Shown here in pieces: positions 1 to 64,000 of a stretch of DNA of 64,000 nt. The position numbers were made by a program, and so were the translations under genes. The notes under the pieces are model-generated. The model had not been told where the DNA came from. It ran no database searches and saw only the letters and a program-made list of their open reading frames with translations. Source of the DNA: Streptomyces sp. NBC_00091 (GTDB taxonomy: Bacteria; Actinomycetota; Actinomycetes; Streptomycetales; Streptomycetaceae); NCBI RefSeq assembly GCF_026343185.1, contig NZ_JAPEMA010000001.1:5890001-5954000 (forward strand), read 5' to 3'. How positions within the stretch are numbered: position 1 is the stretch's first letter; each line of letters starts with the position of its first letter.

Positions 1-508
1 GGGCCACCGGCACGTTGACCACGAACACGGCCCGCCAGCCCAGCTGCGCCACCAGCACCCCGCCCAGCAGCGGCCCCGCCGCGGCGGCCACCCCGATCGC
101 GCTGGTCCGCACCGCGACCGCCCGGCCCAGCCGCTCCGGCGGATACGCCAGCCGCAGCAGGGCGAGCGTCGCGGGCTGCAGCAACGCCCCGAACAGCCCC
201 TGGACCGCGCGCAGCGCGATCACCCAGCCGACCCCGGGCGCCAGTGCGATCCCCGCCGAGGCGGCGGCGAAGCCGAGCACCCCCGTCAGCAGCAGCCGGG
301 TGTGCCCGTACCGGTCCCCGAGGCGCCCGGCGACGACCAGGAAGGCGGCGACGGCGAGCAGGTAGGCGGTGCTCGTCCACTGCACCTCGGCCACCCCGGC
401 CCCGAGGTCGTGGCGCAGGGCGGGCTGTACGACGATCAGCACGGTGCCGTCCAGGGCGACGAGCATCGCCCCGGCCACGCTGACCAGGAGCGCGAGCCGC
501 GGCCTCAC
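1..508 (-). CDS. MFS drug transporter, DHA2-like (N-terminal part)
   Basis: The first 169 residues of a major facilitator transporter are present; the gene runs off the left edge. The start is a GTG whose bases overlap the TGA of the upstream tetR gene (GTGA), so the two are translationally coupled. Several hydrophobic segments are visible. The loop motif GRLGDRYGHTR matches the conserved MFS motif between TM2 and TM3, and LDGTVLIVVQPALRHDLG is typical of TM1 in the 14-TM drug:H+ antiporter group. It is probably an efflux pump repressed by the neighbouring TetR protein. The substrate cannot be told from the sequence. Confidence 0.85.
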   Translation of the reverse strand, partial: MRPRLALLVSVAGAMLVALDGTVLIVVQPALRHDLGAGVAEVQWTSTAYLLAVAAFLVVAGRLGDRYGHTRLLLTGVLGFAAASAGIALAPGVGWVIALRAVQGLFGALLQPATLALLRLAYPPERLGRAVAVRTSAIGVAAAAGPLLGGVLVAQLGWRAVFVVNVPVA

Positions 509-1113
509 GGCGCCTGCGCCTTGAGGTGCGCGTCCACCACGGCGTCCACCAAGGAGTCCACCAGCCGGCCCGCGTCCTCGGCCGCGCCGCTCCCGAGGAC
601 CAGCGGCAGACTGCCCCAGCCCCACAGCTGCGCCACCCCGTGCAGCCCCGCCCACAGCGCGGCCGCCGTCACCTCGGGCTGCGCCGCCCCGCATCCGGCG
701 ACCAGCCGGGTCAGCAGCCCGAAGAGCGGAAGGGTCGACTCCCGCAGCCGGGGGGCGGCGGAGGGCTCCTGTCCCGCGCTGTCCAGCAGGTCGTGACGGA
801 ACATCAGCTCGAACATCCCGCGCTGCTCCAGCGCGTAGCCCACGTACGCCCGCCCGAGCGCCCGTACGTGTTCCCGGGGCGGGGGTTCCCCGGCGCCCGC
901 CGCCGCGAACCGCGCGCCGAGGTCCGCGAACCCCCGCCGGGCGATGGCCGAGAGCAGGGCCTGGTGAGTGGGGAAGTACCGCCGGGGCGCCCCGTGGGAC
1001 ACCCCGGCGCGGCGGGCGATCTCCCGCAGCCCGAGGGAGCCGGTCCCCTCGCTCGTGACCAGCTCCACGCCGACGTCGATCAGCCGCTCGCGCAGCGGTG
1101 CATCCGATTTCAT
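505..1113 (-). CDS. TetR family transcriptional repressor
   Basis: About 200 residues. An N-terminal TetR helix-turn-helix is visible at about residues 25-50 (LREIARRAGVSHGAPRRYF), followed by a ligand-binding domain of the usual length. I chose the ATG at 1113; an in-frame GTG at 1119 is the alternative, but it lies inside the operator. No convincing Shine-Dalgarno precedes either start, so the transcript may be nearly leaderless. The gene overlaps the downstream MFS gene by four bases and almost certainly represses it and itself through the palindromes directly upstream. Confidence 0.88.
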   Translation of the reverse strand: MKSDAPLRERLIDVGVELVTSEGTGSLGLREIARRAGVSHGAPRRYFPTHQALLSAIARRGFADLGARFAAAGAGEPPPREHVRALGRAYVGYALEQRGMFELMFRHDLLDSAGQEPSAAPRLRESTLPLFGLLTRLVAGCGAAQPEVTAAALWAGLHGVAQLWGWGSLPLVLGSGAAEDAGRLVDSLVDAVVDAHLKAQAP

Positions 1114-1148
1114 AGACACTGTCTACCACGTCTCGTAGACAGTGTCTT
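1113..1148. promoter_or_regulatory. Tandem palindromic TetR-type operators
   Basis: TAGACACTGTCTA (1113-1125) is a perfect 13-mer palindrome around its central base. TAGACAGTGTCTT (1136-1148) is the same site with one end mismatch. Their centres lie 23 bp apart, about two helical turns. The pair abuts the start codon of the tetR gene, so repressor binding would block transcription of the tetR-MFS operon. Confidence 0.75.
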
Positions 1149-1218
1149 CGCCGCTCCGGGTTTCGCCCCCGGCCGGCGGGTAGGCGCCGGTCAGGACCGA
1201 TGGCACGAGGAGGCCGTC

Positions 1219-1572
1219 ATGGGAACCGGAATCTGGGGCTACGGAGACGGCGCGGGCTACGCGCCCGGCACGGACCTCATCGGCTACAAGGTCGAGGCGA
1301 CCGACGGACCGATCGGCAAGGTCGACCGGCACACGGACGACGTGAGCCGTTCCTACCTCGTCGTGGACACCGGCCCCTGGATCTTCGGGCGCAAGGTCGT
1401 GATCCCGGCCGGCGTCGTCGACCGAGTCGACACGCAGGCCGGGACCGTGCACCTGACCTGCACCCGCGACCAGGTCAAGGACTCGCCCGACTACGAGAAG
1501 AGCGGACGCCACGAGGACGAGCCCACCTTCGTCCGGCTGATCGAGACCTACTACTCCGACCCCCACATGTGA
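1219..1572 (+). CDS. PRC-barrel domain protein
   Basis: 117 residues, preceded by a good ribosome site (GAGGAGG, 6 bases before ATG). The segment from about residue 20 to 85 (LIGYKVEATDGPIGKVDR, then YLVVDTGPWIFGRKVVIPAG) is a typical PRC-barrel fold, found in stand-alone stress or storage-related proteins of actinomycetes. No transmembrane segment or catalytic motif is seen. It probably stands alone as a transcription unit. The precise role is unknown. Confidence 0.82.
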   Translation: MGTGIWGYGDGAGYAPGTDLIGYKVEATDGPIGKVDRHTDDVSRSYLVVDTGPWIFGRKVVIPAGVVDRVDTQAGTVHLTCTRDQVKDSPDYEKSGRHEDEPTFVRLIETYYSDPHM

Positions 1573-1642
1573 ACATGCGAGGCGGGCGCGGCCCGGCGGA
1601 AGTCCGTGGCGGTGAGCCCGCCGCGCGGGAGATCATCTGCGC

Positions 1643-2560
1643 ATGACGACAGAGACGATCACCGCTTCCGCCTCGGGAACCTGGACCCTCGGCGACCTCG
1701 AGGTCAACCGCATAGGCTTCGGCGCCATGCGCCTGCCGCAGAACGGCGCCGCCCTCCAGAGCGACGCCGCCCCCAGCGACCGGGGCCGGGCCATCGCGGT
1801 GCTGCGCCGCGCCGTGGAACTCGGCGTGAACCACATCGACACCGCCGCCTTCTACTTCTCCCCGCTCCGCTCCGCCAACGAGCTGATCAACAGCGCGCTC
1901 GGCGGTCCCTACCCGGACGACCTCGTCATCGCCACCAAGGTCGGCCCCGGACGGGCCCTGTCGGGCGAGTGGGACCACCACGCACGGACCCCGCAGCAGC
2001 TGCGCGGCCAGGTCGAGGAGAACCTGCGCCAGCTCGGCCGCGACCACCTCGACGTGGTCAACCTGCGCGTCCTCGGCACCGACTCCGTCGCCGAGCGCTT
2101 CGGCGCCCTCGCCGAACTCCGCGAGGCCGGGCTCATCCGCCACCTCGGCGTCTCCAACGTCACTCCCGAACAGCTCGCGGAGGCGCAGACCGTCGCGCCG
2201 GTCGTCTGCGTGCAGAACATGTACGGCATCGGCGTGCGCCCCGAGTACGACGCCTTCGTACGCTCCTGCGGGGAGCAGCGGATCGCCTTCGTGCCGTTCT
2301 TCGCGATCGCCGGCGCCGGCCGCGAGGGCGGGGCGGCCGCCGCCGAGAGCGAGGAGCTGCTGGCCGTGGCCCGGGCCCACGGAGCGAGCCCGGCGCAGGT
2401 CCGCCTCGCCTGGACCCTCCAGCGCGGCCCCCACGTCCTGGCCATCCCCGGCACCGGCAACCCCGACCACCTGACGGCCAACGTCGCCGCCGGCGCCCTG
2501 CGCCTGACCGAGGAGGACCTGACCCTCCTCGAGGGCCTGCACCACGCCGCGGCCCAGTAG
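1643..2560 (+). CDS. Aldo/keto reductase family oxidoreductase
   Basis: 305 residues, normal for an NADPH-dependent aldo/keto reductase. Visible features are the N-terminal strand with GFGAMRLPQNG, the catalytic-site region NHIDTAAFYFSP (Asp and Tyr of the tetrad), GRDHLDVVNLR, and the C-terminal cofactor region (QRGPHVLAIPGTGNPDHLTANV). The usual Tyr sits in DTAAFY. The substrate is unknown. It is followed after about 110 bp by the S9 peptidase gene. Confidence 0.9.
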   Translation: MTTETITASASGTWTLGDLEVNRIGFGAMRLPQNGAALQSDAAPSDRGRAIAVLRRAVELGVNHIDTAAFYFSPLRSANELINSALGGPYPDDLVIATKVGPGRALSGEWDHHARTPQQLRGQVEENLRQLGRDHLDVVNLRVLGTDSVAERFGALAELREAGLIRHLGVSNVTPEQLAEAQTVAPVVCVQNMYGIGVRPEYDAFVRSCGEQRIAFVPFFAIAGAGREGGAAAAESEELLAVARAHGASPAQVRLAWTLQRGPHVLAIPGTGNPDHLTANVAAGALRLTEEDLTLLEGLHHAAAQ

Positions 2561-2669
2561 CACCGCAGGCCGGTAGCGGGGCAGGGCGCCAGCGGGGGAG
2601 GGCCGCGCGCGGGAGCCCGGCGGGCCGGACCGGCACCACCGGCCCGGCCGCGTCCGGCACAATCGGCGG

Positions 2670-4733
2670 ATGAGCGAAGACAAGCCCGCCGGCGCCGCCG
2701 CCGGCCGCCCCGAGGACCACGACCCCTACCTGTGGCTGGAGGACGTGGAGGGCGAGGCCGCGCTCGCCTGGGTCCGGGAGCGCAACGCCGAGACCGTCGC
2801 CGCGCTGACGGCCGATCCCGAGTTCAAGGTGCTGGAGCGCGAGGTGCGCGAGGTCCTCGACGACGACGGGCGGATCCCGTACGTCGTCCGGCGCGGGCGC
2901 CACCTCTACAACTTCTGGCAGGACGCCGGCCGGCTGCGCGGTGTCTGGCGGCGCACCACCCTCGAGGAGTACCGCACCGAGCGGCCGGCCTGGGAGACCC
3001 TCCTGGACCTCGACGCGCTCGCCGAGGCCGAGGGCGAGAAGTGGGCCTGGGCCGGGAGCAGCGTGCTCGCCCCCGGCCACCGGCACGCCCTGGTCATGCT
3101 CTCCCGGGACGGCGCCGACGCCTGCGTGGTGCGCGAGTTCGACCTCGAGACGCTGGAGTTCGTCGAAGGCGGCTTCGCGGTCGAGGAGGCCAGGACCCGG
3201 GTCGACTGGATCGACCGCGACCACGTCTGGATCGGCACCGACTTCGGCCCCGGCTCCCTGTCCCCCTCCGGCTACCCCCTCCAGGTCCGCCGCTGGCGCC
3301 GCGGCACCCCCCTCGCCGAGGCCCGCACGGTCTACGAGGGCCGCCCGGGCGATGTGTCCGCCAGCGGCTGGCGCGATGACACACCCGGCTTCGAACGGGA
3401 CTTCGTGTCCCGGCAGATCGACTTCTGGAACCAGGAGCTGTTCCTGCTCCCCGAGGACCCCGCCGCCGCGCCCGAGAAGATCGACGTACCGGACGACGCC
3501 TCCGCCGGGGTCCACCGCCAGTGGCTGATCGTCCAGCCGCGCTCCCCGTGGCTGGGCCACCCCGCGGGCAGCCTGCTCGCCTTCGACTTCGAGGCCTACC
3601 GGGCGGGCGGGCGCAGCCCCGAGGTGCTGTTCACCCCGGACGACCGCACCGCGCTCGCCGGCTACAGCTGGACCCGCAACCACCTCCTCCTGCGCACCCG
3701 CGCCGACGTCTCCTCCCGCCTGGAACTCCTCACCCCCGGCCCGGACGGCTGGAGCCGCGCCCCGCTGGCCGGCGTGCCGCCGCTGTCCACGGCCTCGGTG
3801 GTGTGCACCGACCCGGACGAGAGCGACGAGTACTTCCTCGATGTGACCGGCTTCCTCCAGCCCTCCACCCTGCACCGGGGCGAGGCCGGAGCCCCCGGCG
3901 GCCAGGCCGTCAAGCAGGCACCCGCCCTCTTCGACACGGCCGGGCTCGCCGTGAGCCAGTACTTCGCCACCTCCGCGGACGGCACCCGGGTCCCGTACTT
4001 CGTCATCGGCCCCGAGGACCGGCCCGGCCCCGGCCCCACCCTGCTCTACGGCTACGGCGGCTTCGAGATCTCCATGGTCCCGCAGTACAGCGCGGTCACC
4101 GGCCGGGCCTGGCTCGCGCGCGGAGGGACGTACGTCGTCGCCGGCATCCGGGGCGGCCGCGAGTACGGGCCCGCCTGGCACCAGGCCGCCCTCGGGGCCA
4201 ACCGCCTCCGCGCCTTCGAGGACTTCGCCGCCGTCGCCCGCGACCTCACCGCCCGCGGCATCACCACCCCCGCCCAGCTCGGCATCGAGGGCGGCAGCAA
4301 CGGCGGCCTCCTGATGGGCGCCATGCTCACCCGGTACCCCGAGCTGTTCGGCGCCGTCGTCTCGCACGTACCGCTGCTGGACATGCTCCGCTTCCACAAG
4401 CTCCTCGCCGGAGCCAGCTGGACCGCCGAGTACGGCAACCCCGACGACCCCGCCGACCGGCCCCACCTCGAGGACATCTCCCCGTACCACCGGATCCGCG
4501 CCGACGGTCCGCCGTACCCGCCCCTGCTGCTGCTCACCTCCACCCGCGACGACCGCGTCCACCCCGGCCACGCCCGCAAGGCGGCCGCCCGGCTGCGCGA
4601 ATTCGGGCACCCCGTGCTCTTCCACGAGCACATCGGCGGCGGCCACTCCGGCGCCACCGACCACCAGCAGACCGCCTTCAACGAGGCCCTCGTGCACACC
4701 TTCCTCTGGGAGCGGCTCACCCCGCCGAAGTGA
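2670..4733 (+). CDS. Prolyl oligopeptidase family (S9) serine peptidase
   Basis: 687 residues, the usual length of a prolyl oligopeptidase-like enzyme. The N-terminal beta-propeller begins with DPYLWLEDVEGEAALAWV, the family signature. The C-terminal alpha/beta-hydrolase carries the catalytic triad: Ser543 in GGSNGGLLMG, Asp in TRDDRVHPG (about 627-628) and His659 in GGGHSG. No signal peptide is seen, so it is probably cytoplasmic and cleaves short peptides. An imperfect hairpin follows the stop codon. Confidence 0.93.
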   Translation: MSEDKPAGAAAGRPEDHDPYLWLEDVEGEAALAWVRERNAETVAALTADPEFKVLEREVREVLDDDGRIPYVVRRGRHLYNFWQDAGRLRGVWRRTTLEEYRTERPAWETLLDLDALAEAEGEKWAWAGSSVLAPGHRHALVMLSRDGADACVVREFDLETLEFVEGGFAVEEARTRVDWIDRDHVWIGTDFGPGSLSPSGYPLQVRRWRRGTPLAEARTVYEGRPGDVSASGWRDDTPGFERDFVSRQIDFWNQELFLLPEDPAAAPEKIDVPDDASAGVHRQWLIVQPRSPWLGHPAGSLLAFDFEAYRAGGRSPEVLFTPDDRTALAGYSWTRNHLLLRTRADVSSRLELLTPGPDGWSRAPLAGVPPLSTASVVCTDPDESDEYFLDVTGFLQPSTLHRGEAGAPGGQAVKQAPALFDTAGLAVSQYFATSADGTRVPYFVIGPEDRPGPGPTLLYGYGGFEISMVPQYSAVTGRAWLARGGTYVVAGIRGGREYGPAWHQAALGANRLRAFEDFAAVARDLTARGITTPAQLGIEGGSNGGLLMGAMLTRYPELFGAVVSHVPLLDMLRFHKLLAGASWTAEYGNPDDPADRPHLEDISPYHRIRADGPPYPPLLLLTSTRDDRVHPGHARKAAARLREFGHPVLFHEHIGGGHSGATDHQQTAFNEALVHTFLWERLTPPK

Positions 4734-4737
4734 GCTT

Positions 4738-4768
4738 CCGGCGCGCTCCACCGGCCCCGCCGCGCCGG
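4738..4768 (+). terminator. Possible terminator hairpin after the S9 peptidase gene
   Basis: CCGGCGCG (4738-4745) pairs with CGCGCCGG (4761-4768), with 15 bases between. There is no T-run after the stem, so this is a weak call, as is usual in high-GC actinomycetes. Confidence 0.35.
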
Positions 4769-4827
4769 GGCTGGTGGAATGGACCGACCGGCGGCCCGCA
4801 GGGGGCCGCCCCCCGGTCGGAGGAGAC

Positions 4828-6018
4828 GTGTCGGATCGCGAGGGCCACGCACCCGGTCCGGCCGGGCCCGCGTCCCCGGCCGAGGCCCTGGAAGCGATCG
4901 GCACGACCGACGACGAGCGCACCACCTGCCGGGAACTGGCCGCCTTCCTCTTCCGCACCCTGTGCGACGCGGCGGCCGTCGACCTGACCCTGGAGGGCCG
5001 CGCCGAGCGCGTCGCCGTCGCCGGAGCCGCCGGTCTCCTGCGCGGCCCGGCCCCGGGGACGCGGCCCGCCGTCCGGGCGGTGGACGGGGGCCATCCGCTG
5101 CGCAGCTGGACCCTGCGGCCGGGCGGCCCCCCGGTGCACGGCCTGTCCGTCGCGCTGGCCAGGCACGGGACCTCGTACGGGACCCTCCTCGCGGTGCGCA
5201 CCGGCGAGCCCTTCACCGACCACGAGGCCGCCGCCCTGCACTTCGCGGCGCGCGTGGCGGCCGTGCACATCCGCCACGCCCGGCGGCTCGCCGCGACCGA
5301 GTCCGTCGCGCTCGACCTCCAGCGGGCCCTCGTCGCCGACCCCGGGCGGCCCCATCCGAACCTGCTGGTCGCGGGCCGCTACCTGCCGGTCGGGCCGAGC
5401 ACCCTGGTCGGGGGCGACTGGTTCGAGACGGTCCGGCTGCACTTCGGACGGACCCTGCTGGTGGTGGGCGACGTCATGGGCCACGGCCTGGACGCCGCCG
5501 TGGACATGAACGCCTACCGCTCCACCCTGCGCGAGGTCGCCTCCACCGAACTCGCCCCGCACCGGGTGCTGCGCCAGCTCGACTCCCTCGTCGCCGAGGA
5601 CGCCGCCCGGCGCCCCGCCACCTGCCTGCTCGTACGTGTCGACCCCGCGCGCGGCACCGCCCTGTACGCCAGTGCCGGCCACCTGCCGCCCGCGGTGTTC
5701 GCGGCCGACGGCACCGGCCGGCTGCTCGACGTACCGGTGGGCCCGCCGCTGGGCACCGGCGTGGGCGGCTACGAGTCGGTGGCCCACCCCTTCACCCCGC
5801 AGGAGACCCTGGTCCTCTACACCGACGGGCTCGTCGAGCGGCGCGGCGAGGACATCGACGCCTCCCTGGCCCGGCTCACCGCCCTGCGGATCCCCGCCGG
5901 CGGGGGCACGGCGGAGGAGGCCGTGGACGCGGTCGTCGCGGGCCTCGACGCCCGGCACGCCGAGGACGACGTCGCCGTCCTCGCCGCCCGCATCCGCGCC
6001 CGGGCCGCGCACCCGTGA
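4828..6018 (+). CDS. SpoIIE-type PP2C serine/threonine phosphatase
   Basis: 396 residues counted from a GTG start chosen because GGAGGAGAC lies directly before it; an ATG 54 bases upstream has no ribosome site. The N-terminal half is a degenerate GAF-like sensor region. The C-terminal SpoIIE/PP2C domain shows VGGDWFETV, VVGDVMGHGLDAAVDM, ASAGHLPPAVF and LVLYTDGLVERRGEDID, with the metal-binding acidic residues intact. It probably dephosphorylates an anti-sigma-factor antagonist. It is convergent with a second, larger phosphatase of the same class. Confidence 0.9.
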   Translation: MSDREGHAPGPAGPASPAEALEAIGTTDDERTTCRELAAFLFRTLCDAAAVDLTLEGRAERVAVAGAAGLLRGPAPGTRPAVRAVDGGHPLRSWTLRPGGPPVHGLSVALARHGTSYGTLLAVRTGEPFTDHEAAALHFAARVAAVHIRHARRLAATESVALDLQRALVADPGRPHPNLLVAGRYLPVGPSTLVGGDWFETVRLHFGRTLLVVGDVMGHGLDAAVDMNAYRSTLREVASTELAPHRVLRQLDSLVAEDAARRPATCLLVRVDPARGTALYASAGHLPPAVFAADGTGRLLDVPVGPPLGTGVGGYESVAHPFTPQETLVLYTDGLVERRGEDIDASLARLTALRIPAGGGTAEEAVDAVVAGLDARHAEDDVAVLAARIRARAAHP

Positions 6019-6027
6019 CGGGGCCGC

Positions 6028-8097
6028 CTACGCGTGGGTGCGGGCGATGAGCAGGGCGACGTCGTCGTGCGTGTCGGGGTGGCGCAGGGCCGACAGCAGC
6101 AGGTCGCAGGTCTCCTCGATGGGGCGGTGGGGGCCGGCGAGGAGGTCGGTCAGGGTCTGCAGGCGGGTGTCGATGTCCTGGTCGCGGGTCTCGACGAGCC
6201 CGTCGGTGTAGAGCACCAGCTCGTCGCCCTCGCCGAGGGTCACGGTGGTGGTGCCGAACGGGACCCCGCCGACCCCCAGCGGCACCGCCGTCGCGAGCTG
6301 GAGCAGCCGGGGTTGGCGTCCGCTGCGCAGGTGCACGGGCGGCAGGTGGCCCGCGGTGGAGATCTGGCACAGCCGGGTGTGCGGGTCGTAGACGGCGTAG
6401 ACGCAGGTGGCCATGGCCTCGCCGAGGTCGCCGGTCGAGGCGTCGAGGTGGGTGAGCACCGTCGCGGGGTCGAGGCCGAGGCGGCCCAGCGCCCGGGCGG
6501 TGGCCCGCAGCTGGCCCATGGTCGCCGCCGCGTTGATGCCGCTGCCCATCACATCGCCGACGACCAGCGCGGTCCGGTCCCCGCTCAGCGGGATGACGTC
6601 GAACCAGTCGCCGCCGGTCTCGTCGGCGGCCCCGGCCGGCTGGTACCGGTAGGCGATGTCCAGCCCGGGGGCCGCCGGCGGGTGCTGCGGCAGCAGGTGG
6701 CGCTGGAGGGCGAGGGCGGCGTGGCGCTGGCGCTGGTACCAGCGGGCGTTGTCGATGGACACCGCCGCGTGGGCTGCGAGCTCGGAGGCGAGCAGTACGT
6801 CGTCGGGGCCGAACGGCACGGGGTTGCGGGCGCGCTTGAGGTCGAGCGTGCCCAGCACCTGGCCGCGGGCGATCAGCGGGACGGCGAGGTACGAGTGCAC
6901 GCCGGCCTCCCCGAGCAGCCGGGCGGCGTCCTCGTCGCGGGCGATGGCGGGCAGGTCCTGCGGCCGGACGTGCGGGACGAGCTCGGGCCGGGCCGTGCGG
7001 GCGCAGCGGGCCACCAGCCGGTCGGGGCGGTACGAGGCGACGTCGCCGACGGGGTCGGCGGCCGCCTCGGCGGGGCTGCGGTAGGCCGCTTTCACCGCGA
7101 GCGCGCGGAACCGTACGGACTCCCCGTCCGATACCTCGCCGGGCCGGCCGCCCGTCAGGACGGTGTCGAGGACGTCCACGGCGGCGATGTCGGCGATCTC
7201 CGGGACCGCGACGTCGGCCAGCTCCCGGGCGGTGATGTCCAGGTCGAGGGTGGTCCCGATGCGCACCGAGGCGTCCGCGATCAGGGCGAGGCGCCGCCGG
7301 GCGTGGGCGGCCGACACGGCGGCCCGGTGCTGTTCGGTCACGTCCACCACCGACACCGCGACGCCGATCACCCGCGAGGACTGGTCCTCCAGCCGGTAGA
7401 TGGACACCAGCCAGGCGCGCTCGCCGGAGTCCTCGGAGGTCTGGCCGGTGCTGAAGTGGTCCAGCATCGGCACACCGCTCTCCATCACCCCCCGCATCCG
7501 GGCCTCGACCGCCGCCGCGTCCAGGAAGGGCAGGATGTCGGCGATCCGCTGCCCGATGTGCCGCTCGGACGGCACCCCGTTGATGCGCTCCAGCGCCGGG
7601 TTGACCAGGACGTAGCGCAGGTCGGTGTCGAGGACGGCCAGCCCGATGGGGGACTGGTCGACCATGCGCAGGGACAGGGCCAGGTCCCGTTCGACGCGGC
7701 GCAGGGTGGCCTGCTCGGAGGCGAGGCCCAGCGCGTACAGCCGGCCGTTGGCGGCCTGGAGGCGCATGTTGCGGAACTCCACGAGCACGGTGCGGCCGTC
7801 CCGGTGACGCACGGGGAAGGACCCCGCCCAGGCTCCCTGGCCGGACATCACCCGGGCGAACAGCTCCAGGACCTCCCCGCGGTTCTGCTCCTCCACCAGC
7901 AGCGTCACCGCGTACTGCCCTAGCGCCTCCTCGGCCGTGTACCCGAAGAGGGTGGCGGCCTGCGGGCTCCACAGGCTGATCCGGCCCTCGGCGTCCAGGA
8001 CCACCGCGGCCACCCCGAGCACGTCGAGCAGGCCACCCGTCGCCGGAGATCCCGCTCCGGGGCCGTCGGCCGGCGGAGCTGGCTGCGCATCGGCCAT
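6028..8097 (-). CDS. PAS-GAF-SpoIIE PP2C phosphatase
   Basis: About 689 residues. The start is the ATG at 8097, which has GAGGAGG six bases upstream. Two PAS domains occupy roughly residues 20-270 (ISLWSPQAATLFGYTAEEALGQ; VLDTDLRYVLVNPALERING). A GAF domain follows at about 290-440. The SpoIIE phosphatase domain occupies the C-terminal 230 residues (ETGGDWFDVI, VVGDVMGSGINAAATMGQLR, LVLYTDGLVETRDQDID). This architecture is common in Streptomyces partner-switching stress sensing. Its 3' end meets that of the phosphatase gene to its left. Confidence 0.92.
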   Translation of the reverse strand: MADAQPAPPADGPGAGSPATGGLLDVLGVAAVVLDAEGRISLWSPQAATLFGYTAEEALGQYAVTLLVEEQNRGEVLELFARVMSGQGAWAGSFPVRHRDGRTVLVEFRNMRLQAANGRLYALGLASEQATLRRVERDLALSLRMVDQSPIGLAVLDTDLRYVLVNPALERINGVPSERHIGQRIADILPFLDAAAVEARMRGVMESGVPMLDHFSTGQTSEDSGERAWLVSIYRLEDQSSRVIGVAVSVVDVTEQHRAAVSAAHARRRLALIADASVRIGTTLDLDITARELADVAVPEIADIAAVDVLDTVLTGGRPGEVSDGESVRFRALAVKAAYRSPAEAAADPVGDVASYRPDRLVARCARTARPELVPHVRPQDLPAIARDEDAARLLGEAGVHSYLAVPLIARGQVLGTLDLKRARNPVPFGPDDVLLASELAAHAAVSIDNARWYQRQRHAALALQRHLLPQHPPAAPGLDIAYRYQPAGAADETGGDWFDVIPLSGDRTALVVGDVMGSGINAAATMGQLRATARALGRLGLDPATVLTHLDASTGDLGEAMATCVYAVYDPHTRLCQISTAGHLPPVHLRSGRQPRLLQLATAVPLGVGGVPFGTTTVTLGEGDELVLYTDGLVETRDQDIDTRLQTLTDLLAGPHRPIEETCDLLLSALRHPDTHDDVALLIARTHA

Positions 8098-8189
8098 CAC
8101 CGGCCTCCTCACCCGGGCGGACTCCTCCCATGCTGATGCCCCGTCGCGGGCCCGGCGACCCGGCCGGGGCTATCCGGTGGTGACCCGGT

Positions 8190-8248
8190 GGTGCGTCACC
8201 GCCGTCCACCGCGGACGACGGTGACGACGGTGACGACGGTGACGCACC
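8190..8248 (-). terminator. Long-loop inverted repeat after the secreted-protein gene
   Basis: GGTGCGTCACCG (8190-8201) is perfectly complementary to CGGTGACGCACC (8237-8248). It lies just beyond the stop codon of the minus-strand secreted-protein gene. The loop contains the 9-bp tandem repeat described separately. Confidence 0.45.
8214..8240. repeat. Three tandem copies of GACGACGGT
   Basis: Three exact 9-bp copies (8214-8222, 8223-8231, 8232-8240) lie in the intergenic region inside the loop of the inverted repeat. Copy number may vary between strains. Confidence 0.7.
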
Positions 8249-8266
8249 GGTCCTGCGCCGCGCCGG

Positions 8267-8767
8267 TCAGTGGAACAGCATGGACGCGCCGCCGGCTGCC
8301 GTGGTCACGGATCCCGGACACAGGAAGCTGCCCGAGGTCTTGGTGGCGGTGAAAGCCCGGTTGACGTACTTCCTGGTCGTGCCGTCGCGGTCCCACGTGA
8401 TGCCCGTGGCCTTGTAGCGGCAGGATATGAAGCTCTGCTGTCCGGTGATGTCGATCAGGTCGGTCCGGGCGGTGGCCCCGGCGTCGTCGAAGGTGAAGGC
8501 GGGGTTGTTGTTGAGGGTGGCGGTGATGCCGCCGTCGCAGGCGAGGTTGCCGCCGGGCTTGTTGATGCCGGCGCGGTCGACGGTGAGGGCGCTGGGCGGA
8601 TTGGCGCTGGTGCTGGCGTTGGTCCAGGTGCAGGTGTTGCCCGAGACCACGATGACGCCGTCCACCTTCTGGTCGGCGGTGGTGCCGAAGGCGGCGGCGC
8701 TCGTGACGCTGCCGGCGGTGGCCGCGAGGGCCAGTGCCGCGACGGCGAGTTTCGCACGGTGCATCAT
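8267..8767 (-). CDS. Secreted protein of unknown function
   Basis: 166 residues from the ATG at 8767, which follows AGGAG by four bases; the adjacent ATG at 8764 is equally possible. A Sec signal peptide is clear: MMHRAK, then a hydrophobic AVAALALAATAGSVTSAAAF stretch with cleavage near residue 30. The mature part is rich in Thr, Asn and Gly and has four cysteines (GNTCTW, NLACDGG, FISCRY, FLCPG), suggesting two disulfides. It resembles small exported immunoglobulin-like or activator-type Streptomyces proteins, but I cannot name a family. Confidence 0.75.
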   Translation of the reverse strand: MMHRAKLAVAALALAATAGSVTSAAAFGTTADQKVDGVIVVSGNTCTWTNASTSANPPSALTVDRAGINKPGGNLACDGGITATLNNNPAFTFDDAGATARTDLIDITGQQSFISCRYKATGITWDRDGTTRKYVNRAFTATKTSGSFLCPGSVTTAAGGASMLFH

Positions 8768-8915
8768 GTCGCTCCTCTGTGACACGTCCTTGTGGGGGTG
8801 TGGTGCGAGGGCGGTGCGGAGTGCGCCACGGAGAGTGTCACAGCGGTCTTGAAATGTCATGAGCACATCACTCATTGGCCGGAATGAGGCGCCGGCCAGG
8901 GGTGGTGGGGGAGCG

Positions 8916-9167
8916 TCAGGGGATGTCGGTGTCCGCCGGCTCGGCCTCGTAGACGTGCGGGGCGTCCCCCTGCCACTCGATCCGTGCGGGCGCTCCGCCG
9001 AGCACCAGCTCGTCGGGGTCCGGGACCTCGGCGCGGCGAAGGAACTCGATCACGTCCGCGTCGGTGTGCGCGGTGCCGAGGGCCGTGTCGCGGTCCTGGA
9101 CGCGCAGGGTCACCCGGCGGCCGCCCGAGGGGGAGATGCGGTGTACGACGATCGGCGCGTGCTCCAT
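8916..9167 (-). CDS. Conserved small protein, unknown function
   Basis: 83 residues from the ATG at 9167, preceded by GGTGGAGGC. It reads MEHAPIVVHRISPSGGRRVT and ends in an acidic tail. No membrane segment or cysteine is present. The mix of beta-strand-like N-terminus and DADVIEFLRRAEV helix looks like a small cytoplasmic actinomycete protein. No function can be assigned. Confidence 0.65.
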   Translation of the reverse strand: MEHAPIVVHRISPSGGRRVTLRVQDRDTALGTAHTDADVIEFLRRAEVPDPDELVLGGAPARIEWQGDAPHVYEAEPADTDIP

Positions 9168-9224
9168 GCCTCCACCCTGGAGCCGCTGCGGCGCGGGCGC
9201 ATCCGGGCGTGCGGCTCCGAGCGC

Positions 9225-9254
9225 GTGGGGGTTGCGGGCGTGGGGGTTGCGGGC
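9225..9254. repeat. Two tandem copies of a 15-bp unit
   Basis: GTGGGGGTTGCGGGC occurs twice in direct succession (9225-9239, 9240-9254) in the 210-bp gap between the small protein gene and the oxygenase gene. Nothing else is recognised in that gap. Confidence 0.6.
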
Positions 9255-9377
9255 GTGCGCCGGGCCGCCGCTGCGGCGCACGCCCGTTCGCCCGGTTCAG
9301 TCCTCGATCTTGTCCGTCATCTGGGGTTCCGTCTCGTGGCGGGCGGTGAAGGCCTCGCGGCCCACGCGCTCGACGGC

Positions 9378-10397
9378 CTAGCCCATGGCGTCGAGGACCG
9401 GCTGGACGAGGAGGTTCTTGGTGACCGGGGTGTTGAAGAGGAGGCCCGCGCCGACCGCGCCGGCCTTGGCCCCCAGGTCGTAGGCGGAGGTGGGGACCTT
9501 GACCATGTCGGCGTACTTGTCGGAGAGCGCCTTGCGCAGGAAGGCGGGCACGGCGGCCTTCATGCCGGGCGGCATGTAGGACTGGTAGAGCTCGATGCAG
9601 CCCTTGGTGAGGAGCGCGCCGTCCTCGGTGGGCGCCCATTCGTGGTCGCGGGCGGCGTCCCAGAGGCCGTGCGCCCCCTTGACGTCCATGTCCATGATCT
9701 CGTCGGGCACGCCGAGCCAGTGGCCGATGATCCGCCAGGCGTAGAAGTACCCCTCCTGCTCCCGGGCGGTGGTGGCGATGCCGATGCGGGCCATGGCGTC
9801 GAGGGTGCCGACGGAGAAGACGAGCGCGGCGCCCGCGGTGTAGAGCAGGGAGACGGGCATGCCGTCCTTCTCCGTGTTCCACTTGCCCGAGCGCAGGTGG
9901 AGCTGGCGGATCGCGGCATGGACGAGCCGGACCTTCTGACAGGTCGGCAGGAGCTTCGACTTCGGGCCGAAGGCGTCCTTGTCGCCCATCCCCATGAACA
10001 GCCGGGTGCTCTGGGACAGCCGCCGCTGGGGCCGGTCGAGCTTGTGCGTGGAGTGCAGGGTCTTGGCCCCCATCGGGGACAGGTACGTGCCGACCAGCCC
10101 GGCGGTCGCCTGGACGACGGCGGCCGGGGTCTTGTGGTGGCGGAAGAACTCCTCGGTGTCGGCGAGCTTCTTCTTGTCCACCCAGGAGGGGAACTTCCGG
10201 GTCGACTCCAGGTACTCGCGCAGTACCGGTGGTGCGCCCTCGGGGACCTCGTCCTCGGCCGTGGCCAGCGCGCGGAAGAGGTGGTTCGCACTGTCGATCT
10301 GACCGGAATCGAGGAGCTCGATCACGACCTTGTCGGCCTCGGGGTCGCCCTGCGGCTTGAGGGTGCGGTGGAATTCCTCGTAGGTCATGACGGGCAT
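9378..10397 (-). CDS. Oxygenase MpaB / latex-clearing-protein-like (DUF2236)
   Basis: 339 residues from the ATG at 10397, which has AAGGA seven bases upstream. The sequence matches the DUF2236 helical family: an N-terminal HRTLKPQGDPEADKVV, a central STRLFMGMGDKDAFGP and RLVHAAIRQLHLRSGKW, and a later FYAWRIIGHWLGVPDE. The conserved His residues (in KVRLVHAAIR and IIGHWLG) are candidate heme or catalytic ligands. Members include rubber oxygenase Lcp and mycophenolate-pathway MpaB. No signal peptide is seen, so rubber degradation is unlikely. Two palindromes upstream suggest repressor control. Confidence 0.82.
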   Translation of the reverse strand: MPVMTYEEFHRTLKPQGDPEADKVVIELLDSGQIDSANHLFRALATAEDEVPEGAPPVLREYLESTRKFPSWVDKKKLADTEEFFRHHKTPAAVVQATAGLVGTYLSPMGAKTLHSTHKLDRPQRRLSQSTRLFMGMGDKDAFGPKSKLLPTCQKVRLVHAAIRQLHLRSGKWNTEKDGMPVSLLYTAGAALVFSVGTLDAMARIGIATTAREQEGYFYAWRIIGHWLGVPDEIMDMDVKGAHGLWDAARDHEWAPTEDGALLTKGCIELYQSYMPPGMKAAVPAFLRKALSDKYADMVKVPTSAYDLGAKAGAVGAGLLFNTPVTKNLLVQPVLDAMG

Positions 10398-10430
10398 GCG
10401 CGGGTCCTTCCGTGAGGGGGGAACGATCAA

Positions 10431-10444
10431 GAGTGACGTTACTC
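10431..10444. promoter_or_regulatory. Imperfect palindrome upstream of the MpaB-like gene
   Basis: GAGTGACGTTACTC is a 14-bp palindrome with one mismatched pair (GAGTNACGTNACTC), 34 bases before the oxygenase start. It has the size and symmetry of a TetR-type operator. No tetR gene is adjacent, so the regulator would be encoded elsewhere. Confidence 0.5.
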
Positions 10445-10544
10445 ACAGTGATCGTTTCTGCACTCAGGGGAGGGATGGGGCGTATGGGCGCACGAGTTCT
10501 CGTACGTCTGCGCCCCACGCGCCCCTGTGCCCGGCCGGGGCGGT

Positions 10545-10558
10545 GTACACCGGTGTAC
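10545..10558. promoter_or_regulatory. Perfect 14-bp palindrome in the divergent promoter region
   Basis: GTACACCGGTGTAC is a perfect palindrome midway between the oxygenase gene and the histidine kinase gene. It could serve either promoter. Confidence 0.5.
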
Positions 10559-10632
10559 TACCTGGGGAGTACGCCGGAAACGCTACGCGGGGGTGACGCC
10601 GGTGACGGGGGCCCCCGTCTAGCGTGACGGGT

Positions 10633-11856
10633 ATGGAACAGCAGCGCGAACGCCTCGGTCCCCCGTGGCGGCGATGGGTGGAGCGGACCGGGCGGGGCCC
10701 GGCCTGGCGGTCAGCGCTGCTCGTCGCCGTCCTCCAGCAGGTCGGCTCCGGATGGGCCGCGCAGGCGCAGAGCGGGCGCGCCGCGCTGGACTGGCCGGCC
10801 CGGCTCCTGCTGCTGCTCGGGCCCGCCCTGCTGGTGGTGCGCCACCGCCACCCGGTGGCCGTGGCGTACGGGGTCAGCGCCGTCACCCTCGTGTACATCG
10901 GGGCCGGCTTCCCGTACGGCCCCGTCTTCGCCGGCCTGGCCGTGGCCTGCTTCGCCGCCGTCATCGCCGGGCACCGCAGGGCGGCCTGGGGCGCGGTCGG
11001 CCTGCTCTGGGCCGGGCACCTGCTCATCGGCCACTGGCTCTACCGGTGGCTGCCGCCCGCCGGGGACGGCCCGGCCCCCTGGGGGCAGGAACTGGCCATC
11101 ACCGCCTGGGTGCTCGCGATACTCGCCGTCTCCGAACTGGTCCGCCTCCGCCGCGAGCAGTGGTCGCGCGAGCGGACCGAGCGGGCGGCGGCCGCCCGGC
11201 GCCGGGCCGACGAGGAGCGGCTGCGCATCGCCCGCGAGCTGCACGACGTGCTCGCCCACAGCATCTCGGTCATCAACGTCCAGGCGGGCGTGGGGCTGGC
11301 GCTCCTCGACACCGACCCCGAGCAGGCCCGTACGGCCCTCACCACCATCAAGACGGCCAGCAAGGAGGCGCTCGGCGAGGTCCGCCAGGTCCTCGACACC
11401 CTGCGCACGCCCGGCGCCGCCCCCCGCGCCCCCGCCCCGGGCCTGGACCGCCTCCCCGAACTGGTCGAACAGGCGGCCGCCACCGGGCTCTCCGTGGACA
11501 CCGGCACCCGGGGGCGGGCCAGACCCCTGCCGCCCGGCGCGGACCTCGCCGCCTTCCGCATCCTCCAGGAGGCCCTGACCAACGTCGTACGCCACTCCGG
11601 CTCGCGCACCGCCCGCATCCTCCTCACCTGGCAGCCCGGCGCCCTCGAACTGCGCGTGGACGACGACGGCCCGGCCACCGGCAGCCCCGCCGGCGGCAGC
11701 GGCAACGGCCTCGCCGGAATGCGCGAGCGGGCCGCCGCGCTCGGTGGCACCATCGAGGCCGGTCCCCGCCCCGACGGCGGCTTCCGGATGATCGCCAGAC
11801 TCCCGCTGGAGGCCGCCCCGCCCGCACCGCCCGCTCCGCTCCAGGAGGATTCGTGA
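10633..11856 (+). CDS. Sensor histidine kinase, NarL-partner class (HisKA_3)
   Basis: About 407 residues. Five or so membrane segments fill residues 25-170. A coiled region then leads to the HisKA_3 dimerisation domain, whose phospho-acceptor is His204 in ARELHDVLAHSISVINVQAG. The HATPase domain at the C-terminus shows FRILQEALTNVVRHSG, LRVDDDGP and GNGLAGMRERAAALGG. I used the ATG at 10633; no Shine-Dalgarno is visible and the transcript may be leaderless. The stop overlaps the response regulator start, so the two form a two-component operon. The signal is unknown. Confidence 0.93.
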   Translation: MEQQRERLGPPWRRWVERTGRGPAWRSALLVAVLQQVGSGWAAQAQSGRAALDWPARLLLLLGPALLVVRHRHPVAVAYGVSAVTLVYIGAGFPYGPVFAGLAVACFAAVIAGHRRAAWGAVGLLWAGHLLIGHWLYRWLPPAGDGPAPWGQELAITAWVLAILAVSELVRLRREQWSRERTERAAAARRRADEERLRIARELHDVLAHSISVINVQAGVGLALLDTDPEQARTALTTIKTASKEALGEVRQVLDTLRTPGAAPRAPAPGLDRLPELVEQAAATGLSVDTGTRGRARPLPPGADLAAFRILQEALTNVVRHSGSRTARILLTWQPGALELRVDDDGPATGSPAGGSGNGLAGMRERAAALGGTIEAGPRPDGGFRMIARLPLEAAPPAPPAPLQEDS

Positions 11857-12518
11857 TCCGCGTGCTGCTCGCCGACGACCAGCTCCTCGTCCGGGCGGGG
11901 TTCCGCGCGCTCCTCGACGCGCAGCCCGGCATCACGGTGGCCGGCGAGGCCGCCGACGGGGAGGAGGCCGTCCGGCTGGCCCGCGAACTGCGCCCCGACG
12001 TGGTCCTCATGGACATCCGGATGCCGCTCCTCGACGGTCTCGCCGCCACCCGCGCGATCACCGCCGACGCGTCCCTGGCCGCCGTCAGGGTGGTGATGCT
12101 CACCACCTTCGAACTCGACGAGTACGTCTTCGAGGCGATCCGCGCCGGAGCCTCCGGCTTCCTGGTCAAGGACACCGAGCCCGAGGAACTGCTGCGCGCG
12201 GTACGGGCGGTGGTCGACGGGGACGCGCTGCTGTCGCCGGGGGTGACCCGCCGCCTGATCGCGGAGTTCGCCGCCCGCTCCCGGCAACCGGCCCCGGCCG
12301 CGGGCCTGGAGCGGCTCACCGGCCGCGAGCGCGAGGTCATGGCCCTGGTCGGCATGGGCCTGTCGAACGAGGAGATCGCCCGCCGCCTCGTCGTCAGCCC
12401 CCTCACCGCGAAGACCCACGTCAGCCGCACGATGGTCAAGCTCGGCGCCCGCGACCGCGCCCAGCTGGTCGTCCTGGCCTACGAGTCGGGCCTGGTCCGC
12501 CCCGGCTGGCTCGGCTGA
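11853..12518 (+). CDS. NarL/LuxR-type response regulator
   Basis: 221 residues starting with GTG (AGGAGGATTC just before), overlapping the kinase TGA by GTGA. The receiver domain has the acidic pair DD (residues 8-9), phospho-acceptor Asp54 in VLMDIRMPL, and the Lys in FLVKDTEPEEL. The C-terminal LuxR helix-turn-helix is LTGREREVMALVGMGLSNEEIARRL followed by SPLTAKTHVSR. It is the cognate partner of the kinase directly upstream. Confidence 0.95.
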   Translation: MIRVLLADDQLLVRAGFRALLDAQPGITVAGEAADGEEAVRLARELRPDVVLMDIRMPLLDGLAATRAITADASLAAVRVVMLTTFELDEYVFEAIRAGASGFLVKDTEPEELLRAVRAVVDGDALLSPGVTRRLIAEFAARSRQPAPAAGLERLTGREREVMALVGMGLSNEEIARRLVVSPLTAKTHVSRTMVKLGARDRAQLVVLAYESGLVRPGWLG

Positions 12519-12652
12519 CCCGCACGCGGCCCCGGTCCCGTACTCCCGCAGAAGTACCCGCGGTGCAGCCGGCCGTACGACGACCCGGGCCCCTCCCGGA
12601 GCCAGTCTCGGAGCAAGACGAGAAGTCCACGCTTCCGAGGAGCTGAACCGAG

Positions 12653-12955
12653 ATGGCCACCCTCAACACCCTCACCACCCTCGCGTACGACGGGCCCGGC
12701 CCGTGGATCCTGTTCTTCCCCCTGATCTGGGCGGCGGTCGTGGTCACGGTCGTCACCGTGCTGCGCCGCACCGTGTGGCGAGGCGGCCGCCGCGGGCCGT
12801 GGCAGGCCCGGGGGGCCGCGTACGGCGCCGGCTCGCCGATCGCGGTCCTGGGACGCCGCTTCGCCTCCGGCGAGATCGACGAGGACGAGTACTGGCGCCG
12901 GCTGTCCGTCCTGGACGAGCAGTTCGGCCGCTCCCTCAAGGACGGTGCCGCCTGA
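12653..12955 (+). CDS. Membrane protein with C-terminal SHOCT domain
   Basis: 100 residues. A single membrane helix (WILFFPLIWAAVVVTVVTVL) lies at about 18-37. The C-terminal 35 residues (IAVLGRRFASGEIDEDEYWRRLSVL) form a SHOCT domain, a short oligomerisation module. Function is unknown; such proteins are common next to signalling genes. The 130-bp gap before it shows nothing definite. Confidence 0.8.
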   Translation: MATLNTLTTLAYDGPGPWILFFPLIWAAVVVTVVTVLRRTVWRGGRRGPWQARGAAYGAGSPIAVLGRRFASGEIDEDEYWRRLSVLDEQFGRSLKDGAA

Positions 12956-13070
12956 GCACCGCCCACGGCCGCGGCGACACCGGGGTCGCGCCCTGGACCG
13001 GGCACCGCCGCGGCCGGGCGCTACGCCGCGCCGCGTGGGTGCGTACCGGCCGGCGTGGCAGGCTGGAGCC

Positions 13071-13808
13071 ATGTGCGGCCGATACGTCTCCACCCGCAGC
13101 CCCGAGGACCTGACGGGCCTCTTCGAGGCCATCCCCCGCGACCCCGGCCTGGTGCTCCCGCCGAGCTGGAACGTCGCCCCGACGGACCCGGTGTGGGCGG
13201 TGCTCGAGCGCGCCGACCGGGAGAGCGGGGTGCTGGAGCGGCAGCTGAGGGCGCTGCGGTGGGGGCTGGTGCCGTCCTGGTCGAAGAGCACCGACGGCGC
13301 GGCGAAGATGATCAACGCCCGGGTCGAGACGGTCGGGGAGAAGCCGGCCTACCGCCGGGCCTTCGCCAAGCGCCGCTGCCTGCTGCCCGCCGACGGCTTC
13401 TACGAGTGGGAGTCCGTCCCGGCCTCCGGCAAGACGAAGGCCTACAAGCAGCCGTACTTCATCAGCCCGCAGGACGGCGCGGTGCTGGCGATGGCGGGCC
13501 TGTACGAGTTCTGGCGCGACCCCGCCGTCAAGGACGGGGACGACCCGGCCGCCTGGTGGGCGACCTGCACCGTCATCACCACCGAGGCCACCGACGCCGC
13601 CGGCCGCGTCCACCCCCGGATGCCCCTGGCCCTCGCCCCCGCCGACTACGACGCCTGGCTCGACCCCGCGCACGAGGACCCGCACGCCCTGCGCGCCCTC
13701 CTCGCCACCCCGGCCGGAGGCCGCCTGGACGTCCGCGCGGTGACCACGGCGGTCAACAACGTACGCAACAACGGCCCCGAACTCCTGGACGACGCCCCGA
13801 TATCCTGA
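13071..13808 (+). CDS. SRAP/HMCES-type abasic-site peptidase (YedK-like)
   Basis: 245 residues beginning MCGRY, where Cys2 becomes the catalytic N-terminal cysteine that crosslinks to abasic sites in single-stranded DNA. Other family residues are visible: Asn in SWNVAPT, the WGLVPSWSK segment, NARVETV, Glu in GFYEWE, and His in RVHPRMPLAL. Family knowledge links it to protection of abasic DNA during replication. It stands alone here. Confidence 0.93.
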   Translation: MCGRYVSTRSPEDLTGLFEAIPRDPGLVLPPSWNVAPTDPVWAVLERADRESGVLERQLRALRWGLVPSWSKSTDGAAKMINARVETVGEKPAYRRAFAKRRCLLPADGFYEWESVPASGKTKAYKQPYFISPQDGAVLAMAGLYEFWRDPAVKDGDDPAAWWATCTVITTEATDAAGRVHPRMPLALAPADYDAWLDPAHEDPHALRALLATPAGGRLDVRAVTTAVNNVRNNGPELLDDAPIS

Positions 13809-13841
13809 ACGACCGTCCCGCTACAGACAGGTGCGACACAC

Positions 13842-14285
13842 ATGGCCACGGGCACCACGGGCACCACCGGCACGGAGAACGCCGCCTACGAGATCGGCCC
13901 CGGCGTTCCCGACGTCGCCACCTACCGCCGGCTGCGCGGTGAGACCGGCCTCGGCGCCAAGAGCGTCGAGGGCTCGGTCATCGGACTGCCCAACTCCTGG
14001 TACTGCGTCACCGTCCGGCACGACGGCGAGACCGTCGGCATGGGCCGGATCGTCGGTGACGGCGGCTGCTTCCTCCAGATCGTCGACATCTGCGTGCTCC
14101 CCGAGCACCAGGGCCGGGGCCTCGGCAAGCTGATCATGGAGGACCTCTCCGCCGAGCTGGAACGGCGCGCGCCGCAGGGCACGTACGTGTCCCTGATCGC
14201 GGACGGGCCCGCCCGGCACCTCTACGCCAAGTTCGGCTTCGCCGAGACCGCGCCCGCGTCGGTGGGCATGGCCCGGCTGCTCTGA
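13842..14285 (+). CDS. GNAT family N-acetyltransferase
   Basis: 147 residues with a Gly/Thr-rich N-terminus. The acetyl-CoA-binding motif A is clear: LQIVDICVLPEHQGRGLGKLIMEDL (Q/R-x-x-G-x-G/A as QGRGLG). The C-terminal LYAKFGFAETAP is the usual motif B region. The substrate is unknown. It lies 33 bp after the SRAP gene and may be cotranscribed. Confidence 0.9.
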   Translation: MATGTTGTTGTENAAYEIGPGVPDVATYRRLRGETGLGAKSVEGSVIGLPNSWYCVTVRHDGETVGMGRIVGDGGCFLQIVDICVLPEHQGRGLGKLIMEDLSAELERRAPQGTYVSLIADGPARHLYAKFGFAETAPASVGMARLL

Positions 14286-14301
14286 CGGGACCGACGGCGC
14301 G

Positions 14302-15423
14302 CTACGCGCCCGGCGGCAGCACCAGCACCGGCACCCGCTGGACCAGGTTGTTGCCGAAACCCCCGCGGTTCCAGGGCTGTTCGAGGGGCTGGGTGCGGCC
14401 CGCCGCGTCCGTGGCGCGGACCACGAGGGTGTGGCTGCCGGGCGTGGCCGTCCACCGGCGGTGCCAGGCCTGCCAGGCCCAGCCGCCCGGGTCCCGCGCC
14501 GTCACCTCGGCGTCCGCCCAGGTACGGCCCCCGTCGGCGCTCACCTCGACCCGGGTCACCGGCCCGTGCCCCGACCAGGCGCGCCCCTCCAACCGCACCG
14601 GCCCCGGCCGCACCACGCGGACGCGGGACATGAAGTCGGGGAAGCCCGGCGGGAGCAGCAGGGCGCGCGGGGCGATCCGGGTCACCGGCTCGCCGGGGTC
14701 CTCGGCGGTACGCCGGTAGCGGTAGGCCACCGCCTGCTGGAAGCCGGTGAAGGGCGCCCCGGCCAGGGTGATGTCCCGCAGCCACTTCACGTGCGCCATG
14801 CCGTACCAGCCGGGTACCACCAGCCGCAGCGGGAACCCGTGCTGCGGCGGCAGGGGCCCGCCGTTCATGGCGTACGCGAGCAGCACCTCGGGGTCCGCGC
14901 CGGTGGCGACGGCCAGGGGCAGGCTGCGCCGGTAGTCCTGTTCGACCCCGCGCTCGATCCCGTGGTCGGCGCCGGTGAACACCGCCTCGACGGCGTCCTC
15001 CCGCACTCCGGCCTGCTCCAGCACGGTCCGCAGCGGCACCCCGGTCCAGTCGGCGGTGCCGACCGCCTCGACCAGCCACGGCTGGCTCACCGGCCGGGGC
15101 GTCAGCCGCGCCCGCCCGTTGCCCGCGCACTCCATCGTGACCCGGCGGGTGACGGCCGGCAGCGCCCGCAGGGCGGCCAGGTCCAGCGACAGCGGCGTGC
15201 GCACCCGGCCGCCGACGGTCAGCCGCCAGCTCCCGGCGTCGGCGGCGGGGATGTCGTAGTGGACCAGTACGTAGTGCAGCCCGGCCGGCGTGACCTCGTA
15301 CCGCAGCGCCTCCAGGGGCAGCCCGTGGTTGCGCGCGGCGAGCGCCAGCTCCTCGGCGCTGATGCCCTCGCCCTCGGCCGCCACCCGCCCCGGGGTGCTG
15401 ACATCGCTCAGGGACGCGTCCAT
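14302..15423 (-). CDS. Sulfite oxidase-like molybdopterin enzyme
   Basis: 373 residues. The oxidoreductase molybdopterin-binding domain has the molybdenum-ligating cysteine at residue 99 (TMECAGNGRARLTPR) and the conserved W-x-G-V-P-L segment (TADWTGVPLRTVLEQAGV). GFPLRLVVPGWYGMAHVKWL follows. A dimerisation domain of the sulfite-oxidase type forms the C-terminus (GRAWSGHGPVTRVEVSADGG). No signal peptide is visible, so it is probably cytoplasmic. It is the last gene of a DeoR-HAD-oxidase row, starting five bases after the HAD stop codon. Confidence 0.9.
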   Translation of the reverse strand: MDASLSDVSTPGRVAAEGEGISAEELALAARNHGLPLEALRYEVTPAGLHYVLVHYDIPAADAGSWRLTVGGRVRTPLSLDLAALRALPAVTRRVTMECAGNGRARLTPRPVSQPWLVEAVGTADWTGVPLRTVLEQAGVREDAVEAVFTGADHGIERGVEQDYRRSLPLAVATGADPEVLLAYAMNGGPLPPQHGFPLRLVVPGWYGMAHVKWLRDITLAGAPFTGFQQAVAYRYRRTAEDPGEPVTRIAPRALLLPPGFPDFMSRVRVVRPGPVRLEGRAWSGHGPVTRVEVSADGGRTWADAEVTARDPGGWAWQAWHRRWTATPGSHTLVVRATDAAGRTQPLEQPWNRGGFGNNLVQRVPVLVLPPGA

Positions 15424-15427
15424 CCCC

Positions 15428-16057
15428 TCATGGTCGCGCCTCCGGACCGTCCCCGCAGGCGGGCCGAGCGAGCGCCTCGCGCAGCGCGGCCGGCGAGGTG
15501 AAGAGGTGGCCGCGGATGCCGAGGGCCCGGGCGGCGTCGACGTTCTCCTGCCGGTCGTCCACGAACAGCACCTCGCCCGGCGCCGCGCCGAGCGCCCGCA
15601 GGCACCACTCGTACGCCCCGGGCGCCGGCTTGGCGAGGCCGATGCGGCAGGACAGGCCCCGCACCCGGAAGTGCGAGAGCCAGGGCTGGTGCCGTTCGTA
15701 GTGGACGGCGAGCTCCTCCGGGATGTTCGAAAGGAGGGCGATCCGCCGCCCGGACGCGGCCAGTTCCCCGATCAGGGCCACCATCTCCCCGTCCACGGCG
15801 CTCCAGCTCGCGATGTCGGCCTCGACGAGCGCGGCGGTCTCCCGCTCGCCGAACCGGGTGCCGAGCGCCTCACCGACGAGGCGCCAGTACCCCGGCCCGG
15901 TCAGCTCGCCGCTGTCGTAGGGCGGGCGCAGCGCCCAGTACGCCTCCCAGAACGGCGCCGCGGGCGCCTGCGCCGTCTCGACGAGGCGCTCCCGCCCGGC
16001 CGGGGACTGGTGGCGGGCGATGACGCCGAAGAGGTCGAAGAGCAAGATCTCGTCCAT
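15428..16057 (-). CDS. HAD superfamily hydrolase (subfamily IA)
   Basis: 209 residues. HAD motif I is LLFDLFGVI with the nucleophilic Asp, but the usual second Asp is replaced by Phe, as in dehalogenase-like subfamilies. Motif II is IALLSNIPE, motif III includes GLAKPAPGAYEWCL, and motif IV is VLFVDDRQENVDAA. It starts four bases after the deoR stop codon and is probably cotranscribed with it. The substrate is unknown. Confidence 0.9.
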   Translation of the reverse strand: MDEILLFDLFGVIARHQSPAGRERLVETAQAPAAPFWEAYWALRPPYDSGELTGPGYWRLVGEALGTRFGERETAALVEADIASWSAVDGEMVALIGELAASGRRIALLSNIPEELAVHYERHQPWLSHFRVRGLSCRIGLAKPAPGAYEWCLRALGAAPGEVLFVDDRQENVDAARALGIRGHLFTSPAALREALARPACGDGPEARP

Positions 16058-16061
16058 CGCC

Positions 16062-16817
16062 TCAGACCTTCCGTACGGTGACGCCCGCCGCGGCCAGGGC
16101 GTCGCAGTCCTCCTGCGGCGCCGCCCGGTCGGTGACCACGGCGTGCAGCGCGGAGGCGGGCAGCACGTGCGCGAGGGCGGTACGGGAGAGCTTCGCGGAC
16201 TCGGTGGCGGCGATGACCCGGCGCGCGGAGGCGACCGCGGCGCGTTTGACGGCGGCGTCGGCCAGGTCGTAGGCGGTCAGACCGTCCGCCGCGCTCAGCC
16301 CGCAGCAGCCGATGACGGCGGTGTCGAAGCGCAGGGCGGCGAGGGAGGCCTCGGTCAGCGGCCCGGTCAGGGCGAGTTCACCCCGGCGGGGCGCCCCGCC
16401 GGGCAGCAGCAGCGTCAGCCGGGGCGCGTCCGCCAGGGCGTTGGCGGCGTGCAGGGACAACGGCATCACGGTGAGCCGGCGGTGGTGCAGGGCGCGGGCC
16501 ACCTCCAGGCAGGTGGTGCCGCTGTCCAGGACCACCGACTCCCCGTCCGCGACCAGGGCGGCGACCTCGGCGGCGATGCGCCGCTTGGCCTCCAGGCCGT
16601 CCCGGGCGCGCAGGGGGAAGGGGGTCTCCTCGCCGCGCAGCAGCAGGCTGCGTGCCCCGCCCCGGTAGCGCTCGAGCACTCCCTGGTCGGCCAGGGCCTC
16701 CAGGTCGCGTCGGATGGTCATCTCGGAGGCGCCGGTGAGCTCCGCGAGCTCGGCGACGCTGCGGCTGCCGCTCGCGCGGACGGCGTCGGTGATCTGCCTC
16801 AGTCGGTCTGCACTCAT
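16062..16817 (-). CDS. DeoR family transcriptional regulator
   Basis: About 251 residues. The N-terminal DeoR helix-turn-helix (RSVAELAELTGASEMTIRRDLEALADQGVLERYRGG) is classic. The C-terminal sugar-phosphate-sensing DeoRC domain shows VLDSGTTCLEVARAL and AVIGCCGLSAADGLTAYD. I used the ATG at 16817; an in-frame ATG at 16832 lies within the operator. It faces an MFS gene across a short region with matching half sites and probably represses it. Confidence 0.9.
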   Translation of the reverse strand: MSADRLRQITDAVRASGSRSVAELAELTGASEMTIRRDLEALADQGVLERYRGGARSLLLRGEETPFPLRARDGLEAKRRIAAEVAALVADGESVVLDSGTTCLEVARALHHRRLTVMPLSLHAANALADAPRLTLLLPGGAPRRGELALTGPLTEASLAALRFDTAVIGCCGLSAADGLTAYDLADAAVKRAAVASARRVIAATESAKLSRTALAHVLPASALHAVVTDRAAPQEDCDALAAAGVTVRKV

Positions 16818-16824
16818 GCTCCGA

Positions 16825-16885
16825 TTGAACATCCACGATGTTCGAAAGGCAAGGTCCGCACATCAATCGTGTTTGTTATGTTCGA
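16825..16885. promoter_or_regulatory. DeoR-type operator half sites between deoR and MFS genes
   Basis: TTGAACAT (16825-16832) and ATGTTCGA (16838-16845) form an inverted repeat with a 5-bp spacer. A third copy, ATGTTCGA, lies at 16878-16885 over the start of the MFS gene. The spacing between the second and third copies is 40 bp. These are plausible binding sites for the adjacent DeoR protein. Confidence 0.6.
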
Positions 16886-16889
16886 TTGC

Positions 16890-18101
16890 ATGCAGCCACT
16901 CGTACCGCCCCTCGTCCAAGGACCGCCCCCGCCCGGAACCCTGCGGAGGGGGCGGCGGGCCACCTTCGCCTACTTCGCCCTGAACGGCTTCGTCATGGGC
17001 ATGTGGATCGTCCACATCCCCCTCGCGCAGCAGCGCACCGGCATCGGCCACGCCCTCCTCGGCTGGCTCCTGCTCCTCCTCGGGGCCGGGGCCTTCGCCG
17101 GCATGCGGCTGGCCGGGCCGCTCACCGACCGCTTCGGAGCCCGCGCGACCGTCCCCGCCGGCGCCGCGCTGTGCGGCGCCGCCGTGGTGCTGCCGGCCCT
17201 GGCCGGAGATGCCAGGACCCTGGGCGGGGCCCTGCTGCTGCTCGGCTTCGGCAACGGCTGCCTGGACGTCGCCATGAACACCCACGCCGTCCAGATCGAA
17301 CGCTGCTACGGGCGGCCCGTCATGTCCGCCTTCCACGCGGTGTTCTCCATCGGCGGCGCCCTCGCCGCCCTGACCGGGTCCCTCACCTTGCACCTCGGTC
17401 TGCCCGCCACCGCCACCCTCGGGGCCACCGCCCTCGGCGCGCTCCTCCTCGCCCTCCTGGCCGCCCCCGGGCTCCTGGACCGCGAGCCCGCGCCGGCCGC
17501 CCATCCCGCCGCCCGCGCGGGTCGCCGTCGTACGCCCCCGCGCATCCGGATGCTCGCCCTGCTCGCCTTCCTGCTCATGCTCTGCGAGGGCGTGGCCAAC
17601 GACTGGAGCGCGCTGCACCTCGAGGACTCCCTCGGCGCGTCCGCAGGCACCGCCGCGCTCGCCTACGGGGCCTTCGCCACCGCCATGACCGCCGGCCGGT
17701 TCCTCACCGACCGCCTGACGGCGCGCATCGGCCCCGTCGCCGTGCTGCGCTACGGAGCCGCCCTCGCCGGGGCCGGCCTGACCCTGGCGGTCGCCGCGCC
17801 CGGGGTCCCGGCGGCGCTGGCCGGCTGGACCCTCTTCGGCGCCGGCCTCTCCGGCTGCGTCCCCCAGCTCTTCAGCGCCGCCGGTCACGCCGCCCCGGAG
17901 GCGGCCGGCGCCGCCGTCTCCCGCGTCGCGGGCCTCGGCTACCTCGGCATGCTCGCGGGCCCGGCCGTGATCGGCCCGCTCGCCCACCTCATGCCGCTGG
18001 GCCTGACGCTCCTGCTGCCCGTGGCCTGCTGCGCCTTCGCCGCCCTGGCCGCCCGCACCCTCCAGCCGGCCCCGGCCCCGGCCCCGGCCGCCGACGCGTA
18101 G
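16890..18101 (+). CDS. MFS transporter (sugar-efflux/FucP-like class)
   Basis: About 403 residues with 12 hydrophobic segments. Recognisable parts are the MFS loop LAGPLTDRFGARATVPAG after TM2, the TM4-5 region GNGCLDVAMNTHAVQIERCYGRPVMSAFHAVFSIGG, and the C-half TAGRFLTDRLTARIG. The NTHAV and FHAVFSIGG motifs are typical of a widespread bacterial MFS subgroup. The ATG at 16890 or 16878 could be the start; neither has a Shine-Dalgarno. It is divergent from deoR and likely under its control. Confidence 0.87.
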   Translation: MQPLVPPLVQGPPPPGTLRRGRRATFAYFALNGFVMGMWIVHIPLAQQRTGIGHALLGWLLLLLGAGAFAGMRLAGPLTDRFGARATVPAGAALCGAAVVLPALAGDARTLGGALLLLGFGNGCLDVAMNTHAVQIERCYGRPVMSAFHAVFSIGGALAALTGSLTLHLGLPATATLGATALGALLLALLAAPGLLDREPAPAAHPAARAGRRRTPPRIRMLALLAFLLMLCEGVANDWSALHLEDSLGASAGTAALAYGAFATAMTAGRFLTDRLTARIGPVAVLRYGAALAGAGLTLAVAAPGVPAALAGWTLFGAGLSGCVPQLFSAAGHAAPEAAGAAVSRVAGLGYLGMLAGPAVIGPLAHLMPLGLTLLLPVACCAFAALAARTLQPAPAPAPAADA

Positions 18102-18104
18102 GGC

Positions 18105-18767
18105 TCAGGCGATGGTGCCCGCCAGGTACCCGTGCAGCGCCCGCTTGAGCTCGCGGACCATCGCCGCCCGCTCGTCGCCCTCGGCCGCGACCACCAGGGG
18201 CACCATGGCCTGGAAGATCTGGATCCCCACGCGGGCCGTGCGCGAACGCTCCTCGGCGGCCAGCCCGGGCGCGCGGGCGCCGATCATCGCCTCGACCCGG
18301 GCCAGCATCGCCGACTGCACGGGCCGGGCCGCGTCGGCGAGGCCCGCGGGCATGTCCGTACGGGCGAAGAGCGCCTTGAAGCCGGGGTTGGCGACGTTGA
18401 AGGCGACGATCGGGTCCACCATCCGGTCGAGCAGCCCCTCGAGGGTCGCGGACGTGAAGTGGGCCTCGTCGAAGGCCTCCTGGTGTGCCGCGCGCAGCTG
18501 GCCGACGAAGCGGTCGGCGAGCGCCTGGGCGATCGCCTCCTTGTTGGAGAAGAACTGGTAGAGCGAGCCGGGGGAGATGCCCGCCTCGGCCGCGATGGCG
18601 ATCGTGGTGGTCTTCTCGTAGCCGGCGCGGGCGAAGACCACCGCCGAGGCGTCGAGGATCTGCGCCATCCGCTGCTCTCCGCGTGCCTGCCGCCGCCGGG
18701 GCGGCGCCCCCTGCGCCGCCCGCGCTCCCCGGCCGCCGGCTCCCGCCGCTTCCGCCGCTTCCGCCAT
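18105..18767 (-). CDS. TetR family transcriptional repressor
   Basis: 220 residues, with GGAGG five bases before the ATG. An Ala/Gly/Arg-rich N-terminal tail of about 25 residues precedes the TetR helix-turn-helix (TTIAIAAEAGISPGSLYQFFSNKEAIAQALA). The C-terminal ligand-binding domain is of normal length. It is divergent from the MMPL transporter gene, with two palindromic sites in between that fit a repressor of efflux. Confidence 0.92.
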   Translation of the reverse strand: MAEAAEAAGAGGRGARAAQGAPPRRRQARGEQRMAQILDASAVVFARAGYEKTTTIAIAAEAGISPGSLYQFFSNKEAIAQALADRFVGQLRAAHQEAFDEAHFTSATLEGLLDRMVDPIVAFNVANPGFKALFARTDMPAGLADAARPVQSAMLARVEAMIGARAPGLAAEERSRTARVGIQIFQAMVPLVVAAEGDERAAMVRELKRALHGYLAGTIA

Positions 18768-18812
18768 GTGGTCCTCCGTCAGATCTCAGCCCGTGGGCAC
18801 CGGTTGAAAATG

Positions 18813-18864
18813 CGAATGATCATTCGTAATCTCGCCCTCGCGACAGAACGCGAATCATCATTCG
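18813..18864. promoter_or_regulatory. Two TetR operators, CGAATGATCATTCG type
   Basis: CGAATGATCATTCG (18813-18826) is a perfect palindrome. CGAATCATCATTCG (18851-18864) is the same with one mismatched pair. They flank the divergent promoters of the tetR and MMPL genes, 38 bp apart. Confidence 0.8.
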
Positions 18865-18888
18865 TAAATCCTATCGGTAGGGGGAACC

Positions 18889-21048
18889 GTGCTCGGCAGG
18901 TTCATCGCGGAGCGGGCGAGGTGGATCGTCGCGGTCGGCATCGCCGCCGCCCTGCTCGCCGGCGCCATCGGCGCCGGAACACTCAACGCGCTCTCGCTCA
19001 ACCGCTTCGAGGCCCCGGGCTCGGAGTCCATGCGGGTACGCGACGTCCTGGCCCGGGACCACGGCATCGGCAGCCCCAACCTGGCGCTGCTGGTCACCGC
19101 CCGCGAAGGCGCCGTCGACGACGAAGCGACCGCCCGGGCCGGCCGGGAACTCACCCGGGAGCTGGCCGCCCACCCCGGGGTCGGCCGGGCCTGGTCGTAC
19201 TGGACCGCCGGCGCCCCCGACACCCTCCGCAGCCAGGACCGCCGCCACGCGCTCGTGCTCGCCTGGGTACCGGGCGACGCCGACCACGTACGGCGCGAGG
19301 TCCTGCCGGAACTGGCCCCCCGGTTCGCCCGCACCACCGCGACCCTCACCGTCGAGGTCGGCGGCGGTGACGAGGTCTTCCGGCAGACCATGCAGCAGGC
19401 CCGACAGGACTTCCTGCGCGCCGAGCTCTTCATCCTCCCCGTGGTGTTGCTGCTGCTCTGGTGGGTCTACCGGCGCATCTCGGCGGCGCTGCTCACCCTC
19501 GGCACCGGGCTGTTCGCCGTGCTCGGGTCGCTCGCGCTGCTGCGCGCGGTGGTCGCCTTCACCGACGTGTCCACCTTCGCCTCCAACATCGCGCTGGTGA
19601 TGGGCATCGGACTCGGCGTCGACTACGGGCTGTTCGTCGTCTTCCGCTACCGCGAGGAGCTGCGGGGCGGGGCGGACGTCGCGGAGGCGGTCGCCCGTAC
19701 GGTGCGGGGCGCGGGCAGGACCGTCCTGTTCAGCGGGGTGACGGTGGCCGCGTCCCTCTCGGTGCTGCTGGCCTTCCCCTTCCCCTTCCTGAGCTCCTTC
19801 GCCTACGCGGGGGTCGCCGTGGTGCTGGCCGCCGTGGCCGGCGCGACCGTACTGCTGCCCGCGGCCCTGGCGCTCCTCGGACGCCGGGTGGAGCGGCGCG
19901 GCCCGGTCCCCGCCGTGACCGACGGCTTCTGGTTCGCGGCGGCGAGGCGGGTGATGCGCCGCCCGGTGGCCTACGGCGGCGCCGCCCTGGCCGTCCTGCT
20001 GCTGCTCGGCGCGCCCTTCCTGGACGTACGGTTCGGCCTGCCGGACGACCGGGTGCTGCCCGCCTCGGCGCCCGCGCGGCAGATGCACGACCGGATCCGG
20101 GCCGGATTCACGGTCGAGGAGGCGGACGCCGTACAGCTGGTCGCGACGGCCGCGGACCCGGCCATGGTGGCCGGGTACGCCTCCGGGCTGTCCCGGATCG
20201 AGGGGGTCGCCCGAGTGGACTCGGCCGCCGGATCCTTCCGGAACGGGCAGCCGGCCGGTCCGGCTCCGGCCGGGGGCTTCACCGCCGCCGGCGGCGGCCA
20301 GCGGATCACCGTACTGCCCACCTCCGCGCGGCTGGAGGCCGACGCCACGGGCCTGGTGCGCGAGATCCGGGCCCTGCCCGCGCCGTTCGCCGTCGAGGCC
20401 GGCGGCTACCCGGCCGAACTCACCGACTACCGCGACGGGGTGACGGACCGGCTGCCGCTGGTCGGCGGCCTGATCGTGATCGTGACCTTCGCCGTGCTCT
20501 TCCTGATGACGGGCAGCGTGGTCGCCCCGCTCAAGGCGACCGTGCTCAACCTCCTGAGCCTGTCCGTGATCTTCGGGGTCCTCGTCCTCGTCTTCCAGGA
20601 GGGCCACCTGTCGGGCCTGCTCGGCTTCACTCCCACCGGGGTGATCGAACCGAGCATCCCCATCCTGATGTTCTGCATCGCGTACGGGCTCTCCATGGAC
20701 TACGAGGTCTTCCTGCTCGCCCGCATCAAGGAGGAGTACGACCGCACGGGAGACGCCCGGGGCTCCGTGCCCCTGGGGATCGCCCGCAGCGCGCCCCTGG
20801 TCACCGCGGCCGCCCTCGTCCTCGCGGTCTCCTTCGCCACCTACGCGACCGGAGAGGTGGTCTTCCTCAAACAGCTGGGCGTGGGCATGGCCCTGGCCGT
20901 GGTGGTGGACGCGACGCTGATCAGAGGCGTGCTCGTGCCCGCCCTGATGGGCCTGGCCGGTCCCGCCAACTGGTGGGCCCCGGCCCCCCTGCGCCGGCTG
21001 CACGACCGCATCGGCCTCTCCGGGAAGGGCCGGCGGGCCGTGTCGTGA
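18889..21048 (+). CDS. MMPL/RND family membrane transporter
   Basis: 719 residues starting at GTG with GGGGGAACC before it. It has two MMPL repeats, each with a large extracytoplasmic loop followed by a group of membrane helices. Family motifs include GIGLGVDYGLFVVFRYREE in the first half and CIAYGLSMDYEVFLLARIKEEYDRTGD in the second, each with the proton-relay Asp-Tyr. It likely exports a lipid or hydrophobic drug and is controlled by the adjacent TetR. Confidence 0.92.
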   Translation: MLGRFIAERARWIVAVGIAAALLAGAIGAGTLNALSLNRFEAPGSESMRVRDVLARDHGIGSPNLALLVTAREGAVDDEATARAGRELTRELAAHPGVGRAWSYWTAGAPDTLRSQDRRHALVLAWVPGDADHVRREVLPELAPRFARTTATLTVEVGGGDEVFRQTMQQARQDFLRAELFILPVVLLLLWWVYRRISAALLTLGTGLFAVLGSLALLRAVVAFTDVSTFASNIALVMGIGLGVDYGLFVVFRYREELRGGADVAEAVARTVRGAGRTVLFSGVTVAASLSVLLAFPFPFLSSFAYAGVAVVLAAVAGATVLLPAALALLGRRVERRGPVPAVTDGFWFAAARRVMRRPVAYGGAALAVLLLLGAPFLDVRFGLPDDRVLPASAPARQMHDRIRAGFTVEEADAVQLVATAADPAMVAGYASGLSRIEGVARVDSAAGSFRNGQPAGPAPAGGFTAAGGGQRITVLPTSARLEADATGLVREIRALPAPFAVEAGGYPAELTDYRDGVTDRLPLVGGLIVIVTFAVLFLMTGSVVAPLKATVLNLLSLSVIFGVLVLVFQEGHLSGLLGFTPTGVIEPSIPILMFCIAYGLSMDYEVFLLARIKEEYDRTGDARGSVPLGIARSAPLVTAAALVLAVSFATYATGEVVFLKQLGVGMALAVVVDATLIRGVLVPALMGLAGPANWWAPAPLRRLHDRIGLSGKGRRAVS

Positions 21049-21085
21049 CCTCGCTCCGGGAGCGCCGCGGGTCGATAGTGGGGCT

Positions 21086-21880
21086 GTGAGCGACTGGTCG
21101 CAGGAATCGGGAGACACGGGCGCGGCCGAGACGGCCGCCTGGTCCGGGAGTGAGGGAGCGCGGGCCTTCGCCGCGCTGGAGGCGGCCACGGACTGGCTGC
21201 TCGGCTATCCGTTCGTCTTCCGGGCCCTGTCCCGCCGGATCGGCGCGGGCGCGGTCCTCGTGGACTACGGATGCGGGCCCGGGAAGGTGGCCGGGCACGC
21301 CGCCCGGCTGCTGGGGGCGCGGGTGGTGGGGGTGGACACCTCGCCCGAGATGCTGGCCCTCGCCCGTGCTTCGGGCACCGGGGCGGCGGAGTACCACCTG
21401 GTCGAGGACGGCCGGGTGGCCGGCCTGGCGGACGGTTGCGCGGACGCGGTCATGTGCAGCCACGTGCTCGCCTCGCTGCCCACCCAGGAGGCGGTGCTGG
21501 CCGTGTTCACGGAGATCCGCCGGCTGCTGCGGCCCGGCGGCCCCTTCGTCCTGCTGGCCACCGATCCCGCCTGCGGCGGCGTGGAGTACGCCTCCCTGCG
21601 GATCGGCGACGACCCGGGCGCGGTGTACGAGCCGGGCCAGGAGCTGACCGTACGGCTGCGGCGCACCGACGGATCCTGGCAGGAGGTGCGCAACCACGCG
21701 TGGCCCGTCGCCCTCTTGCCCGCGCTCCTGGAGCGGGCCGGCTTCCGGGACGTGGTCCAGCAGCACCCGACCGTGGAGGAGGCGCGGGAGGTGGCCGATC
21801 CCGCCCTGGTGCGCAGCCGTCCCTGGACGGCCGAGCGGGCCAGGCCCCCGCTGGTGGTCACCACGGCCCTGGCGGACTGA
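21086..21880 (+). CDS. SAM-dependent class I methyltransferase
   Basis: 264 residues, GTG start. Motif I is VLVDYGCGPGKVAGHAARLL, motif II GVDTSPEMLALARA, and the post-motif region ADAVMCSHVLASLPTQEAVLAVF. This is a Methyltransferase_11/25 fold. No substrate can be predicted. It starts 37 bases after the MMPL gene and may be cotranscribed with it. Confidence 0.88.
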   Translation: MSDWSQESGDTGAAETAAWSGSEGARAFAALEAATDWLLGYPFVFRALSRRIGAGAVLVDYGCGPGKVAGHAARLLGARVVGVDTSPEMLALARASGTGAAEYHLVEDGRVAGLADGCADAVMCSHVLASLPTQEAVLAVFTEIRRLLRPGGPFVLLATDPACGGVEYASLRIGDDPGAVYEPGQELTVRLRRTDGSWQEVRNHAWPVALLPALLERAGFRDVVQQHPTVEEAREVADPALVRSRPWTAERARPPLVVTTALAD

Positions 21881-21923
21881 GCACCGTACCCCCCAGTCCA
21901 AACGTACGTATCTCGGGCGATAG

Positions 21924-21949
21924 TTCGACTTCGGAGATATCCAGTCGAA
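21924..21949. promoter_or_regulatory. Inverted repeat upstream of a secreted-protein gene
   Basis: TTCGACT (21924-21930) and AGTCGAA (21943-21949) are perfectly complementary with 12 bases between. They lie about 85 bases before the next start codon and may be a regulator site. Confidence 0.4.
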
Positions 21950-22032
21950 AGTCAGACAATCCTGTGACTCATATGGCAGCCTGCTCCGCACGGCGAAGCG
22001 CGCAGGGGCGCAGCCGTCACTGGGGAGGTCAT

Positions 22033-22410
22033 ATGCGTGGATCACTGCTGCGTACATCCCGTGCGGTGCTGACGGGTTCGCTGATGGCGCTCGGCGTCGT
22101 CGGCCTCAGCGCCGCTCCGGCCAGCGCCTGGACGGGAGGCAACGTCTGGGTCAACTTCGGCAGCTGGAACTGCCCGGGCGGCGGCTCGGTGGTCGGGGTG
22201 TACTGGGGGGTGGACGCCTACTCGAGCGGCCCGGCCGGCGGGGACTGGGGTGACAACGTCATCTACCCGCGCGTCCGGGTCGGTTCGGGGGCGTACAACA
22301 CCCTGAGCTACCAGACGATGTGCAAGAAGTGGGGCTGGTACACCTACCGCGGTGTGGTGGGCCAGCGGACGCTGACCCCGTACAAGTCGGGGCTGAGCTA
22401 CACCTTCTGA
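22033..22410 (+). CDS. Small secreted protein, unknown function
   Basis: 125 residues; GGGGAGG precedes the ATG. A Sec signal peptide ends near residue 32 (VGLSAAPASA before WTGG). The mature protein is rich in Gly, Trp and Tyr with two cysteines (NCPGGG and MCKKWGW), probably one disulfide. It has no recognised domain. It is followed by a strong hairpin terminator, so it is its own unit. Confidence 0.8.
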   Translation: MRGSLLRTSRAVLTGSLMALGVVGLSAAPASAWTGGNVWVNFGSWNCPGGGSVVGVYWGVDAYSSGPAGGDWGDNVIYPRVRVGSGAYNTLSYQTMCKKWGWYTYRGVVGQRTLTPYKSGLSYTF

Positions 22411-22436
22411 ACGGCCCGCGGGCCGTCCGAGGACAG

Positions 22437-22468
22437 CGGCGGCGCCCCCGGTAACGGGGGCGCCGCCG
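22437..22468 (+). terminator. Strong bidirectional hairpin terminator
   Basis: A perfect 14-bp stem, CGGCGGCGCCCCCG (22437-22450) with CGGGGGCGCCGCCG (22455-22468), closed by a GTAA loop. It separates the plus-strand secreted-protein gene from the converging metI gene. Confidence 0.85.
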
Positions 22469-22488
22469 TGCGCCGCGGGAGGAGGGGG

Positions 22489-23151
22489 TCAGCGCCGCAG
22501 GATCCTGCGCGAGATGCGGTCGCCCAGGAACTGGGCCGACTGCACGAGGACGATCAGGACCAGGACGGTGACCACCATCACGGAGGTGTCGAAGCGCAGG
22601 TACCCGTACGTCATGGCCAGGTTGCCCACCCCGCCGCCGCCGACCGTGCCCGCCACCGCGGAGAAGTCGATCAGCGCGACCAGCATGAAGGTCAGGCCGA
22701 GCACGAGCGGCCCGAGCGCCTCGGGCACCAGCACGGTGAGCAGGATCCGCAGCGGGCCGGCCCCCATCGAGCGGGCCGCCTCGACCACGCCCGGTTCCAC
22801 GGCCAGCAGGTTGGACTCCACGATCCGGGCGATCCCGAAGGTCGCCACCACCGTCATCGGGAAGATCGCGGCATCGGTGCCGATCATGGTGCCGACCACC
22901 GCCCGGGTGACCGGGGCGAGGGCCACGATCGCGATGATGAAGGGGATGGGCCGGATGATGTTGATGAAGGCGCCCAGGACCGCGTGCACGGCCCGGTTCG
23001 GCAGGACGCCGCCCTTGCGCGTGGCGTAGAGGGCGAGCCCGACCGCGAGGCCGCCGACGCTGGAGAGCGCCAGCGTGATCAGCACCATGTAGACGGTCTC
23101 GCCCGTCGCGTCGAGGACCTTGGGCCAGAAGGTGCTCCAGTCGGCCTTCAC
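22489..23151 (-). CDS. metI: Methionine ABC transporter permease MetI
   Basis: 220 residues with about five membrane segments; the GTG start overlaps the metN stop (GTGA). The MetI-type sequence is clear: INIIRPIPFIIAIVALAPVTR, and the EAA loop EPGVVEAARSMGAGPLRILLTVLVPEALGP that contacts the ATPase. AGTVGGGGVGNLAMTYGY is a further MetI hallmark. It forms the membrane channel of the methionine uptake system encoded by metQ, metN and metI here. Confidence 0.95.
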   Translation of the reverse strand: MKADWSTFWPKVLDATGETVYMVLITLALSSVGGLAVGLALYATRKGGVLPNRAVHAVLGAFINIIRPIPFIIAIVALAPVTRAVVGTMIGTDAAIFPMTVVATFGIARIVESNLLAVEPGVVEAARSMGAGPLRILLTVLVPEALGPLVLGLTFMLVALIDFSAVAGTVGGGGVGNLAMTYGYLRFDTSVMVVTVLVLIVLVQSAQFLGDRISRRILRR

Positions 23152-24218
23152 CGGACACCCGCCTTCCCGGCAGCGGCGGGCAGGGCGAGGCCGGCGGCGA
23201 CGGCCTCGACCGCCGCCCGCTCGCCCCGCAGTTCGAGGGTCACGCTGCCCAGCGGGCGCCCGCGCACCTCGCCGACCCCTCCGTGGACGAAGGCGAAGTC
23301 GACGCCGTGCTCGCGCAGCAGGGGCGAGAGGCCGTCCATGACCGGGGCGCCGTCGACCACCGGCACCGTGACCAGGTGCCCGGGATGGCGGGCGCGCAGC
23401 CGCTCCAGGAGCGGGCCGTCCGGCTCGCTGTGCAGGGCGGAGCGTACGAAGGCGGCCGTGGTGCGGTGGCGCGGGCGCGCGAAGACCTCGTACACCTCGC
23501 CGCTCTCCACCACCCGGCCGTCCTCCATGACCGCCACCCGGTCGCACAGGGTGCGTACGACCTCCATCTCGTGGGTGATCAGCAGGATGGTGACGCCCAG
23601 TTCGCGGTTGACCCGGCGCAGCAGGGCCAGTACCTCGCCGGTGGTCTGCGGGTCGAGGGCGGAGGTGGCCTCGTCGCACAGCAGCACCTTGGGCCGGGTG
23701 GCGAGGGCGCGGGCGATGCCGACCCGCTGCCGCTGCCCGCCGGAGAGCTGTTCGGGGTAGCGCCCGCCGTGCCCGGAGAGGCCGACGAACTCCAGGGTCT
23801 CCTCGGCGCGGGCCCGGGCGGCCGTGCGGTCCAGGCCGGCCAGGCGCAGCGGGTAGAGGACGTTGCCGAGGACGGTGCGCGAGCGGAAGAGGTTGAACTG
23901 CTGGAAGATCATGCCGATCTCCCGGCGGACGGGCCGCAGCCGGCGCTCGCCGAGGGCGGCCAGGTCGTGGCCGTCGACCAGGACGCTGCCGGAGGTGGGC
24001 TCCTCCAGGCCGTTGACCAGGCGCAGCAGTGTGGACTTCCCGGCTCCGCTGTGGCCGACGACCCCGAAGACACGGCCCGCCTCCACGGTCAGGCTCACGT
24101 CGTCCACGGCGACGCTCCCGCCCGGGAACTCCTTGCGTACGCCGCGCAGTTCGATGGCCGGGTGCGTGGCGGGCGCTTGCGTGGCGGTCGCGGCGGTCGT
24201 AGCCGTCGTAGCGGTCAC
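23148..24218 (-). CDS. metN: Methionine ABC transporter ATP-binding protein MetN
   Basis: 356 residues. Walker A is GHSGAGKSTLL, the signature LSGGQRQRVGIARAL, Walker B KVLLCDEATSALD, and the switch His is in LLITHEMEV. A C-terminal NIL domain of about 80 residues, which senses methionine, follows the ATPase. The start overlaps the metQ stop and the end overlaps metI, giving a tightly coupled metQ-metN-metI operon. Confidence 0.95.
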   Translation of the reverse strand: MTATTATTAATATQAPATHPAIELRGVRKEFPGGSVAVDDVSLTVEAGRVFGVVGHSGAGKSTLLRLVNGLEEPTSGSVLVDGHDLAALGERRLRPVRREIGMIFQQFNLFRSRTVLGNVLYPLRLAGLDRTAARARAEETLEFVGLSGHGGRYPEQLSGGQRQRVGIARALATRPKVLLCDEATSALDPQTTGEVLALLRRVNRELGVTILLITHEMEVVRTLCDRVAVMEDGRVVESGEVYEVFARPRHRTTAAFVRSALHSEPDGPLLERLRARHPGHLVTVPVVDGAPVMDGLSPLLREHGVDFAFVHGGVGEVRGRPLGSVTLELRGERAAVEAVAAGLALPAAAGKAGVR

Positions 24219-25096
24219 CGTGCCAGCTGCTTCGTGATGCGGGCGAGCTCGGCCCGGAGCTCGGTGGCGGGCAGCTCGATGTGGTGGGCGGTGCCGTTGC
24301 TGGTGCGGCGGACCTCGTCCTGGACGGCCTTCGACGCGTACAGCTTCACGATCTTCGCGTAGTCGGGGTCGTCCTTGCGGTCCGCGCGGGCGGCGATCAC
24401 GTTGAGGTACGGAACGGCCTGCGCACTGGCCGGGTCGTCCTTGAACAGTGCGGTCCTGGCGTCGATGCCGGCGAGTTCGGCGACCCCGTCGTTGATCACC
24501 GCGGCGTCCGCGTCCTTGAGGGTGCGCGGGGTCTGCTGGGCGTTCACCGGGGTGATCTTGATGTGTCTGGGGTTGGCGGTGATGTCGTCGGGGGTGGCGA
24601 AGAGCCCGGCGTCCTTCTTCAGTTCGATGACCTTGGCCTGCTCCAGGACGCGCAGCCCGCGGCCCTGGTTGGCGGGGTCGTTGGGCAGGGTGACCGAGGC
24701 GCCCTCGGGGAGGTCGGCGAGCTGCTTGTGCTTGCCGGAGTAGAGGCCGAGCGGCACCACCGTGGTCGCGGCGATGGGGGCGATGTCGGTCCTGTTCTCG
24801 GTGTTCGACTGGGCGAGGAAGACCAGGTGCTGGAAGGCGTTGAGCTCGATGTCGCCGGCGCTGAGCGCCTTGTTGGGCAGCGAGTAGTCGTCAAAGACCA
24901 CCGGCTCGACGATGAGGCCCTCCTTCTTGGCCTCCTTCGCGAGGATGTCCCACTCGGGGGAGTTGCCCGAGACGCCCACGCGGATGCGCTTGCCGTCCGA
25001 GTCCCCGAGCCCGCAGCCGGAGAGGAGCAGCGCGAGGGCGGTTGCGGTGGTGGTGAGGGCGAGCGCGGTACGGCGGCGCGGTGATACAGCAGACAT
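24215..25096 (-). CDS. metQ: Methionine-binding lipoprotein MetQ
   Basis: 293 residues. A lipoprotein signal ends in LLLSGC with the lipidated Cys28. The NlpA/MetQ domain shows EWDILAKEAKKEGLIVEPVVFDDY, LSAGDIELNAFQHLVFL and DPANQGRGLRVLEQAKVI. It binds methionine outside the membrane and delivers it to MetI-MetN. I see no SAM riboswitch in the 118 bases upstream. A small hairpin at 25181-25196 (GATCGT-ATTC-ACGATC) is the only structure noted there. Confidence 0.94.
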   Translation of the reverse strand: MSAVSPRRRTALALTTTATALALLLSGCGLGDSDGKRIRVGVSGNSPEWDILAKEAKKEGLIVEPVVFDDYSLPNKALSAGDIELNAFQHLVFLAQSNTENRTDIAPIAATTVVPLGLYSGKHKQLADLPEGASVTLPNDPANQGRGLRVLEQAKVIELKKDAGLFATPDDITANPRHIKITPVNAQQTPRTLKDADAAVINDGVAELAGIDARTALFKDDPASAQAVPYLNVIAARADRKDDPDYAKIVKLYASKAVQDEVRRTSNGTAHHIELPATELRAELARITKQLAR

Positions 25097-25214
25097 CGTG
25101 GGATCCAGTGGTAGAGGAACGCGTCAAGCGAGGTACCTCTGAACAGTAGGCATGGATCCCGATATTGACTTGATATGAAAGATCGTATTCACGATCCTGC
25201 AACGAATGAAAGGT

Positions 25215-25604
25215 TCAGGGTGTCGGCGGGTAGTTCTCGTCGAGCACCGCACCGAAGAGGGTCGACACGTCGCGGGAGCTCAGGCCCTGCTCGCGCGCCT
25301 CGCGCATCCACTCCCCGAGGCTGGTCCGCAGCGGGGATTCCGGGGCCGTCTGCGGGGTGGCCAGCGAGCGGGTGATGAAGGTGCCGGAGCCCTGGCGCAC
25401 CTCGACGAGGCCGGACCGCTCCAGTTCGCGGTACGCCTTGAGCGTGGTGTTCGGGTTGACCTTCGTGGTGGCGGCAACTTGCGCCGCCGTGGGCAGCTTG
25501 TCGCCCTCGGTCAGCGCCCCCATGCGCAGGGCCTGCTCCACCTGCTGGACGATCTGGAGGTAGGCGGGCAGGCCGCTGCGGCGTTCGATGCGGAACACGA
25601 CCAC
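25215..25604 (-). CDS. GntR family regulator, YtrA subfamily
   Basis: 129 residues. The GntR winged helix (LPAYLQIVQQVEQALRMGALTEGDKLPTAAQVA) is followed by only about 50 further residues, the short effector region typical of YtrA regulators that control ABC transporters. It lies downstream of an ABC exporter pair on the same strand, separated by a hairpin, and probably represses that operon. Confidence 0.9.
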   Translation of the reverse strand: MVVFRIERRSGLPAYLQIVQQVEQALRMGALTEGDKLPTAAQVAATTKVNPNTTLKAYRELERSGLVEVRQGSGTFITRSLATPQTAPESPLRTSLGEWMREAREQGLSSRDVSTLFGAVLDENYPPTP

Positions 25605-25642
25605 GGTGCCGCCTCCTTGATCGTTCGGGGTGTCGTTTTCAG

Positions 25643-25683
25643 CCTAGGGGGTGTCCGGCCCTGATCCGCCGGACACCCCTAGG
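25643..25683. terminator. Hairpin between the ABC permease and gntR genes
   Basis: CCTAGGGGGTGTCCGGC (25643-25659) pairs with GCCGGACACCCCTAGG (25668-25683), leaving one bulged G. It could end most transcripts of the ABC operon before gntR, or help set their ratio. Confidence 0.6.
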
Positions 25684-25699
25684 GGGTGGGTGATCCGGT

Positions 25700-26731
25700 T
25701 CAGAGCGCCGACTGCCGGGTCCAGCGCAGGAAGGCGCCCACGAGAAGCGCGCTCAGCCCCAGGAAGACCCCCGCGGCGGTCCACTGCATGCCCGCCATCT
25801 GGCCGTGGTCGAAGTACTCCCAGACCGAGTTGACGATCCCGAGCGAGGCCCGGCAGCTCTCGGGCGAGGTCTCGTGCACGCAGGTGCCCCAGCCGTAGAG
25901 CTTGCCGGAGGCGGTCCCGATCCACTGGTCCACCTGTACCGCGTGCTCGAGCGCGGCCGGCTGGGCGCCGCCCAGCGGATAGGCGAGCATCCGGGGCGTG
26001 GCGAGCCGCTCCCGGAGCAGCCCCGCCCCGAACAGGGCGGTGCCCGCGATCACGAAGGTGGCCGTCATGGCCGGGACGGCCCGGCGGGCCAGCGCCCCGG
26101 TCATGATGCCGAGCGAGGTGGTGAACAGGGCCGTGGCCACCAGGACCGGGCCGGTCGCCTCGAACACCGAGCCGTTCAGCCAGTCTTCGGGCGCGAGCGG
26201 TCCGACGGAGTGCCACCACCAGGAGTAGAGCAGGCTCAGGATCAAGGTCGGGACCGCCGCCAGGACCAGGGCGAAGCACAGCTTCCACAGCAGCCAGCGG
26301 CTCCGGGGGACGGACTGGGTGGTGACCAGCCGCGCCGTTCCGTGCTCCTTGTCGGCGGCGATCAGCGGGGCGCCGAGGAACACGCCGAGCAGCAGCGGCA
26401 GGTAACCCAGCCAGCTGCCGAAGGAGTTGAGGTCGTTGGCGGCCCGGTTGTACACCTCGCCGTCGATGGGCCGGGCGGACGTGGCGTGCCAGCCGGTGGC
26501 GTGCAGGGTGTCCAGCATCGCGGCGCGCTGGTGGACGATGAAGGCCGCGCCGATGAGGGTCACGGCGGCGCAGGCTATGAGGGCGGTGCGGTGCTGGTGC
26601 ACCAGGAGCCAGGCGAGCCCGCGCAGCCGGCGGGGGCGGGCGGCTGCGGTGTCCTGGCGGGGGGCGGCCGGGTGGCGGGCGGCCTCGTGGGGGGTGGCCG
26701 GGCTGGGCGTGGCCGGGCTGGGCGTGCTCAT
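25700..26731 (-). CDS. ABC transporter permease (ABC-2 type)
   Basis: 343 residues with a Pro/Ala-rich cytoplasmic N-terminus of about 40 residues, then six membrane segments (for example TALIACAAVTLIGAAFIV and LPLLLGVFLGAPLIAADKEHGTARLV). The AADKEHGT segment is typical of YtrC/D-like ABC-2 permeases. The start overlaps the ATPase stop codon (ATGA). The cargo is unknown. Confidence 0.87.
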   Translation of the reverse strand: MSTPSPATPSPATPHEAARHPAAPRQDTAAARPRRLRGLAWLLVHQHRTALIACAAVTLIGAAFIVHQRAAMLDTLHATGWHATSARPIDGEVYNRAANDLNSFGSWLGYLPLLLGVFLGAPLIAADKEHGTARLVTTQSVPRSRWLLWKLCFALVLAAVPTLILSLLYSWWWHSVGPLAPEDWLNGSVFEATGPVLVATALFTTSLGIMTGALARRAVPAMTATFVIAGTALFGAGLLRERLATPRMLAYPLGGAQPAALEHAVQVDQWIGTASGKLYGWGTCVHETSPESCRASLGIVNSVWEYFDHGQMAGMQWTAAGVFLGLSALLVGAFLRWTRQSAL

Positions 26732-27663
26732 GCCGCGGGCTCCTCTCGGTGCAGGGGGACGGCGGTGGGGGAGAGCAGCGCGGGGGCCTCGGGCGAGCGG
26801 AGGTAGGCGAGCAGCACCTCCTCCATGCTCGGCTCCGCCAGCTGCCACGCGTCGTCCAGCGGGCCCTGGCGGCGGACCAGCGCGGTGAAGTGGCGTCCGG
26901 AGGTGCGTACTTCGATGAGGGTGTGGTGGTGCAGGGCGGCGGGCAGCCCCTGGTCCGTGCTCACCCCGGTGACCAGGGTGTGCATGGGAACCAGCTCGTC
27001 GGCCTCGCCCGCCATGCGGACGCGGCCGTCGGCGAGTACGAGTACGTAGTCACACATGTGCTCGATCTCGCTGAGCAGGTGGGAGGACATCAGTACGGTG
27101 GTCCCGTGCTCGGCCGCCTCCGACAGGAGCAGGGCGCCCATCTCGTCCCGGGCCACCGGATCGAGGTCGGCCATCGGCTCGTCCAGCAGGAGGACGTCGG
27201 GGCGCTTGCCGAAGGCGAGCGCGAAGGCCACACGGGTGCGCTGGCCGCCCGACAGGTCCCCCACGCGGGCGTTCGGCGGCACCATCCCGGAGCGGACGAT
27301 CCGCTCGGCCACCGCCTGGTCCCAGGCCGGGTTGAGCTCCTGCCCCAGTCGCAGGGTCTGCGCCACGGTGAACCGGTTGAACAGCGGCTTGTCCTGGGCG
27401 AGGTAGGCCCACCGGGGCATGGCGCGGGGGCTGCCGGCGGGGGCGCCGAAGATCCGCAGCTCACCGGCCGAGGGCTGCGCGAGGCCGGCCGCGAGGCTCA
27501 GCAGGGTGCTCTTGCCCGCGCCGTTGGGCCCCACCAGGGCGGTGATGCGGCCCGCGGGGATCCGGAAGGAGCAGTCCTCCAGTGCCCAGCCCCGCCGGTA
27601 CTTCTTGCCCAGCCCGCGTGCCTCCAAGGCCCATCGGCTGTCGGCCGCGCCGGAAGTGGTCAT
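26728..27663 (-). CDS. ABC transporter ATP-binding protein
   Basis: About 311 residues. Walker A is GPNGAGKSTLL, the signature LSGGQRTRVAFALAF, Walker B DVLLLDEPMADLD, and the switch region SSHLLSEIEHM. The ATG at 27663 was chosen, though GTG codons at 27672 and 27696 are in frame. It is the first gene of a YtrA-regulated ABC exporter operon with the permease and gntR downstream. Confidence 0.9.
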   Translation of the reverse strand: MTTSGAADSRWALEARGLGKKYRRGWALEDCSFRIPAGRITALVGPNGAGKSTLLSLAAGLAQPSAGELRIFGAPAGSPRAMPRWAYLAQDKPLFNRFTVAQTLRLGQELNPAWDQAVAERIVRSGMVPPNARVGDLSGGQRTRVAFALAFGKRPDVLLLDEPMADLDPVARDEMGALLLSEAAEHGTTVLMSSHLLSEIEHMCDYVLVLADGRVRMAGEADELVPMHTLVTGVSTDQGLPAALHHHTLIEVRTSGRHFTALVRRQGPLDDAWQLAEPSMEEVLLAYLRSPEAPALLSPTAVPLHREEPAA

Positions 27664-27688
27664 GCTTCGCACAGCCCCCTCTTTCCGT

Positions 27689-27714
27689 GATTCCACTAGA
27701 TGAGTAATGGAATC
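27689..27714. promoter_or_regulatory. Inverted repeat at the ABC operon promoter
   Basis: GATTCCA (27689-27695) and TGGAATC (27708-27714) are perfectly complementary with a 12-bp spacer. They sit just upstream of the ATPase gene and are a candidate site for the YtrA-like GntR encoded in the same operon. Confidence 0.5.
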
Positions 27715-27756
27715 ATGCGGCGAGGGCGCGGCACTGTCAAACGGCGGTCGCCGTGC

Positions 27757-29658
27757 TCAGGGGGAGACCGCTCCCGGACCCGCCGGCGCGGACACCTGGT
27801 GCAGGCGCAGGGCGAGTTGGAGCTCCAGGGCGCGGTCGGGGGACTGCCAGTCGGGGCCCAGGAGGCGGCCGATCCGGTCCAGGCGCTGCACCACGGTGTT
27901 CACGTGGACGTGCAGGGCCTCCTTCGCCCTCGCCCGGCTCATGCCCGTGGCGAAGTAGACCCGCAGGGTGCGGACGAGGTCGCTGCCGCGCCGGGCGTCG
28001 TAGTCCAGGACCGGCCCGAGCGCGGCCCGTACGAAGCCGGACAGGTCCGGCCGGTCGCCCAGGAGCACACCGAGGAACCCCAGGTCCGCGAGCGTGCTCC
28101 CGTCACCGGCGCGGCCCAGGGAGCGCAGCGTTGACAGGCAGCGCAGGGCCTCCGCGTGCGCGGCCGGAAGCCCGGCGGGGCTGCCGTCGGCCCGCGCCGC
28201 ACCGACCGTGACGGGCGCGCCCACCGTACGGCCGAGCGCCGCGGCCAGGCGGGCGGCGTCCGCCCCGGTGTCCTCGGAGGGCGCCAGCAGCACGGCGTGG
28301 TCGTGGTGGACCCCGGCCAGGCCCCGGCGGTCGCGGGCGTGGTGCGCGGCGGCCGTGAGCAGGCGGGGGCGCGGAGCGGTATCGCTGTGCAGGACGAACA
28401 GGGCGTGCGGGCGGGCCAGGTCCACGCCCAGGCGGCGGGCGCGGACGGCCAGGCTCCCGGGATCGGCGGACGGGCTCAGCAGGTCCCCGAGCAGCTCTCC
28501 GCGTATCCGGTCCTCGGTCTGCGCGACCGACCGGCTCAGGAGCAGCAGCAGGGCCGTCACCGTGGCGGCGCGCTCGAACAGGCGCCGCCCGGCCTCGTCC
28601 AGGCCGCGGCGGCCCGTCAGCGTGATGCTGCCCAGGAGTTCGGGGCCGGCCAGCACCGCGCACACCCAGGTGCCGGCCTCCGCGACGGCCCGGCCGCCGG
28701 CCCGGGAGGCGGCGACGGCCCGCGCGGGCGGCGGGCAGGGGTCGGCCTGCGCGCGGGCCAGCTCCGCACCGTCGGCATCGTGGATGAGGGTGCCGCCCTC
28801 CAGCAGCGCGCCGATCGCGGCCGCCACCTCGGCGATGTCCCCGCCGCGCAGGACGAGACCGGTGAGCCGGTCGTGCGCCTCCTCGGCCCGGCGCAGCGCG
28901 TCGCTGTTCTCCTGGATGACGCGGGAGGCGGCGCCCAGTTCCGCCAGGGCCCGGCGCGTCTCCTCCAGCAGCCGGGCCCCGTCGATGGCGATGGCGGCGT
29001 GGTCGGCGAGGGAGGACAGCAGCGCCACCTCGCGCGGGCCGAACTCGCGCGGGCTGCGGTCGGCGGCGAAGAGCACCCCGATCACCTTCGGGCCCAGCCG
29101 CAGGGGGACGCCCAGGATGGCGCGCAGGTCCTCCTCGCCGACGGCGCCGTCGATGGCGGCCGTGTGCCGGAAGCGCGGGTCGCGCTGGTAGTCGCCGGTG
29201 GCGTACGGACGGGCCGTCTGGGCGACGAGCCCGCCGAGCCCTTCGCCCATGCCCAGGCGCAGCTGCTGGAAGGCGGCCGACACCGAACCGTCGGTCACCC
29301 GCATGAAGGTGTCGCCCGCGGCCTCGTCGTTCAGCGACAGGTACGTGACGTCCGTGTGCAGCAGCTGCTTCGCGCGGTGCGTGATCGCCCGCAGCACCGA
29401 GTCCAGGTCCCGCAGCGCGGCCAGGTCGCCCGCGGTGTCGAACAGCGCGGTCAGCTCCGCCTCGCGGGTACGGTGCTGGATCAGGGTCCGGTGGACCTCC
29501 AGCGCCACCCGGGTGGCCTCCTCGAGGGCGGCCAGCTCCCCGGCGGGAGCGCCGGCGGCGCGCGCGGCCGCCGACGGCCGGGCGAACGCCTCCGCCGGCG
29601 CCCCCTGGGCCAGCAGGCCGAGCAGCTCCCGTACGCCTTCCGTCACGGTGGTGAGCAT
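27757..29658 (-). CDS. GAF-domain PucR/CdaR-type transcriptional regulator
   Basis: 633 residues. A GAF domain lies at about 65-230 (LDSVLRAITHRAKQLLHTDVTYLSLND to ILGVPLRLGPKVIGVLFAADR). A coiled linker and a second sensor-like region follow. The C-terminal PucR helix-turn-helix is LVRTLRVYFATGMSRARAKEALHVHVNTVVQRLDRI. Such proteins regulate catabolic or transport genes. The MHS-family symporter gene 22 bases upstream on the same strand is the likely partner. Confidence 0.88.
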   Translation of the reverse strand: MLTTVTEGVRELLGLLAQGAPAEAFARPSAAARAAGAPAGELAALEEATRVALEVHRTLIQHRTREAELTALFDTAGDLAALRDLDSVLRAITHRAKQLLHTDVTYLSLNDEAAGDTFMRVTDGSVSAAFQQLRLGMGEGLGGLVAQTARPYATGDYQRDPRFRHTAAIDGAVGEEDLRAILGVPLRLGPKVIGVLFAADRSPREFGPREVALLSSLADHAAIAIDGARLLEETRRALAELGAASRVIQENSDALRRAEEAHDRLTGLVLRGGDIAEVAAAIGALLEGGTLIHDADGAELARAQADPCPPPARAVAASRAGGRAVAEAGTWVCAVLAGPELLGSITLTGRRGLDEAGRRLFERAATVTALLLLLSRSVAQTEDRIRGELLGDLLSPSADPGSLAVRARRLGVDLARPHALFVLHSDTAPRPRLLTAAAHHARDRRGLAGVHHDHAVLLAPSEDTGADAARLAAALGRTVGAPVTVGAARADGSPAGLPAAHAEALRCLSTLRSLGRAGDGSTLADLGFLGVLLGDRPDLSGFVRAALGPVLDYDARRGSDLVRTLRVYFATGMSRARAKEALHVHVNTVVQRLDRIGRLLGPDWQSPDRALELQLALRLHQVSAPAGPGAVSP

Positions 29659-29680
29659 ACGGGCGCGGCCGCGGGCGCGG

Positions 29681-31036
29681 TCAGCCGTTGACGGGGACGG
29701 GAGGGGCCGCGTGGGCGGGCCCGTCGAGGCTGCGGCCGCGGGTCTCGCGGGCGGCCAGGGCCGTCGCCGTGGTGACCAGCGCAGCCGCGCAGAGGTAGAC
29801 GGAGACCGGCACGGAGGAGCCGTAGTCCTTCAGGAGTTCCACGGCGATGATCGGGGCCAGGGCGCCGCCGACGATGGAGGCGAGCTGCGATCCCATGGAG
29901 GCTCCCGAGTAGCGGACCCGGGTGTCGAACATCTCCGAGATGAAGGCCGCCTGCGGACCGTACATCGCCCCGTGCAGCAGCAGACCGGCGGTGACCGCGG
30001 CGGCGATCACCGGGAAGGACCGGGAGTCCAGCAGGGCGAAGAAGGCGAACGCCCAGCCCGCCATGCCGACCGAGCCCACGAGCGTGACGGCGCGCCGGCC
30101 GATCCGGTCCGACAGCGCGCCCCACAGCGGGATGGTCACGAAGTGCACGGCCGAGCCGATCAGCACGGCGTTCAGGGCGTCGCCCTTGGGCAGGTGGAGG
30201 TGGACGGTGACGTAGACGAGGAGGAAGGCCGTGAGCACGTAGTACGAGATGTTCTCGCCCAGGCGCACACCGATCGCGGTGAGCACGCCGCGCCGCCCCG
30301 AGCGCAGCACCTCGACCACCGGCGGCCGGTGCTTCGCCCCCGCCGCCTCCTCGGCCTCGGCCCTGGCCCGCGCCTCCAGGAAGGCGGGGGACTCGGAGAC
30401 CGAGACGCGGATCCACAGCCCGACTGCCACCAGCACCCCGGAGAGCAGGAAGGGTATCCGCCAGCCCCAGGCGAGGAACGCCTCGTCCGACTGGACGGCG
30501 GCGAGCAGCGCCAGCACCCCGGTGGCCAGCAGGTTGCCGCCGGGAGCGCCGGCCTGCGGCCAGGACGCCCAGAACCCGCGGTGCCGGTCGTCCCCGTGCT
30601 CGGCGACGAGCAGCACCGCGCCGCCCCACTCCCCGCCCAGCGCGAAGCCCTGCACCAGCCGCAGCACGGTCAGCAGCACGGCCGCGGCGCCGCCGACGCT
30701 CGCGTGCGTCGGCAGCAGCCCGATCGCGAAGGTGGCCCCGCCCATCATCAGCAGGCTCAGCACCAGCAGCCGCTTGCGCCCGATCCGGTCGCCGTAGTGC
30801 CCGAACACCATCCCGCCGAGCGGCCGAGCGGCGAAGCCGACCGCGTAGGTGAGGAACGCCAGCAGGGTCCCCACCAGGGGATCGCTGGCGGGGAAGAACA
30901 GCTTGTTGAACACCAGGGCGGCGGCGGAGCCGTAGAGGAAGAAGTCGTACCACTCGATGGTGGTCCCGACGAGACTGGCGGCGACGACTCTCCTGATGCT
31001 GCCGGGATGCGCTGACGGTATGGCAGAGGCGGCCAT
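29681..31036 (-). CDS. MFS metabolite:H+ symporter (MHS family)
   Basis: 451 residues from the ATG at 31036, which follows GGAAGTGG by seven bases. Twelve membrane segments are apparent. Diagnostic MHS sequences are GTTIEWYDFFLYGSAAALVF at TM1, GGMVFGHYGDRIGRKRLLVLSL at the first loop, and VQGFALGGEWGGAVLLVAEH. Known members carry shikimate, proline/betaine or other organic acids; the substrate here is unknown. The GAF-PucR regulator follows directly. Confidence 0.92.
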   Translation of the reverse strand: MAASAIPSAHPGSIRRVVAASLVGTTIEWYDFFLYGSAAALVFNKLFFPASDPLVGTLLAFLTYAVGFAARPLGGMVFGHYGDRIGRKRLLVLSLLMMGGATFAIGLLPTHASVGGAAAVLLTVLRLVQGFALGGEWGGAVLLVAEHGDDRHRGFWASWPQAGAPGGNLLATGVLALLAAVQSDEAFLAWGWRIPFLLSGVLVAVGLWIRVSVSESPAFLEARARAEAEEAAGAKHRPPVVEVLRSGRRGVLTAIGVRLGENISYYVLTAFLLVYVTVHLHLPKGDALNAVLIGSAVHFVTIPLWGALSDRIGRRAVTLVGSVGMAGWAFAFFALLDSRSFPVIAAAVTAGLLLHGAMYGPQAAFISEMFDTRVRYSGASMGSQLASIVGGALAPIIAVELLKDYGSSVPVSVYLCAAALVTTATALAARETRGRSLDGPAHAAPPVPVNG

Positions 31037-31081
31037 GGTTACCACTTCCGGACGAGTGCGGGGACGTTCCGATGTCGCCAC

Positions 31082-31407
31082 ACCCTAGGAACGCCCAGGT
31101 CAACGGCCCATGGTGCCCGTCACCACACTTCCCGCCCGAAGGGTGTGCGCCCCACCCATCCCGCCTGTCGAACTGCCTGATAGGCCTTCGCCAGCCCGGG
31201 ATCTCACCCCCGCCAAGAAGCCGGGGCTGGTCCTCGCCTACGTGCAGGGGAGTCGGCCGCGGCCGTATCGCTTGCTGCCGGGGCCCAGGATCGGTACGCC
31301 TCGCCGCCGCCCCGGCCCCGGCCTGACCGCGTCCACCCGCGCCCTCTGCGCCCGCTGCTCCTGCCGCCGGCCTCCGTCGGTGTCGCCGCTCGGTGGTCCC
31401 GGGGGTG
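31082..31407. other. Intergenic boundary, no gene seen
   Basis: A 326-base stretch between the MHS symporter region and the biosynthetic cluster. I see no convincing coding frame, RNA or repeat. It marks the left edge of the cluster. Confidence 0.6.
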
Positions 31408-32583
31408 TCAGGACCGGGCGAGAGTCAAGTCGTGACAGGATTCCTCGATCCAGCCGAGGGGGACCCCGCTGGGCAGAGCGTCGTCACGCAAGTCGGTTGT
31501 CAGCGCGTCCCAGTTGTCATAGCCGTGGGCCTTCGCTATCGAGTCCCTGACCCTGGTCTCATGCGGAGGTGTCACCTCCGTTCTGCTCGTCTTGTGATCC
31601 TTCAGCCGGTGAACCGCATGCCACAGCATCACTTCCGTCTCGAACTGCCTGAAATGATGAATCTTGTCCATCAGGTTTGCGGACAGTGACGGAATGTCCA
31701 GGAAGAGGCGCGCGAGAGCTGGCTCGACCGAGGAATTTCGGGACAGCTTCGAATCGCTCCCGGTGTTCAGTCCTGCGAAATCGAGCTGTCCGGCCAGCAG
31801 GAACCGGATGTATTTCTGATACCGGCCGGTTCCGAAGATGAACGGAGGGAGTGACAGGTCGAGTTCTTCACGGCTGTGGCCGAGAAGCGGGTCGTGCGAG
31901 GCGTATCGGGGCCCTTGGCTGAATCGGCGGTCGTTTCCATCGGCAGGTGCCCCGTCGGGCAGGAGCGAAAGAAAGCGAACAGCCCTCAGTGCGTCCACCC
32001 TCTTGATGTCGACGGAGGCTGCGACTTCACCTATCACGCCACTCGGGTCGTCGATCCCGGCTTTCTTGAACAGAAGCCGCCAGACCCGGTCGGGATAGTA
32101 CGATTCGGCGGCGACCCGGTGAAGCTCCACACCCTGGGACCGGGTGATCAGCTTGAGACCGTACAGCTTTCTGATCGCCGCACGGATATTGACCAGGGCG
32201 ACGCTCACCGCCGAGTGGTCGTCGTCGGGATCCGTCGCGACCACCACGGGGTCGTCCGAATCGAAGAGGCCGGACCGGTACATCCTGTAGACGGCTCCGA
32301 CACCGTGGACGCCGACGGGCCAGCATTCCGCGGCCCGTATGGCCCCCATACTGGACGCCCCGACGATCTGAGCGCCGTCGCGAGCCACCTCGACGACCTC
32401 TCGCGGTGACACCGGGAGCACCTGCGAAAACGATCCGTCGATGATGAGGATCCGGGAGCTTCCGCTTTCTCTGGCCCGGTAGACGTCGCCGCGTTTCGCG
32501 GGGGGAAGGACGTGCGCCTGCGGCATAAGGGCCCGTGCCTCGCCCGGCGGCAGGGACGGCCCGGTGAATATGGTGGTTCTCAT
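31408..32583 (-). CDS. TfuA-like protein, partner of YcaO in thioamide formation
   Basis: 391 residues. The N-terminal 160 residues are a TfuA domain: IFTGPSLPPGEARAL, HVLPPAKRGDVYRA, ILIIDGSFSQVLPVSPREVVE, and GASSMGAIRAAECWPVGVHG with GVGAVYRMYRSGLF. Family knowledge: TfuA works with a YcaO to install thioamides in peptide backbones (thioviridamide-type RiPPs, McrA). The extra C-terminal region of about 230 residues has no recognised domain. The start lies three bases after the ycaO stop, so the two are cotranscribed. This is the last gene of the minus-strand operon. Confidence 0.88.
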   Translation of the reverse strand: MRTTIFTGPSLPPGEARALMPQAHVLPPAKRGDVYRARESGSSRILIIDGSFSQVLPVSPREVVEVARDGAQIVGASSMGAIRAAECWPVGVHGVGAVYRMYRSGLFDSDDPVVVATDPDDDHSAVSVALVNIRAAIRKLYGLKLITRSQGVELHRVAAESYYPDRVWRLLFKKAGIDDPSGVIGEVAASVDIKRVDALRAVRFLSLLPDGAPADGNDRRFSQGPRYASHDPLLGHSREELDLSLPPFIFGTGRYQKYIRFLLAGQLDFAGLNTGSDSKLSRNSSVEPALARLFLDIPSLSANLMDKIHHFRQFETEVMLWHAVHRLKDHKTSRTEVTPPHETRVRDSIAKAHGYDNWDALTTDLRDDALPSGVPLGWIEESCHDLTLARS

Positions 32584-32586
32584 GGC

Positions 32587-33834
32587 TCAGATCACCGATT
32601 CCAGCAGGCGGAGGGTAGGGGTGCGCGAACTCTCACCGTAGGGAGACGCGAGGCCCGGAATCAGGACACGAACCACCGGCACGCCGAGATCCTCGCGGGT
32701 GAGTTCTGTCACCAGGCACTTTTCGTGTCCTGCGTCCCGCAGCCGGCCGACGACCGTGTGTATGTTCTGCAGGATGCTGCCGCTGCCGTCCTTGGCCTGC
32801 GGGAACGCCAGGGAGCCGGGGTTCCGGTAAAGAGAGTCGATCCGCTTCAGCTCGGCCGGCCTGCGCCTGGCGCGCCCGGTCTCGAACACCTCTCGCGCGC
32901 CCGTGGCGAAGCTGGCGTGACCTTGGCACGCCTCGGTGAGAGCGCGAAGCAGCGCCCGTTCGGGCTGGAGGTCGGCCCCGTACCCGGGGAAGTAGGTCAC
33001 CTTGCCCTCCTGCCCGAAGTAGCCGTCGTCGAAAAGGACGACCCGGATGACCGGAACGTCGATCACGTTGGTCAGATCCTGTATCCGGACAACCAGACCC
33101 TGACCGGTCAGCGCGTCGATGAACTCCTTCGCGGTTCCGGCTGGAACCGACTCCGGGGATATGACCCTCAAAGGTCGACGAGGAGAGAAAAGCGGGTCGT
33201 GGTGAGCGGAGTAAAACGCTTCCTCCGACACCGCGTCGCGCTCGACAAGCTCACAGACCGCGTGGAGGACCGCCTCTGAATACGTATTCCCGGAGGCGAG
33301 CCCGTTGGTCTCGATCCGCGCCGTCATGCCTTCCGTGGAGGGATTGAGGACGAGGTCGGTCGGTACCAGATGATGGCCCCCCTGCGCCAGGTCGTACGCC
33401 CCCGTCCAGGAGAAAACGGCGTCGGGCCGGTACGTCGTGTCCTGCGGCAGGCTGAAGTCCTCCGGGTCGACCGCAGCGGCGGGAGCGAGTTCCTTGTAGG
33501 AACCCCTGACGATCCGGAGGGCCGGAATTTCCTCGGCCGAGACTCGCTCGATCGCCTCCATGACGGCGCTGAGCTTCGCCGCGATCGGCGTCGCCCCCTT
33601 TCCCGCGCTCACCGTCAGGTCTTTGGCCAGAGGAGTCACGGCCGACCACACGGGGGAGCTGATGTAATCCAGGGGGGTGGTGTCGTACACGCGCGTGACG
33701 GGGACGCGAGGCAGCAGTGGTTTCAGGGAGTCCCACGTCTCCTTGAAACTTCTGGCGTGTCCGGCCTTCGTGCTTTCCGCATCAGGCTGAAAGCTGTCCG
33801 GGCGAAGGGCTGTCAGGCTGTCCGGTTTGACCAT
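32587..33834 (-). CDS. YcaO-domain protein, predicted peptide thioamidation or cyclodehydration enzyme
   Basis: 415 residues. The YcaO ATP-binding motifs are complete: SAGKGATPIAAKLSAVMEAIER, then ASGNTYSEAVLHAVCELVERDA, and the later ALTEACQGH. YcaO enzymes phosphorylate backbone amide oxygens. With a TfuA partner they usually install sulfur (thioamide). No E1-like or C-protein cyclodehydratase partner is nearby, and the C-terminus lacks the proline-rich tail of azoline-forming YcaOs. Both facts favour thioamidation. The probable substrate is the peptide encoded at 47343. Confidence 0.92.
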   Translation of the reverse strand: MVKPDSLTALRPDSFQPDAESTKAGHARSFKETWDSLKPLLPRVPVTRVYDTTPLDYISSPVWSAVTPLAKDLTVSAGKGATPIAAKLSAVMEAIERVSAEEIPALRIVRGSYKELAPAAAVDPEDFSLPQDTTYRPDAVFSWTGAYDLAQGGHHLVPTDLVLNPSTEGMTARIETNGLASGNTYSEAVLHAVCELVERDAVSEEAFYSAHHDPLFSPRRPLRVISPESVPAGTAKEFIDALTGQGLVVRIQDLTNVIDVPVIRVVLFDDGYFGQEGKVTYFPGYGADLQPERALLRALTEACQGHASFATGAREVFETGRARRRPAELKRIDSLYRNPGSLAFPQAKDGSGSILQNIHTVVGRLRDAGHEKCLVTELTREDLGVPVVRVLIPGLASPYGESSRTPTLRLLESVI

Positions 33835-34016
33835 GATCGTGATGCCTTATCTGGAAGCGGGGATCGATGGGAACGCGGACCGCCGCGCGTCGCTGCGCTT
33901 CAGGAGCCGGCGGAGCGGGCCGGAGAGGGGCGACGGTCGCCGGTCCACGCGGCCCTGCCGGCGCTCGTCACGGCACAGGGACCGCGACGGCCCGGTCCGT
34001 GCCCCTGCGGCCTGCC

Positions 34017-35210
34017 TCAGGCGTCCCGCGTGACCACGAGGTCGTCGGCGAAACGCGCCCCGAAGTCCCCCTTCCACACCGCGGTCAGCCGAGGCAGCTG
34101 CTCCAACAGGCCTGTCGACGCGAGTTGCAGCATCATCTCCCTCATGACCTGCCGCGTGAGTCCGGCGGCCAGACACGCGTGCCGGCCCCGCCCGAAGGCG
34201 ACATGGCGAGCCCCGGTCCTGTCCGCACGGAAGGTGCCCGGGTCGGCGAACCGCCTCGGGTCGCGGTTGGCTGCCACGAGTACGAGGACCACGCGCGACT
34301 CGGCCCGTACGGTGTGACCGTGCAGGGTCAGATCGGACAGCGCGCGCCTGGTGGCCAAGTGGAAGGGCGTGACAAGCCGCAGCGCCTCGTCCACGGCCCC
34401 GTCGACGTCTTCCTTCAGGTCGACGGCGGCGCTCTCCGGGCCGGTCAACGCCTCCAACAGGCGTGCGACAGCCGCCGCGGTGGGTTCCAGCGCGCCACTC
34501 ACCAGTTGGGCGTATATCGCGGTCGCGTCCAGAAGATCCAACGTCCCGTCGGACAGAGCGCGGCTCAGCGCCGAGGCGAGGACCCCCCGGGGAACCGCGC
34601 AGCGCTGCGCGACGAGCCCGGTCAGCTCGTCCATGGCCTCTTCCGCGAGCCGCCCGATGTCGGGGTCGTACGTCTCGATCGGCCCGACGGCCAGGATCCG
34701 GGTGGCGCAGTCGGCGAGCTGTGCCAAGCCGTCCGTCTCCTCGTCCAGGAGATCGCTCAGGCCGGCTGCCAGAGCCGGCCTGACGACATCGGCGAACAGC
34801 CTGTCAGGCGTCACCGTGGAACTGGTCGCCGCGATGGAATCCGCCATCGCGGCGACCATCTGCCGAACGGCGGCGGGCGTGAACAGCGGCAGGAGCAGAC
34901 GCCGCATACCGGTGTGCCGCGGCGGATCGGAGAACACGGGCCAGCGGTCGATGAACTCCGTCACCCGCCAGTAGGTGTTCTCCTGCTCTTCCGTCAGCGA
35001 GGGCGGGCAATAGGTTTCCACCTGGGCGCCGAGCCGGGGATCAGGGAGAAGTTCGTACACGTCGTCGTATCGCGTCACGTACCACGTGTTCGTGATCTCG
35101 TCCCAGTGCACACCGTGCGACTCACGCAGTTCGTCGAACCACTTGACCGGTTCCGCTTCCCGGTCCGTCGGGATCTGCGGCACCGTGGTTTCCGCCGTTA
35201 CGTTGTCCAT
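34017..35210 (-). CDS. Cytochrome P450
   Basis: 397 residues, the size of a soluble bacterial P450. The heme loop is FGRGRHACLAAGLTR with the thiolate cysteine near residue 346. The EALR helix K motif is present (VDEALRLVTPFH). In helix I the usual A/G-G-x-D/E-T reads SGALEPT, which is atypical. The redox partner is not encoded nearby. It lies between the dioxygenase and ycaO genes, with 61- and 182-base gaps, and probably oxidises the cluster product. Confidence 0.92.
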   Translation of the reverse strand: MDNVTAETTVPQIPTDREAEPVKWFDELRESHGVHWDEITNTWYVTRYDDVYELLPDPRLGAQVETYCPPSLTEEQENTYWRVTEFIDRWPVFSDPPRHTGMRRLLLPLFTPAAVRQMVAAMADSIAATSSTVTPDRLFADVVRPALAAGLSDLLDEETDGLAQLADCATRILAVGPIETYDPDIGRLAEEAMDELTGLVAQRCAVPRGVLASALSRALSDGTLDLLDATAIYAQLVSGALEPTAAAVARLLEALTGPESAAVDLKEDVDGAVDEALRLVTPFHLATRRALSDLTLHGHTVRAESRVVLVLVAANRDPRRFADPGTFRADRTGARHVAFGRGRHACLAAGLTRQVMREMMLQLASTGLLEQLPRLTAVWKGDFGARFADDLVVTRDA

Positions 35211-35271
35211 CACAAACCAACCCGTTCAATTCACGCGCTTCTTAAGGCTGACGTAGTACCGGGGGAGGGGG

Positions 35272-35958
35272 TTACAGGAGAGATCGGTCGGCGAGCAGAT
35301 AGCTAGTCAGCTCCTGTCGCGCTTCTGCCGACTGCGGCACGGCCGCATACGTCGTGGTGATCTGCCGCCGCTTGTCGGCACCGCCGAACGACGCATGGTA
35401 GGAGTGCGGATCGAAGACGATGAGGTCACCGGGGGAGGAGTCGACGGTGAAGGCCGGCACCTCGGCGGGCCGCATCCCGAGGCGACGCAGCGGGTTCTCC
35501 ATCTCCGCGGCGAACGAGTCCCAGCTCCCGCCTCTGCGGTGGGTGCCGGGAATGATCCGCAGCGCTCCGGTGTCGCCGTCGAGCGGCTCCAGATACTGGA
35601 CGATCTTGAGGAGCCGGAGAGCGCGGTGGTTGCCGTCCCGGTGCCAGTAGGTGGCACCGTTGTAGCGGACTCCGTCGCCGCCGACATAGACGACGTCCGT
35701 GCCCAGCAGCCTACGTGCCACCCGAGGACACCGGTCGTCGGCCAGGAGCACCTTCTGGAGCACCGCGCTGCGCTCGGCGATCCGGGCGACGCCCGCACGC
35801 CCCTGCCGGCCGACCTGCGGGAAGTTCTCGAAGACGTCTTCGAAGGCGTCGGCGACGGCCGCCACGACGTCGTTCTGCACGCCGCGCAGGTGAAGGAATC
35901 CGAACGTCCTGAAGCGGGTGACCTCGGCGTCGGTCACCGACAAAGAGGTGAGTCTCAT
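35272..35958 (-). CDS. Phytanoyl-CoA dioxygenase (PhyH) family Fe(II)/2OG enzyme, copy 1
   Basis: 228 residues. The metal triad is visible as His106 and Asp108 in TYWHRDGN and His188 in SYHASFGG, with an Arg near 197 for 2-oxoglutarate (GADKRRQI). PhyH enzymes hydroxylate or desaturate small molecules and carrier- or peptide-bound residues. The start overlaps the stop of the second PhyH gene (ATGA). The two proteins share layout but are clearly diverged, so this is an old duplication or separate recruitment. Confidence 0.9.
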   Translation of the reverse strand: MRLTSLSVTDAEVTRFRTFGFLHLRGVQNDVVAAVADAFEDVFENFPQVGRQGRAGVARIAERSAVLQKVLLADDRCPRVARRLLGTDVVYVGGDGVRYNGATYWHRDGNHRALRLLKIVQYLEPLDGDTGALRIIPGTHRRGGSWDSFAAEMENPLRRLGMRPAEVPAFTVDSSPGDLIVFDPHSYHASFGGADKRRQITTTYAAVPQSAEARQELTSYLLADRSLL

Positions 35959-36638
35959 CCGATTGACACCGATCCGGAGACGTAGCGGTTGAGGAAGTAG
36001 CGGCGCGTGTCGCGCTGCTCGGTCTCGGTCACCGGGTCACCGACACAGTTGAACGCCAGCTGCCGTCGTATGCCGCCGTGCCATGCCGAGTGCAGGACGT
36101 TCGTGTCGAAGACGATGGCGTCGCCGGGCTGGGACTCGACGACCACCGCCGGAACGTCGCCACCGGTGAGACCGAGGTCCTCCCTGTGCCTGATGACGTG
36201 CTGGGTCGGTTCCCCGAGCCAGCCGTTGTCGGCTCGATGCGAACCGGGAAGGAAGCGCAGGGCACCCGTGTCGTGCGCGGTGGTGTCCAGGTACAGAGCG
36301 AAACGCAGGAACGGCGTGGTGTAGAAACCGTCCGAGTGCCAGTACGAGTCGCCGACGAGCGCGTTGGCATCGCTGGTGATGACCTGGTGGTTGCGTTCGA
36401 AGAACGCCCCGCAGATCGCGCCCACCCACGCCGATCCGGAGATCAGCCCCAGCTCGGGCATCTCGTTGAGGGCGTCGAACCTGGTGACCCTCTCGTTCGG
36501 CGCACCGTCCGCCGGCAGGTCGATCAGCCGGCCGAAAGCACGCTGCAGTTCCTCCACGGTGTCCGCGGCGGCTCCCCGGAGGTGGGCGAATCCGAACACC
36601 CGCAGCTGCTGCGCGACCTCCGCCTCATCGAGTGACAT
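35955..36638 (-). CDS. Phytanoyl-CoA dioxygenase (PhyH) family Fe(II)/2OG enzyme, copy 2
   Basis: 227 residues from the ATG at 36638. His101 and Asp103 (SYWHSDGF), His183 (NVLHSAWHGG) and the Arg pair at about 191 form the expected active site. The start lies inside the end of the upstream aldo/keto reductase gene (14-base overlap), and the end overlaps the next PhyH gene. This indicates one cotranscribed set of tailoring enzymes. The substrate is unknown. Confidence 0.9.
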   Translation of the reverse strand: MSLDEAEVAQQLRVFGFAHLRGAAADTVEELQRAFGRLIDLPADGAPNERVTRFDALNEMPELGLISGSAWVGAICGAFFERNHQVITSDANALVGDSYWHSDGFYTTPFLRFALYLDTTAHDTGALRFLPGSHRADNGWLGEPTQHVIRHREDLGLTGGDVPAVVVESQPGDAIVFDTNVLHSAWHGGIRRQLAFNCVGDPVTETEQRDTRRYFLNRYVSGSVSIG

Positions 36639-37434
36639 GGGACCGCCCGGGTGCGGAGTGCCGAGCAGCGGACGTGAGCCGGGCCGGCCCCGCCTCGTAG
36701 TCATCCAGCTGCTCCTTGGTCCGAGGGCCGATGACCACGGCTTCGGGGCTGTAGATCTCGTGAATCTCGGAGATCCTGGCGGCGATCGCCTCCGCCCTGC
36801 GCTCGGGCGGTACCGCCCGCAGCCGAGAGCCGCCCGAGAAGAGACTGCGGACCACGAGACGGTAGTCGGCGAGGAGGCGCGTCACGTTCGTGTCCTGCGG
36901 ATCCAGCTGGTCCGCCTCGCACATGAGCACGCTGCCGGCGGGCAGCCTGCCGGCGATCTGAGGCAGACTCACGTCCGGCAGGAGCACACTGACGCCCACC
37001 AGATCCGCCTGCCCCGTCTGTGAGCAGTGCCTCGCGAACCCGGCGAAGTCGATGTCCGACAGCCGCCTCGGCTCCGGATTGTGCACGAAGGCGACCTCGA
37101 CGTGGTCGCGCCCGAGCCGCTTCAGGCTTCCCTCCAGCGACTTGGCCATTCCTTCCAGGCTGTAGTCCAGGGTGGGCAGGGGAGTGGTGGTGTCGATCCC
37201 GACCTTGGTCCAGACCGACGCGTCGCGGGGAAGGTGCGCGCCGAGGTCCTCCTCCGCTCTCCCGCGGGCATACACGGGCGAGGTGTCGAACGTGGTGAAG
37301 CCCTGAGCGATCGCGCCCTCGACGAACTCCCGGCCCTCGTCCGCGTCGCGGCCCAGCACCATCAGGCCGTTGAAGGACCCCGAGCAGCGCATGGTGCCGA
37401 TCACCACGGACGGCTGATCCTGCATCGTGTTCAT
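36625..37434 (-). CDS. Aldo/keto reductase family protein
   Basis: About 269 residues. Recognisable parts are VVIGTMRCSGSFNGL, FTTFDTSPVYARGRAEEDLG (the Asp and Tyr of the catalytic tetrad), KVGIDTTTPLP and LKRLGRDHVEVAFVHNPEP, then the C-terminal AVVIGPRTKEQLDDY cofactor region. The Lys in WTKVG is present. I used ATG 37434; a TTG at 37440 closer to GGAAGG is possible. It is the only reductase in the cluster and may reduce a carbonyl made by a dioxygenase, P450 or radical SAM enzyme. Confidence 0.85.
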   Translation of the reverse strand: MNTMQDQPSVVIGTMRCSGSFNGLMVLGRDADEGREFVEGAIAQGFTTFDTSPVYARGRAEEDLGAHLPRDASVWTKVGIDTTTPLPTLDYSLEGMAKSLEGSLKRLGRDHVEVAFVHNPEPRRLSDIDFAGFARHCSQTGQADLVGVSVLLPDVSLPQIAGRLPAGSVLMCEADQLDPQDTNVTRLLADYRLVVRSLFSGGSRLRAVPPERRAEAIAARISEIHEIYSPEAVVIGPRTKEQLDDYEAGPARLTSAARHSAPGRSHVTR

Positions 37435-37441
37435 GGACAAC

Positions 37442-38302
37442 TCACCCTTCCTGGGATTCCGAACGGCAGATCGCCATGCAGGCCAGACCGGTGGTCGGTG
37501 GTTCGCAGAACGACTGCTCGAGCGCTTCGCGGATCTCCTGCCGTGTCGCGAAGACCGACACCTGCTGAGAGCTGTCGTAGGGGCAGCGGCGCAGGAAGCC
37601 GTCCGCGGACAGGTACAGCCGCGCGGACTGGCAGGACCGGACGACCGGGCCGCGCAGCCACTGGTGGTAGTCCGACACCACTGTCCTCAACTGCTCCGAC
37701 ATGCCGAAGAACGTGTCGATCAACGCCAGGTCGCGCTTGAGGTGGGGATTCTCGAAACGGAACGTCGACGACGGCAGCAGCGGGCTGACCTCCACCGGGA
37801 CATCGGCCGTCTCGACCACCGAGACGATGGCCTTCAGGTCGGCTTCGTCCAGCTCGTATGCGGTGACATGCAGGCTCGCCCGACGGTGTCCCAACGCCTC
37901 GAAGACCTTCGGCGTCGAGGAGATCGTCCGGCCGGTGCGGCCGATCTCGTCCGCTCTACGGCTGTCGGCGGAGACGGTGACGTGACTGAGCATGCCCGCG
38001 ACGCCGGCGATGGCATCGAGTCGCGGGCCGGTCCTGGCGGCGGTTACCACCGAGGTGCGGAAGCCGAACTGGAGTGCGATACGCACGAGTTGACGGAACT
38101 CCGGGTGGTCGGTCGGCTCGCCGCCGGACAAGCACAGTTCGTCCACGCCGAGTTCGTGGAGCCGCGACAGTGCCCGGGCGTAGGTGCTGAGGCTCAGGAC
38201 GTCGCGTCCGACATCGGCCCGAAAGCAGAACCGGCAGTTCACTTCGCAGTTGTCGGCGGTCGAGACGAGCACTCCTCGGAGTGCTCCGAGGCTGTCGGTC
38301 AC
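37442..38302 (-). CDS. Radical SAM protein
   Basis: 286 residues from a GTG that overlaps the upstream radical SAM gene (GTGA). The 4Fe-4S cluster motif is Cys19, Cys23 and Cys26 in NCEVNCRFCFRAD. LCLSGGEPTDHPEF is the SAM-binding GGE motif. Three C-terminal cysteines (SCQSARLYLSADGFLRRCPYD and later LACMAICRSE) suggest an auxiliary cluster. No function-specific family is recognised. Likely roles are peptide modification (epimerisation, crosslink, methylation) or making a precursor for the product. Confidence 0.9.
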   Translation of the reverse strand: MTDSLGALRGVLVSTADNCEVNCRFCFRADVGRDVLSLSTYARALSRLHELGVDELCLSGGEPTDHPEFRQLVRIALQFGFRTSVVTAARTGPRLDAIAGVAGMLSHVTVSADSRRADEIGRTGRTISSTPKVFEALGHRRASLHVTAYELDEADLKAIVSVVETADVPVEVSPLLPSSTFRFENPHLKRDLALIDTFFGMSEQLRTVVSDYHQWLRGPVVRSCQSARLYLSADGFLRRCPYDSSQQVSVFATRQEIREALEQSFCEPPTTGLACMAICRSESQEG

Positions 38303-39594
38303 TGCAATCCCGTCTGGTCGGTGAGGGCGAGTTCGAGACCGACCTGGAAGAAGTCGCACATCTGCGGATCGGGCTCGGGGTTGTTCCGGAGCGAGACGTC
38401 GTTGCGGGACGGACCACCGCAGACGGCGGCGGCGGGGCACTCTCCGCACTGCTTCGCCGGCAGGAGGTTCTTGGCGGCTCCCGCCAGCAGCTCAGGCTGC
38501 TCCCGAAGCTGACTGATCGGGAAGACGAACGAGTCGTCGCGCCAGTTCAGGTCGAGGATGGAGATGCGCCCGCGGGACAGCAGAGCCGCGTTCAGGCCGC
38601 CGTCCTGCTGGATGTGCTCGTACATTTTCGGCAGGCGGGTGTCCAGGGCCTGATAGATGCGGTCGAGCGAGGAGAACAGCATGGCACCGCGGGACAGCGC
38701 CAGAAGCCGCGAACGGAACACCGCGCGGCACAGCGCCTCGCCGTCGACGTGCCAGCGGCCGGAGATCGGAATGGGGGTGTTGACGTAGATGAAGTTGATG
38801 CCGAGGGACAGCACGTACTCGACGGTGTCCGGCAGGTTGCTCACATTGATCGGCGTGGGGGTGAGGTTGCAGCCCACGTGCACCCCGGCATCGATCAGCC
38901 GCTGGATGTTCCGGTGGATCCGCTTGTCCGCAGGCTTGCCCGACAGCAGGAACCGCTCGACCTGGTTGTCGTCCGGAGCCCCGTCGAAGGAGACGCCCAC
39001 GCCGTACTTGAACTTCTTGAAGTGCTCGATCATGGGGTCCTTGATCAGGACACCGTTGGTGACGACGGTGAACTGCACACGCCCCACGCCGTGCTTCTCG
39101 GCGAGTTCGAGAGCGTACTCGTCTCCGTACTGCATCAGGTCGAACCGGGTGGTCGGCTCACCGCCGAACCACTGAATGGTGACCTCGTCCTGGCCGGCGT
39201 TCTGCTCGAAGAGGTACTCGAGCCCTTCGCGGAGGTCGGGGATGGTGATGTCGTCGGCGCCCGTGTTGGTGTCCACGAAGCAGTACGTGCAGGTCATGTT
39301 GCAGCGGTCGGTCACCACGATGCGGTATCCGCTGATCCGCGGCGGCTTTCCGGTCATGCCCAGCCCGTTGATCCGGTCGAAGATCAGATCACGCTGAGGT
39401 GCGGCCGGCGGCTCGGGAGTGAAGCCCAGCTGCTTCATCTCCGCCAGAATCCGGGGCTCGTTGTCGCGGATCTGCTTCATCTCGTCGGCGGTGAGACTCG
39501 CGCTCCCCAGGGAGACGGGATCGAAAACAATACCCTCCGCCCCCTGAGTGACAAGCAAATACTTGTTCCAGAGTCGATCGGCATCGTTCGTCAC
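38299..39594 (-). CDS. Radical SAM-SPASM peptide-maturation enzyme
   Basis: 431 residues. An N-terminal extension of about 85 residues may bind a leader peptide. The radical SAM motif is Cys98, Cys102 and Cys105 in DRCNMTCTYCFVDTN, with QWFGGEPTTRFDLM as the SAM-binding GGE region. The SPASM domain at the C-terminus shows CGECPAAAVCGGPSRNDV and a final Cys in QMCDFFQ. SPASM proteins commonly modify ribosomal peptides (anSME, PqqE, sactisynthases). The gene follows the 116-aa protein gene, separated by a hairpin. Confidence 0.92.
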   Translation of the reverse strand: MTNDADRLWNKYLLVTQGAEGIVFDPVSLGSASLTADEMKQIRDNEPRILAEMKQLGFTPEPPAAPQRDLIFDRINGLGMTGKPPRISGYRIVVTDRCNMTCTYCFVDTNTGADDITIPDLREGLEYLFEQNAGQDEVTIQWFGGEPTTRFDLMQYGDEYALELAEKHGVGRVQFTVVTNGVLIKDPMIEHFKKFKYGVGVSFDGAPDDNQVERFLLSGKPADKRIHRNIQRLIDAGVHVGCNLTPTPINVSNLPDTVEYVLSLGINFIYVNTPIPISGRWHVDGEALCRAVFRSRLLALSRGAMLFSSLDRIYQALDTRLPKMYEHIQQDGGLNAALLSRGRISILDLNWRDDSFVFPISQLREQPELLAGAAKNLLPAKQCGECPAAAVCGGPSRNDVSLRNNPEPDPQMCDFFQVGLELALTDQTGLQ

Positions 39595-39656
39595 GGTGAA
39601 CTCCTAAAGAAACGGAACCAGCCATGCGTCGGATCGAACCGCACAGCGAGAAGCCC

Positions 39657-39694
39657 GCTGCGGTGCCACCGTCGCTTGCCGATGGCACCGCAGC
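39657..39694 (-). terminator. Stem-loop attenuator between the 116-aa gene and the radical SAM operon
   Basis: GCTGCGGTGCCA (39657-39668) pairs perfectly with TGGCACCGCAGC (39683-39694), a 12-bp stem with a 14-base loop. It falls in the only sizeable gap near the start of the operon. It would let the first gene be expressed more strongly than the enzymes, a pattern typical of RiPP precursor genes. Confidence 0.7.
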
Positions 39695-39706
39695 AGGATG
39701 GAGCGA

Positions 39707-40057
39707 TTAGTCTTCTTGCGTGATATTCGCGTCCCTCAGGACACCCTGAACGATCTCGGTGTAGTGCTTCTTGAGATGCTCGGTGTTCTCGGACGTCGCA
39801 CCGTCGGCGAGGACGATGATGCCGGGCAGCGACGGGTTGGGCGCCATGAGGACGATGCCCGGCGGGTCAAGGCTGATCGCCATGACGGCGTCCTCGACCG
39901 GCACCCACTCGATCCGCTCCTTGACGGCGTCCATCACGCCGACCTGCTTGGCCTTGAAGTCTTCGCGCTCGCCGAACCACACGCCCGACTTACCGCGCGA
40001 CCCCACGGCGTCGGCGTAGATGAGGTGGTTGTCCTTCTGTTCGCGAGGTTTGGGCAT
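39707..40057 (-). CDS. Unrecognised 116-aa protein, first gene of the tailoring operon
   Basis: 116 residues with an excellent ribosome site (AGGAGG, 8 bases before ATG). It is soluble, has no cysteine, no double-glycine and no signal peptide. The centre is beta-strand-like (VMAISLDPPGIVLMAPNPSLPGIIVLAD) and the C-terminus helical (SENTEHLKKHYTEIVQGVLRD). I do not recognise a family. Its position, strong translation start and the hairpin after it allow three readings: a second peptide substrate, a leader-recognition or scaffold partner for the radical SAM proteins, or a carrier on which a small molecule is built. Confidence 0.75.
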   Translation of the reverse strand: MPKPREQKDNHLIYADAVGSRGKSGVWFGEREDFKAKQVGVMDAVKERIEWVPVEDAVMAISLDPPGIVLMAPNPSLPGIIVLADGATSENTEHLKKHYTEIVQGVLRDANITQED

Positions 40058-40307
40058 TCGAACGCCTCCTAAGAAAGGGTCACATTCGGTCCGCGCTGCC
40101 CCGGAGCTGAATTACCGATTGCTCCACGGGTTTTTGGCGCATATTGCGACCGCTGACGCCCACTCTTGCACGCCGGGGAATATACGTGGTCCATCCCTGG
40201 TATATTCGACGTGCGCCTCGCCTATTCGGCATTCCCGCTCCAGGCGAGGGGATTTTAGCGACGTGACGCGATGTGCCGATATGGGTCGGCGACCGGTACC
40301 GTCACGG
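40058..40307. promoter_or_regulatory. Promoter region of the tailoring operon with an 8-bp inverted repeat
   Basis: A 250-base AT-richer region before the minus-strand operon. GAATATAC (40178-40185) and GTATATTC (40200-40207) form a perfect inverted repeat with a 14-bp spacer. Their centres are 22 bp apart, two helical turns. The position, about 120 bp upstream of the first gene, fits an operator or activator site for a cluster regulator (the LuxR or a SARP). Confidence 0.55.
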
Positions 40308-43331
<3,024 letters not shown>

Positions 43332-43521
43332 TCATCACCATGGTCACCAGCCCACCGTGGGGAGCGGTTCACGCTTGGATCGATCACCTGTGCGCTGGTG
43401 GCCAGCCGACGGCGGTCGGCGAGCAATCAGCCTATCAGCCAAGGCTGTTCGTCCTCGAAAATGCGTATACAACGTGAGCCGCCGGGATTGCGGGGCAGGG
43501 GAGACCCGCTCCGGGGAGGAC

Positions 43522-43563
43522 ATGCGAACGGCACTGACCCGACACTTGAGCGGGTGCCCGTAA
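43522..43563 (+). CDS. Possible 13-residue peptide MRTALTRHLSGCP
   Basis: ATG follows GGGGAGGAC, a very good ribosome site, and the frame ends in TAA inside the first arm of the hairpin at 43547-43576. It could be a leader peptide, a tiny product or chance. Its reading into the terminator stem is reminiscent of attenuators, but no gene follows on this strand. Low confidence. Confidence 0.25.
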   Translation: MRTALTRHLSGCP

Positions 43564-43576
43564 GGGCACCCGCTCA
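43547..43576. terminator. Strong hairpin terminator
   Basis: A perfect 13-bp stem, TGAGCGGGTGCCC (43547-43559) and GGGCACCCGCTCA (43564-43576), with loop GTAA. It lies 27 bases after the stop of the minus-strand glyQS-type gene and would end its transcript. Confidence 0.82.
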
Positions 43577-43603
43577 TGAACCGTCAGTGGTCGGCCGGAC
43601 TTC

Positions 43604-46600
43604 TCAGACCAGTGACTCCCAGTCGACGATGCCCTCCGCGAGGTCGCGCACTCCGGCGAGCAGGCCCAGCCTGTTGGCCCGGACTGCGGGGTCCTCGGAC
43701 ATCACCAGGACGTTGTCGAAGAAGATGTTCACCGCGTCGACCAGCTCGCCCGTCTGCGCGTTGAGGCGGACGAGCGAGGTCTCCTCGTCGAGGACATGCC
43801 GGCACTTGACCAGGGCAGCGTGCAGAGCCTGCTCGGCGGGCTCATGGAGCTGCTCCGGGTCGTACACCGCCTCCAGCCCGGCCGGCACGATGCGCCGTAC
43901 CCGCTGGAACGCCGCAAGAACGGTGGCGAACCGGTCGTCACCCTGCAGGCCTTCCAGCTCCTCCAGGGTCCGCGTGGCCAGCCGCGGCGAGTCGCCGCGC
44001 ACCAGCACCGCGCGGACGTCGGTGGTGGAGTGCCCCAGCTCGATCAGCTGCTGCTCGAAGCGGCGCAGCACGAACTGGGCCGCGTCCTCCAGATGCTTCT
44101 GCTCGACCGTGACGGCCTGATGCTCCGCCGCGATGGCCAGCGCCTGGCCGAGCCTGATCGCGGCCAGGTCGCTCTTGCTGAGGAGGATGTTGACCACGCC
44201 CAGCGCGGAGCGGCGCAGCCCGAACGCGTCCGAGCTGCCCGTGGGTTCGGCCCCGATCGCGAAGAGCCCGACCAGCAGATCGAGCCGGTCCGCCAGGGCC
44301 AGCAGGGCCCCCGGCAGGGTTTCGGGCAACGTGTCGCCGGCGAAACGCGGCAGTTCGTTCTCGTAGAGGGCCTGTGCCACCGCCTGGCTCTCGCCCGCGC
44401 GCACGGCGTATTCGCGCGCCATGATGCCCGTGAGGCTGGACAGTTCGGTGACCATCTGGGAGCCGAGGTCGAACTTGGTCAGGGCCGCGGCCCGTTCCAG
44501 GACGTCGTGGGCCGTGCCGGACAGGCCGATGACCTTCGCCAGCCGGAGGGCGATGGCCGAGATGCGGTCGGCGCGGTCCGCCATGGAGCCGAGACGCTCC
44601 TCGAACGTGAGGAGGTGCGTCTTCTCCCTCATCTCGCTCAGCGGGGTCTCCAGATCCGCCTTCCAGAAGAAGGAGGCGTCCTCGTACCGGGCGCGCAGCA
44701 CCGCCTCGTTGCCGTGGCGGACGATGTCGTGGTCGCACGTTCCGTTGGCCACCGCGACGAAGTGGGGCAGCATGCTGCCGTCGGCATCCACCACGGGAAG
44801 GTAGCGCTGGTGCTTGCGCATGACGGTGACGAGGATGTCCGCGGGCAGCGTGAGGTACTTCGGGTCGAAGTTCCCGAGGATCGGGGTGGGGGACTCGACC
44901 AGGTTGGTGATCTCGTCGATCAGCGCGCCGTACTGCTCCGTCTGGATGCGTCCGCCCACGGCCTCGGCGAGTCGCGCCGCGCCGTCCACCACGAGGCACC
45001 GCCGCTCCGCGGCGTCCGCGAGGATTCCGTGCTCCTTCAGAAAGGGCAGGTACCCGTCTGCCGTCGGCACCTCCGCCGTGGGAGGCACCGCGTCACGGTG
45101 AACCTGCGTCGTACGTCCCGACGTCAGGCTGGACACCGTGAAAGGGACGACCCGCTCTCCCAGCAGAGCCATGATCCAGCGGATCGGACGGGTGAAGGAG
45201 AGCCGCGGAGCGTTCCACCGCATGTTCTTCTCGGAGCGAAGGCCGGTCACGACCTCCGAGAGGAGAGCGGAGAGGACATCCTCGGCCGAGCGCCCGACGA
45301 CCTGCCGGGTGAGGGCGACATGCTCGTTGGCCCCGACAGTGACGCGACCGAGGTCCGCCGGTTCGGCGCCGTTGCTCCTGGCGAAGCCGATGGCCGCCTT
45401 GGTGGGGTTTCCGTCCGCGTCGAACGCCGCCGAGACCCGGGGCCCGCGCACGGTCTGTTCGTAGTCGGCCTCGCGGGTTTCCACGCCGAGGACGGTGGCC
45501 ACCACGCGTCGGGGGCTGGCGTCGACCCTGATCTCACCGTGTCCCAGCCGGGTCGCGCCCAGTTTCTCCGTCAACGCGGTGCGCACCGCCTGCGAGGTCC
45601 GGGTGACCTCGGCCGGCGGCATTTCCTCCACGCCGATCTCGACCACGAGGGTGGCCGGCCCCGGTTCGGCCGGCGGGGTCACCGTGCCCTGCTCGGGCCC
45701 GACGGGTTCCGCGGCCGCCGCCCGGTCCGGAGCCTCGCTCACTGCGGCCTCGGCCGGGGCGGAGTCGCTGCTCGACACGCGGCCCAGGGGGAAACCGAGT
45801 TCCTCGCGCCGCGCGACCCACAACTCGGCGACCTCGTGGGCCAACCCGCGCATCCGGGCGAAGGAACGTGCCCGCTCCGTGGTGGAGATGGCGCCCCGCG
45901 CGTCGAGCACGTTGAACGCGTGCGAGCACTTGAGGACGAAGGAGTACGCGGGGACGGGAAGACGCGCGTCGAGCATGCGGCGTGCCTCGCCCGCGTAGGC
46001 CTCGAAAAGGCTCCGCTGGGTCTCCAGGTCGGCCTCGTCGAGGTAGTAGCGGCTCATCTCGTACTCGGCCTGGCCGAACGCCTCGCCGTAGGTGACACCC
46101 GGCGCGTACTTGAGGTCCTTGAAGTGATTGACGCCCTGAAGCGCCATCAGGATGCGTTCCAGGCCGTAGGTGATCTCGACGGACACCGGGTCGAGGGTGA
46201 TGCCGCCTGCCTGCTGAAAGTATGTGAACTGGGTGATCTCCAGACCATCGAGCCATACTTCCCAGCCGAGCCCCCAGGCGCCCAGCGCCGGGGACGCCCA
46301 GTTGTCCTCGACGAAGCGAATGTCATGTGCGGCCGTATCGATGCCCAGGGCCTGCAGACTGCCCAGGAAAAGCTCCTGCGCGTTTCCGGGCTCAGGCTTG
46401 AGGATGACCTGGTACTGCGTGTGGGTCTGCAGCCGATTCGGGTTCTCGCCGTAACGTGAGTCGTCGGGCCGGACGCTCGGTTCCACGTATGCGACACGCC
46501 ACGGCTCCGGTCCCTGGACCCGCAGGAACGTAGCGGGGTTGAGCGTGCCCGCACCCACCTCGGTGTTCATGGGCTGAACGACCAAACACCCGTGTTCGGT

Positions 46601-46645
46601 CCAGTACTTGTTCAACACCAGCAGTGCTTCTTGCATCGTCAACAC
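43604..46645 (-). CDS. glyQS: Fused alpha-beta glycyl-tRNA synthetase (GlyQS type)
   Basis: 1013 residues from the GTG at 46645, chosen because GGAGGA lies nine bases before it; the ATG ten codons upstream has no site. The first 290 residues are a complete GlyRS alpha subunit ([20 protein letters not shown], motif 2 [22 protein letters not shown]). A linker of about 45 residues leads to a complete beta subunit ([29 protein letters not shown]-terminal anticodon-binding region). It charges tRNA-Gly. Actinomycetes normally use the unrelated alpha2 GlyRS of about 460 residues, so this is an acquired second enzyme. Inside a biosynthetic cluster it is most likely a resistant copy of the product's target. 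Confidence 0.95.
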
Positions 46646-47342
46646 CGAGATCATTCCTCCACGGGTACGGCACATACTCAGAGCATCTCCCGGCTGAGGC
46701 TCAGGAGATCATGGCCTGGGGGAGTCTACCCATCAGGGCGTTTCCGCTCGGCATCGCCGGGGAGCCAACGGGCCCCACATCCCGGCCAATTGTGACTGTT
46801 CGAGCGGGCCGGCCGGCGTTCCCCCGAGTGGCCGAGACCTGTCGGCGGCCGTCGCCACGGCCTCGTCGTCCTCGGCCGCGTCCCGCGGCCGGAGGTGCGC
46901 GTGCCCGGCGGCCGAACGGGGCGGGAAATCGAAAATCTAGGGAATCCACTAGTCTTTCCGGGTCGCCGTTCTACCAGTCGATTTTCATGCGACCATGAGT
47001 GCGGACGTTTATGCGAAACTCTTCCCTTCTTGCCCATTCCTATTCAGTTCGCGGTGTCGGCGGGCGGGAATTCGTAGGCGGTGTGGATTGAGCATAATGC
47101 GGGCGGTGAATCGAGGCTTGACCGATCGGATGATGCTCTCTATGGTTCAGGCGTTCGGTCATCCGGACGTGAAGTGAATGTATTACATCCCCTGTGCTTC
47201 CTCTCGTCAGGTGGTTCGGTGCCTGTAGTGGATTTCATCCGGGCATCGCTTTTCGGTGATTTCTTGGTGTGGCTCGACACCGTTCTCTGGTTACAGAATC
47301 CGATCCACGGATGCGAAGAAGCCCCTGCGAAAGAGAGAAGTC
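46646..47342. promoter_or_regulatory. Divergent promoter region between glyQS and the precursor gene
   Basis: About 700 bases, clearly more AT-rich than the surroundings from 46930 on. A sigma-70-like promoter reads TTGACC (47118-47123), 17 bases, TATGGT (47141-47146), giving a 5' leader of about 190 bases before the precursor. GGATGTAATACATTC-like near-palindromic sequence sits at about 47175-47189. I looked for a T-box before glyQS and saw none. The open frames here look like chance. Confidence 0.6.
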
Positions 47343-47444
47343 ATGGAAAACTTCGAGGACATCGACATTTCCGACCTGTCGGAAGAGGAGCTGGACGACA
47401 TCGTCGGCGGCCAGTTCGGGATTTCCCCCACCTGCGTCATCTGA
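47343..47444 (+). CDS. RiPP precursor peptide, double-glycine leader, core QFGISPTCVI
   Basis: 33 residues. The leader (residues 1-23) is strongly acidic and ends in LSEEELDDIVGG, a classic double-glycine site for C39 peptidases. The core is ten residues: Gln-Phe-Gly-Ile-Ser-Pro-Thr-Cys-Val-Ile. It contains one Ser, Thr and Cys each, a Pro, and five hydrophobic positions. A purine-rich AGAGAGAAG lies before the ATG. It is directly followed by a hairpin and then by the C39-peptidase ABC transporter gene. Likely changes are thioamidation by YcaO-TfuA and hydroxylation or radical SAM chemistry. No known RiPP with this core is recognised. Confidence 0.88.
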   Translation: MENFEDIDISDLSEEELDDIVGGQFGISPTCVI

Positions 47445-47462
47445 CGATCTGAAGTCCGCGGT

Positions 47463-47500
47463 CCGTCTGCCGAAGGGGCCTGCGCTTCTTCGGCGGACGG
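47463..47500 (+). terminator. Attenuator hairpin directly after the precursor gene
   Basis: CCGTCTGCCGAAG (47463-47475) pairs with CTTCGGCGGACGG (47488-47500), 13 pairs including one T-G wobble, loop 12 bases. It follows the precursor stop by 18 bases and precedes the transporter, as expected if the peptide mRNA must exceed that of the enzymes. Confidence 0.72.
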
Positions 47501-47569
47501 GCCGACGGCTCACGTCCGGACGTCTTGTCGCGGGCGGACAGGCCAGTGACTCACAACGGGAGGGGACTT

Positions 47570-49855
47570 ATGCCTGGCGATTCGCGTTTCAACGCCGAGG
47601 CGCTCGAACACCATCGCAGGAGCGATGGCCTTGGACCGGTCTTCGGTCACGCTCCTGCCGTGACCCGGCCCAAGGGAGCAGCCGAGCGGATGACGGCGGT
47701 CCGCGAGCGGTTCAGGCGGCGCACACGCGGAGCGCGACTGCAGGTCTGCTTCCAAACCCAGGTCAGCGACTGCGGTCCCGCCGCTCTCGTGACCGTGCTG
47801 CGCCACCACGGCGTGGACGTGTCCCTCGACGAGATCCGCGCGCGTGCGGGTTCCGGACGCAATGGCGCATCGGCCCGCACCCTCCTGGAGATCGCCCGCG
47901 AATACGGCGTCAAGGGCCGCGGCGTACGCGCCGGCACGGAAGCCCTGGCCCGGCTGTCCCCCGGTTCGATCCTGTTCTGGAACTTCAACCACTTCGTCGT
48001 CCTGGAGGGAGCCGGCAAAGATCATGTGGATGTCATCGACCCTGTCCATGGACGCCGTAGGCTCACCATGGCAACGGTCGCCGAGTCCTTCACGGGCGTG
48101 GCCCTGGAGTTCGAGCAGCCGCTCGAAGCCGACTCCGGCCGGCGCCGACGCGGCAGTGAACTCCTCGGCCCCTGGCACCGCTTGCGGCAGTTTCTGCCGC
48201 ACGGCCGGGAACTAGCACTGATCCTCGCCTCCTCCGCCGGACTCATGGCCTTCGAACTCGCCCTGCCGCTCACCGCCGGATTCCTGGTCGAACGCGTCCT
48301 CGGCAACCGGTCCACCGGCGGAGCGTGGACGGCCTGCGCCATCCTGGCCGGTCTGGTCGTCCTCTACTTCTCCTTGTCCGTGGCGCGATCGTTTCTGGTC
48401 ACCAGGCGCCAGGCCGTCATCGAGAAACGGCTCACCCTGGGCATCGTCGGGCACATGGCGGACCTGCCCTACGACTTCTTCACCGTGCGCAACTCCGGTG
48501 ATCTCGCGCTACGGGTCCGCACCAGCAACGTGCTCGTCCAGGTCCTGAGCCTCACCGCGGTCTCGGCCGTCTTCGACAGCCTGCTCATCGTCGTCTATCT
48601 GATCGCCATTGCCGTCGCGAACCCGCTCCTGTCGCTTCTCGTCACCGTGCTGGTCGTCGTGCACACCGCCATCCTCGTGCTGACCTGGCGCCGGCAGACC
48701 GGACTGAGCCAAGAAGTCCTCGAACGCCAGACCAAGGCCCAGGAGGAACTGGTGGAGATGCTGGAGAGCATCACCACGCTCAAGGCCGCCGGCATGGACG
48801 GCCGGGCGGTGGAGCGCTGGTCGCACACCTTGGTCCATGAGGTCAACAAGCGTCTGAGCGCCCGCCGCAACCTCGCCCTGTTCGCGTCCCTCAGCCGCAC
48901 GCTGCAGTTCGCCGCGCCCCTGATCGTGCTGGTCGCCGGGATCTGGCTGGTCCTGAGCCACCGCTACTCGCTCGGCGAGGCCATGGGCTTCATGACACTG
49001 ACGATTGCCCTGTTCATCCCGCTGGAAGGCCTCTTCGACGCCGGCTCCCAGCTGGCCGCGGTCCGGCCCACCGTCGCCAAACTCGACGACGTCCTGCGAG
49101 CGGCCCCCGAACCGCGGGGCGCCTTCGCCGAGACCGGCGTGGCCAGGCCTGGCCGGATCAAGGCCGAAGCGGTCGGCTTCCGCTATCCGGGAGCTCCGCG
49201 GCCCACCCTCGACGGCGTCAGTTTCGAACTCGAACCAGGGCAGTTCATGGCCATCATCGGCCGTTCGGGCTCCGGGAAGTCCACCCTCGGCATGCTGCTG
49301 GCCGGACTGTACACACCCACCGGCGGGACCCTGACCGTCGACGGCACCGACCTGGCCGAACTCGACCGGCCCACTTACCGGCGGCGCATCGGCTACGTCA
49401 ACCAGAACGCGCACCTCTTCGGAGGCACCATCCGGGACAACATCCTCTTCGGCGGCGACGACATCAGCAAGTCGGATCTGATCACGGCGGTCGGGCTGGC
49501 GCACATCCACGAGGAGATCGAAGCCATGCCCATGGGGTACAACACCCTCGTCGCCCCCGGCGGCCACGGTCTGTCGGGCGGACAACGCCAGCGGATCGTG
49601 CTGGCCCGGGCGCTGGCGAAGAAGCCCGAACTGGTCATCCTGGACGAGGCGACCAGCGCCCTCGACCCGGCTCTCGAGGAATCCATCATGCGGGGGCTGC
49701 TGGACGCGGGAATCACCGTCGTCGTCATAGCCCACCGCCTGACCGTGATGGACGAGGCGGACCAGGTCGTCGTCATGCGTGACGGGCGCATCGTCGAGGC
49801 GGGTTCCCCCGCCGTCCTCAAGGAGAGCGGAACGGAGTACCTGTGCCTGGCCTGA
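47570..49855 (+). CDS. Peptidase-containing ABC transporter (C39, PCAT)
   Basis: 761 residues from the ATG preceded by GGGAGGGG. A 55-residue N-terminal extension precedes the C39 peptidase domain: Gln62, Cys68 in QVSDCGPAAL, His141 in FNHFVVLEG and Asp157 in DVIDPVHG. The six-helix membrane domain covers about 210-480. The ATPase has Walker A GRSGSGKSTLG, signature LSGGQRQRIVLARAL, Walker B LVILDEATSALD and switch IAHRLT. It should cleave the leader after Gly-Gly and export the modified peptide. It overlaps the next gene. Confidence 0.95.
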   Translation: MPGDSRFNAEALEHHRRSDGLGPVFGHAPAVTRPKGAAERMTAVRERFRRRTRGARLQVCFQTQVSDCGPAALVTVLRHHGVDVSLDEIRARAGSGRNGASARTLLEIAREYGVKGRGVRAGTEALARLSPGSILFWNFNHFVVLEGAGKDHVDVIDPVHGRRRLTMATVAESFTGVALEFEQPLEADSGRRRRGSELLGPWHRLRQFLPHGRELALILASSAGLMAFELALPLTAGFLVERVLGNRSTGGAWTACAILAGLVVLYFSLSVARSFLVTRRQAVIEKRLTLGIVGHMADLPYDFFTVRNSGDLALRVRTSNVLVQVLSLTAVSAVFDSLLIVVYLIAIAVANPLLSLLVTVLVVVHTAILVLTWRRQTGLSQEVLERQTKAQEELVEMLESITTLKAAGMDGRAVERWSHTLVHEVNKRLSARRNLALFASLSRTLQFAAPLIVLVAGIWLVLSHRYSLGEAMGFMTLTIALFIPLEGLFDAGSQLAAVRPTVAKLDDVLRAAPEPRGAFAETGVARPGRIKAEAVGFRYPGAPRPTLDGVSFELEPGQFMAIIGRSGSGKSTLGMLLAGLYTPTGGTLTVDGTDLAELDRPTYRRRIGYVNQNAHLFGGTIRDNILFGGDDISKSDLITAVGLAHIHEEIEAMPMGYNTLVAPGGHGLSGGQRQRIVLARALAKKPELVILDEATSALDPALEESIMRGLLDAGITVVVIAHRLTVMDEADQVVVMRDGRIVEAGSPAVLKESGTEYLCLA

Positions 49856-51171
49856 CTGCCCCACAGGCTGGTACCCCGTTCCCCCTGACCTACGAGCAGG
49901 AGTGGTTCCACACCAAGACCCTCTCCAGCGGCTGGTCCCACAAGAACACTCAGCTCGCGTTCGAGATCCTGGGCGGCCTCGATACGGACGCCCTCGCTGC
50001 GGCCGTACGCGCCTTCGTGGTCCGGCACGACGCCCTGCAGCTCCAGATGGATCCGGTGCCGGGCCCGCACCCCCTGCAGTGGACCCGGGGCATCGAGGCC
50101 GAGGAGGAAGTCGTCCGACGGGTGAAGGTGAAGGCCGCCTCGCCCGCACAGTTCTCCCACTACGCTTCGGCCCTGCTGTCCCGCGACTGCGTCACCCCGT
50201 GGTCGTACGGCACACAACGGCCGTTCGTCATCAGGCTGCTGCGCTACGACGAGAACCACCACGCGCTGCTGGCCACCTTCCAGAACCTCGTCTTCGACGG
50301 CCGGGCCCATCACCTCTTCGGGCATGAGGTCTGGCGCGACTACCAGACCCTGCGCGACGGCGGGTCCCCGCCGGACCCGGCCCCCTCGTTCGCCGACGCG
50401 GCGGTCCGGCAGCGGGAGCGGACGAGCGAGCGGCTACGCGAGCAGGCGCAGGCGAACTGGCGAGAACGCCTGGCCTTCATGACCCGCGTCTCCTGGCCCC
50501 GTACCGGCCCCGCCGGGGCCGACCCTGCGGAAGGAGGCATGGTGAGCGCGGAACTGCCGGCCGCGACGGTCACGGTGCTGCGTGGTCTGTGCGCCGAGTT
50601 CCGCTTCACCGTCCTGCAGTCGGCGGTCGGGCTGTTCGTCACCGCACTGGCCGCTCGAACCGGCATGTCCGAAGTGGGACTGTGGACCTCGATGGACTCG
50701 CGTGCGTCCCGGGACATGGACGTGGTGGGCATGTTCGCCGGCTCCTGCCCACTGACCCTGCGCGACGCCGGCGCCGGCGCCTTCTCCGTGCGGACACAGG
50801 TGCGTGATCAACTGCTCAACGGGCTCCGGCACCAGAGGCTCGACGCCGAGGACCTCACCGCGCTGACCCGGGAGGCGGAGGAGACCGGCGGCGCACGCGT
50901 CAGCCGCGACATCTACGTCAACCTGCGCCGGTTCGAAGGGAACTCCGCGGTCGCGGACGACATCGGCGGTCTGCGGATCACGGCTGACGCCTACCCGCTG
51001 CACCGGATCACCTTTCGTGACACCTTCGCACTTCACCTCCGGTGCACCGAGTTCCGCGACCGCCTGTGCATCGACCTCCGCTACGACGGGCACCGAGCCG
51101 ACCGCCCGCTGGCACGGTCGGTCCTGGAGGACATGCTCGCCGGTCTGGCGGCCACCGTCCCCGCCGGATGA
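49843..51171 (+). CDS. Stand-alone condensation-domain protein with altered active site
   Basis: 442 residues from a GTG inside the transporter's last codons (GGAG five bases before). The fold is an NRPS condensation domain (FPLTYEQEWFHTKTL at the start, FTVLQSAVGLFVTALAARTG and VVGMFAGSCPLTL later). The catalytic HHxxxDG reads QNLVFDG (residues 147-153): both histidines are replaced while Asp and Gly remain. It may use another mechanism, act as an acyl transferase with a changed base, or be structural. The neighbours (carrier protein and two adenylating enzymes) suggest it transfers a carrier-bound acyl or aminoacyl group to the peptide. Confidence 0.85.
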   Translation: MPGLTAPQAGTPFPLTYEQEWFHTKTLSSGWSHKNTQLAFEILGGLDTDALAAAVRAFVVRHDALQLQMDPVPGPHPLQWTRGIEAEEEVVRRVKVKAASPAQFSHYASALLSRDCVTPWSYGTQRPFVIRLLRYDENHHALLATFQNLVFDGRAHHLFGHEVWRDYQTLRDGGSPPDPAPSFADAAVRQRERTSERLREQAQANWRERLAFMTRVSWPRTGPAGADPAEGGMVSAELPAATVTVLRGLCAEFRFTVLQSAVGLFVTALAARTGMSEVGLWTSMDSRASRDMDVVGMFAGSCPLTLRDAGAGAFSVRTQVRDQLLNGLRHQRLDAEDLTALTREAEETGGARVSRDIYVNLRRFEGNSAVADDIGGLRITADAYPLHRITFRDTFALHLRCTEFRDRLCIDLRYDGHRADRPLARSVLEDMLAGLAATVPAG

Positions 51172-51249
51172 CCGGGCAAGAGCCGTGAGGGCCGTCCGCC
51201 TCCCCGCCGTACCCGATTCCGTCCCACGCCCCCCAGCAGAGAAGGCACC

Positions 51250-51498
51250 ATGTCCGACACGCCGATTGACGAGGTACTGAGCGCCGTGAGCGAGGTGTTC
51301 GGCAGGCCGGCCGTGCCCGAGGACGATTTCTTCGCCCTCGGAGGCGACTCCATCACCGCGGTCGAACTGAGCCTCCGTCTGGAGGAGAGCCTGGGTGTCG
51401 AGGTCGATGTCGAACTGGTCGTCAGCCTCCCCGACTTCGCGGCACTCGCCGCCGCGCTCGCGCAGCCCTCTCCCGCCTCGCCGACAGCCAAGCACTGA
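51250..51498 (+). CDS. Acyl/peptidyl carrier protein
   Basis: 82 residues. The phosphopantetheine site is Ser34 in LGGDSITAVEL, with DDFFALGG before it, as in peptidyl carrier proteins. It is acidic and helical, of standard length. It lies between the condensation protein and the adenylation enzyme and is the only free carrier in the cluster. No phosphopantetheinyl transferase is nearby, so a housekeeping one is needed. Confidence 0.93.
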   Translation: MSDTPIDEVLSAVSEVFGRPAVPEDDFFALGGDSITAVELSLRLEESLGVEVDVELVVSLPDFAALAAALAQPSPASPTAKH

Positions 51499-51504
51499 GG
51501 AATC

Positions 51505-52917
51505 ATGAAGCCTTATCTCTGGGACCCCTGGGCCACCGCGCGGACCCACCCCGACCGCGTGGCCGTGATCGCCGACGGCGAGCAGAGCACCTACGGCGAT
51601 CTCACCGGTCGCGCGGACGCCCTGGCCCGGGGGCTGCGCGCCCACGGGATCCCGGACGGCGCGGTCGTGTCGACCGACATCCCCACCGGACCGGCCTTCT
51701 TCGCCCTGGCCCTGGCCGCGCTGCGACACGGCTTCGGACTCTTTCCCATCGACCGTGAGCTGCTCGGGATTCCCATGGGACCGTCCCTGCTCGCCTCGGT
51801 GTCCACCGCCGCGCACATCAGTGCGCAGCCCTGGGCCGACGGCCCCGCCCTGCCCTGCCCGGTCGTGACGGGCACGCAGCTGACGGCCCGGGCGGACGGC
51901 CCCGGCACGCCTGCGACGCCGCCGGCCGCGGGCCGCCTCGTGTTCGCCACCTCCGGCACCACCGGACTGCCGCAGGCCGTGGCGCGGACACGTCCACGCA
52001 GGCCGTACCGCGGGGTCGCGGTCGTCGAACGCTACGGCGCCGGAGCCGGCCGGGGCCCGCATCTGATGGCCAACCCCACCTACCACTTGGGCACTCTCGG
52101 CCCCGCCCTGTACGCGCTGCAGGCGGGCAGCACGGTCGTCGTCCAGCGAACCTGGTCCTGCGACGCCTTCACGGAACTGGCGGACCGTCACCGTGCGGAC
52201 AGCGTCATGCTCAGCCCCGACCGCCTGACCGACCTCGTCGAGGCCGGTGCGGCACCGCGCCACCCCTTCCAGGTCGTCTTCCACGGCGGAGCCGCCTGCC
52301 CACCCGGGGTCAAGCGCGCGGCCATCGACCTGTTCGGGCCGGTCCTGCACGAGTACTACGGCACGTCCCACGGTGTCATCACCGAGATCACGACGGCGGA
52401 GTGGCTGGCCAGGCCCGGATCGGTCGGACGGCCCCTGCCGGGGATCCGGGTCGAGATCTCGCGGGAGGGCCGGCCCGTGCCCGCGGGCGAGACCGGGGAC
52501 ATAGACATCCTGCCGCGGGCGGCCGACCGGGCTCCGTCCGACACCGGCGTGCTGAAGACCGGGGACGTGGGCCATCTCGACGACGAGGGATATCTGTTCG
52601 TCCTCGGCCGGGCCGAGACCCCGCGGGAGATCCGGATGGCGCGGCTCGAGCACGACATCCGGTTGCTGCCCGGAGTCACCGACGCCGCCGCCCTCGACGG
52701 CGCCGGCGACGTTCCGGTGTGCTTCGTGGAACACGGTCACGGTGCCGACTTCCAGGACCCGGTGCCCGCCATCGAGGCCACGGCGGAACAACTGGACCTG
52801 CCCTCCCCGCGCGTCGTGCTCGCGGTTTCGGGCTCCCTGCCCCGTACGCCCAGCGGCAAGCTGAGGCGGGCCGATCTCGGCGTCCTGGCCCGGAGCGCTC
52901 CCCATGGTTCCCGGTAG
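51505..52917 (+). CDS. Adenylation-domain AMP-ligase
   Basis: 470 residues, slightly short for an adenylation enzyme. Core motifs are A3 FATSGTTGLPQAV (residues 147-159, usual Lys replaced by Gln), A5 HEYYGTSHG, A7 LKTGDVGHLDDEGYLFVLGR and A10 RTPSGKLRR with the catalytic Lys. It probably activates an amino acid or carboxylic acid and loads it on the carrier protein encoded six bases upstream. The substrate cannot be read from the sequence. Confidence 0.88.
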   Translation: MKPYLWDPWATARTHPDRVAVIADGEQSTYGDLTGRADALARGLRAHGIPDGAVVSTDIPTGPAFFALALAALRHGFGLFPIDRELLGIPMGPSLLASVSTAAHISAQPWADGPALPCPVVTGTQLTARADGPGTPATPPAAGRLVFATSGTTGLPQAVARTRPRRPYRGVAVVERYGAGAGRGPHLMANPTYHLGTLGPALYALQAGSTVVVQRTWSCDAFTELADRHRADSVMLSPDRLTDLVEAGAAPRHPFQVVFHGGAACPPGVKRAAIDLFGPVLHEYYGTSHGVITEITTAEWLARPGSVGRPLPGIRVEISREGRPVPAGETGDIDILPRAADRAPSDTGVLKTGDVGHLDDEGYLFVLGRAETPREIRMARLEHDIRLLPGVTDAAALDGAGDVPVCFVEHGHGADFQDPVPAIEATAEQLDLPSPRVVLAVSGSLPRTPSGKLRRADLGVLARSAPHGSR

Positions 52918-54649
52918 CGGAGGACCAGCCCACGACTCCGCCACAGCCACCGGATGGCTCCGGCACCACGCCCGGCACCGGCCGGACGCCATCGCCCTGA
53001 CCAACTGGGACGAAGGCGAGATCCGGGGCCGTACGACCTTCGGGGAACTGGACCGGCTGGTGGACACCGTCGCCCGCGCGCTGCGGGGCCTGGACGCCGA
53101 ACCCGGACACCGGGTGGTTCTGGTGCTGCCGAACGACGAGACGTTCGCCGCCGTCCTGCTCGCCGTGATCGGCACCGGACTCGTCGCGGTTCCCGCCCCG
53201 GGCCCGCGAACGATGCGCGCGGAGGCGTTCGAGCAGCGAGTGCGCGCCATCGTTCGGGACTGCTGCCCGGCTCTCGTGATCACCACGGAAGCGTGGCGGG
53301 ACACGGTGCGCTCCGCGCTGGAGGACTCCGCCACGCGGGTCCCGATCCGCACCTGGGAAGAGCTGCCGGCGGTCGCCGCCGCCCTGCCGGAGCGCGGCGG
53401 CGGGCCCGACGCACGGGTGAGCCCGCGAACACCCGCCTTTCTCCAGTACACCTCCGGATCGACCGGCTCTCCCAAGGGCGTCGTCATCGATCACCGCGCC
53501 CTGCGGTCGAGTTGCCGCCAGGCGGCCGTCTGCTACCGCGAGAGCCCGGCCGACGTCGCCGTGACATGGGTGCCGCTCAGCCACGACATGGGTCTGATCA
53601 CCGGAATCTTCAGGCCGCTGTTCAGCGGATACGAGTCCGTGCTCCTGCCGACCGAGCGCTTCGCCCGCCGTCCGGCGGAATGGCTCTCCGCTCTCACCGT
53701 CTGCCGCGGCACACTGTCCAGCGCTCCCGACTTCGCGTACGACCTGTGCGCGCGCAAGACCACCGACGACGAGATGGCCACCCTGGACCTGCGTGCATGG
53801 CGGGTCGCGCGCAGCGCGGGTGAGGTGGTCCGCCCCGCCACCGCCGAGCGGTTCGCCGCCCGGTTCGCGGCAGCGGGGTTCCGGGCCGAGGTCCTGTGTC
53901 CCTCGTACGGGATGGCGGAGGCGACCCTCACGGTCGCCGCCACCACCCCCGAACTCCCGCCGCTCCGCCTCGCCGTCAGCACCGAAGCACTGCGTGCGGG
54001 CCGCGCGGTCCGCGCCGCGCGGGGAACCCCCTCCACCACCCTGCTCTCCTCGGGCGTCCCGCTGCCGGGAACCCGGGTTCGCATCGGCGACGGCCGCCAG
54101 GACCCGCACCGCGTGGGAGAGATTTACATCCGGGGCCCGCAACTCTTCAGCGGCTACTGGCGCAAGCCGGTCCGGCGATCCCACTGGCACCCCACCAGGG
54201 ACCTCGGGTTCCTCGACGGCGGCCAGCTGTTCGTCCTCGGACGGACGGACGACGTACTCGTGCACCGCGGCCGCAACTTCCACGCGGCGGACATCGCCGC
54301 GGCCTGTGCCGCCGTACCGGGCCTCAGACCGGGGCGGTGCGCCGCCTTCACCGTCGAGGGCGAGGCGGCCGGTGAACTCCTGTGCCTGGTGTCGGAAGTG
54401 ACCGGCGGCTCCGGCGCACCGTCCCCCGCGCAGGTGGCCGCCCAGGTGCGGCGCCGGCTCGCCCAGGTCCTCGACCTGTACGTCTCCGAGGTCGCCCTGC
54501 TGCCCGCCGGCGGCCTTCCTGTGACGACCAGCGGCAAGGTGCGGATCTCCGAGACGAAACGGCGCTTCGAGCGGGGCGACCTGCCCGTTCTCAGGCCCCA
54601 CGTGCCCCGGCGCACATCGTCCGAGCACAGAGAGGAACGCACGACATGA
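52904..54649 (+). CDS. Fatty-acyl-AMP ligase (FAAL)-like enzyme
   Basis: 581 residues, typical FAAL length, overlapping the previous gene by 14 bases. Diagnostic sequences are FLQYTSGSTGSPKGVVIDH, WVPLSHDMGLITGIFRPL and SSAPDFAYDLCARKTT. The last two distinguish FAAL from NRPS adenylation domains. PSYGMAEATL and the C-terminal TSGKVRISETKRRF follow. FAALs activate fatty or aryl acids as acyl-AMP and pass them to a carrier protein. It implies that the product carries an acyl group. Confidence 0.9.
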   Translation: MVPGSGGPAHDSATATGWLRHHARHRPDAIALTNWDEGEIRGRTTFGELDRLVDTVARALRGLDAEPGHRVVLVLPNDETFAAVLLAVIGTGLVAVPAPGPRTMRAEAFEQRVRAIVRDCCPALVITTEAWRDTVRSALEDSATRVPIRTWEELPAVAAALPERGGGPDARVSPRTPAFLQYTSGSTGSPKGVVIDHRALRSSCRQAAVCYRESPADVAVTWVPLSHDMGLITGIFRPLFSGYESVLLPTERFARRPAEWLSALTVCRGTLSSAPDFAYDLCARKTTDDEMATLDLRAWRVARSAGEVVRPATAERFAARFAAAGFRAEVLCPSYGMAEATLTVAATTPELPPLRLAVSTEALRAGRAVRAARGTPSTTLLSSGVPLPGTRVRIGDGRQDPHRVGEIYIRGPQLFSGYWRKPVRRSHWHPTRDLGFLDGGQLFVLGRTDDVLVHRGRNFHAADIAAACAAVPGLRPGRCAAFTVEGEAAGELLCLVSEVTGGSGAPSPAQVAAQVRRRLAQVLDLYVSEVALLPAGGLPVTTSGKVRISETKRRFERGDLPVLRPHVPRRTSSEHREERTT

Positions 54650-55581
54650 CCATTGCGCACTCCACGACACTGTCCCGGTGGGTCGGCGACCCAGTGGCCT
54701 TCGCCGCCTACCACTGGCGCCGCCGTCCCGGTGTCTTCACTCCCGACGGCTCCCTCGTCAGTCCCTTCACGCCGGCCGACGTGGACGACGCCCTCGCCAG
54801 CGGCTTCCTGCACGAGCCCTACCTGGAGATGACCAGCGCCGAGGGTCCCCTGCCCGCCGACACCTACTTCTCGGCACGTTCGGTCCGAGGCGTCTCCCAT
54901 CCGGGGTTCGCCGACCAGAAGAAGATACGGGGGCTGATCGAGCAGGGCGCGACCCTGCTCATGCACCGGGTCGACCAGTGGCACCGCCCCACCCGCGATC
55001 TGCTGGCCCGTCTGTCGGCCGAACTCCAGCGGCCGGTGGAGGCGTTCTGCTTCGTCACCCCGTCCGGCGCCCAGGGAGCTCCACTGCATCGCGACGACGC
55101 CGATGTGCTCGTTCTCCAACTGGCTGGCAGCAAGGACTGGCGTGTCTACGAGGGACCGGCGAACGGTGAATGGCGCGAGGGGAGTGCGGAAGGGGAGAAG
55201 CCGGCGGAGGTACTGCGCGCCACCGTGCACGCCGGGGACGTCCTGTACATCCCACGCGCCTTCGCCCATGAGGCAGTCGGGAGCGGCGGCCTGTCCGTGC
55301 ACCTGTCGCTGACGATCCGTGAGGTCCACAAGGGCGATCTGTTCCGCAGCCTCCAGAAGCTCACGGGCAAGGCGATGAACGTCGAAGCGCGCCCGTTGGA
55401 CGACGAAGCCGTCCTTGCCGCCGCCACCGCCATGCTCGAGCACGTGAGCAAGGCACTGGCCGGTCTGACCCCTCAGGACCTGGTGGACCACGCGAGGCGG
55501 ACCAGGCTTGCCGCCCTGCCCGATCCCGGTGCACCGGTCTCGCTCGGTGACCTGGCCGCCGGGTACGCCGATCCGCGGTGA
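54646..55581 (+). CDS. JmjC/cupin_4-type Fe(II)/2OG hydroxylase
   Basis: 311 residues; ATG overlaps the FAAL stop (ATGA). The layout resembles bacterial ROXA/YcfD hydroxylases: GAPLHRDDADVLVLQLAGSKDWRVYEG, with His148 and Asp150 as metal ligands, and RAFAHEAVGSGG with distal His208, preceded by GDVLYIP. Known relatives hydroxylate Arg or His of ribosomal proteins. Here the substrate is probably the cluster peptide or its acyl part. It is a further 2OG oxygenase besides the two PhyH proteins. Confidence 0.88.
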   Translation: MTIAHSTTLSRWVGDPVAFAAYHWRRRPGVFTPDGSLVSPFTPADVDDALASGFLHEPYLEMTSAEGPLPADTYFSARSVRGVSHPGFADQKKIRGLIEQGATLLMHRVDQWHRPTRDLLARLSAELQRPVEAFCFVTPSGAQGAPLHRDDADVLVLQLAGSKDWRVYEGPANGEWREGSAEGEKPAEVLRATVHAGDVLYIPRAFAHEAVGSGGLSVHLSLTIREVHKGDLFRSLQKLTGKAMNVEARPLDDEAVLAAATAMLEHVSKALAGLTPQDLVDHARRTRLAALPDPGAPVSLGDLAAGYADPR

Positions 55582-55902
55582 TTCCGCGCGTCCCGACGGC
55601 GGAGGCCGTACCGGTCGCCATCGGGCGTCCGGAGCCCTGCTGACACCGGGCACCGGTCCGAGGACCCCGGCCGGCCCGTCGTCGTCGCGGCTCGGGGACC
55701 GCAGAGTTCCCGGGTGCGGGCGGCTCCCGCGCTCATCGATTCCGCACTGATCGTGCGCTGATCGCCGTGAGCCAGTATGGCTGTAACCGAACAGGTCGGG
55801 CGCGTGCAGCGCTCCATGCCTGGCGGCGCCTACGACAGGTCTGCCTTGCGAGTCGCCGTCGATCGGGCCGGCAGGGTGCAGTCGAAAGACACAGGAGCAC
55901 GA

Positions 55903-56508
55903 ATGGGTCATTCCGCGCTGGCAACGGACAGAGAGTTCTTGGTTTTCCTCGACCGCAAGCACCAAATGCAGTACGGGAGTCCGGAATTCTTCCGGCAGTT
56001 CGGCGGGTCGGGCGAGGAACTGTACGGAAAGCCGTTCAGCTACCTCATAGAATCGGACCTCCGCGAGGCTCTTGACCGAGGCCTGAACCAGCTGCTCGTC
56101 GGAGATCGGGACCAGTTCAGTCACCGCATAGCACTGCGGCGACGGTCTGCCACACCGCTCAGTGCCGTGCTCACGGCGACAGCCCTGTGGGGTAGTTCGC
56201 CGAACAGGGCCGTGGCCATACAGCTCTTCCACCCCACGGACCCCGCCGGGCCGAAGACCGTCAGGGAGAGTCCGGTCATCGGTGAGATGGCGGCGAAAAT
56301 CCTCGAAGGAACCGCGGCAGGACTGACATCAGAATTTCTGGCCTCACGTTTATTTATCAGCCCCAAGACCGTCGATTACCACATCTCACGCATGCTCCGG
56401 CAGTTCGGCATGCCGAATCGGGTGGCGCTGATCGCGCTCGCCTACTCGACGGGAATACTGCAAATCAACTCGTGGCCGCCCCGGGTCGCCGATGAGTTCA
56501 TAAAATAG
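55903..56508 (+). CDS. PAS-LuxR transcriptional regulator
   Basis: 201 residues from the ATG at 55903 with AGGAG seven bases upstream; longer in-frame starts have no site. A PAS domain covers about 10-115 (EFLVFLDRKHQMQYGSPEFFRQFGGSGEELYGKPF). The LuxR helix-turn-helix is EGTAAGLTSEFLASRLFISPKTVDYHISRMLRQF. PAS-LuxR regulators such as PimM control Streptomyces antibiotic clusters. It sits with a small SARP gene at the right end of the cluster and is a likely pathway regulator. Confidence 0.9.
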   Translation: MGHSALATDREFLVFLDRKHQMQYGSPEFFRQFGGSGEELYGKPFSYLIESDLREALDRGLNQLLVGDRDQFSHRIALRRRSATPLSAVLTATALWGSSPNRAVAIQLFHPTDPAGPKTVRESPVIGEMAAKILEGTAAGLTSEFLASRLFISPKTVDYHISRMLRQFGMPNRVALIALAYSTGILQINSWPPRVADEFIK

Positions 56509-56613
56509 GAATCCGGATGAGTCTATGCCCCGCCCCTCGTCTGACATGCGGCCCGTCATCAGGACGCGTCGCTATTTCCCCGGATGGTCCTTGTTTCTCG
56601 TAAGGGGGTAGAA

Positions 56614-57480
56614 GTGGAGCTCATGCGCAGAGCGTGGCAGGGCGGCGGAGCGTCCCGCTCGGACGCCGACCTGGACGCGGGGGTCGAGACCGGCCCCACT
56701 CAGCTGAATCTCTTAGGGCCGCTCGAGATCCTCGTGTCCGGTGTCACCGTTTCCCCGGGAGGAGCGAAGCCGCAGATCCTCTTCGCCTACCTGTGTCTCC
56801 ATGCCAACCGGCACGTCTCGGTCGACAACATCATCGAGGCCGTCTGGGGGGAGACGCCACCTTCGAGCGCCAAGAAGAACATCCAACTGTACGTGAGCCG
56901 CCTGCGCCGGCAGTTCGCCTACGCGACCGGCGTCCGTCTGATCACGACCAGCGACGGGTACCAGCTCACGGCCGAGTCCGATCAGGTTGACCTGGTGCGG
57001 TGCCGGCAACTGTGGCAGCTCGGCCAGGAAAGCCTCCACAACGGTGCGCCCAAGGAGGCCGGAAGGCTGCTGCGCGAGGCGATCCGGCTGTGGCGGGGTA
57101 AGCCTCTGAGCGGCCTCACCCACACTCTGGTCATGCAGGCCGAGGCGGCCGGGCTGGAACAGTTCCGGCTCGGACTGCTGATGAAGTACTTCCAGGCGCA
57201 GCTCGCGGACGGTCAGCACTTCGAGATAATTCCCGAACTCCTCGCCACGGTCACTGATCATCCGCACCAGGAACGACTGCGCGCGGATCTCATGATGGCC
57301 CTGTGGCGGTCCGGCCAACGCCACGCCGCGCTGGCCACCTATCGCGAGGCGCACCAGCTGCTCGCCGACGACCTGGGAATCTTCCCCGGACGGCAGTTGC
57401 ATGCCCTGCACCAGGCGATCCTGGCCGACGACGCGGAGATCATGGGTGGCCTGACGACGGACCGGAGCGTCGCTCCATGA
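56614..57480 (+). CDS. Small SARP family transcriptional activator
   Basis: 288 residues from a GTG five bases after GGGGG; an ATG nine bases further is possible. The winged-helix DNA-binding part (GGAKPQILFAYLCLHANRHVSVDNIIEAVWG, NIQLYVSRLRRQF) is followed by a full BTAD domain. There is no ATPase or TPR, as in ActII-ORF4 and DnrI. Together with the PAS-LuxR gene and the large SARP it gives the cluster three dedicated regulators. Confidence 0.93.
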   Translation: MELMRRAWQGGGASRSDADLDAGVETGPTQLNLLGPLEILVSGVTVSPGGAKPQILFAYLCLHANRHVSVDNIIEAVWGETPPSSAKKNIQLYVSRLRRQFAYATGVRLITTSDGYQLTAESDQVDLVRCRQLWQLGQESLHNGAPKEAGRLLREAIRLWRGKPLSGLTHTLVMQAEAAGLEQFRLGLLMKYFQAQLADGQHFEIIPELLATVTDHPHQERLRADLMMALWRSGQRHAALATYREAHQLLADDLGIFPGRQLHALHQAILADDAEIMGGLTTDRSVAP

Positions 57481-57658
57481 CGTCGTTCACGGCCCGTGGG
57501 AAGTCGCTTTCGTCGCGGAGGCGGCCGTCGCGGCATTGTGCACAGCAGCCACCGATTCACTGCCCGACCTGCACATTGATCACCTGTTGATCACGGTCTG
57601 GCAGCATGGCCAATCGCTGTGGGCCCCATGGCACGCGGCGCAGAACTCACCAGAACGG

Positions 57659-57877
57659 ATGCAGAAAATGAAGCGATACAAAGCCGGCGTTCCGCTGCGT
57701 CAGTCCCTCTCGGTCGCCGTCCTGACGCTGCCGTTCATCCTGGCCGCCGTCATTGGCGGTTCCTCCGTCGGCGGAGTGGCGAACCACCCGTCGTCCGGCA
57801 CGGTGAACCACCACGACCGGGCCGCGGAGCTGGAGTGGAACGGCACGGGGTCGGACTACCACAGGCCCCTCTCGTGA
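57659..57877 (+). CDS. Small membrane or secreted peptide, unknown function
   Basis: 72 residues from ATG 57659, or 69 from ATG 57668. A basic N-terminus (MKRYKAGVPLRQ) precedes a hydrophobic stretch SLSVAVLTLPFILAAVIGG, then a polar, His- and Asp-containing tail (VNHHDRAAELEWNG). It could be a signal-anchor peptide or an exported peptide cleaved near GG-SSVGG. No clear ribosome site. It is followed by a terminator and closes the cluster. Confidence 0.5.
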   Translation: MQKMKRYKAGVPLRQSLSVAVLTLPFILAAVIGGSSVGGVANHPSSGTVNHHDRAAELEWNGTGSDYHRPLS

Positions 57878-57932
57878 CCGGCCGACGACGGGCGGTCGAC
57901 GCGGGCGATCGCCAGGAGTGACCGTCGGCCGG
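57878..57932 (+). terminator. Hairpin terminator at the right end of the cluster
   Basis: CCGGCCGACG (57878-57887) pairs with CGTCGGCCGG (57923-57932), with the small palindrome GGCGATCGCC inside the loop. It begins at the stop codon of the last cluster gene. Confidence 0.6.
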
Positions 57933-58199
57933 GGGCGGCGTGACGCAGCCGGGGTGGGGCGCGGACTCACCCCAGGGGTGTGCGGCGACCACCGCATCCT
58001 CACAACCGTGGAACACGTTCACAGCCGCCGCGTCCACCGGGACGGACCCCGTATGACCACCGGTGTTGCCCCGGCGCGCTCGCCGGGGCCGCACGGGCAC
58101 CGAACGGCCCTGAATCGATGACCCCGGATCTCTGCGTGGCGGGCGTGGGTATCGGGTCGTGCTCGGAGTCATCACGGCCTATTGCCGGGGGATGCAGAA
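57933..58199. other. Intergenic region at the cluster edge
   Basis: No gene, RNA or repeat is recognised between the cluster terminator and the small gene at 58200. Codon pattern suggests decayed sequence. Confidence 0.5.
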
Positions 58200-58512
58200 A
58201 TGCCCGTCATGGGTCAACTGACCTGCTCCGAGGGCTGCCTCGCCCGCGCACAGCGTGCCGTTTCCGCAGCCCTCTGGCACTACACAGACACTCCCATCGC
58301 CAGGCCGTACTACGTCCGCGGGTGTGTTCCCGCGCCGGACGACGCGGCCGTCATCGTCGCGCTGTGGACCGGCCCGAGCGCACGCGAGAAGAGGAACCTG
58401 TTCCTACTTGTCCCGCTGGTGTCGGGTGGACTGCCCGTCCCGCCGCGGCGCGTGGTCGCGGGGGGGGGGCTTCTACTTCGAGCGCCCCGGCGAACCGAGG
58501 CGCTACCCATGA
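58200..58512 (+). pseudogene. Small hypothetical gene interrupted at a G10 tract
   Basis: From the ATG at 58200 the frame reads MPVMGQLTCSEGCLARAQRA and on to GGLPVPPRRVVAGG. At the ten-G run (58460-58469) it leaves the frame that ends naturally as FYFERPGEPRRYP and TGA at 58512. Removing one G would give a protein of about 103 residues. Either slippage, phase variation or an assembly error. No family is recognised. Confidence 0.5.
58460..58469. repeat. Homopolymer of ten G
   Basis: A run of ten guanines inside a small coding frame. Such tracts slip easily in replication and in sequencing. Confidence 0.85.
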
Positions 58513-58629
58513 CCGACGGGCCGGGATGAGATCCCCCTCGCCCTGCGGGCTGATGGTTGCTCTTGACGATGGTGCGGGCGGGGGCCGTGCTGACCGGCGA
58601 AGCGAGCGGCGGCTGAGGGCGGTAGCGGA

Positions 58630-60010
58630 TCAGTGCTCGATCTGGAAGCGGCTTTGCTGGAAGCGGCTTTGGCTGATGACGGACTGCCGGATGCGGTTGG
58701 TGAATTCGGGGCTTCGGGCGATCCGGTCGACCCCGCCGGCCTTGTTGTTGCGCAGGGCGGCCTTGAAGCTCTGGTCGAGGACTCCCACGAGGCGGTCCAT
58801 GAGTTCGGGTGTCAGATGGTCTAGGTCGATGTTCAGCAGGTCGCGGTGGGTGGGGCGAAGGCCGTGAATTCACGTGCCAGCCGTGCCATGGAGACGACCT
58901 GGTCGACGGGGAAGCCCAGGTTGCGGTAGTAGCCGGCCCGGCGCTCGTAGTGGTAAGCGCCGCTATGCGTGAGGCTCTCTTCGGTGTCCTTCTGGATGGG
59001 CTCGGTGGCCCGAAGGGCGCCGGCGGGGAGCTGGGTCTGACTGTTGGTGGCGCGGATGATCCTGTCGCGTGCCGTCCCGTTTTCAGGTGCGACCACAATC
59101 TTGACCAGGAGCGAGCGGTCGCGGTGCTGTCCGCCGGACTGGAAGTAGCTGTAGACCTCATGACTGGTCTGGAGCCCGTTCACGATCTGGGGGTCTTTGA
59201 CGACGATCCTCTTGCCGATGATCCGTGCCTCGTCGGCGACGACGGTGACCCCGTTGTTGAACCACCAGAAGTCCTCACCCGTCCCGGACCTCAAGGTGTC
59301 GCCGATGGCATTGTTCACGGCGGTCGAACCCGCGTAGTCCCGTACGTTCGACTCGAAGAGCTCCAGACGGAGGGCCCTGTTGTCCGAAGTGATGAACCGG
59401 TAGTACTCGTCGAGACGCGCCAGACACACGTAACCCTCACCGAGCGACGTGCTCATGGGGGTTTCGGAGAAGACGAGCTCAGCCACGGCCCTCGCGCCAC
59501 GGGCAGTCCGTTCGCGGAGGTCGGCCGCGTTGAGGTACTCGATCGTCGCCTCGGTGTCCGACGTGATCTCGGCGAGCTCCCGGCGCAGACGGTCTCCCTT
59601 GGCCTTCACATGGGGATGCGGACCCGCGGCAGCCTTGCTGGCGTAGATCACCCTCACTCGTACCTGGGGGAACGAGGCTGCCAGGTTCTCCAGTACGTGC
59701 AGGAAACGCCTGGTGCGTTCGAAGGTGGAAGTGCAGCTTCTCGAACACGGTCTCCTGGTGGCCGGCAGACGTCTTGGCCTGGAGTACGACCAGTTCGATG
59801 GTGCCGGCTCGTGTCGTCAGGTACTGGTGGGCGTCGGCCGTGACGTAGCGGCCGTCCACGAAGGCCCAGATACCGTCGATCCCGCAGTCGTGTGCGCCGT
59901 CGACGATTCCGTCGACGATTCCGTCGAGGATCTCGTCGTTGTCGAGATCCCAGTCCTGCAGAGCCTTGCCGGCCGCGAAGAAGGTGAAGAAGTCGTCACG
60001 CCCCTTGAGT
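58630..60010 (-). pseudogene. AIPR-type (abortive-infection phage-resistance) protein gene, frameshifted
   Basis: Three pieces in different frames add up to an AIPR-like protein. The N-terminal piece (about 60010-59730) contains DGIWAFVDGRYVTADAHQYL and ELVVLQAKTSAGHQETVFEKL. The middle piece (about 59728-58840) contains FWWFNNGVTVVADEARII, DPQIVNGLQTSHEVY and RIIRATNSQTQLP, the AIPR hallmark. The C-terminal piece (about 58855-58630) reads LLNIDLDHLTPELMDRL and ends at TGA. Frame changes fall near 59728 and near 58845 (in a C-rich run). No start codon is clear. It is probably inactive, if these are not sequencing errors. Confidence 0.75.
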
Positions 60011-60237
60011 ATGCCGGTGGTACCCGTCGGACCTGCCCGCCCGGACCGTCGACTCCTGCCTGGCCCTCGCCCGGCTGCGCGGCGAGGGCGCGGCTGCCCC
60101 CGCGTCCTGGCGCCCGTGACAGCCCGGCTCGAGTGTCACTGGCGTCGGGTCATAACACCCCGGTGAGTCTGGAAGGGTTGGCCCGGCGCAAAACCTGCGC
60201 CCGAACGCGTACCACCTCCGTCGACCGGGAGAGAAGC

Positions 60238-60714
60238 ATGACCATCAAGGACATCGGGCCCGAACCTCAGAGTTTCGACCTCGAGCAGGCGACGCTGGAG
60301 AACACCAACTACCGCTCGGTCGCCTGGTCCGGGAAGTACCTCCAGCTGACCCTCATGTCGATCCCGGTGGGTGAGGACATCGGCCTGGAGGCACACCCAG
60401 GGACCGACCAGTTCCTCCGGCTCGACGCGGGCCGCGGCCGCGTTCAGATGGGCAGCGCGAAGGACCGCCTCGACTTCGACCAGGAAGTCGAGGACGGCTG
60501 GGCGGTCTTCGTACCCGCCGGCACGTGGCACAACGTCACCAACACCGGCGACGAGCCCATGCGGCTCTACGCCGTCTACGCCCCGGTCCACCACGCCCCG
60601 GACAAGATCCACGCAACCTTCGCCGACGCGGAAAGCGACGAGGACTCGGGCAACGACGAACCCCCGACCTGGTCGGTCCAGCCCACCCACCACCCCGCGG
60701 ACAAGCACGCCTGA
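60238..60714 (+). CDS. Cupin-domain protein
   Basis: 158 residues; GGGAGAGAAGC precedes the ATG. The cupin motif 1 reads GLEAHPGTDQFLRLDAGRGRVQMG and motif 2 FVPAGTWHNVTNTGDEPMRL, with the His and Glu-like metal positions partly kept (EAHPGTDQF, TWHN). The C-terminus is a charged tail (VHHAPDKIHATFADAESDEDSG). It is an intact small single-domain cupin, perhaps an isomerase or storage-type protein. Function is unknown. Confidence 0.88.
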   Translation: MTIKDIGPEPQSFDLEQATLENTNYRSVAWSGKYLQLTLMSIPVGEDIGLEAHPGTDQFLRLDAGRGRVQMGSAKDRLDFDQEVEDGWAVFVPAGTWHNVTNTGDEPMRLYAVYAPVHHAPDKIHATFADAESDEDSGNDEPPTWSVQPTHHPADKHA

Positions 60715-60744
60715 CCACCAGCGGGGGGCCCAGGAGAACAAACA

Positions 60745-60770
60745 AGCCCCAGGTCGCTGACCTGGGGCTT
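60745..60770 (+). terminator. Hairpin terminator after the cupin gene
   Basis: AGCCCCAGGTC (60745-60755), loop GCT, GACCTGGGGCTT (60759-60770). The perfect 11-bp stem, followed by TTTG, is the most terminator-like structure in the window. Confidence 0.88.
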
Positions 60771-60848
60771 TGCTATGGAGCGGATGCCGAATCCGTATCG
60801 ACTTCCGGCACACGATCCGCCAGGGCGAATACGACGGCCTTCTGCTGA

Positions 60849-61457
60849 CCGCCAATCAAGCCGTCCGGGGTCTCCTACGCCGACCTCGCAGAGGAGGACC
60901 TGGTGGTGGCACTGGAGGACGGGCGGGTCGTCGAGGGACACCTCAGGCCGTCCACCGACACCGAAACCCATCGGTGCCTCTACCGGGCCTTCCCCTCCAT
61001 CGGCGGCGTCACCCACACGCACTCGACGCACGCCGTCGCCTTCGCCCAGGCGCGCCGCCCGATCCCCGTACTCGGCACGACGCACGCCGACACCTTCAAC
61101 GGGCCGGTCCCCGTGACGGAGGACCTCACCGCCGAGCAGTGCGCGCGGGACTACGAGTACAACACCGGACAGGTGATCGTCGCCCGGCTCGACGGCGACC
61201 CCCGGCGGGCCGACGAGGTCCCCGGAGCGCTCGTCTCACGACACGGACCCTTCACCTGGGGCGCCACCGCGAAGGCGGCGCTGGAGAACGCCATCGTCTG
61301 CGAGGCCGTGGCGGAGATGGCGCTGCACACGCTGGCACTGGGGTCCCGCCTCGGGGAAGCCTCCGAACCGCCGAAGCACCTGCTGGAGCGGCACTTCACC
61401 CGTAAGCACGGACCGGACGCCTCTTACGGCAACGCTCCTCACGCCCCGGGCGTCTGA
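60849..61457 (+). pseudogene. araD: L-ribulose-5-phosphate 4-epimerase (AraD) fragment, 5'-truncated
   Basis: About 200 codons from directly after a stop codon. It opens inside the conserved IKPSGVSYADLAEEDLVVV segment of class II aldolases. The zinc-binding GGVTHTHSTHAVAFAQA, the ADTFNGPVPVT region and the C-terminal helices are intact. The first 40 or so residues, including the substrate-binding N-terminus, are missing and no start codon fits. It looks like a gene remnant joined to the sequence after the cupin terminator. Confidence 0.78.
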
Positions 61458-61534
61458 AGTCGCGCACCGGCTCGGGAGGTGGCGACCTGTTCTCGGATCA
61501 AGGGGGCGGTCAACTACCGGTTCCGGACCGTGAC

Positions 61535-63706
61535 TTGACGTGTCCGTCAGGCGCCGGCCTCGCGCTGGCCGTCGGCGGCCTGTCCACGACCGCCCTGACC
61601 GTTCCGGTCGCGGCTGCCGCCACCGCGGCAGCCGCTGCCGGCACACCTGTACGGGTCAACCAGCTCGGCTACCTGCCCGACGGCCCCAAGCGGGCCACCG
61701 TGGCCGGCTCCGCGACCGCCCCGCTCGCCTGGCAACTGCGCGACGCCTCCGCCTCGGGTGCCACCACGGTGCGCGGGTCCGACCAGGCGTCCGGCCAGTC
61801 CACGCACCTGGTGGACTTCGGCGCGTACACCGGCACCGGCACCGGCTTCACCCTGGTCGTCGACGGCCAGAGCAGCCACCCCTTCGACATCTCCGCATCG
61901 CTGTACGACGGACTGCGCGCCGACAGCATGTCGTTCTTCTACCAGCAGCGCAGCGGTATTGCGATCGACGCGACTCTGGCGGGCGGCAGCGCCTACGCCC
62001 GCCCCGCCGGGCACCTGGGCGTCGCCCCGAACAAGGGCGACACCGGCGTCCCCTGCCAGGCCGGGGTGTGCGACTAACTACCAACTGGACGTGCGCGGTG
62101 GCTGGTACGACGCGGGCGACCAAGGCAAGTACGTGGTCAACGGCGGCATCTCCGTCTGGGAGATGGTCAACTCCTTCGAGCGGGCCCGCCGTTCGGGCAG
62201 CGAAGCGGCGCTCGGCGACGCGACGCTGCGGGTGCCGGAGCGCGGCAACGGGACGCCGGACGTGCTGGACGAGGCCCGCTGGGAGCTGGAGTTCTTGCTG
62301 CGGATGCAGGTCCCGGCCGAGAAGCCGATGGCCGGGATGGCCTTCCACAAGATACACGACGCCAAGTGGACTGCCCTGCCGACCCGGCCCGAACTCGATG
62401 CCGAACAGCGTGAGTTGCACAAGCCGTCGACCGCCGCGACGCTGAACCTGGCGGCCTCGGCCGCGCAGTGTGCCCGGGTGTACGCGAGCCGTACGACGCC
62501 GCGTTCGCCGCGCGCTGCCTGGACGCGGCCCGCCGCGCCTGGACGGCTGCCAAGGTCAACCCGAACGTGCTTGCTCTCGCGACCGACAACGCCGGCGGCC
62601 GTGCGTACGAGGACGCCGACGTCTCCGACGAGTTCTACTGGGCGGCGGTGGAACTCCTGGCCACCACCGGCGAGTCGCAGTACCGGGACGCCGTCGCCTC
62701 CTCTGCGCACCACACCAAGTCCGTCGACGGATTCTGGTGGGGCGGCACCGCGACGCCCGGCCGGATCACCCTCGCCACCGTCCCCGGCGTGGCCCTGCCC
62801 GCCGACGACGTGGCCCGGCTCCGCGGCCTGCTGACCACGGCCGCCGATGGCCACCTGTCCACCATGGCCGGACAGGGCTACGCGGTGTCGCTCCCCGCCA
62901 CCGGGTACGTGTGGGGCTCCAACAGCTCCGTCACCAACAACGCGATCGTGCTGGCCGTCGCATACGAGCTCACCGGTCAACAACGGTACCGGGCAGGAGC
63001 GTTGGAGTCCCTGGACTACCTGCTCGGCCGGAACGCACTCGACCTCTCCTACGTCACCGGCTACGGCGATCGTTACCCCGCGAACCAGCACCACCGGTTC
63101 TGGGCACACCAGAACGACGCCTCGCTGCCGCACCCGCCGGCCGGATCCTTCGCGGGCGGACCGAACGCGGGGCTGGAGGACCCGGTGGCCAAGGAGAAGC
63201 TCGCGGGCTGCGCACCGGCGGCGTGCTACGTGGACGACGTCGGCTCGTACTGGGCGACGCCGCAGCAGGTTTCGGTCCTCGCCGCGCAGGACCCCGACGC
63301 GTCGTCGGGCAGCGCGACGCTCGCGGTCGGTGGTCCTGGCGTGCAGTCGGCGACGTTCACGGCGACGGAGGCGGACGACGACGCTTCGGCGGCCTCCTGC
63401 GCGGTGGCGTACCGGATCGACAACGCTTGGGGCAACGGCTTCACGGCGACGGTGACGGTGAAGAACACCGGAACCTCGGCGGTATCCGGGTGGACCATCG
63501 GCTGGAGCTTCGCAGGTGACCAGCGGATCACCAACGGCTGGAACGCCACGGTGAGCCAGCCGGGCAGCACGGTCACCGCCCGGGACACCGGATGGAACGG
63601 AACACTGGCACCCGGCGGCAGCGTGAGCTTCGGCTTCCAGGCGACGTACTCGGGCACCAACGCCGTGCCGGCGCGCTACACGCTCAACGGAGCACTCTGC
63701 TCCTGA
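61535..63706 (+). pseudogene. GH9 endoglucanase with CBM2, frameshifted and internally deleted
   Basis: Three frames in order give a secreted cellulase: an Ala-rich signal, the immunoglobulin-like domain ([20 protein letters not shown]), then after a frameshift near 62070 the GH9 start ([21 protein letters not shown]), and after another near 62480 the rest ([26 protein letters not shown]). After CYVDDVGSYW the usual TNEVAINWNAPL segment with the catalytic Glu is absent, and linker sequence follows at once. A CBM2 cellulose-binding domain ends the protein. It is inactive by several counts. Confidence 0.82.
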
Positions 63707-63787
63707 ACGATCGTCACGTCACGCCCACCCGGCGATGGACGACGGAGTGGAGCCAGGATCGTCCCGGCTCCACTCCATGGCAGGTCG

Positions 63788-64000
<213 letters not shown>

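Follow-up and report, generated by a model that had tools for sequence, protein, structure and literature searches.

What is made by a locus in which a short ribosomal precursor peptide, radical SAM enzymes, a YcaO-TfuA pair and an acylation set stand together with a glycyl-tRNA synthetase? This question is raised by a 64,000-nucleotide stretch of the genome of Streptomyces sp. NBC_00091, referred to here as the window. In a preliminary description it was proposed that all enzymes of the locus act on one core, QFGISPTCVI, yielding an acylated, thioamidated, oxidised decapeptide. Comparison with related clusters suggests another reading, with a Trojan-horse antibiotic of a new kind as the probable product of the locus.

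Gene content and order of the locus

On the minus strand, a TfuA-like protein (31408..32583; PF07812, E 3.7e-34; NCBIfam ThioGly_TfuA_rel at 163 bits, below the cut-off of 235; 94-97% in the close clusters) adjoins a YcaO ATP-dependent amide-activating enzyme (32587..33834; PF02624, E 9.8e-73), of which MJ1094 (6pe3, E 1.5e-30) is the nearest solved relative. They are followed by a cytochrome P450 (34017..35213; PF00067, E 2.8e-12) with the heme loop FGRGRHACLA, the PhyH-type dioxygenases PhyH2 (35272..35958; PF05721, E 8.2e-12; HRD motif) and PhyH1 (35955..36704; PF05721, E 7.1e-11; HSD motif), and an aldo/keto reductase (AKR; 36625..37440; PF00248, E 5.9e-12). Of the two radical SAM proteins, rSAM2 (37442..38449; PF04055, E 2.1e-10) has an uncertain start and its ORF overlaps rSAM1 (38299..39594; PF04055, E 4.6e-16), a SPASM-type peptide maturase with the PapB family as best NCBIfam match, below cut-off. 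Next on this strand are u116 (39707..40057), a putative substrate or scaffold protein with a conserved flexible N-terminal tail and a folded domain (alignment and AlphaFold), an AfsR/SARP-type regulator (40308..43289; BTAD, E 4.8e-41, with NB-ARC and TPR; AfsR model 835 bits, below cut-off) and GlyQS (43604..46675), a fused alpha-beta bacterial-type glycyl-tRNA synthetase (NF011499, 1425 bits against a cut-off of 1244).

The plus strand starts with the precursor peptide of 33 aa (47343..47444), whose leader ends in GG, and a C39-peptidase/ABC exporter (47525..49855; PF03412, E 3.5e-28; PF00005, E 4.6e-34). The acylation set consists of a stand-alone condensation domain (49843..51171; PF00668, E 3.7e-30), a peptidyl/acyl carrier protein with GGDS (51250..51498; PF00550, E 1.2e-14), an AMP-forming ligase with an acyl-CoA-ligase-like adenylation domain (51505..52917; PF00501, E 3.7e-36; best NCBIfam match acyl-CoA synthetase, below cut-off) and a FAAL-like fatty acyl-AMP ligase (52904..54649; PF00501, E 5.1e-64; best NCBIfam match fatty-acid--AMP ligase, 336 bits, below cut-off). 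A JmjC-type hydroxylase (54667..55581 from the chosen start; PF08007, E 1.2e-18), a PAS-LuxR regulator (55777..56508; GerE, E 5.2e-11, and PAS; relative of 63-67% in S. pseudovenezuelae) and a small SARP regulator (56584..57480; BTAD, E 1e-37; relatives of 72% in S. pseudovenezuelae and 55% in S. filipinensis) complete the strand. Pfam and NCBIfam agree with the preliminary assignments of all these enzymes, the exporter, the acylation proteins, the three regulators and the fused GlyQ-GlyS.

The gene order of the window is repeated in S. hyaluromycini, in S. shenzhenensis (on two contigs) and in the genome G001, which places the gene set far beyond chance. Genes of these close clusters are 90-98% identical to those of the window (88-94% for short matches at sequence or contig ends), except for u113 (57536..57877, plus strand), a doubtful small protein which matches no Pfam family and is 77-78% identical in these three and 34% in G012. 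The ORF of ~72 aa at 43344-43577, earlier listed as an unknown gene, is probably no gene, since it is conserved at 51-56% while both its neighbours, GlyQS and the AfsR-type regulator, reach 95-98%. The locus has 20 supported genes, in addition to the doubtful u113, instead of the 19 counted previously.

Two modules that separate in relatives

The minus-strand core of u116, rSAM1, rSAM2, AKR, both PhyH proteins and P450 is called here the warhead module, and the plus-strand set of GG-leader peptide, C39 exporter and C-PCP-A-FAAL proteins the carrier set. S. filipinensis harbours the rSAM/AKR/PhyH/P450 cassette with a fused bacterial-type GlyQS, and no peptide, C39 exporter, NRPS set or YcaO/TfuA was found in the 40 kb read. 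The carrier set stands alone in two other genomes, G024 and G237, where the stretches read (35 and 32 kb) contain neither rSAM nor u116 nor YcaO/TfuA. Precursor and set recur there as a block, in agreement with the earlier view that the peptide, its own exporter and the acylation set are kept together. Because the two halves are separable, a single product for all enzymes is not supported. The one-decapeptide proposal, with rSAM, YcaO-TfuA, oxidases and FAAL/NRPS proteins all working on the core, is considered very unlikely: the single gene order throughout the four close clusters and the maturase type of rSAM1 agree with it, but each half occurs without the other, and the four precursors match none of the sister loci discussed below better than E 0.12. 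The preliminary description had also named, as a finding that would speak against it, that the two strands belong to two separate, well-known clusters; the strands indeed come apart, but neither half was found described.

The precursor, MENFEDIDISDLSEEELDDIVGG followed by QFGISPTCVI, begins at 47343 and recurs with 2 changes in three close clusters (L001, L060, L110), while in three diverged clusters (G012, G024, G237) the leader is kept and the core is changed. A GG leader before the core and an adjoining C39-ABC gene are shared by the window and all three diverged clusters. The FAAL-like ligase with carrier protein is found in the window, G024 and G237 (NCBIfam scores below cut-offs); beside the carrier set of G012 no FAAL match was found. 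The condensation motif HHxxxDG is replaced throughout, by QNLVFDG in the window and G237, QNLVFDS in G012 and NNVFFDG in G024.

The YcaO-TfuA pair lies in a precursor-bearing cluster, ~13 kb from the precursor. Its presence in 4 of the 6 window-clade members makes thioamidation look like an accessory trait. The pair is not conserved across the cluster family: the stretches of G024 and G237 gave no YcaO/TfuA match, and genome-wide searches for YcaO in S. pseudovenezuelae and S. filipinensis gave weak matches alone (30-34%; one 52-residue piece 46%).

An extra aminoacyl-tRNA synthetase (aaRS) or aaRS-like gene accompanies both halves, and the synthetase in the window is not incidental. Near the carrier set, an extra aaRS or aaRS-like/MccF-like gene was found in 4/4 distinct settings (window clade, G012, G237, G024), although four are few. 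G024 has an AsnRS/AsnA-like protein, scoring below every curated cut-off, together with a peptidase of the S66 type that is closest to MccF (E 1.8e-56). G237 carries two SerRS copies. When six genomes were compared, the second showed 39-41% identity to the best other copy from each; it lies ~10 kb from the carrier set, and in view of this gap it could be part of another cluster. The occurrence of each module alone would agree with two independent products under shared regulators: the u116 module would make a small GlyRS inhibitor, and the other product would be a lipidated peptide, for instance a bacteriocin or surfactant. An unrelated lipopeptide would need no such extra gene, however, and this reading is rather unlikely.

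The u116 protein and the synthetases

The trio u116-rSAM1-rSAM2 is present in 48 of 50 rSAM1 loci, and an rSAM2 relative in 49. rSAM1 has the SPASM build, with CxxxCxxC (C98-C105) and C383, C386, C392 and C413 invariant in 16 sequences. The model of an rSAM1 relative is nearest to 5why, which we take to be CteB, and to TigE, anSME and ChlB. rSAM2 has a CEVNCRFC motif and five C-terminal cysteines. For u116 no Pfam or NCBIfam family was matched and no strong PDB fold match was obtained (best E 0.09); TTAGGAGG is found upstream of it. In an alignment of 46 rows (A2) the stretch H11-W27 is highly conserved and lies within the part predicted at low confidence by AlphaFold, which fits a tail that is modified or recognised. 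The tail failed to dock in the rSAM1 model, in which the u116 part had block means of pLDDT 33-68. Position 19 varies between G, D, A and Q amid nearly fixed flanking residues.

The folded domain of u116 is likewise conserved (N74, P75, L77, P78, G79), and rSAM2 has viperin as its best NCBIfam match, followed by MoaA, all below cut-offs. Both points would agree with u116 serving rSAM1 as partner or recognition protein instead of as substrate, with the module converting a small molecule into a free inhibitor that resembles an amino acid. This has an appreciable, though minor, probability; the conserved low-confidence tail and the switching of position 19 argue against it. For u116 as substrate, it was hypothesized that position 19 (A-D-x-V-[X]-S-R/K-x-K) sets the poisoned aaRS (AspRS for Asp19, GlyRS for Gly19/Ala19), with u116 as ribosomal scaffold and its tail as the material from which the warhead is made. 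The warheads would then be loaded on ribosomal carriers that are exchangeable, lipidated and exported by C39, so that aaRS Trojan horses of this class could be programmed genetically. As a whole, this scheme is unlikely.

Sister loci bear on this point. A cupin (F2) and an AspRS-like class II aaRS (F4) are added in 38 of the 50 rSAM1 loci, in which no AKR, PhyH1, GlyQS or YcaO match was found. F4 is of archaeal type where tested; that of L007 scores 394.6 against aspartate--tRNA(Asn) ligase, for which the cut-off is 368.4, and is nearest to archaeal AspRS 3nel. The F4 matches of L023 and L031 reach only 38-40%. Among 392 Streptomyces genomes, 23 have u116, 18 with Asp19 and 5 with Gly19. Counted at E<=1e-60, F4 is present in 18/18 Asp19 genomes (at a distance of 3.05-3.84 kb to u116), in 0/5 Gly19 genomes and in 17/374 genomes without Asp19 (Fisher p 9e-22, uncorrected for relatedness and with two 392-genome draws taken as identical). 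F4 occurs without u116 in 17 genomes and is therefore not confined to this pathway, and Pelomonas L044 has an Asp19 u116, with nothing resembling F4 along its 21 kb. All 18 sampled Asp19 genomes have a bacterial AspRS of their own besides the module. A T-box leader precedes F4 (E 5.8e-20 in L008 and 3.3e-13 in L007; neither reaches the gathering score of Rfam). In the aligned F4 upstreams, L023 and L031 having been excluded beforehand, GGTGGxACCGCG, the T-box core, and GAA-GAC, with GAC (Asp) as a specifier-like codon, are found in 36/36. The predicted T-box points to sensing of tRNA charging.

GlyQS is found in 6/6 window-clade members versus 16/295 Streptomyces. A dimeric GlyRS is present in 15/15 genomes tested, six of which carry a Gly19/Ala19 module and GlyQS. 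A second aaRS besides the housekeeping one is thus present in relatives as GlyQS with dimeric GlyRS, F4 with bacterial AspRS, and two SerRS in G237. GlyQS is absent from the genomes with the Gly19-type modules L005, L028 and L048, and in G006 it (69%) lies ~250 kb away from the module. A T-box was searched for before GlyQS and not found. GlyQS is likely a self-resistance copy, predicted to protect the producer.

GlyQS could instead supply Gly-tRNA for a tRNA-dependent aminoacyl transfer, as passages of PMC12945691 describe for AcmD/AcmF (ascamycin) and SbzA, and the surroundings of the S. filipinensis module include a Lant_dehydr_N protein. The same passages, however, present AcmD and SbzA as second aaRS copies for self-resistance, AcmD thus serving both roles. 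Among the window ORFs scanned there is no GNAT/Fem-type transferase and, in difference from the PEARL/LanB pathway, no LanB-type protein, and the sister AspRS T-box points to charging being sensed. A supplier role is quite improbable.

A proposed lipidated carrier with a synthetase-blocking warhead

The best explanation, put at slightly below even chances, is that the two modules together make a lipidated, exported ribosomal peptide bearing a predicted GlyRS-blocking warhead, with GlyQS as self-protection. rSAM1 would modify the flexible tail of u116, and after tailoring by rSAM2, the oxidases and the reductase, a small aaRS inhibitor resembling glycine would be set free. The carrier module proposed comprises the 33-aa precursor, C39 exporter, FAAL, PCP, AMP-ligase, atypical C domain and JmjC. 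With an acyl group loaded by FAAL and PCP, the C domain or ligase may acylate the ribosomal peptide or may join peptide and warhead; YcaO-TfuA would add a thioamide, and C39, as predicted from its family, would cut after Gly-Gly during export. Warhead and peptide would be conjugated in one product, so that an exchangeable module for aaRS poisoning would be combined with a ribosomal carrier that bears a lipid. GlyQS, carried by close relatives besides their own dimeric-type GlyRS gene, would protect the producer.

No described family with this gene set was found in literature searches, as had been surmised, nor any example of a GlyRS- or AspRS-type inhibitor with a resistant aaRS copy. Microcin C likewise joins a ribosomal peptide carrier to an aaRS-blocking warhead, and the MccF-like S66 peptidase of G024 recalls the mcc immunity peptidase. 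In the window, however, none of the ORFs scanned matches an MccB-type (ThiF) enzyme, a C39 exporter and a FAAL/NRPS set occur, and the warhead genes (two rSAM, PhyH, AKR, P450) are unlike those of mcc as generally known. Albomycin is an aaRS inhibitor with a resistant aaRS copy in its cluster, an arrangement that the G237 SerRS resembles; the carrier in the window is a ribosomal peptide, likely lipidated, and not a siderophore. Thioamidated RiPPs (thioviridamide family, thiovarsolins) share adjoining YcaO and TfuA genes with a short precursor, but the leader in the window is of C39 double-glycine type, some relatives of the cluster lack YcaO/TfuA, and rSAM, FAAL and aaRS genes are added. Lipolanthines and goadvionins are RiPP and fatty acyl/PKS hybrids, with a ribosomal peptide beside acyl-loading enzymes as in the window, which has no lanthipeptide synthetase among the ORFs scanned, a stand-alone C-PCP-A-FAAL set and an extra aaRS. 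With ranthipeptide and sactipeptide SPASM maturases (PapB), rSAM1 shares domain build and nearest fold; its likely partner is the 116-aa u116 and not a Cys-rich precursor.

If the proposal is true, these loci would define a family of antibiotics for which the genome reveals the target aaRS. This would be GlyRS in the window, AspRS in the sister family (18/392 sampled Streptomyces) and, where other carrier sets are concerned, SerRS or an enzyme resembling AsnRS. u116 would be a new radical SAM partner protein with a one-residue code, the T-box-controlled resistance gene would be a search handle for more clusters, and GlyRS and AspRS inhibitors with the matching resistant enzyme would be new leads.

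Gene content of the cluster and of its relatives

Re-annotation of 31408-57877 with Pfam and NCBIfam placed on the minus strand, from upstream to downstream, a fused glycyl-tRNA synthetase (GlyQS), an AfsR/SARP-type regulator, the 116-aa putative substrate or scaffold protein u116, the radical SAM proteins rSAM1 and rSAM2, an aldo/keto reductase (AKR), PhyH1, PhyH2, a P450, YcaO and TfuA. The plus strand carries a precursor of 33 aa at 47343 (MENFEDIDISDLSEEELDDIVGG-QFGISPTCVI), followed by a C39-ABC exporter, a condensation (C) domain, a carrier protein (PCP), an AMP-forming ligase (A), a FAAL-like ligase, JmjC, PAS-LuxR, a small SARP and a doubtful u113. A 72-aa unknown counted in the preliminary description was dropped, as the ORF of ~72 aa at 43344-43577 is probably no gene, with 51-56% conservation vs 95-98% for both its neighbours. 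The C domain lacks HHxxxDG and reads QNLVFDG in the window and in the sampled genome G237, QNLVFDS in S. pseudovenezuelae and NNVFFDG in the sampled genome G024. The window DNA is high in G+C, with 0.69-0.77 left of 30 kb and 0.64-0.73 at 30-58 kb (2-kb steps). Just outside the cluster, a 274-aa ORF (58833-59657) has an AIPR (abortive phage infection) domain; it spans the first part of the profile only and is perhaps a remnant.

A profile of rSAM1 (alignment A1, 16 sequences) yielded 54 loci in a one-genome-per-species collection, which were mapped with the window proteins by tblastn. Six members make up the window clade: the window, the sampled genome G001, S. hyaluromycini (L001, G062/G311), S. 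shenzhenensis (L002, L110, L112, L163; split over two contigs), S. pseudovenezuelae (L003, G012) and S. filipinensis (L004, G065). The preliminary description had proposed that the same gene set be sought elsewhere, and all parts were indeed present in G001, S. hyaluromycini and S. shenzhenensis, 90-98% identical to the window with the exceptions of u113 (77-78%) and of short matches where a contig or a fetched stretch ends; the precursors of these three differ from that of the window at two positions. S. pseudovenezuelae retains GlyQS, the rSAM cassette and C39-C-PCP-A; its JmjC is partial, and its precursor has a different core (MENNQINLTELSDQDLDDLFGG-SATVPYGCCIVLDGC). No FAAL was found beside its carrier set, and the best YcaO match in the whole genome is poor (E 3.6e-4, 34%). 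S. filipinensis retains GlyQS, the rSAM-AKR-PhyH-PhyH-P450 cassette and the small SARP in the 40 kb read. Its YcaO matches cover part of the protein at ~30% identity, with one short piece at 46%, and no precursor was found there (best E 2.9). Since GlyQS and the rSAM cassette occur in S. filipinensis without the precursor, the minus-strand core with GlyQS is self-standing. It is possible that the cluster makes two separate products.

Beside the S. filipinensis module, a different set with a Lant_dehydr_N protein and an S9 peptidase (L084:8947-14726) replaces the carrier genes. Near the first module of S. pseudovenezuelae lies a second P450-PhyH-PhyH copy (L063:5263-13369; 72-74%) with an AfsR/SARP-type regulator (78%), a cupin (F2) and transposase genes around it. 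Thioamidation of the product would be assigned to the YcaO-TfuA pair. YcaO homologues were found at 60-89% identity, with genomic context from S. cadmiisoli alone; of 247 plasmid records matched by YcaO, that of S. cadmiisoli was the one above 60% identity. YcaO proteins are also present in NPDC093084 and Kitasatospora sp. NPDC058162 (P0146, P0149). On this plasmid (L113:14995-17695), YcaO (62.7%) is followed by a TfuA match confined to the first 31 residues and then by a gene with a cupin domain; the YcaO-TfuA pair seems to have decayed.

The u116-rSAM cassette and a sister cluster with an AspRS-like gene

No Pfam or NCBIfam family matched u116. Among the matches listed, 51 relatives likewise have no Pfam domain and, where named, are called hypothetical or uncharacterised. 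R5, K8, H11, L12, A15, D16, S20, K23, G25 and W27 are invariant in 46 aligned sequences. AlphaFold gave low confidence to residues 1-30 (block means 45-56) and predicted an a-b-b-b-b-a domain well, its helix starting at about 25; no structural homologue was convincing. In S. lavendulae (L020:9620-11284) u116 and rSAM1 are in one frame, a 554-aa ORF. In a model of this ORF the rSAM1 part was nearest to 5why (CteB), TigE, anSME and ChlB; the u116 part, whose tail was to be docked into rSAM1, was left unplaced.

Among 50 rSAM1 loci (L001-L050), four of which are the window clade and two (L042/L049) near-duplicates, u116 was found in 49 and u116 together with rSAM2 above threshold in 48. In 38 of the 50 (L006-L041 except L028, plus L045-L047) u116, rSAM1 and rSAM2 come with F2, a cupin-like protein, and F4, a class II synthetase, and matches to AKR, PhyH1, GlyQS and YcaO are all missing. 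L043, cut at a contig end, misses only F4; L023 and L031 match F4 at 38-40% only, on the opposite side of the module. The F4 protein of L007 scored above the aspartate--tRNA(Asn) ligase cut-offs (TIGR00458 394.6 vs 368.4; PRK05159 482.8 vs 353), and its nearest structures are archaeal AspRS (3nel, E 2.8e-102). This sister cluster is widespread and is predicted to be an AspRS-inhibitor pathway. A short-ORF comparison for a hidden precursor in the sister loci gave no leader-like peptide among the best 12 groups (six members each); conserved short frames near the sister AspRS overlap its T-box leader. A relative of the trio occurs in a Verrucomicrobial locus (L042:8327-12118), whose neighbours include a carbamoyltransferase and an ABC ATPase. 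No plasmid-borne relatives of rSAM1 or of the C domain were found at E<=1e-20.

Position 19 of u116 is G in 23, D in 17, A in 5 and Q in 1 of 46 sequences, between V18 (43/46) and S20 (46/46). In the loci of known context, Asp19 pairs with AspRS, and Gly19 or Ala19 with GlyQS or with no synthetase seen, a pattern that is mainly one split of the tree. Exceptions are Pelomonas L044, with Asp19 but without F4, and Verrucomicrobial L042/L049, which have Pro. Asp19 also occurs in the window-like u116 proteins P0099, P0101, P0105 and P0108, of which P0099 and P0105 come from Streptomyces sp. NPDC006967 and NPDC053253; no window-like Asp19 genome was present among 13 u116 matches in 394 family genomes or among 23 in 392 genus genomes. 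In these 392 genomes, taken to be the same in both draws because the request was identical, u116 occurs in 23 and F4 (E<=1e-60) in 35. F4 was found in 18/18 genomes with Asp19-type u116, at 3.05-3.84 kb from it, against 17 of the 374 without Asp19 (Fisher p 9e-22, a description rather than an independent test because the genomes are related), and in 0/5 with the Gly19 type. The 18 genomes all have a bacterial-type AspRS over the cut-off as well, the frame in G034 being incomplete. The foreign AspRS without u116 occurs in 17 genomes (G021, G115, G146 and 14 others; three partial matches, one at 40% identity only), where it is perhaps a stand-alone resistance gene. A second copy lies on another contig of G007.

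The DNA before F4 matches the T-box family RF00230 in L008 (E 5.8e-20, 88.7 bits) and L007 (E 3.3e-13, 62.4 bits), both below the Rfam gathering score of 93 and absent from a threshold scan of 7 loci. The T-box core GGTGGxACCGCG is present in all 36 aligned F4 upstream regions, as is GAA-GAC (23 by pattern, the other 13 by eye). The codon following GAA, which we take to be the specifier position, is GAC, a codon for Asp; the Rfam alignment of L007 has a gap at this specifier-like position. T-boxes respond to uncharged tRNA, so the F4 synthetase is expected to go up when Asp charging fails, as fits a self-protection enzyme. Upstream of GlyQS, neither the window nor S. filipinensis showed a T-box or any other Rfam leader.

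The glycyl-tRNA synthetase of the window clade

By sequence, GlyQS is a full-length fused alpha-beta enzyme (NF011499 1425 bits, cut-off 1244), with 7xjy as nearest solved structure. It is present in 6/6 members of the window clade; in S. shenzhenensis it lies on a separate contig that ends inside the same SARP gene. The dimeric GlyRS (TIGR00389) was found in 15/15 genomes tested. PF02092 occurs in 16/295 genus genomes, four of which (G001, G006, G012, G311) carry Gly19-type u116. Chance association was weighed with the other 12, which lack a Gly19-type module: nine of their loci were read. In these, GlyQS shares 57-58% identity with that of the window, and the stretches read matched neither u116 nor rSAM; one of the nine (G110) has an Asp19-type module elsewhere in the genome. 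These nine loci (L101-L109) form a second class of fused GlyQS, eight of them in two groups with common neighbour genes; 6/6 of their genomes tested have the dimeric GlyRS. Against the pairing of GlyQS with the module, GlyQS was not found in the L005, L028 and L048 genomes, which have Gly19-type modules, and in G006 it lies ~250 kb from the module. The Gly19-type modules of L005 and L048 adjoin NRPS genes (in L005 AMP-binding, PP-binding and part of a C domain), and L005 also has a GNAT protein.

GlyQS is likely a resistant synthetase; a supplier role, like that of the aaRS copy AcmD in ascamycin (PMC12945691), is also possible. The open-licence literature as far as covered (including PMC6511847, PMC8120280, PMC13185837, PMC12945691 and PMC11837247), in which a report could be missed, gave no mention of the window gene set or the u116 family, nor a GlyRS- or AspRS-type resistance gene adjoining radical SAM genes.

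The carrier set and a modular reading

The C domain (E<=1e-40) occurs in 5/392 genus genomes (G001, G311, G012, G024, G237), and G024 and G237 have no u116 match in the same genus sample. Both have the whole carrier set (precursor; C39 55 and 60%; C 46%; PCP 50 and 51%; A 55 and 56%; FAAL 49%), G237 also its JmjC, and neither stretch matched YcaO or TfuA. Their precursors (MENNAIDITNLTDEELDDIVGG-FTVITPNCSAA and MENNQVDITALTDEELDDIVGG-ALAVPANCI) have the leader in common; the cores vary, with Cys kept in all four distinct ones. In G237 a full SerRS follows about 10 kb on (serS 348 vs cut-off 302); its identity is 41% with the other SerRS of G237 and 39-41% with the closest SerRS in the five further genomes searched. 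In G024 an AsnRS/asparagine-synthetase-A-like protein, which scores below cut-off, is encoded within 10 kb of the set, as is a peptidase S66; the 11 best solved matches of this peptidase are all MccF entries (E 1.8e-56). MccF makes cells immune to microcin C, a Trojan horse that inhibits AspRS. An aaRS or aaRS-like gene thus lies near the carrier set in all four distinct settings (window clade, G012, G237, G024), four being few.

Observed are the gene content, the separability of the modules, additional synthetases, the T-box and a leader-core pattern. The simplest reading is modular: the u116-rSAM warhead module would make an inhibitor of an aminoacyl-tRNA synthetase and would be accompanied by a resistant synthetase, and a ribosomal peptide, putatively acylated by the ligase set and conjugated to the inhibitor, would carry or export it.
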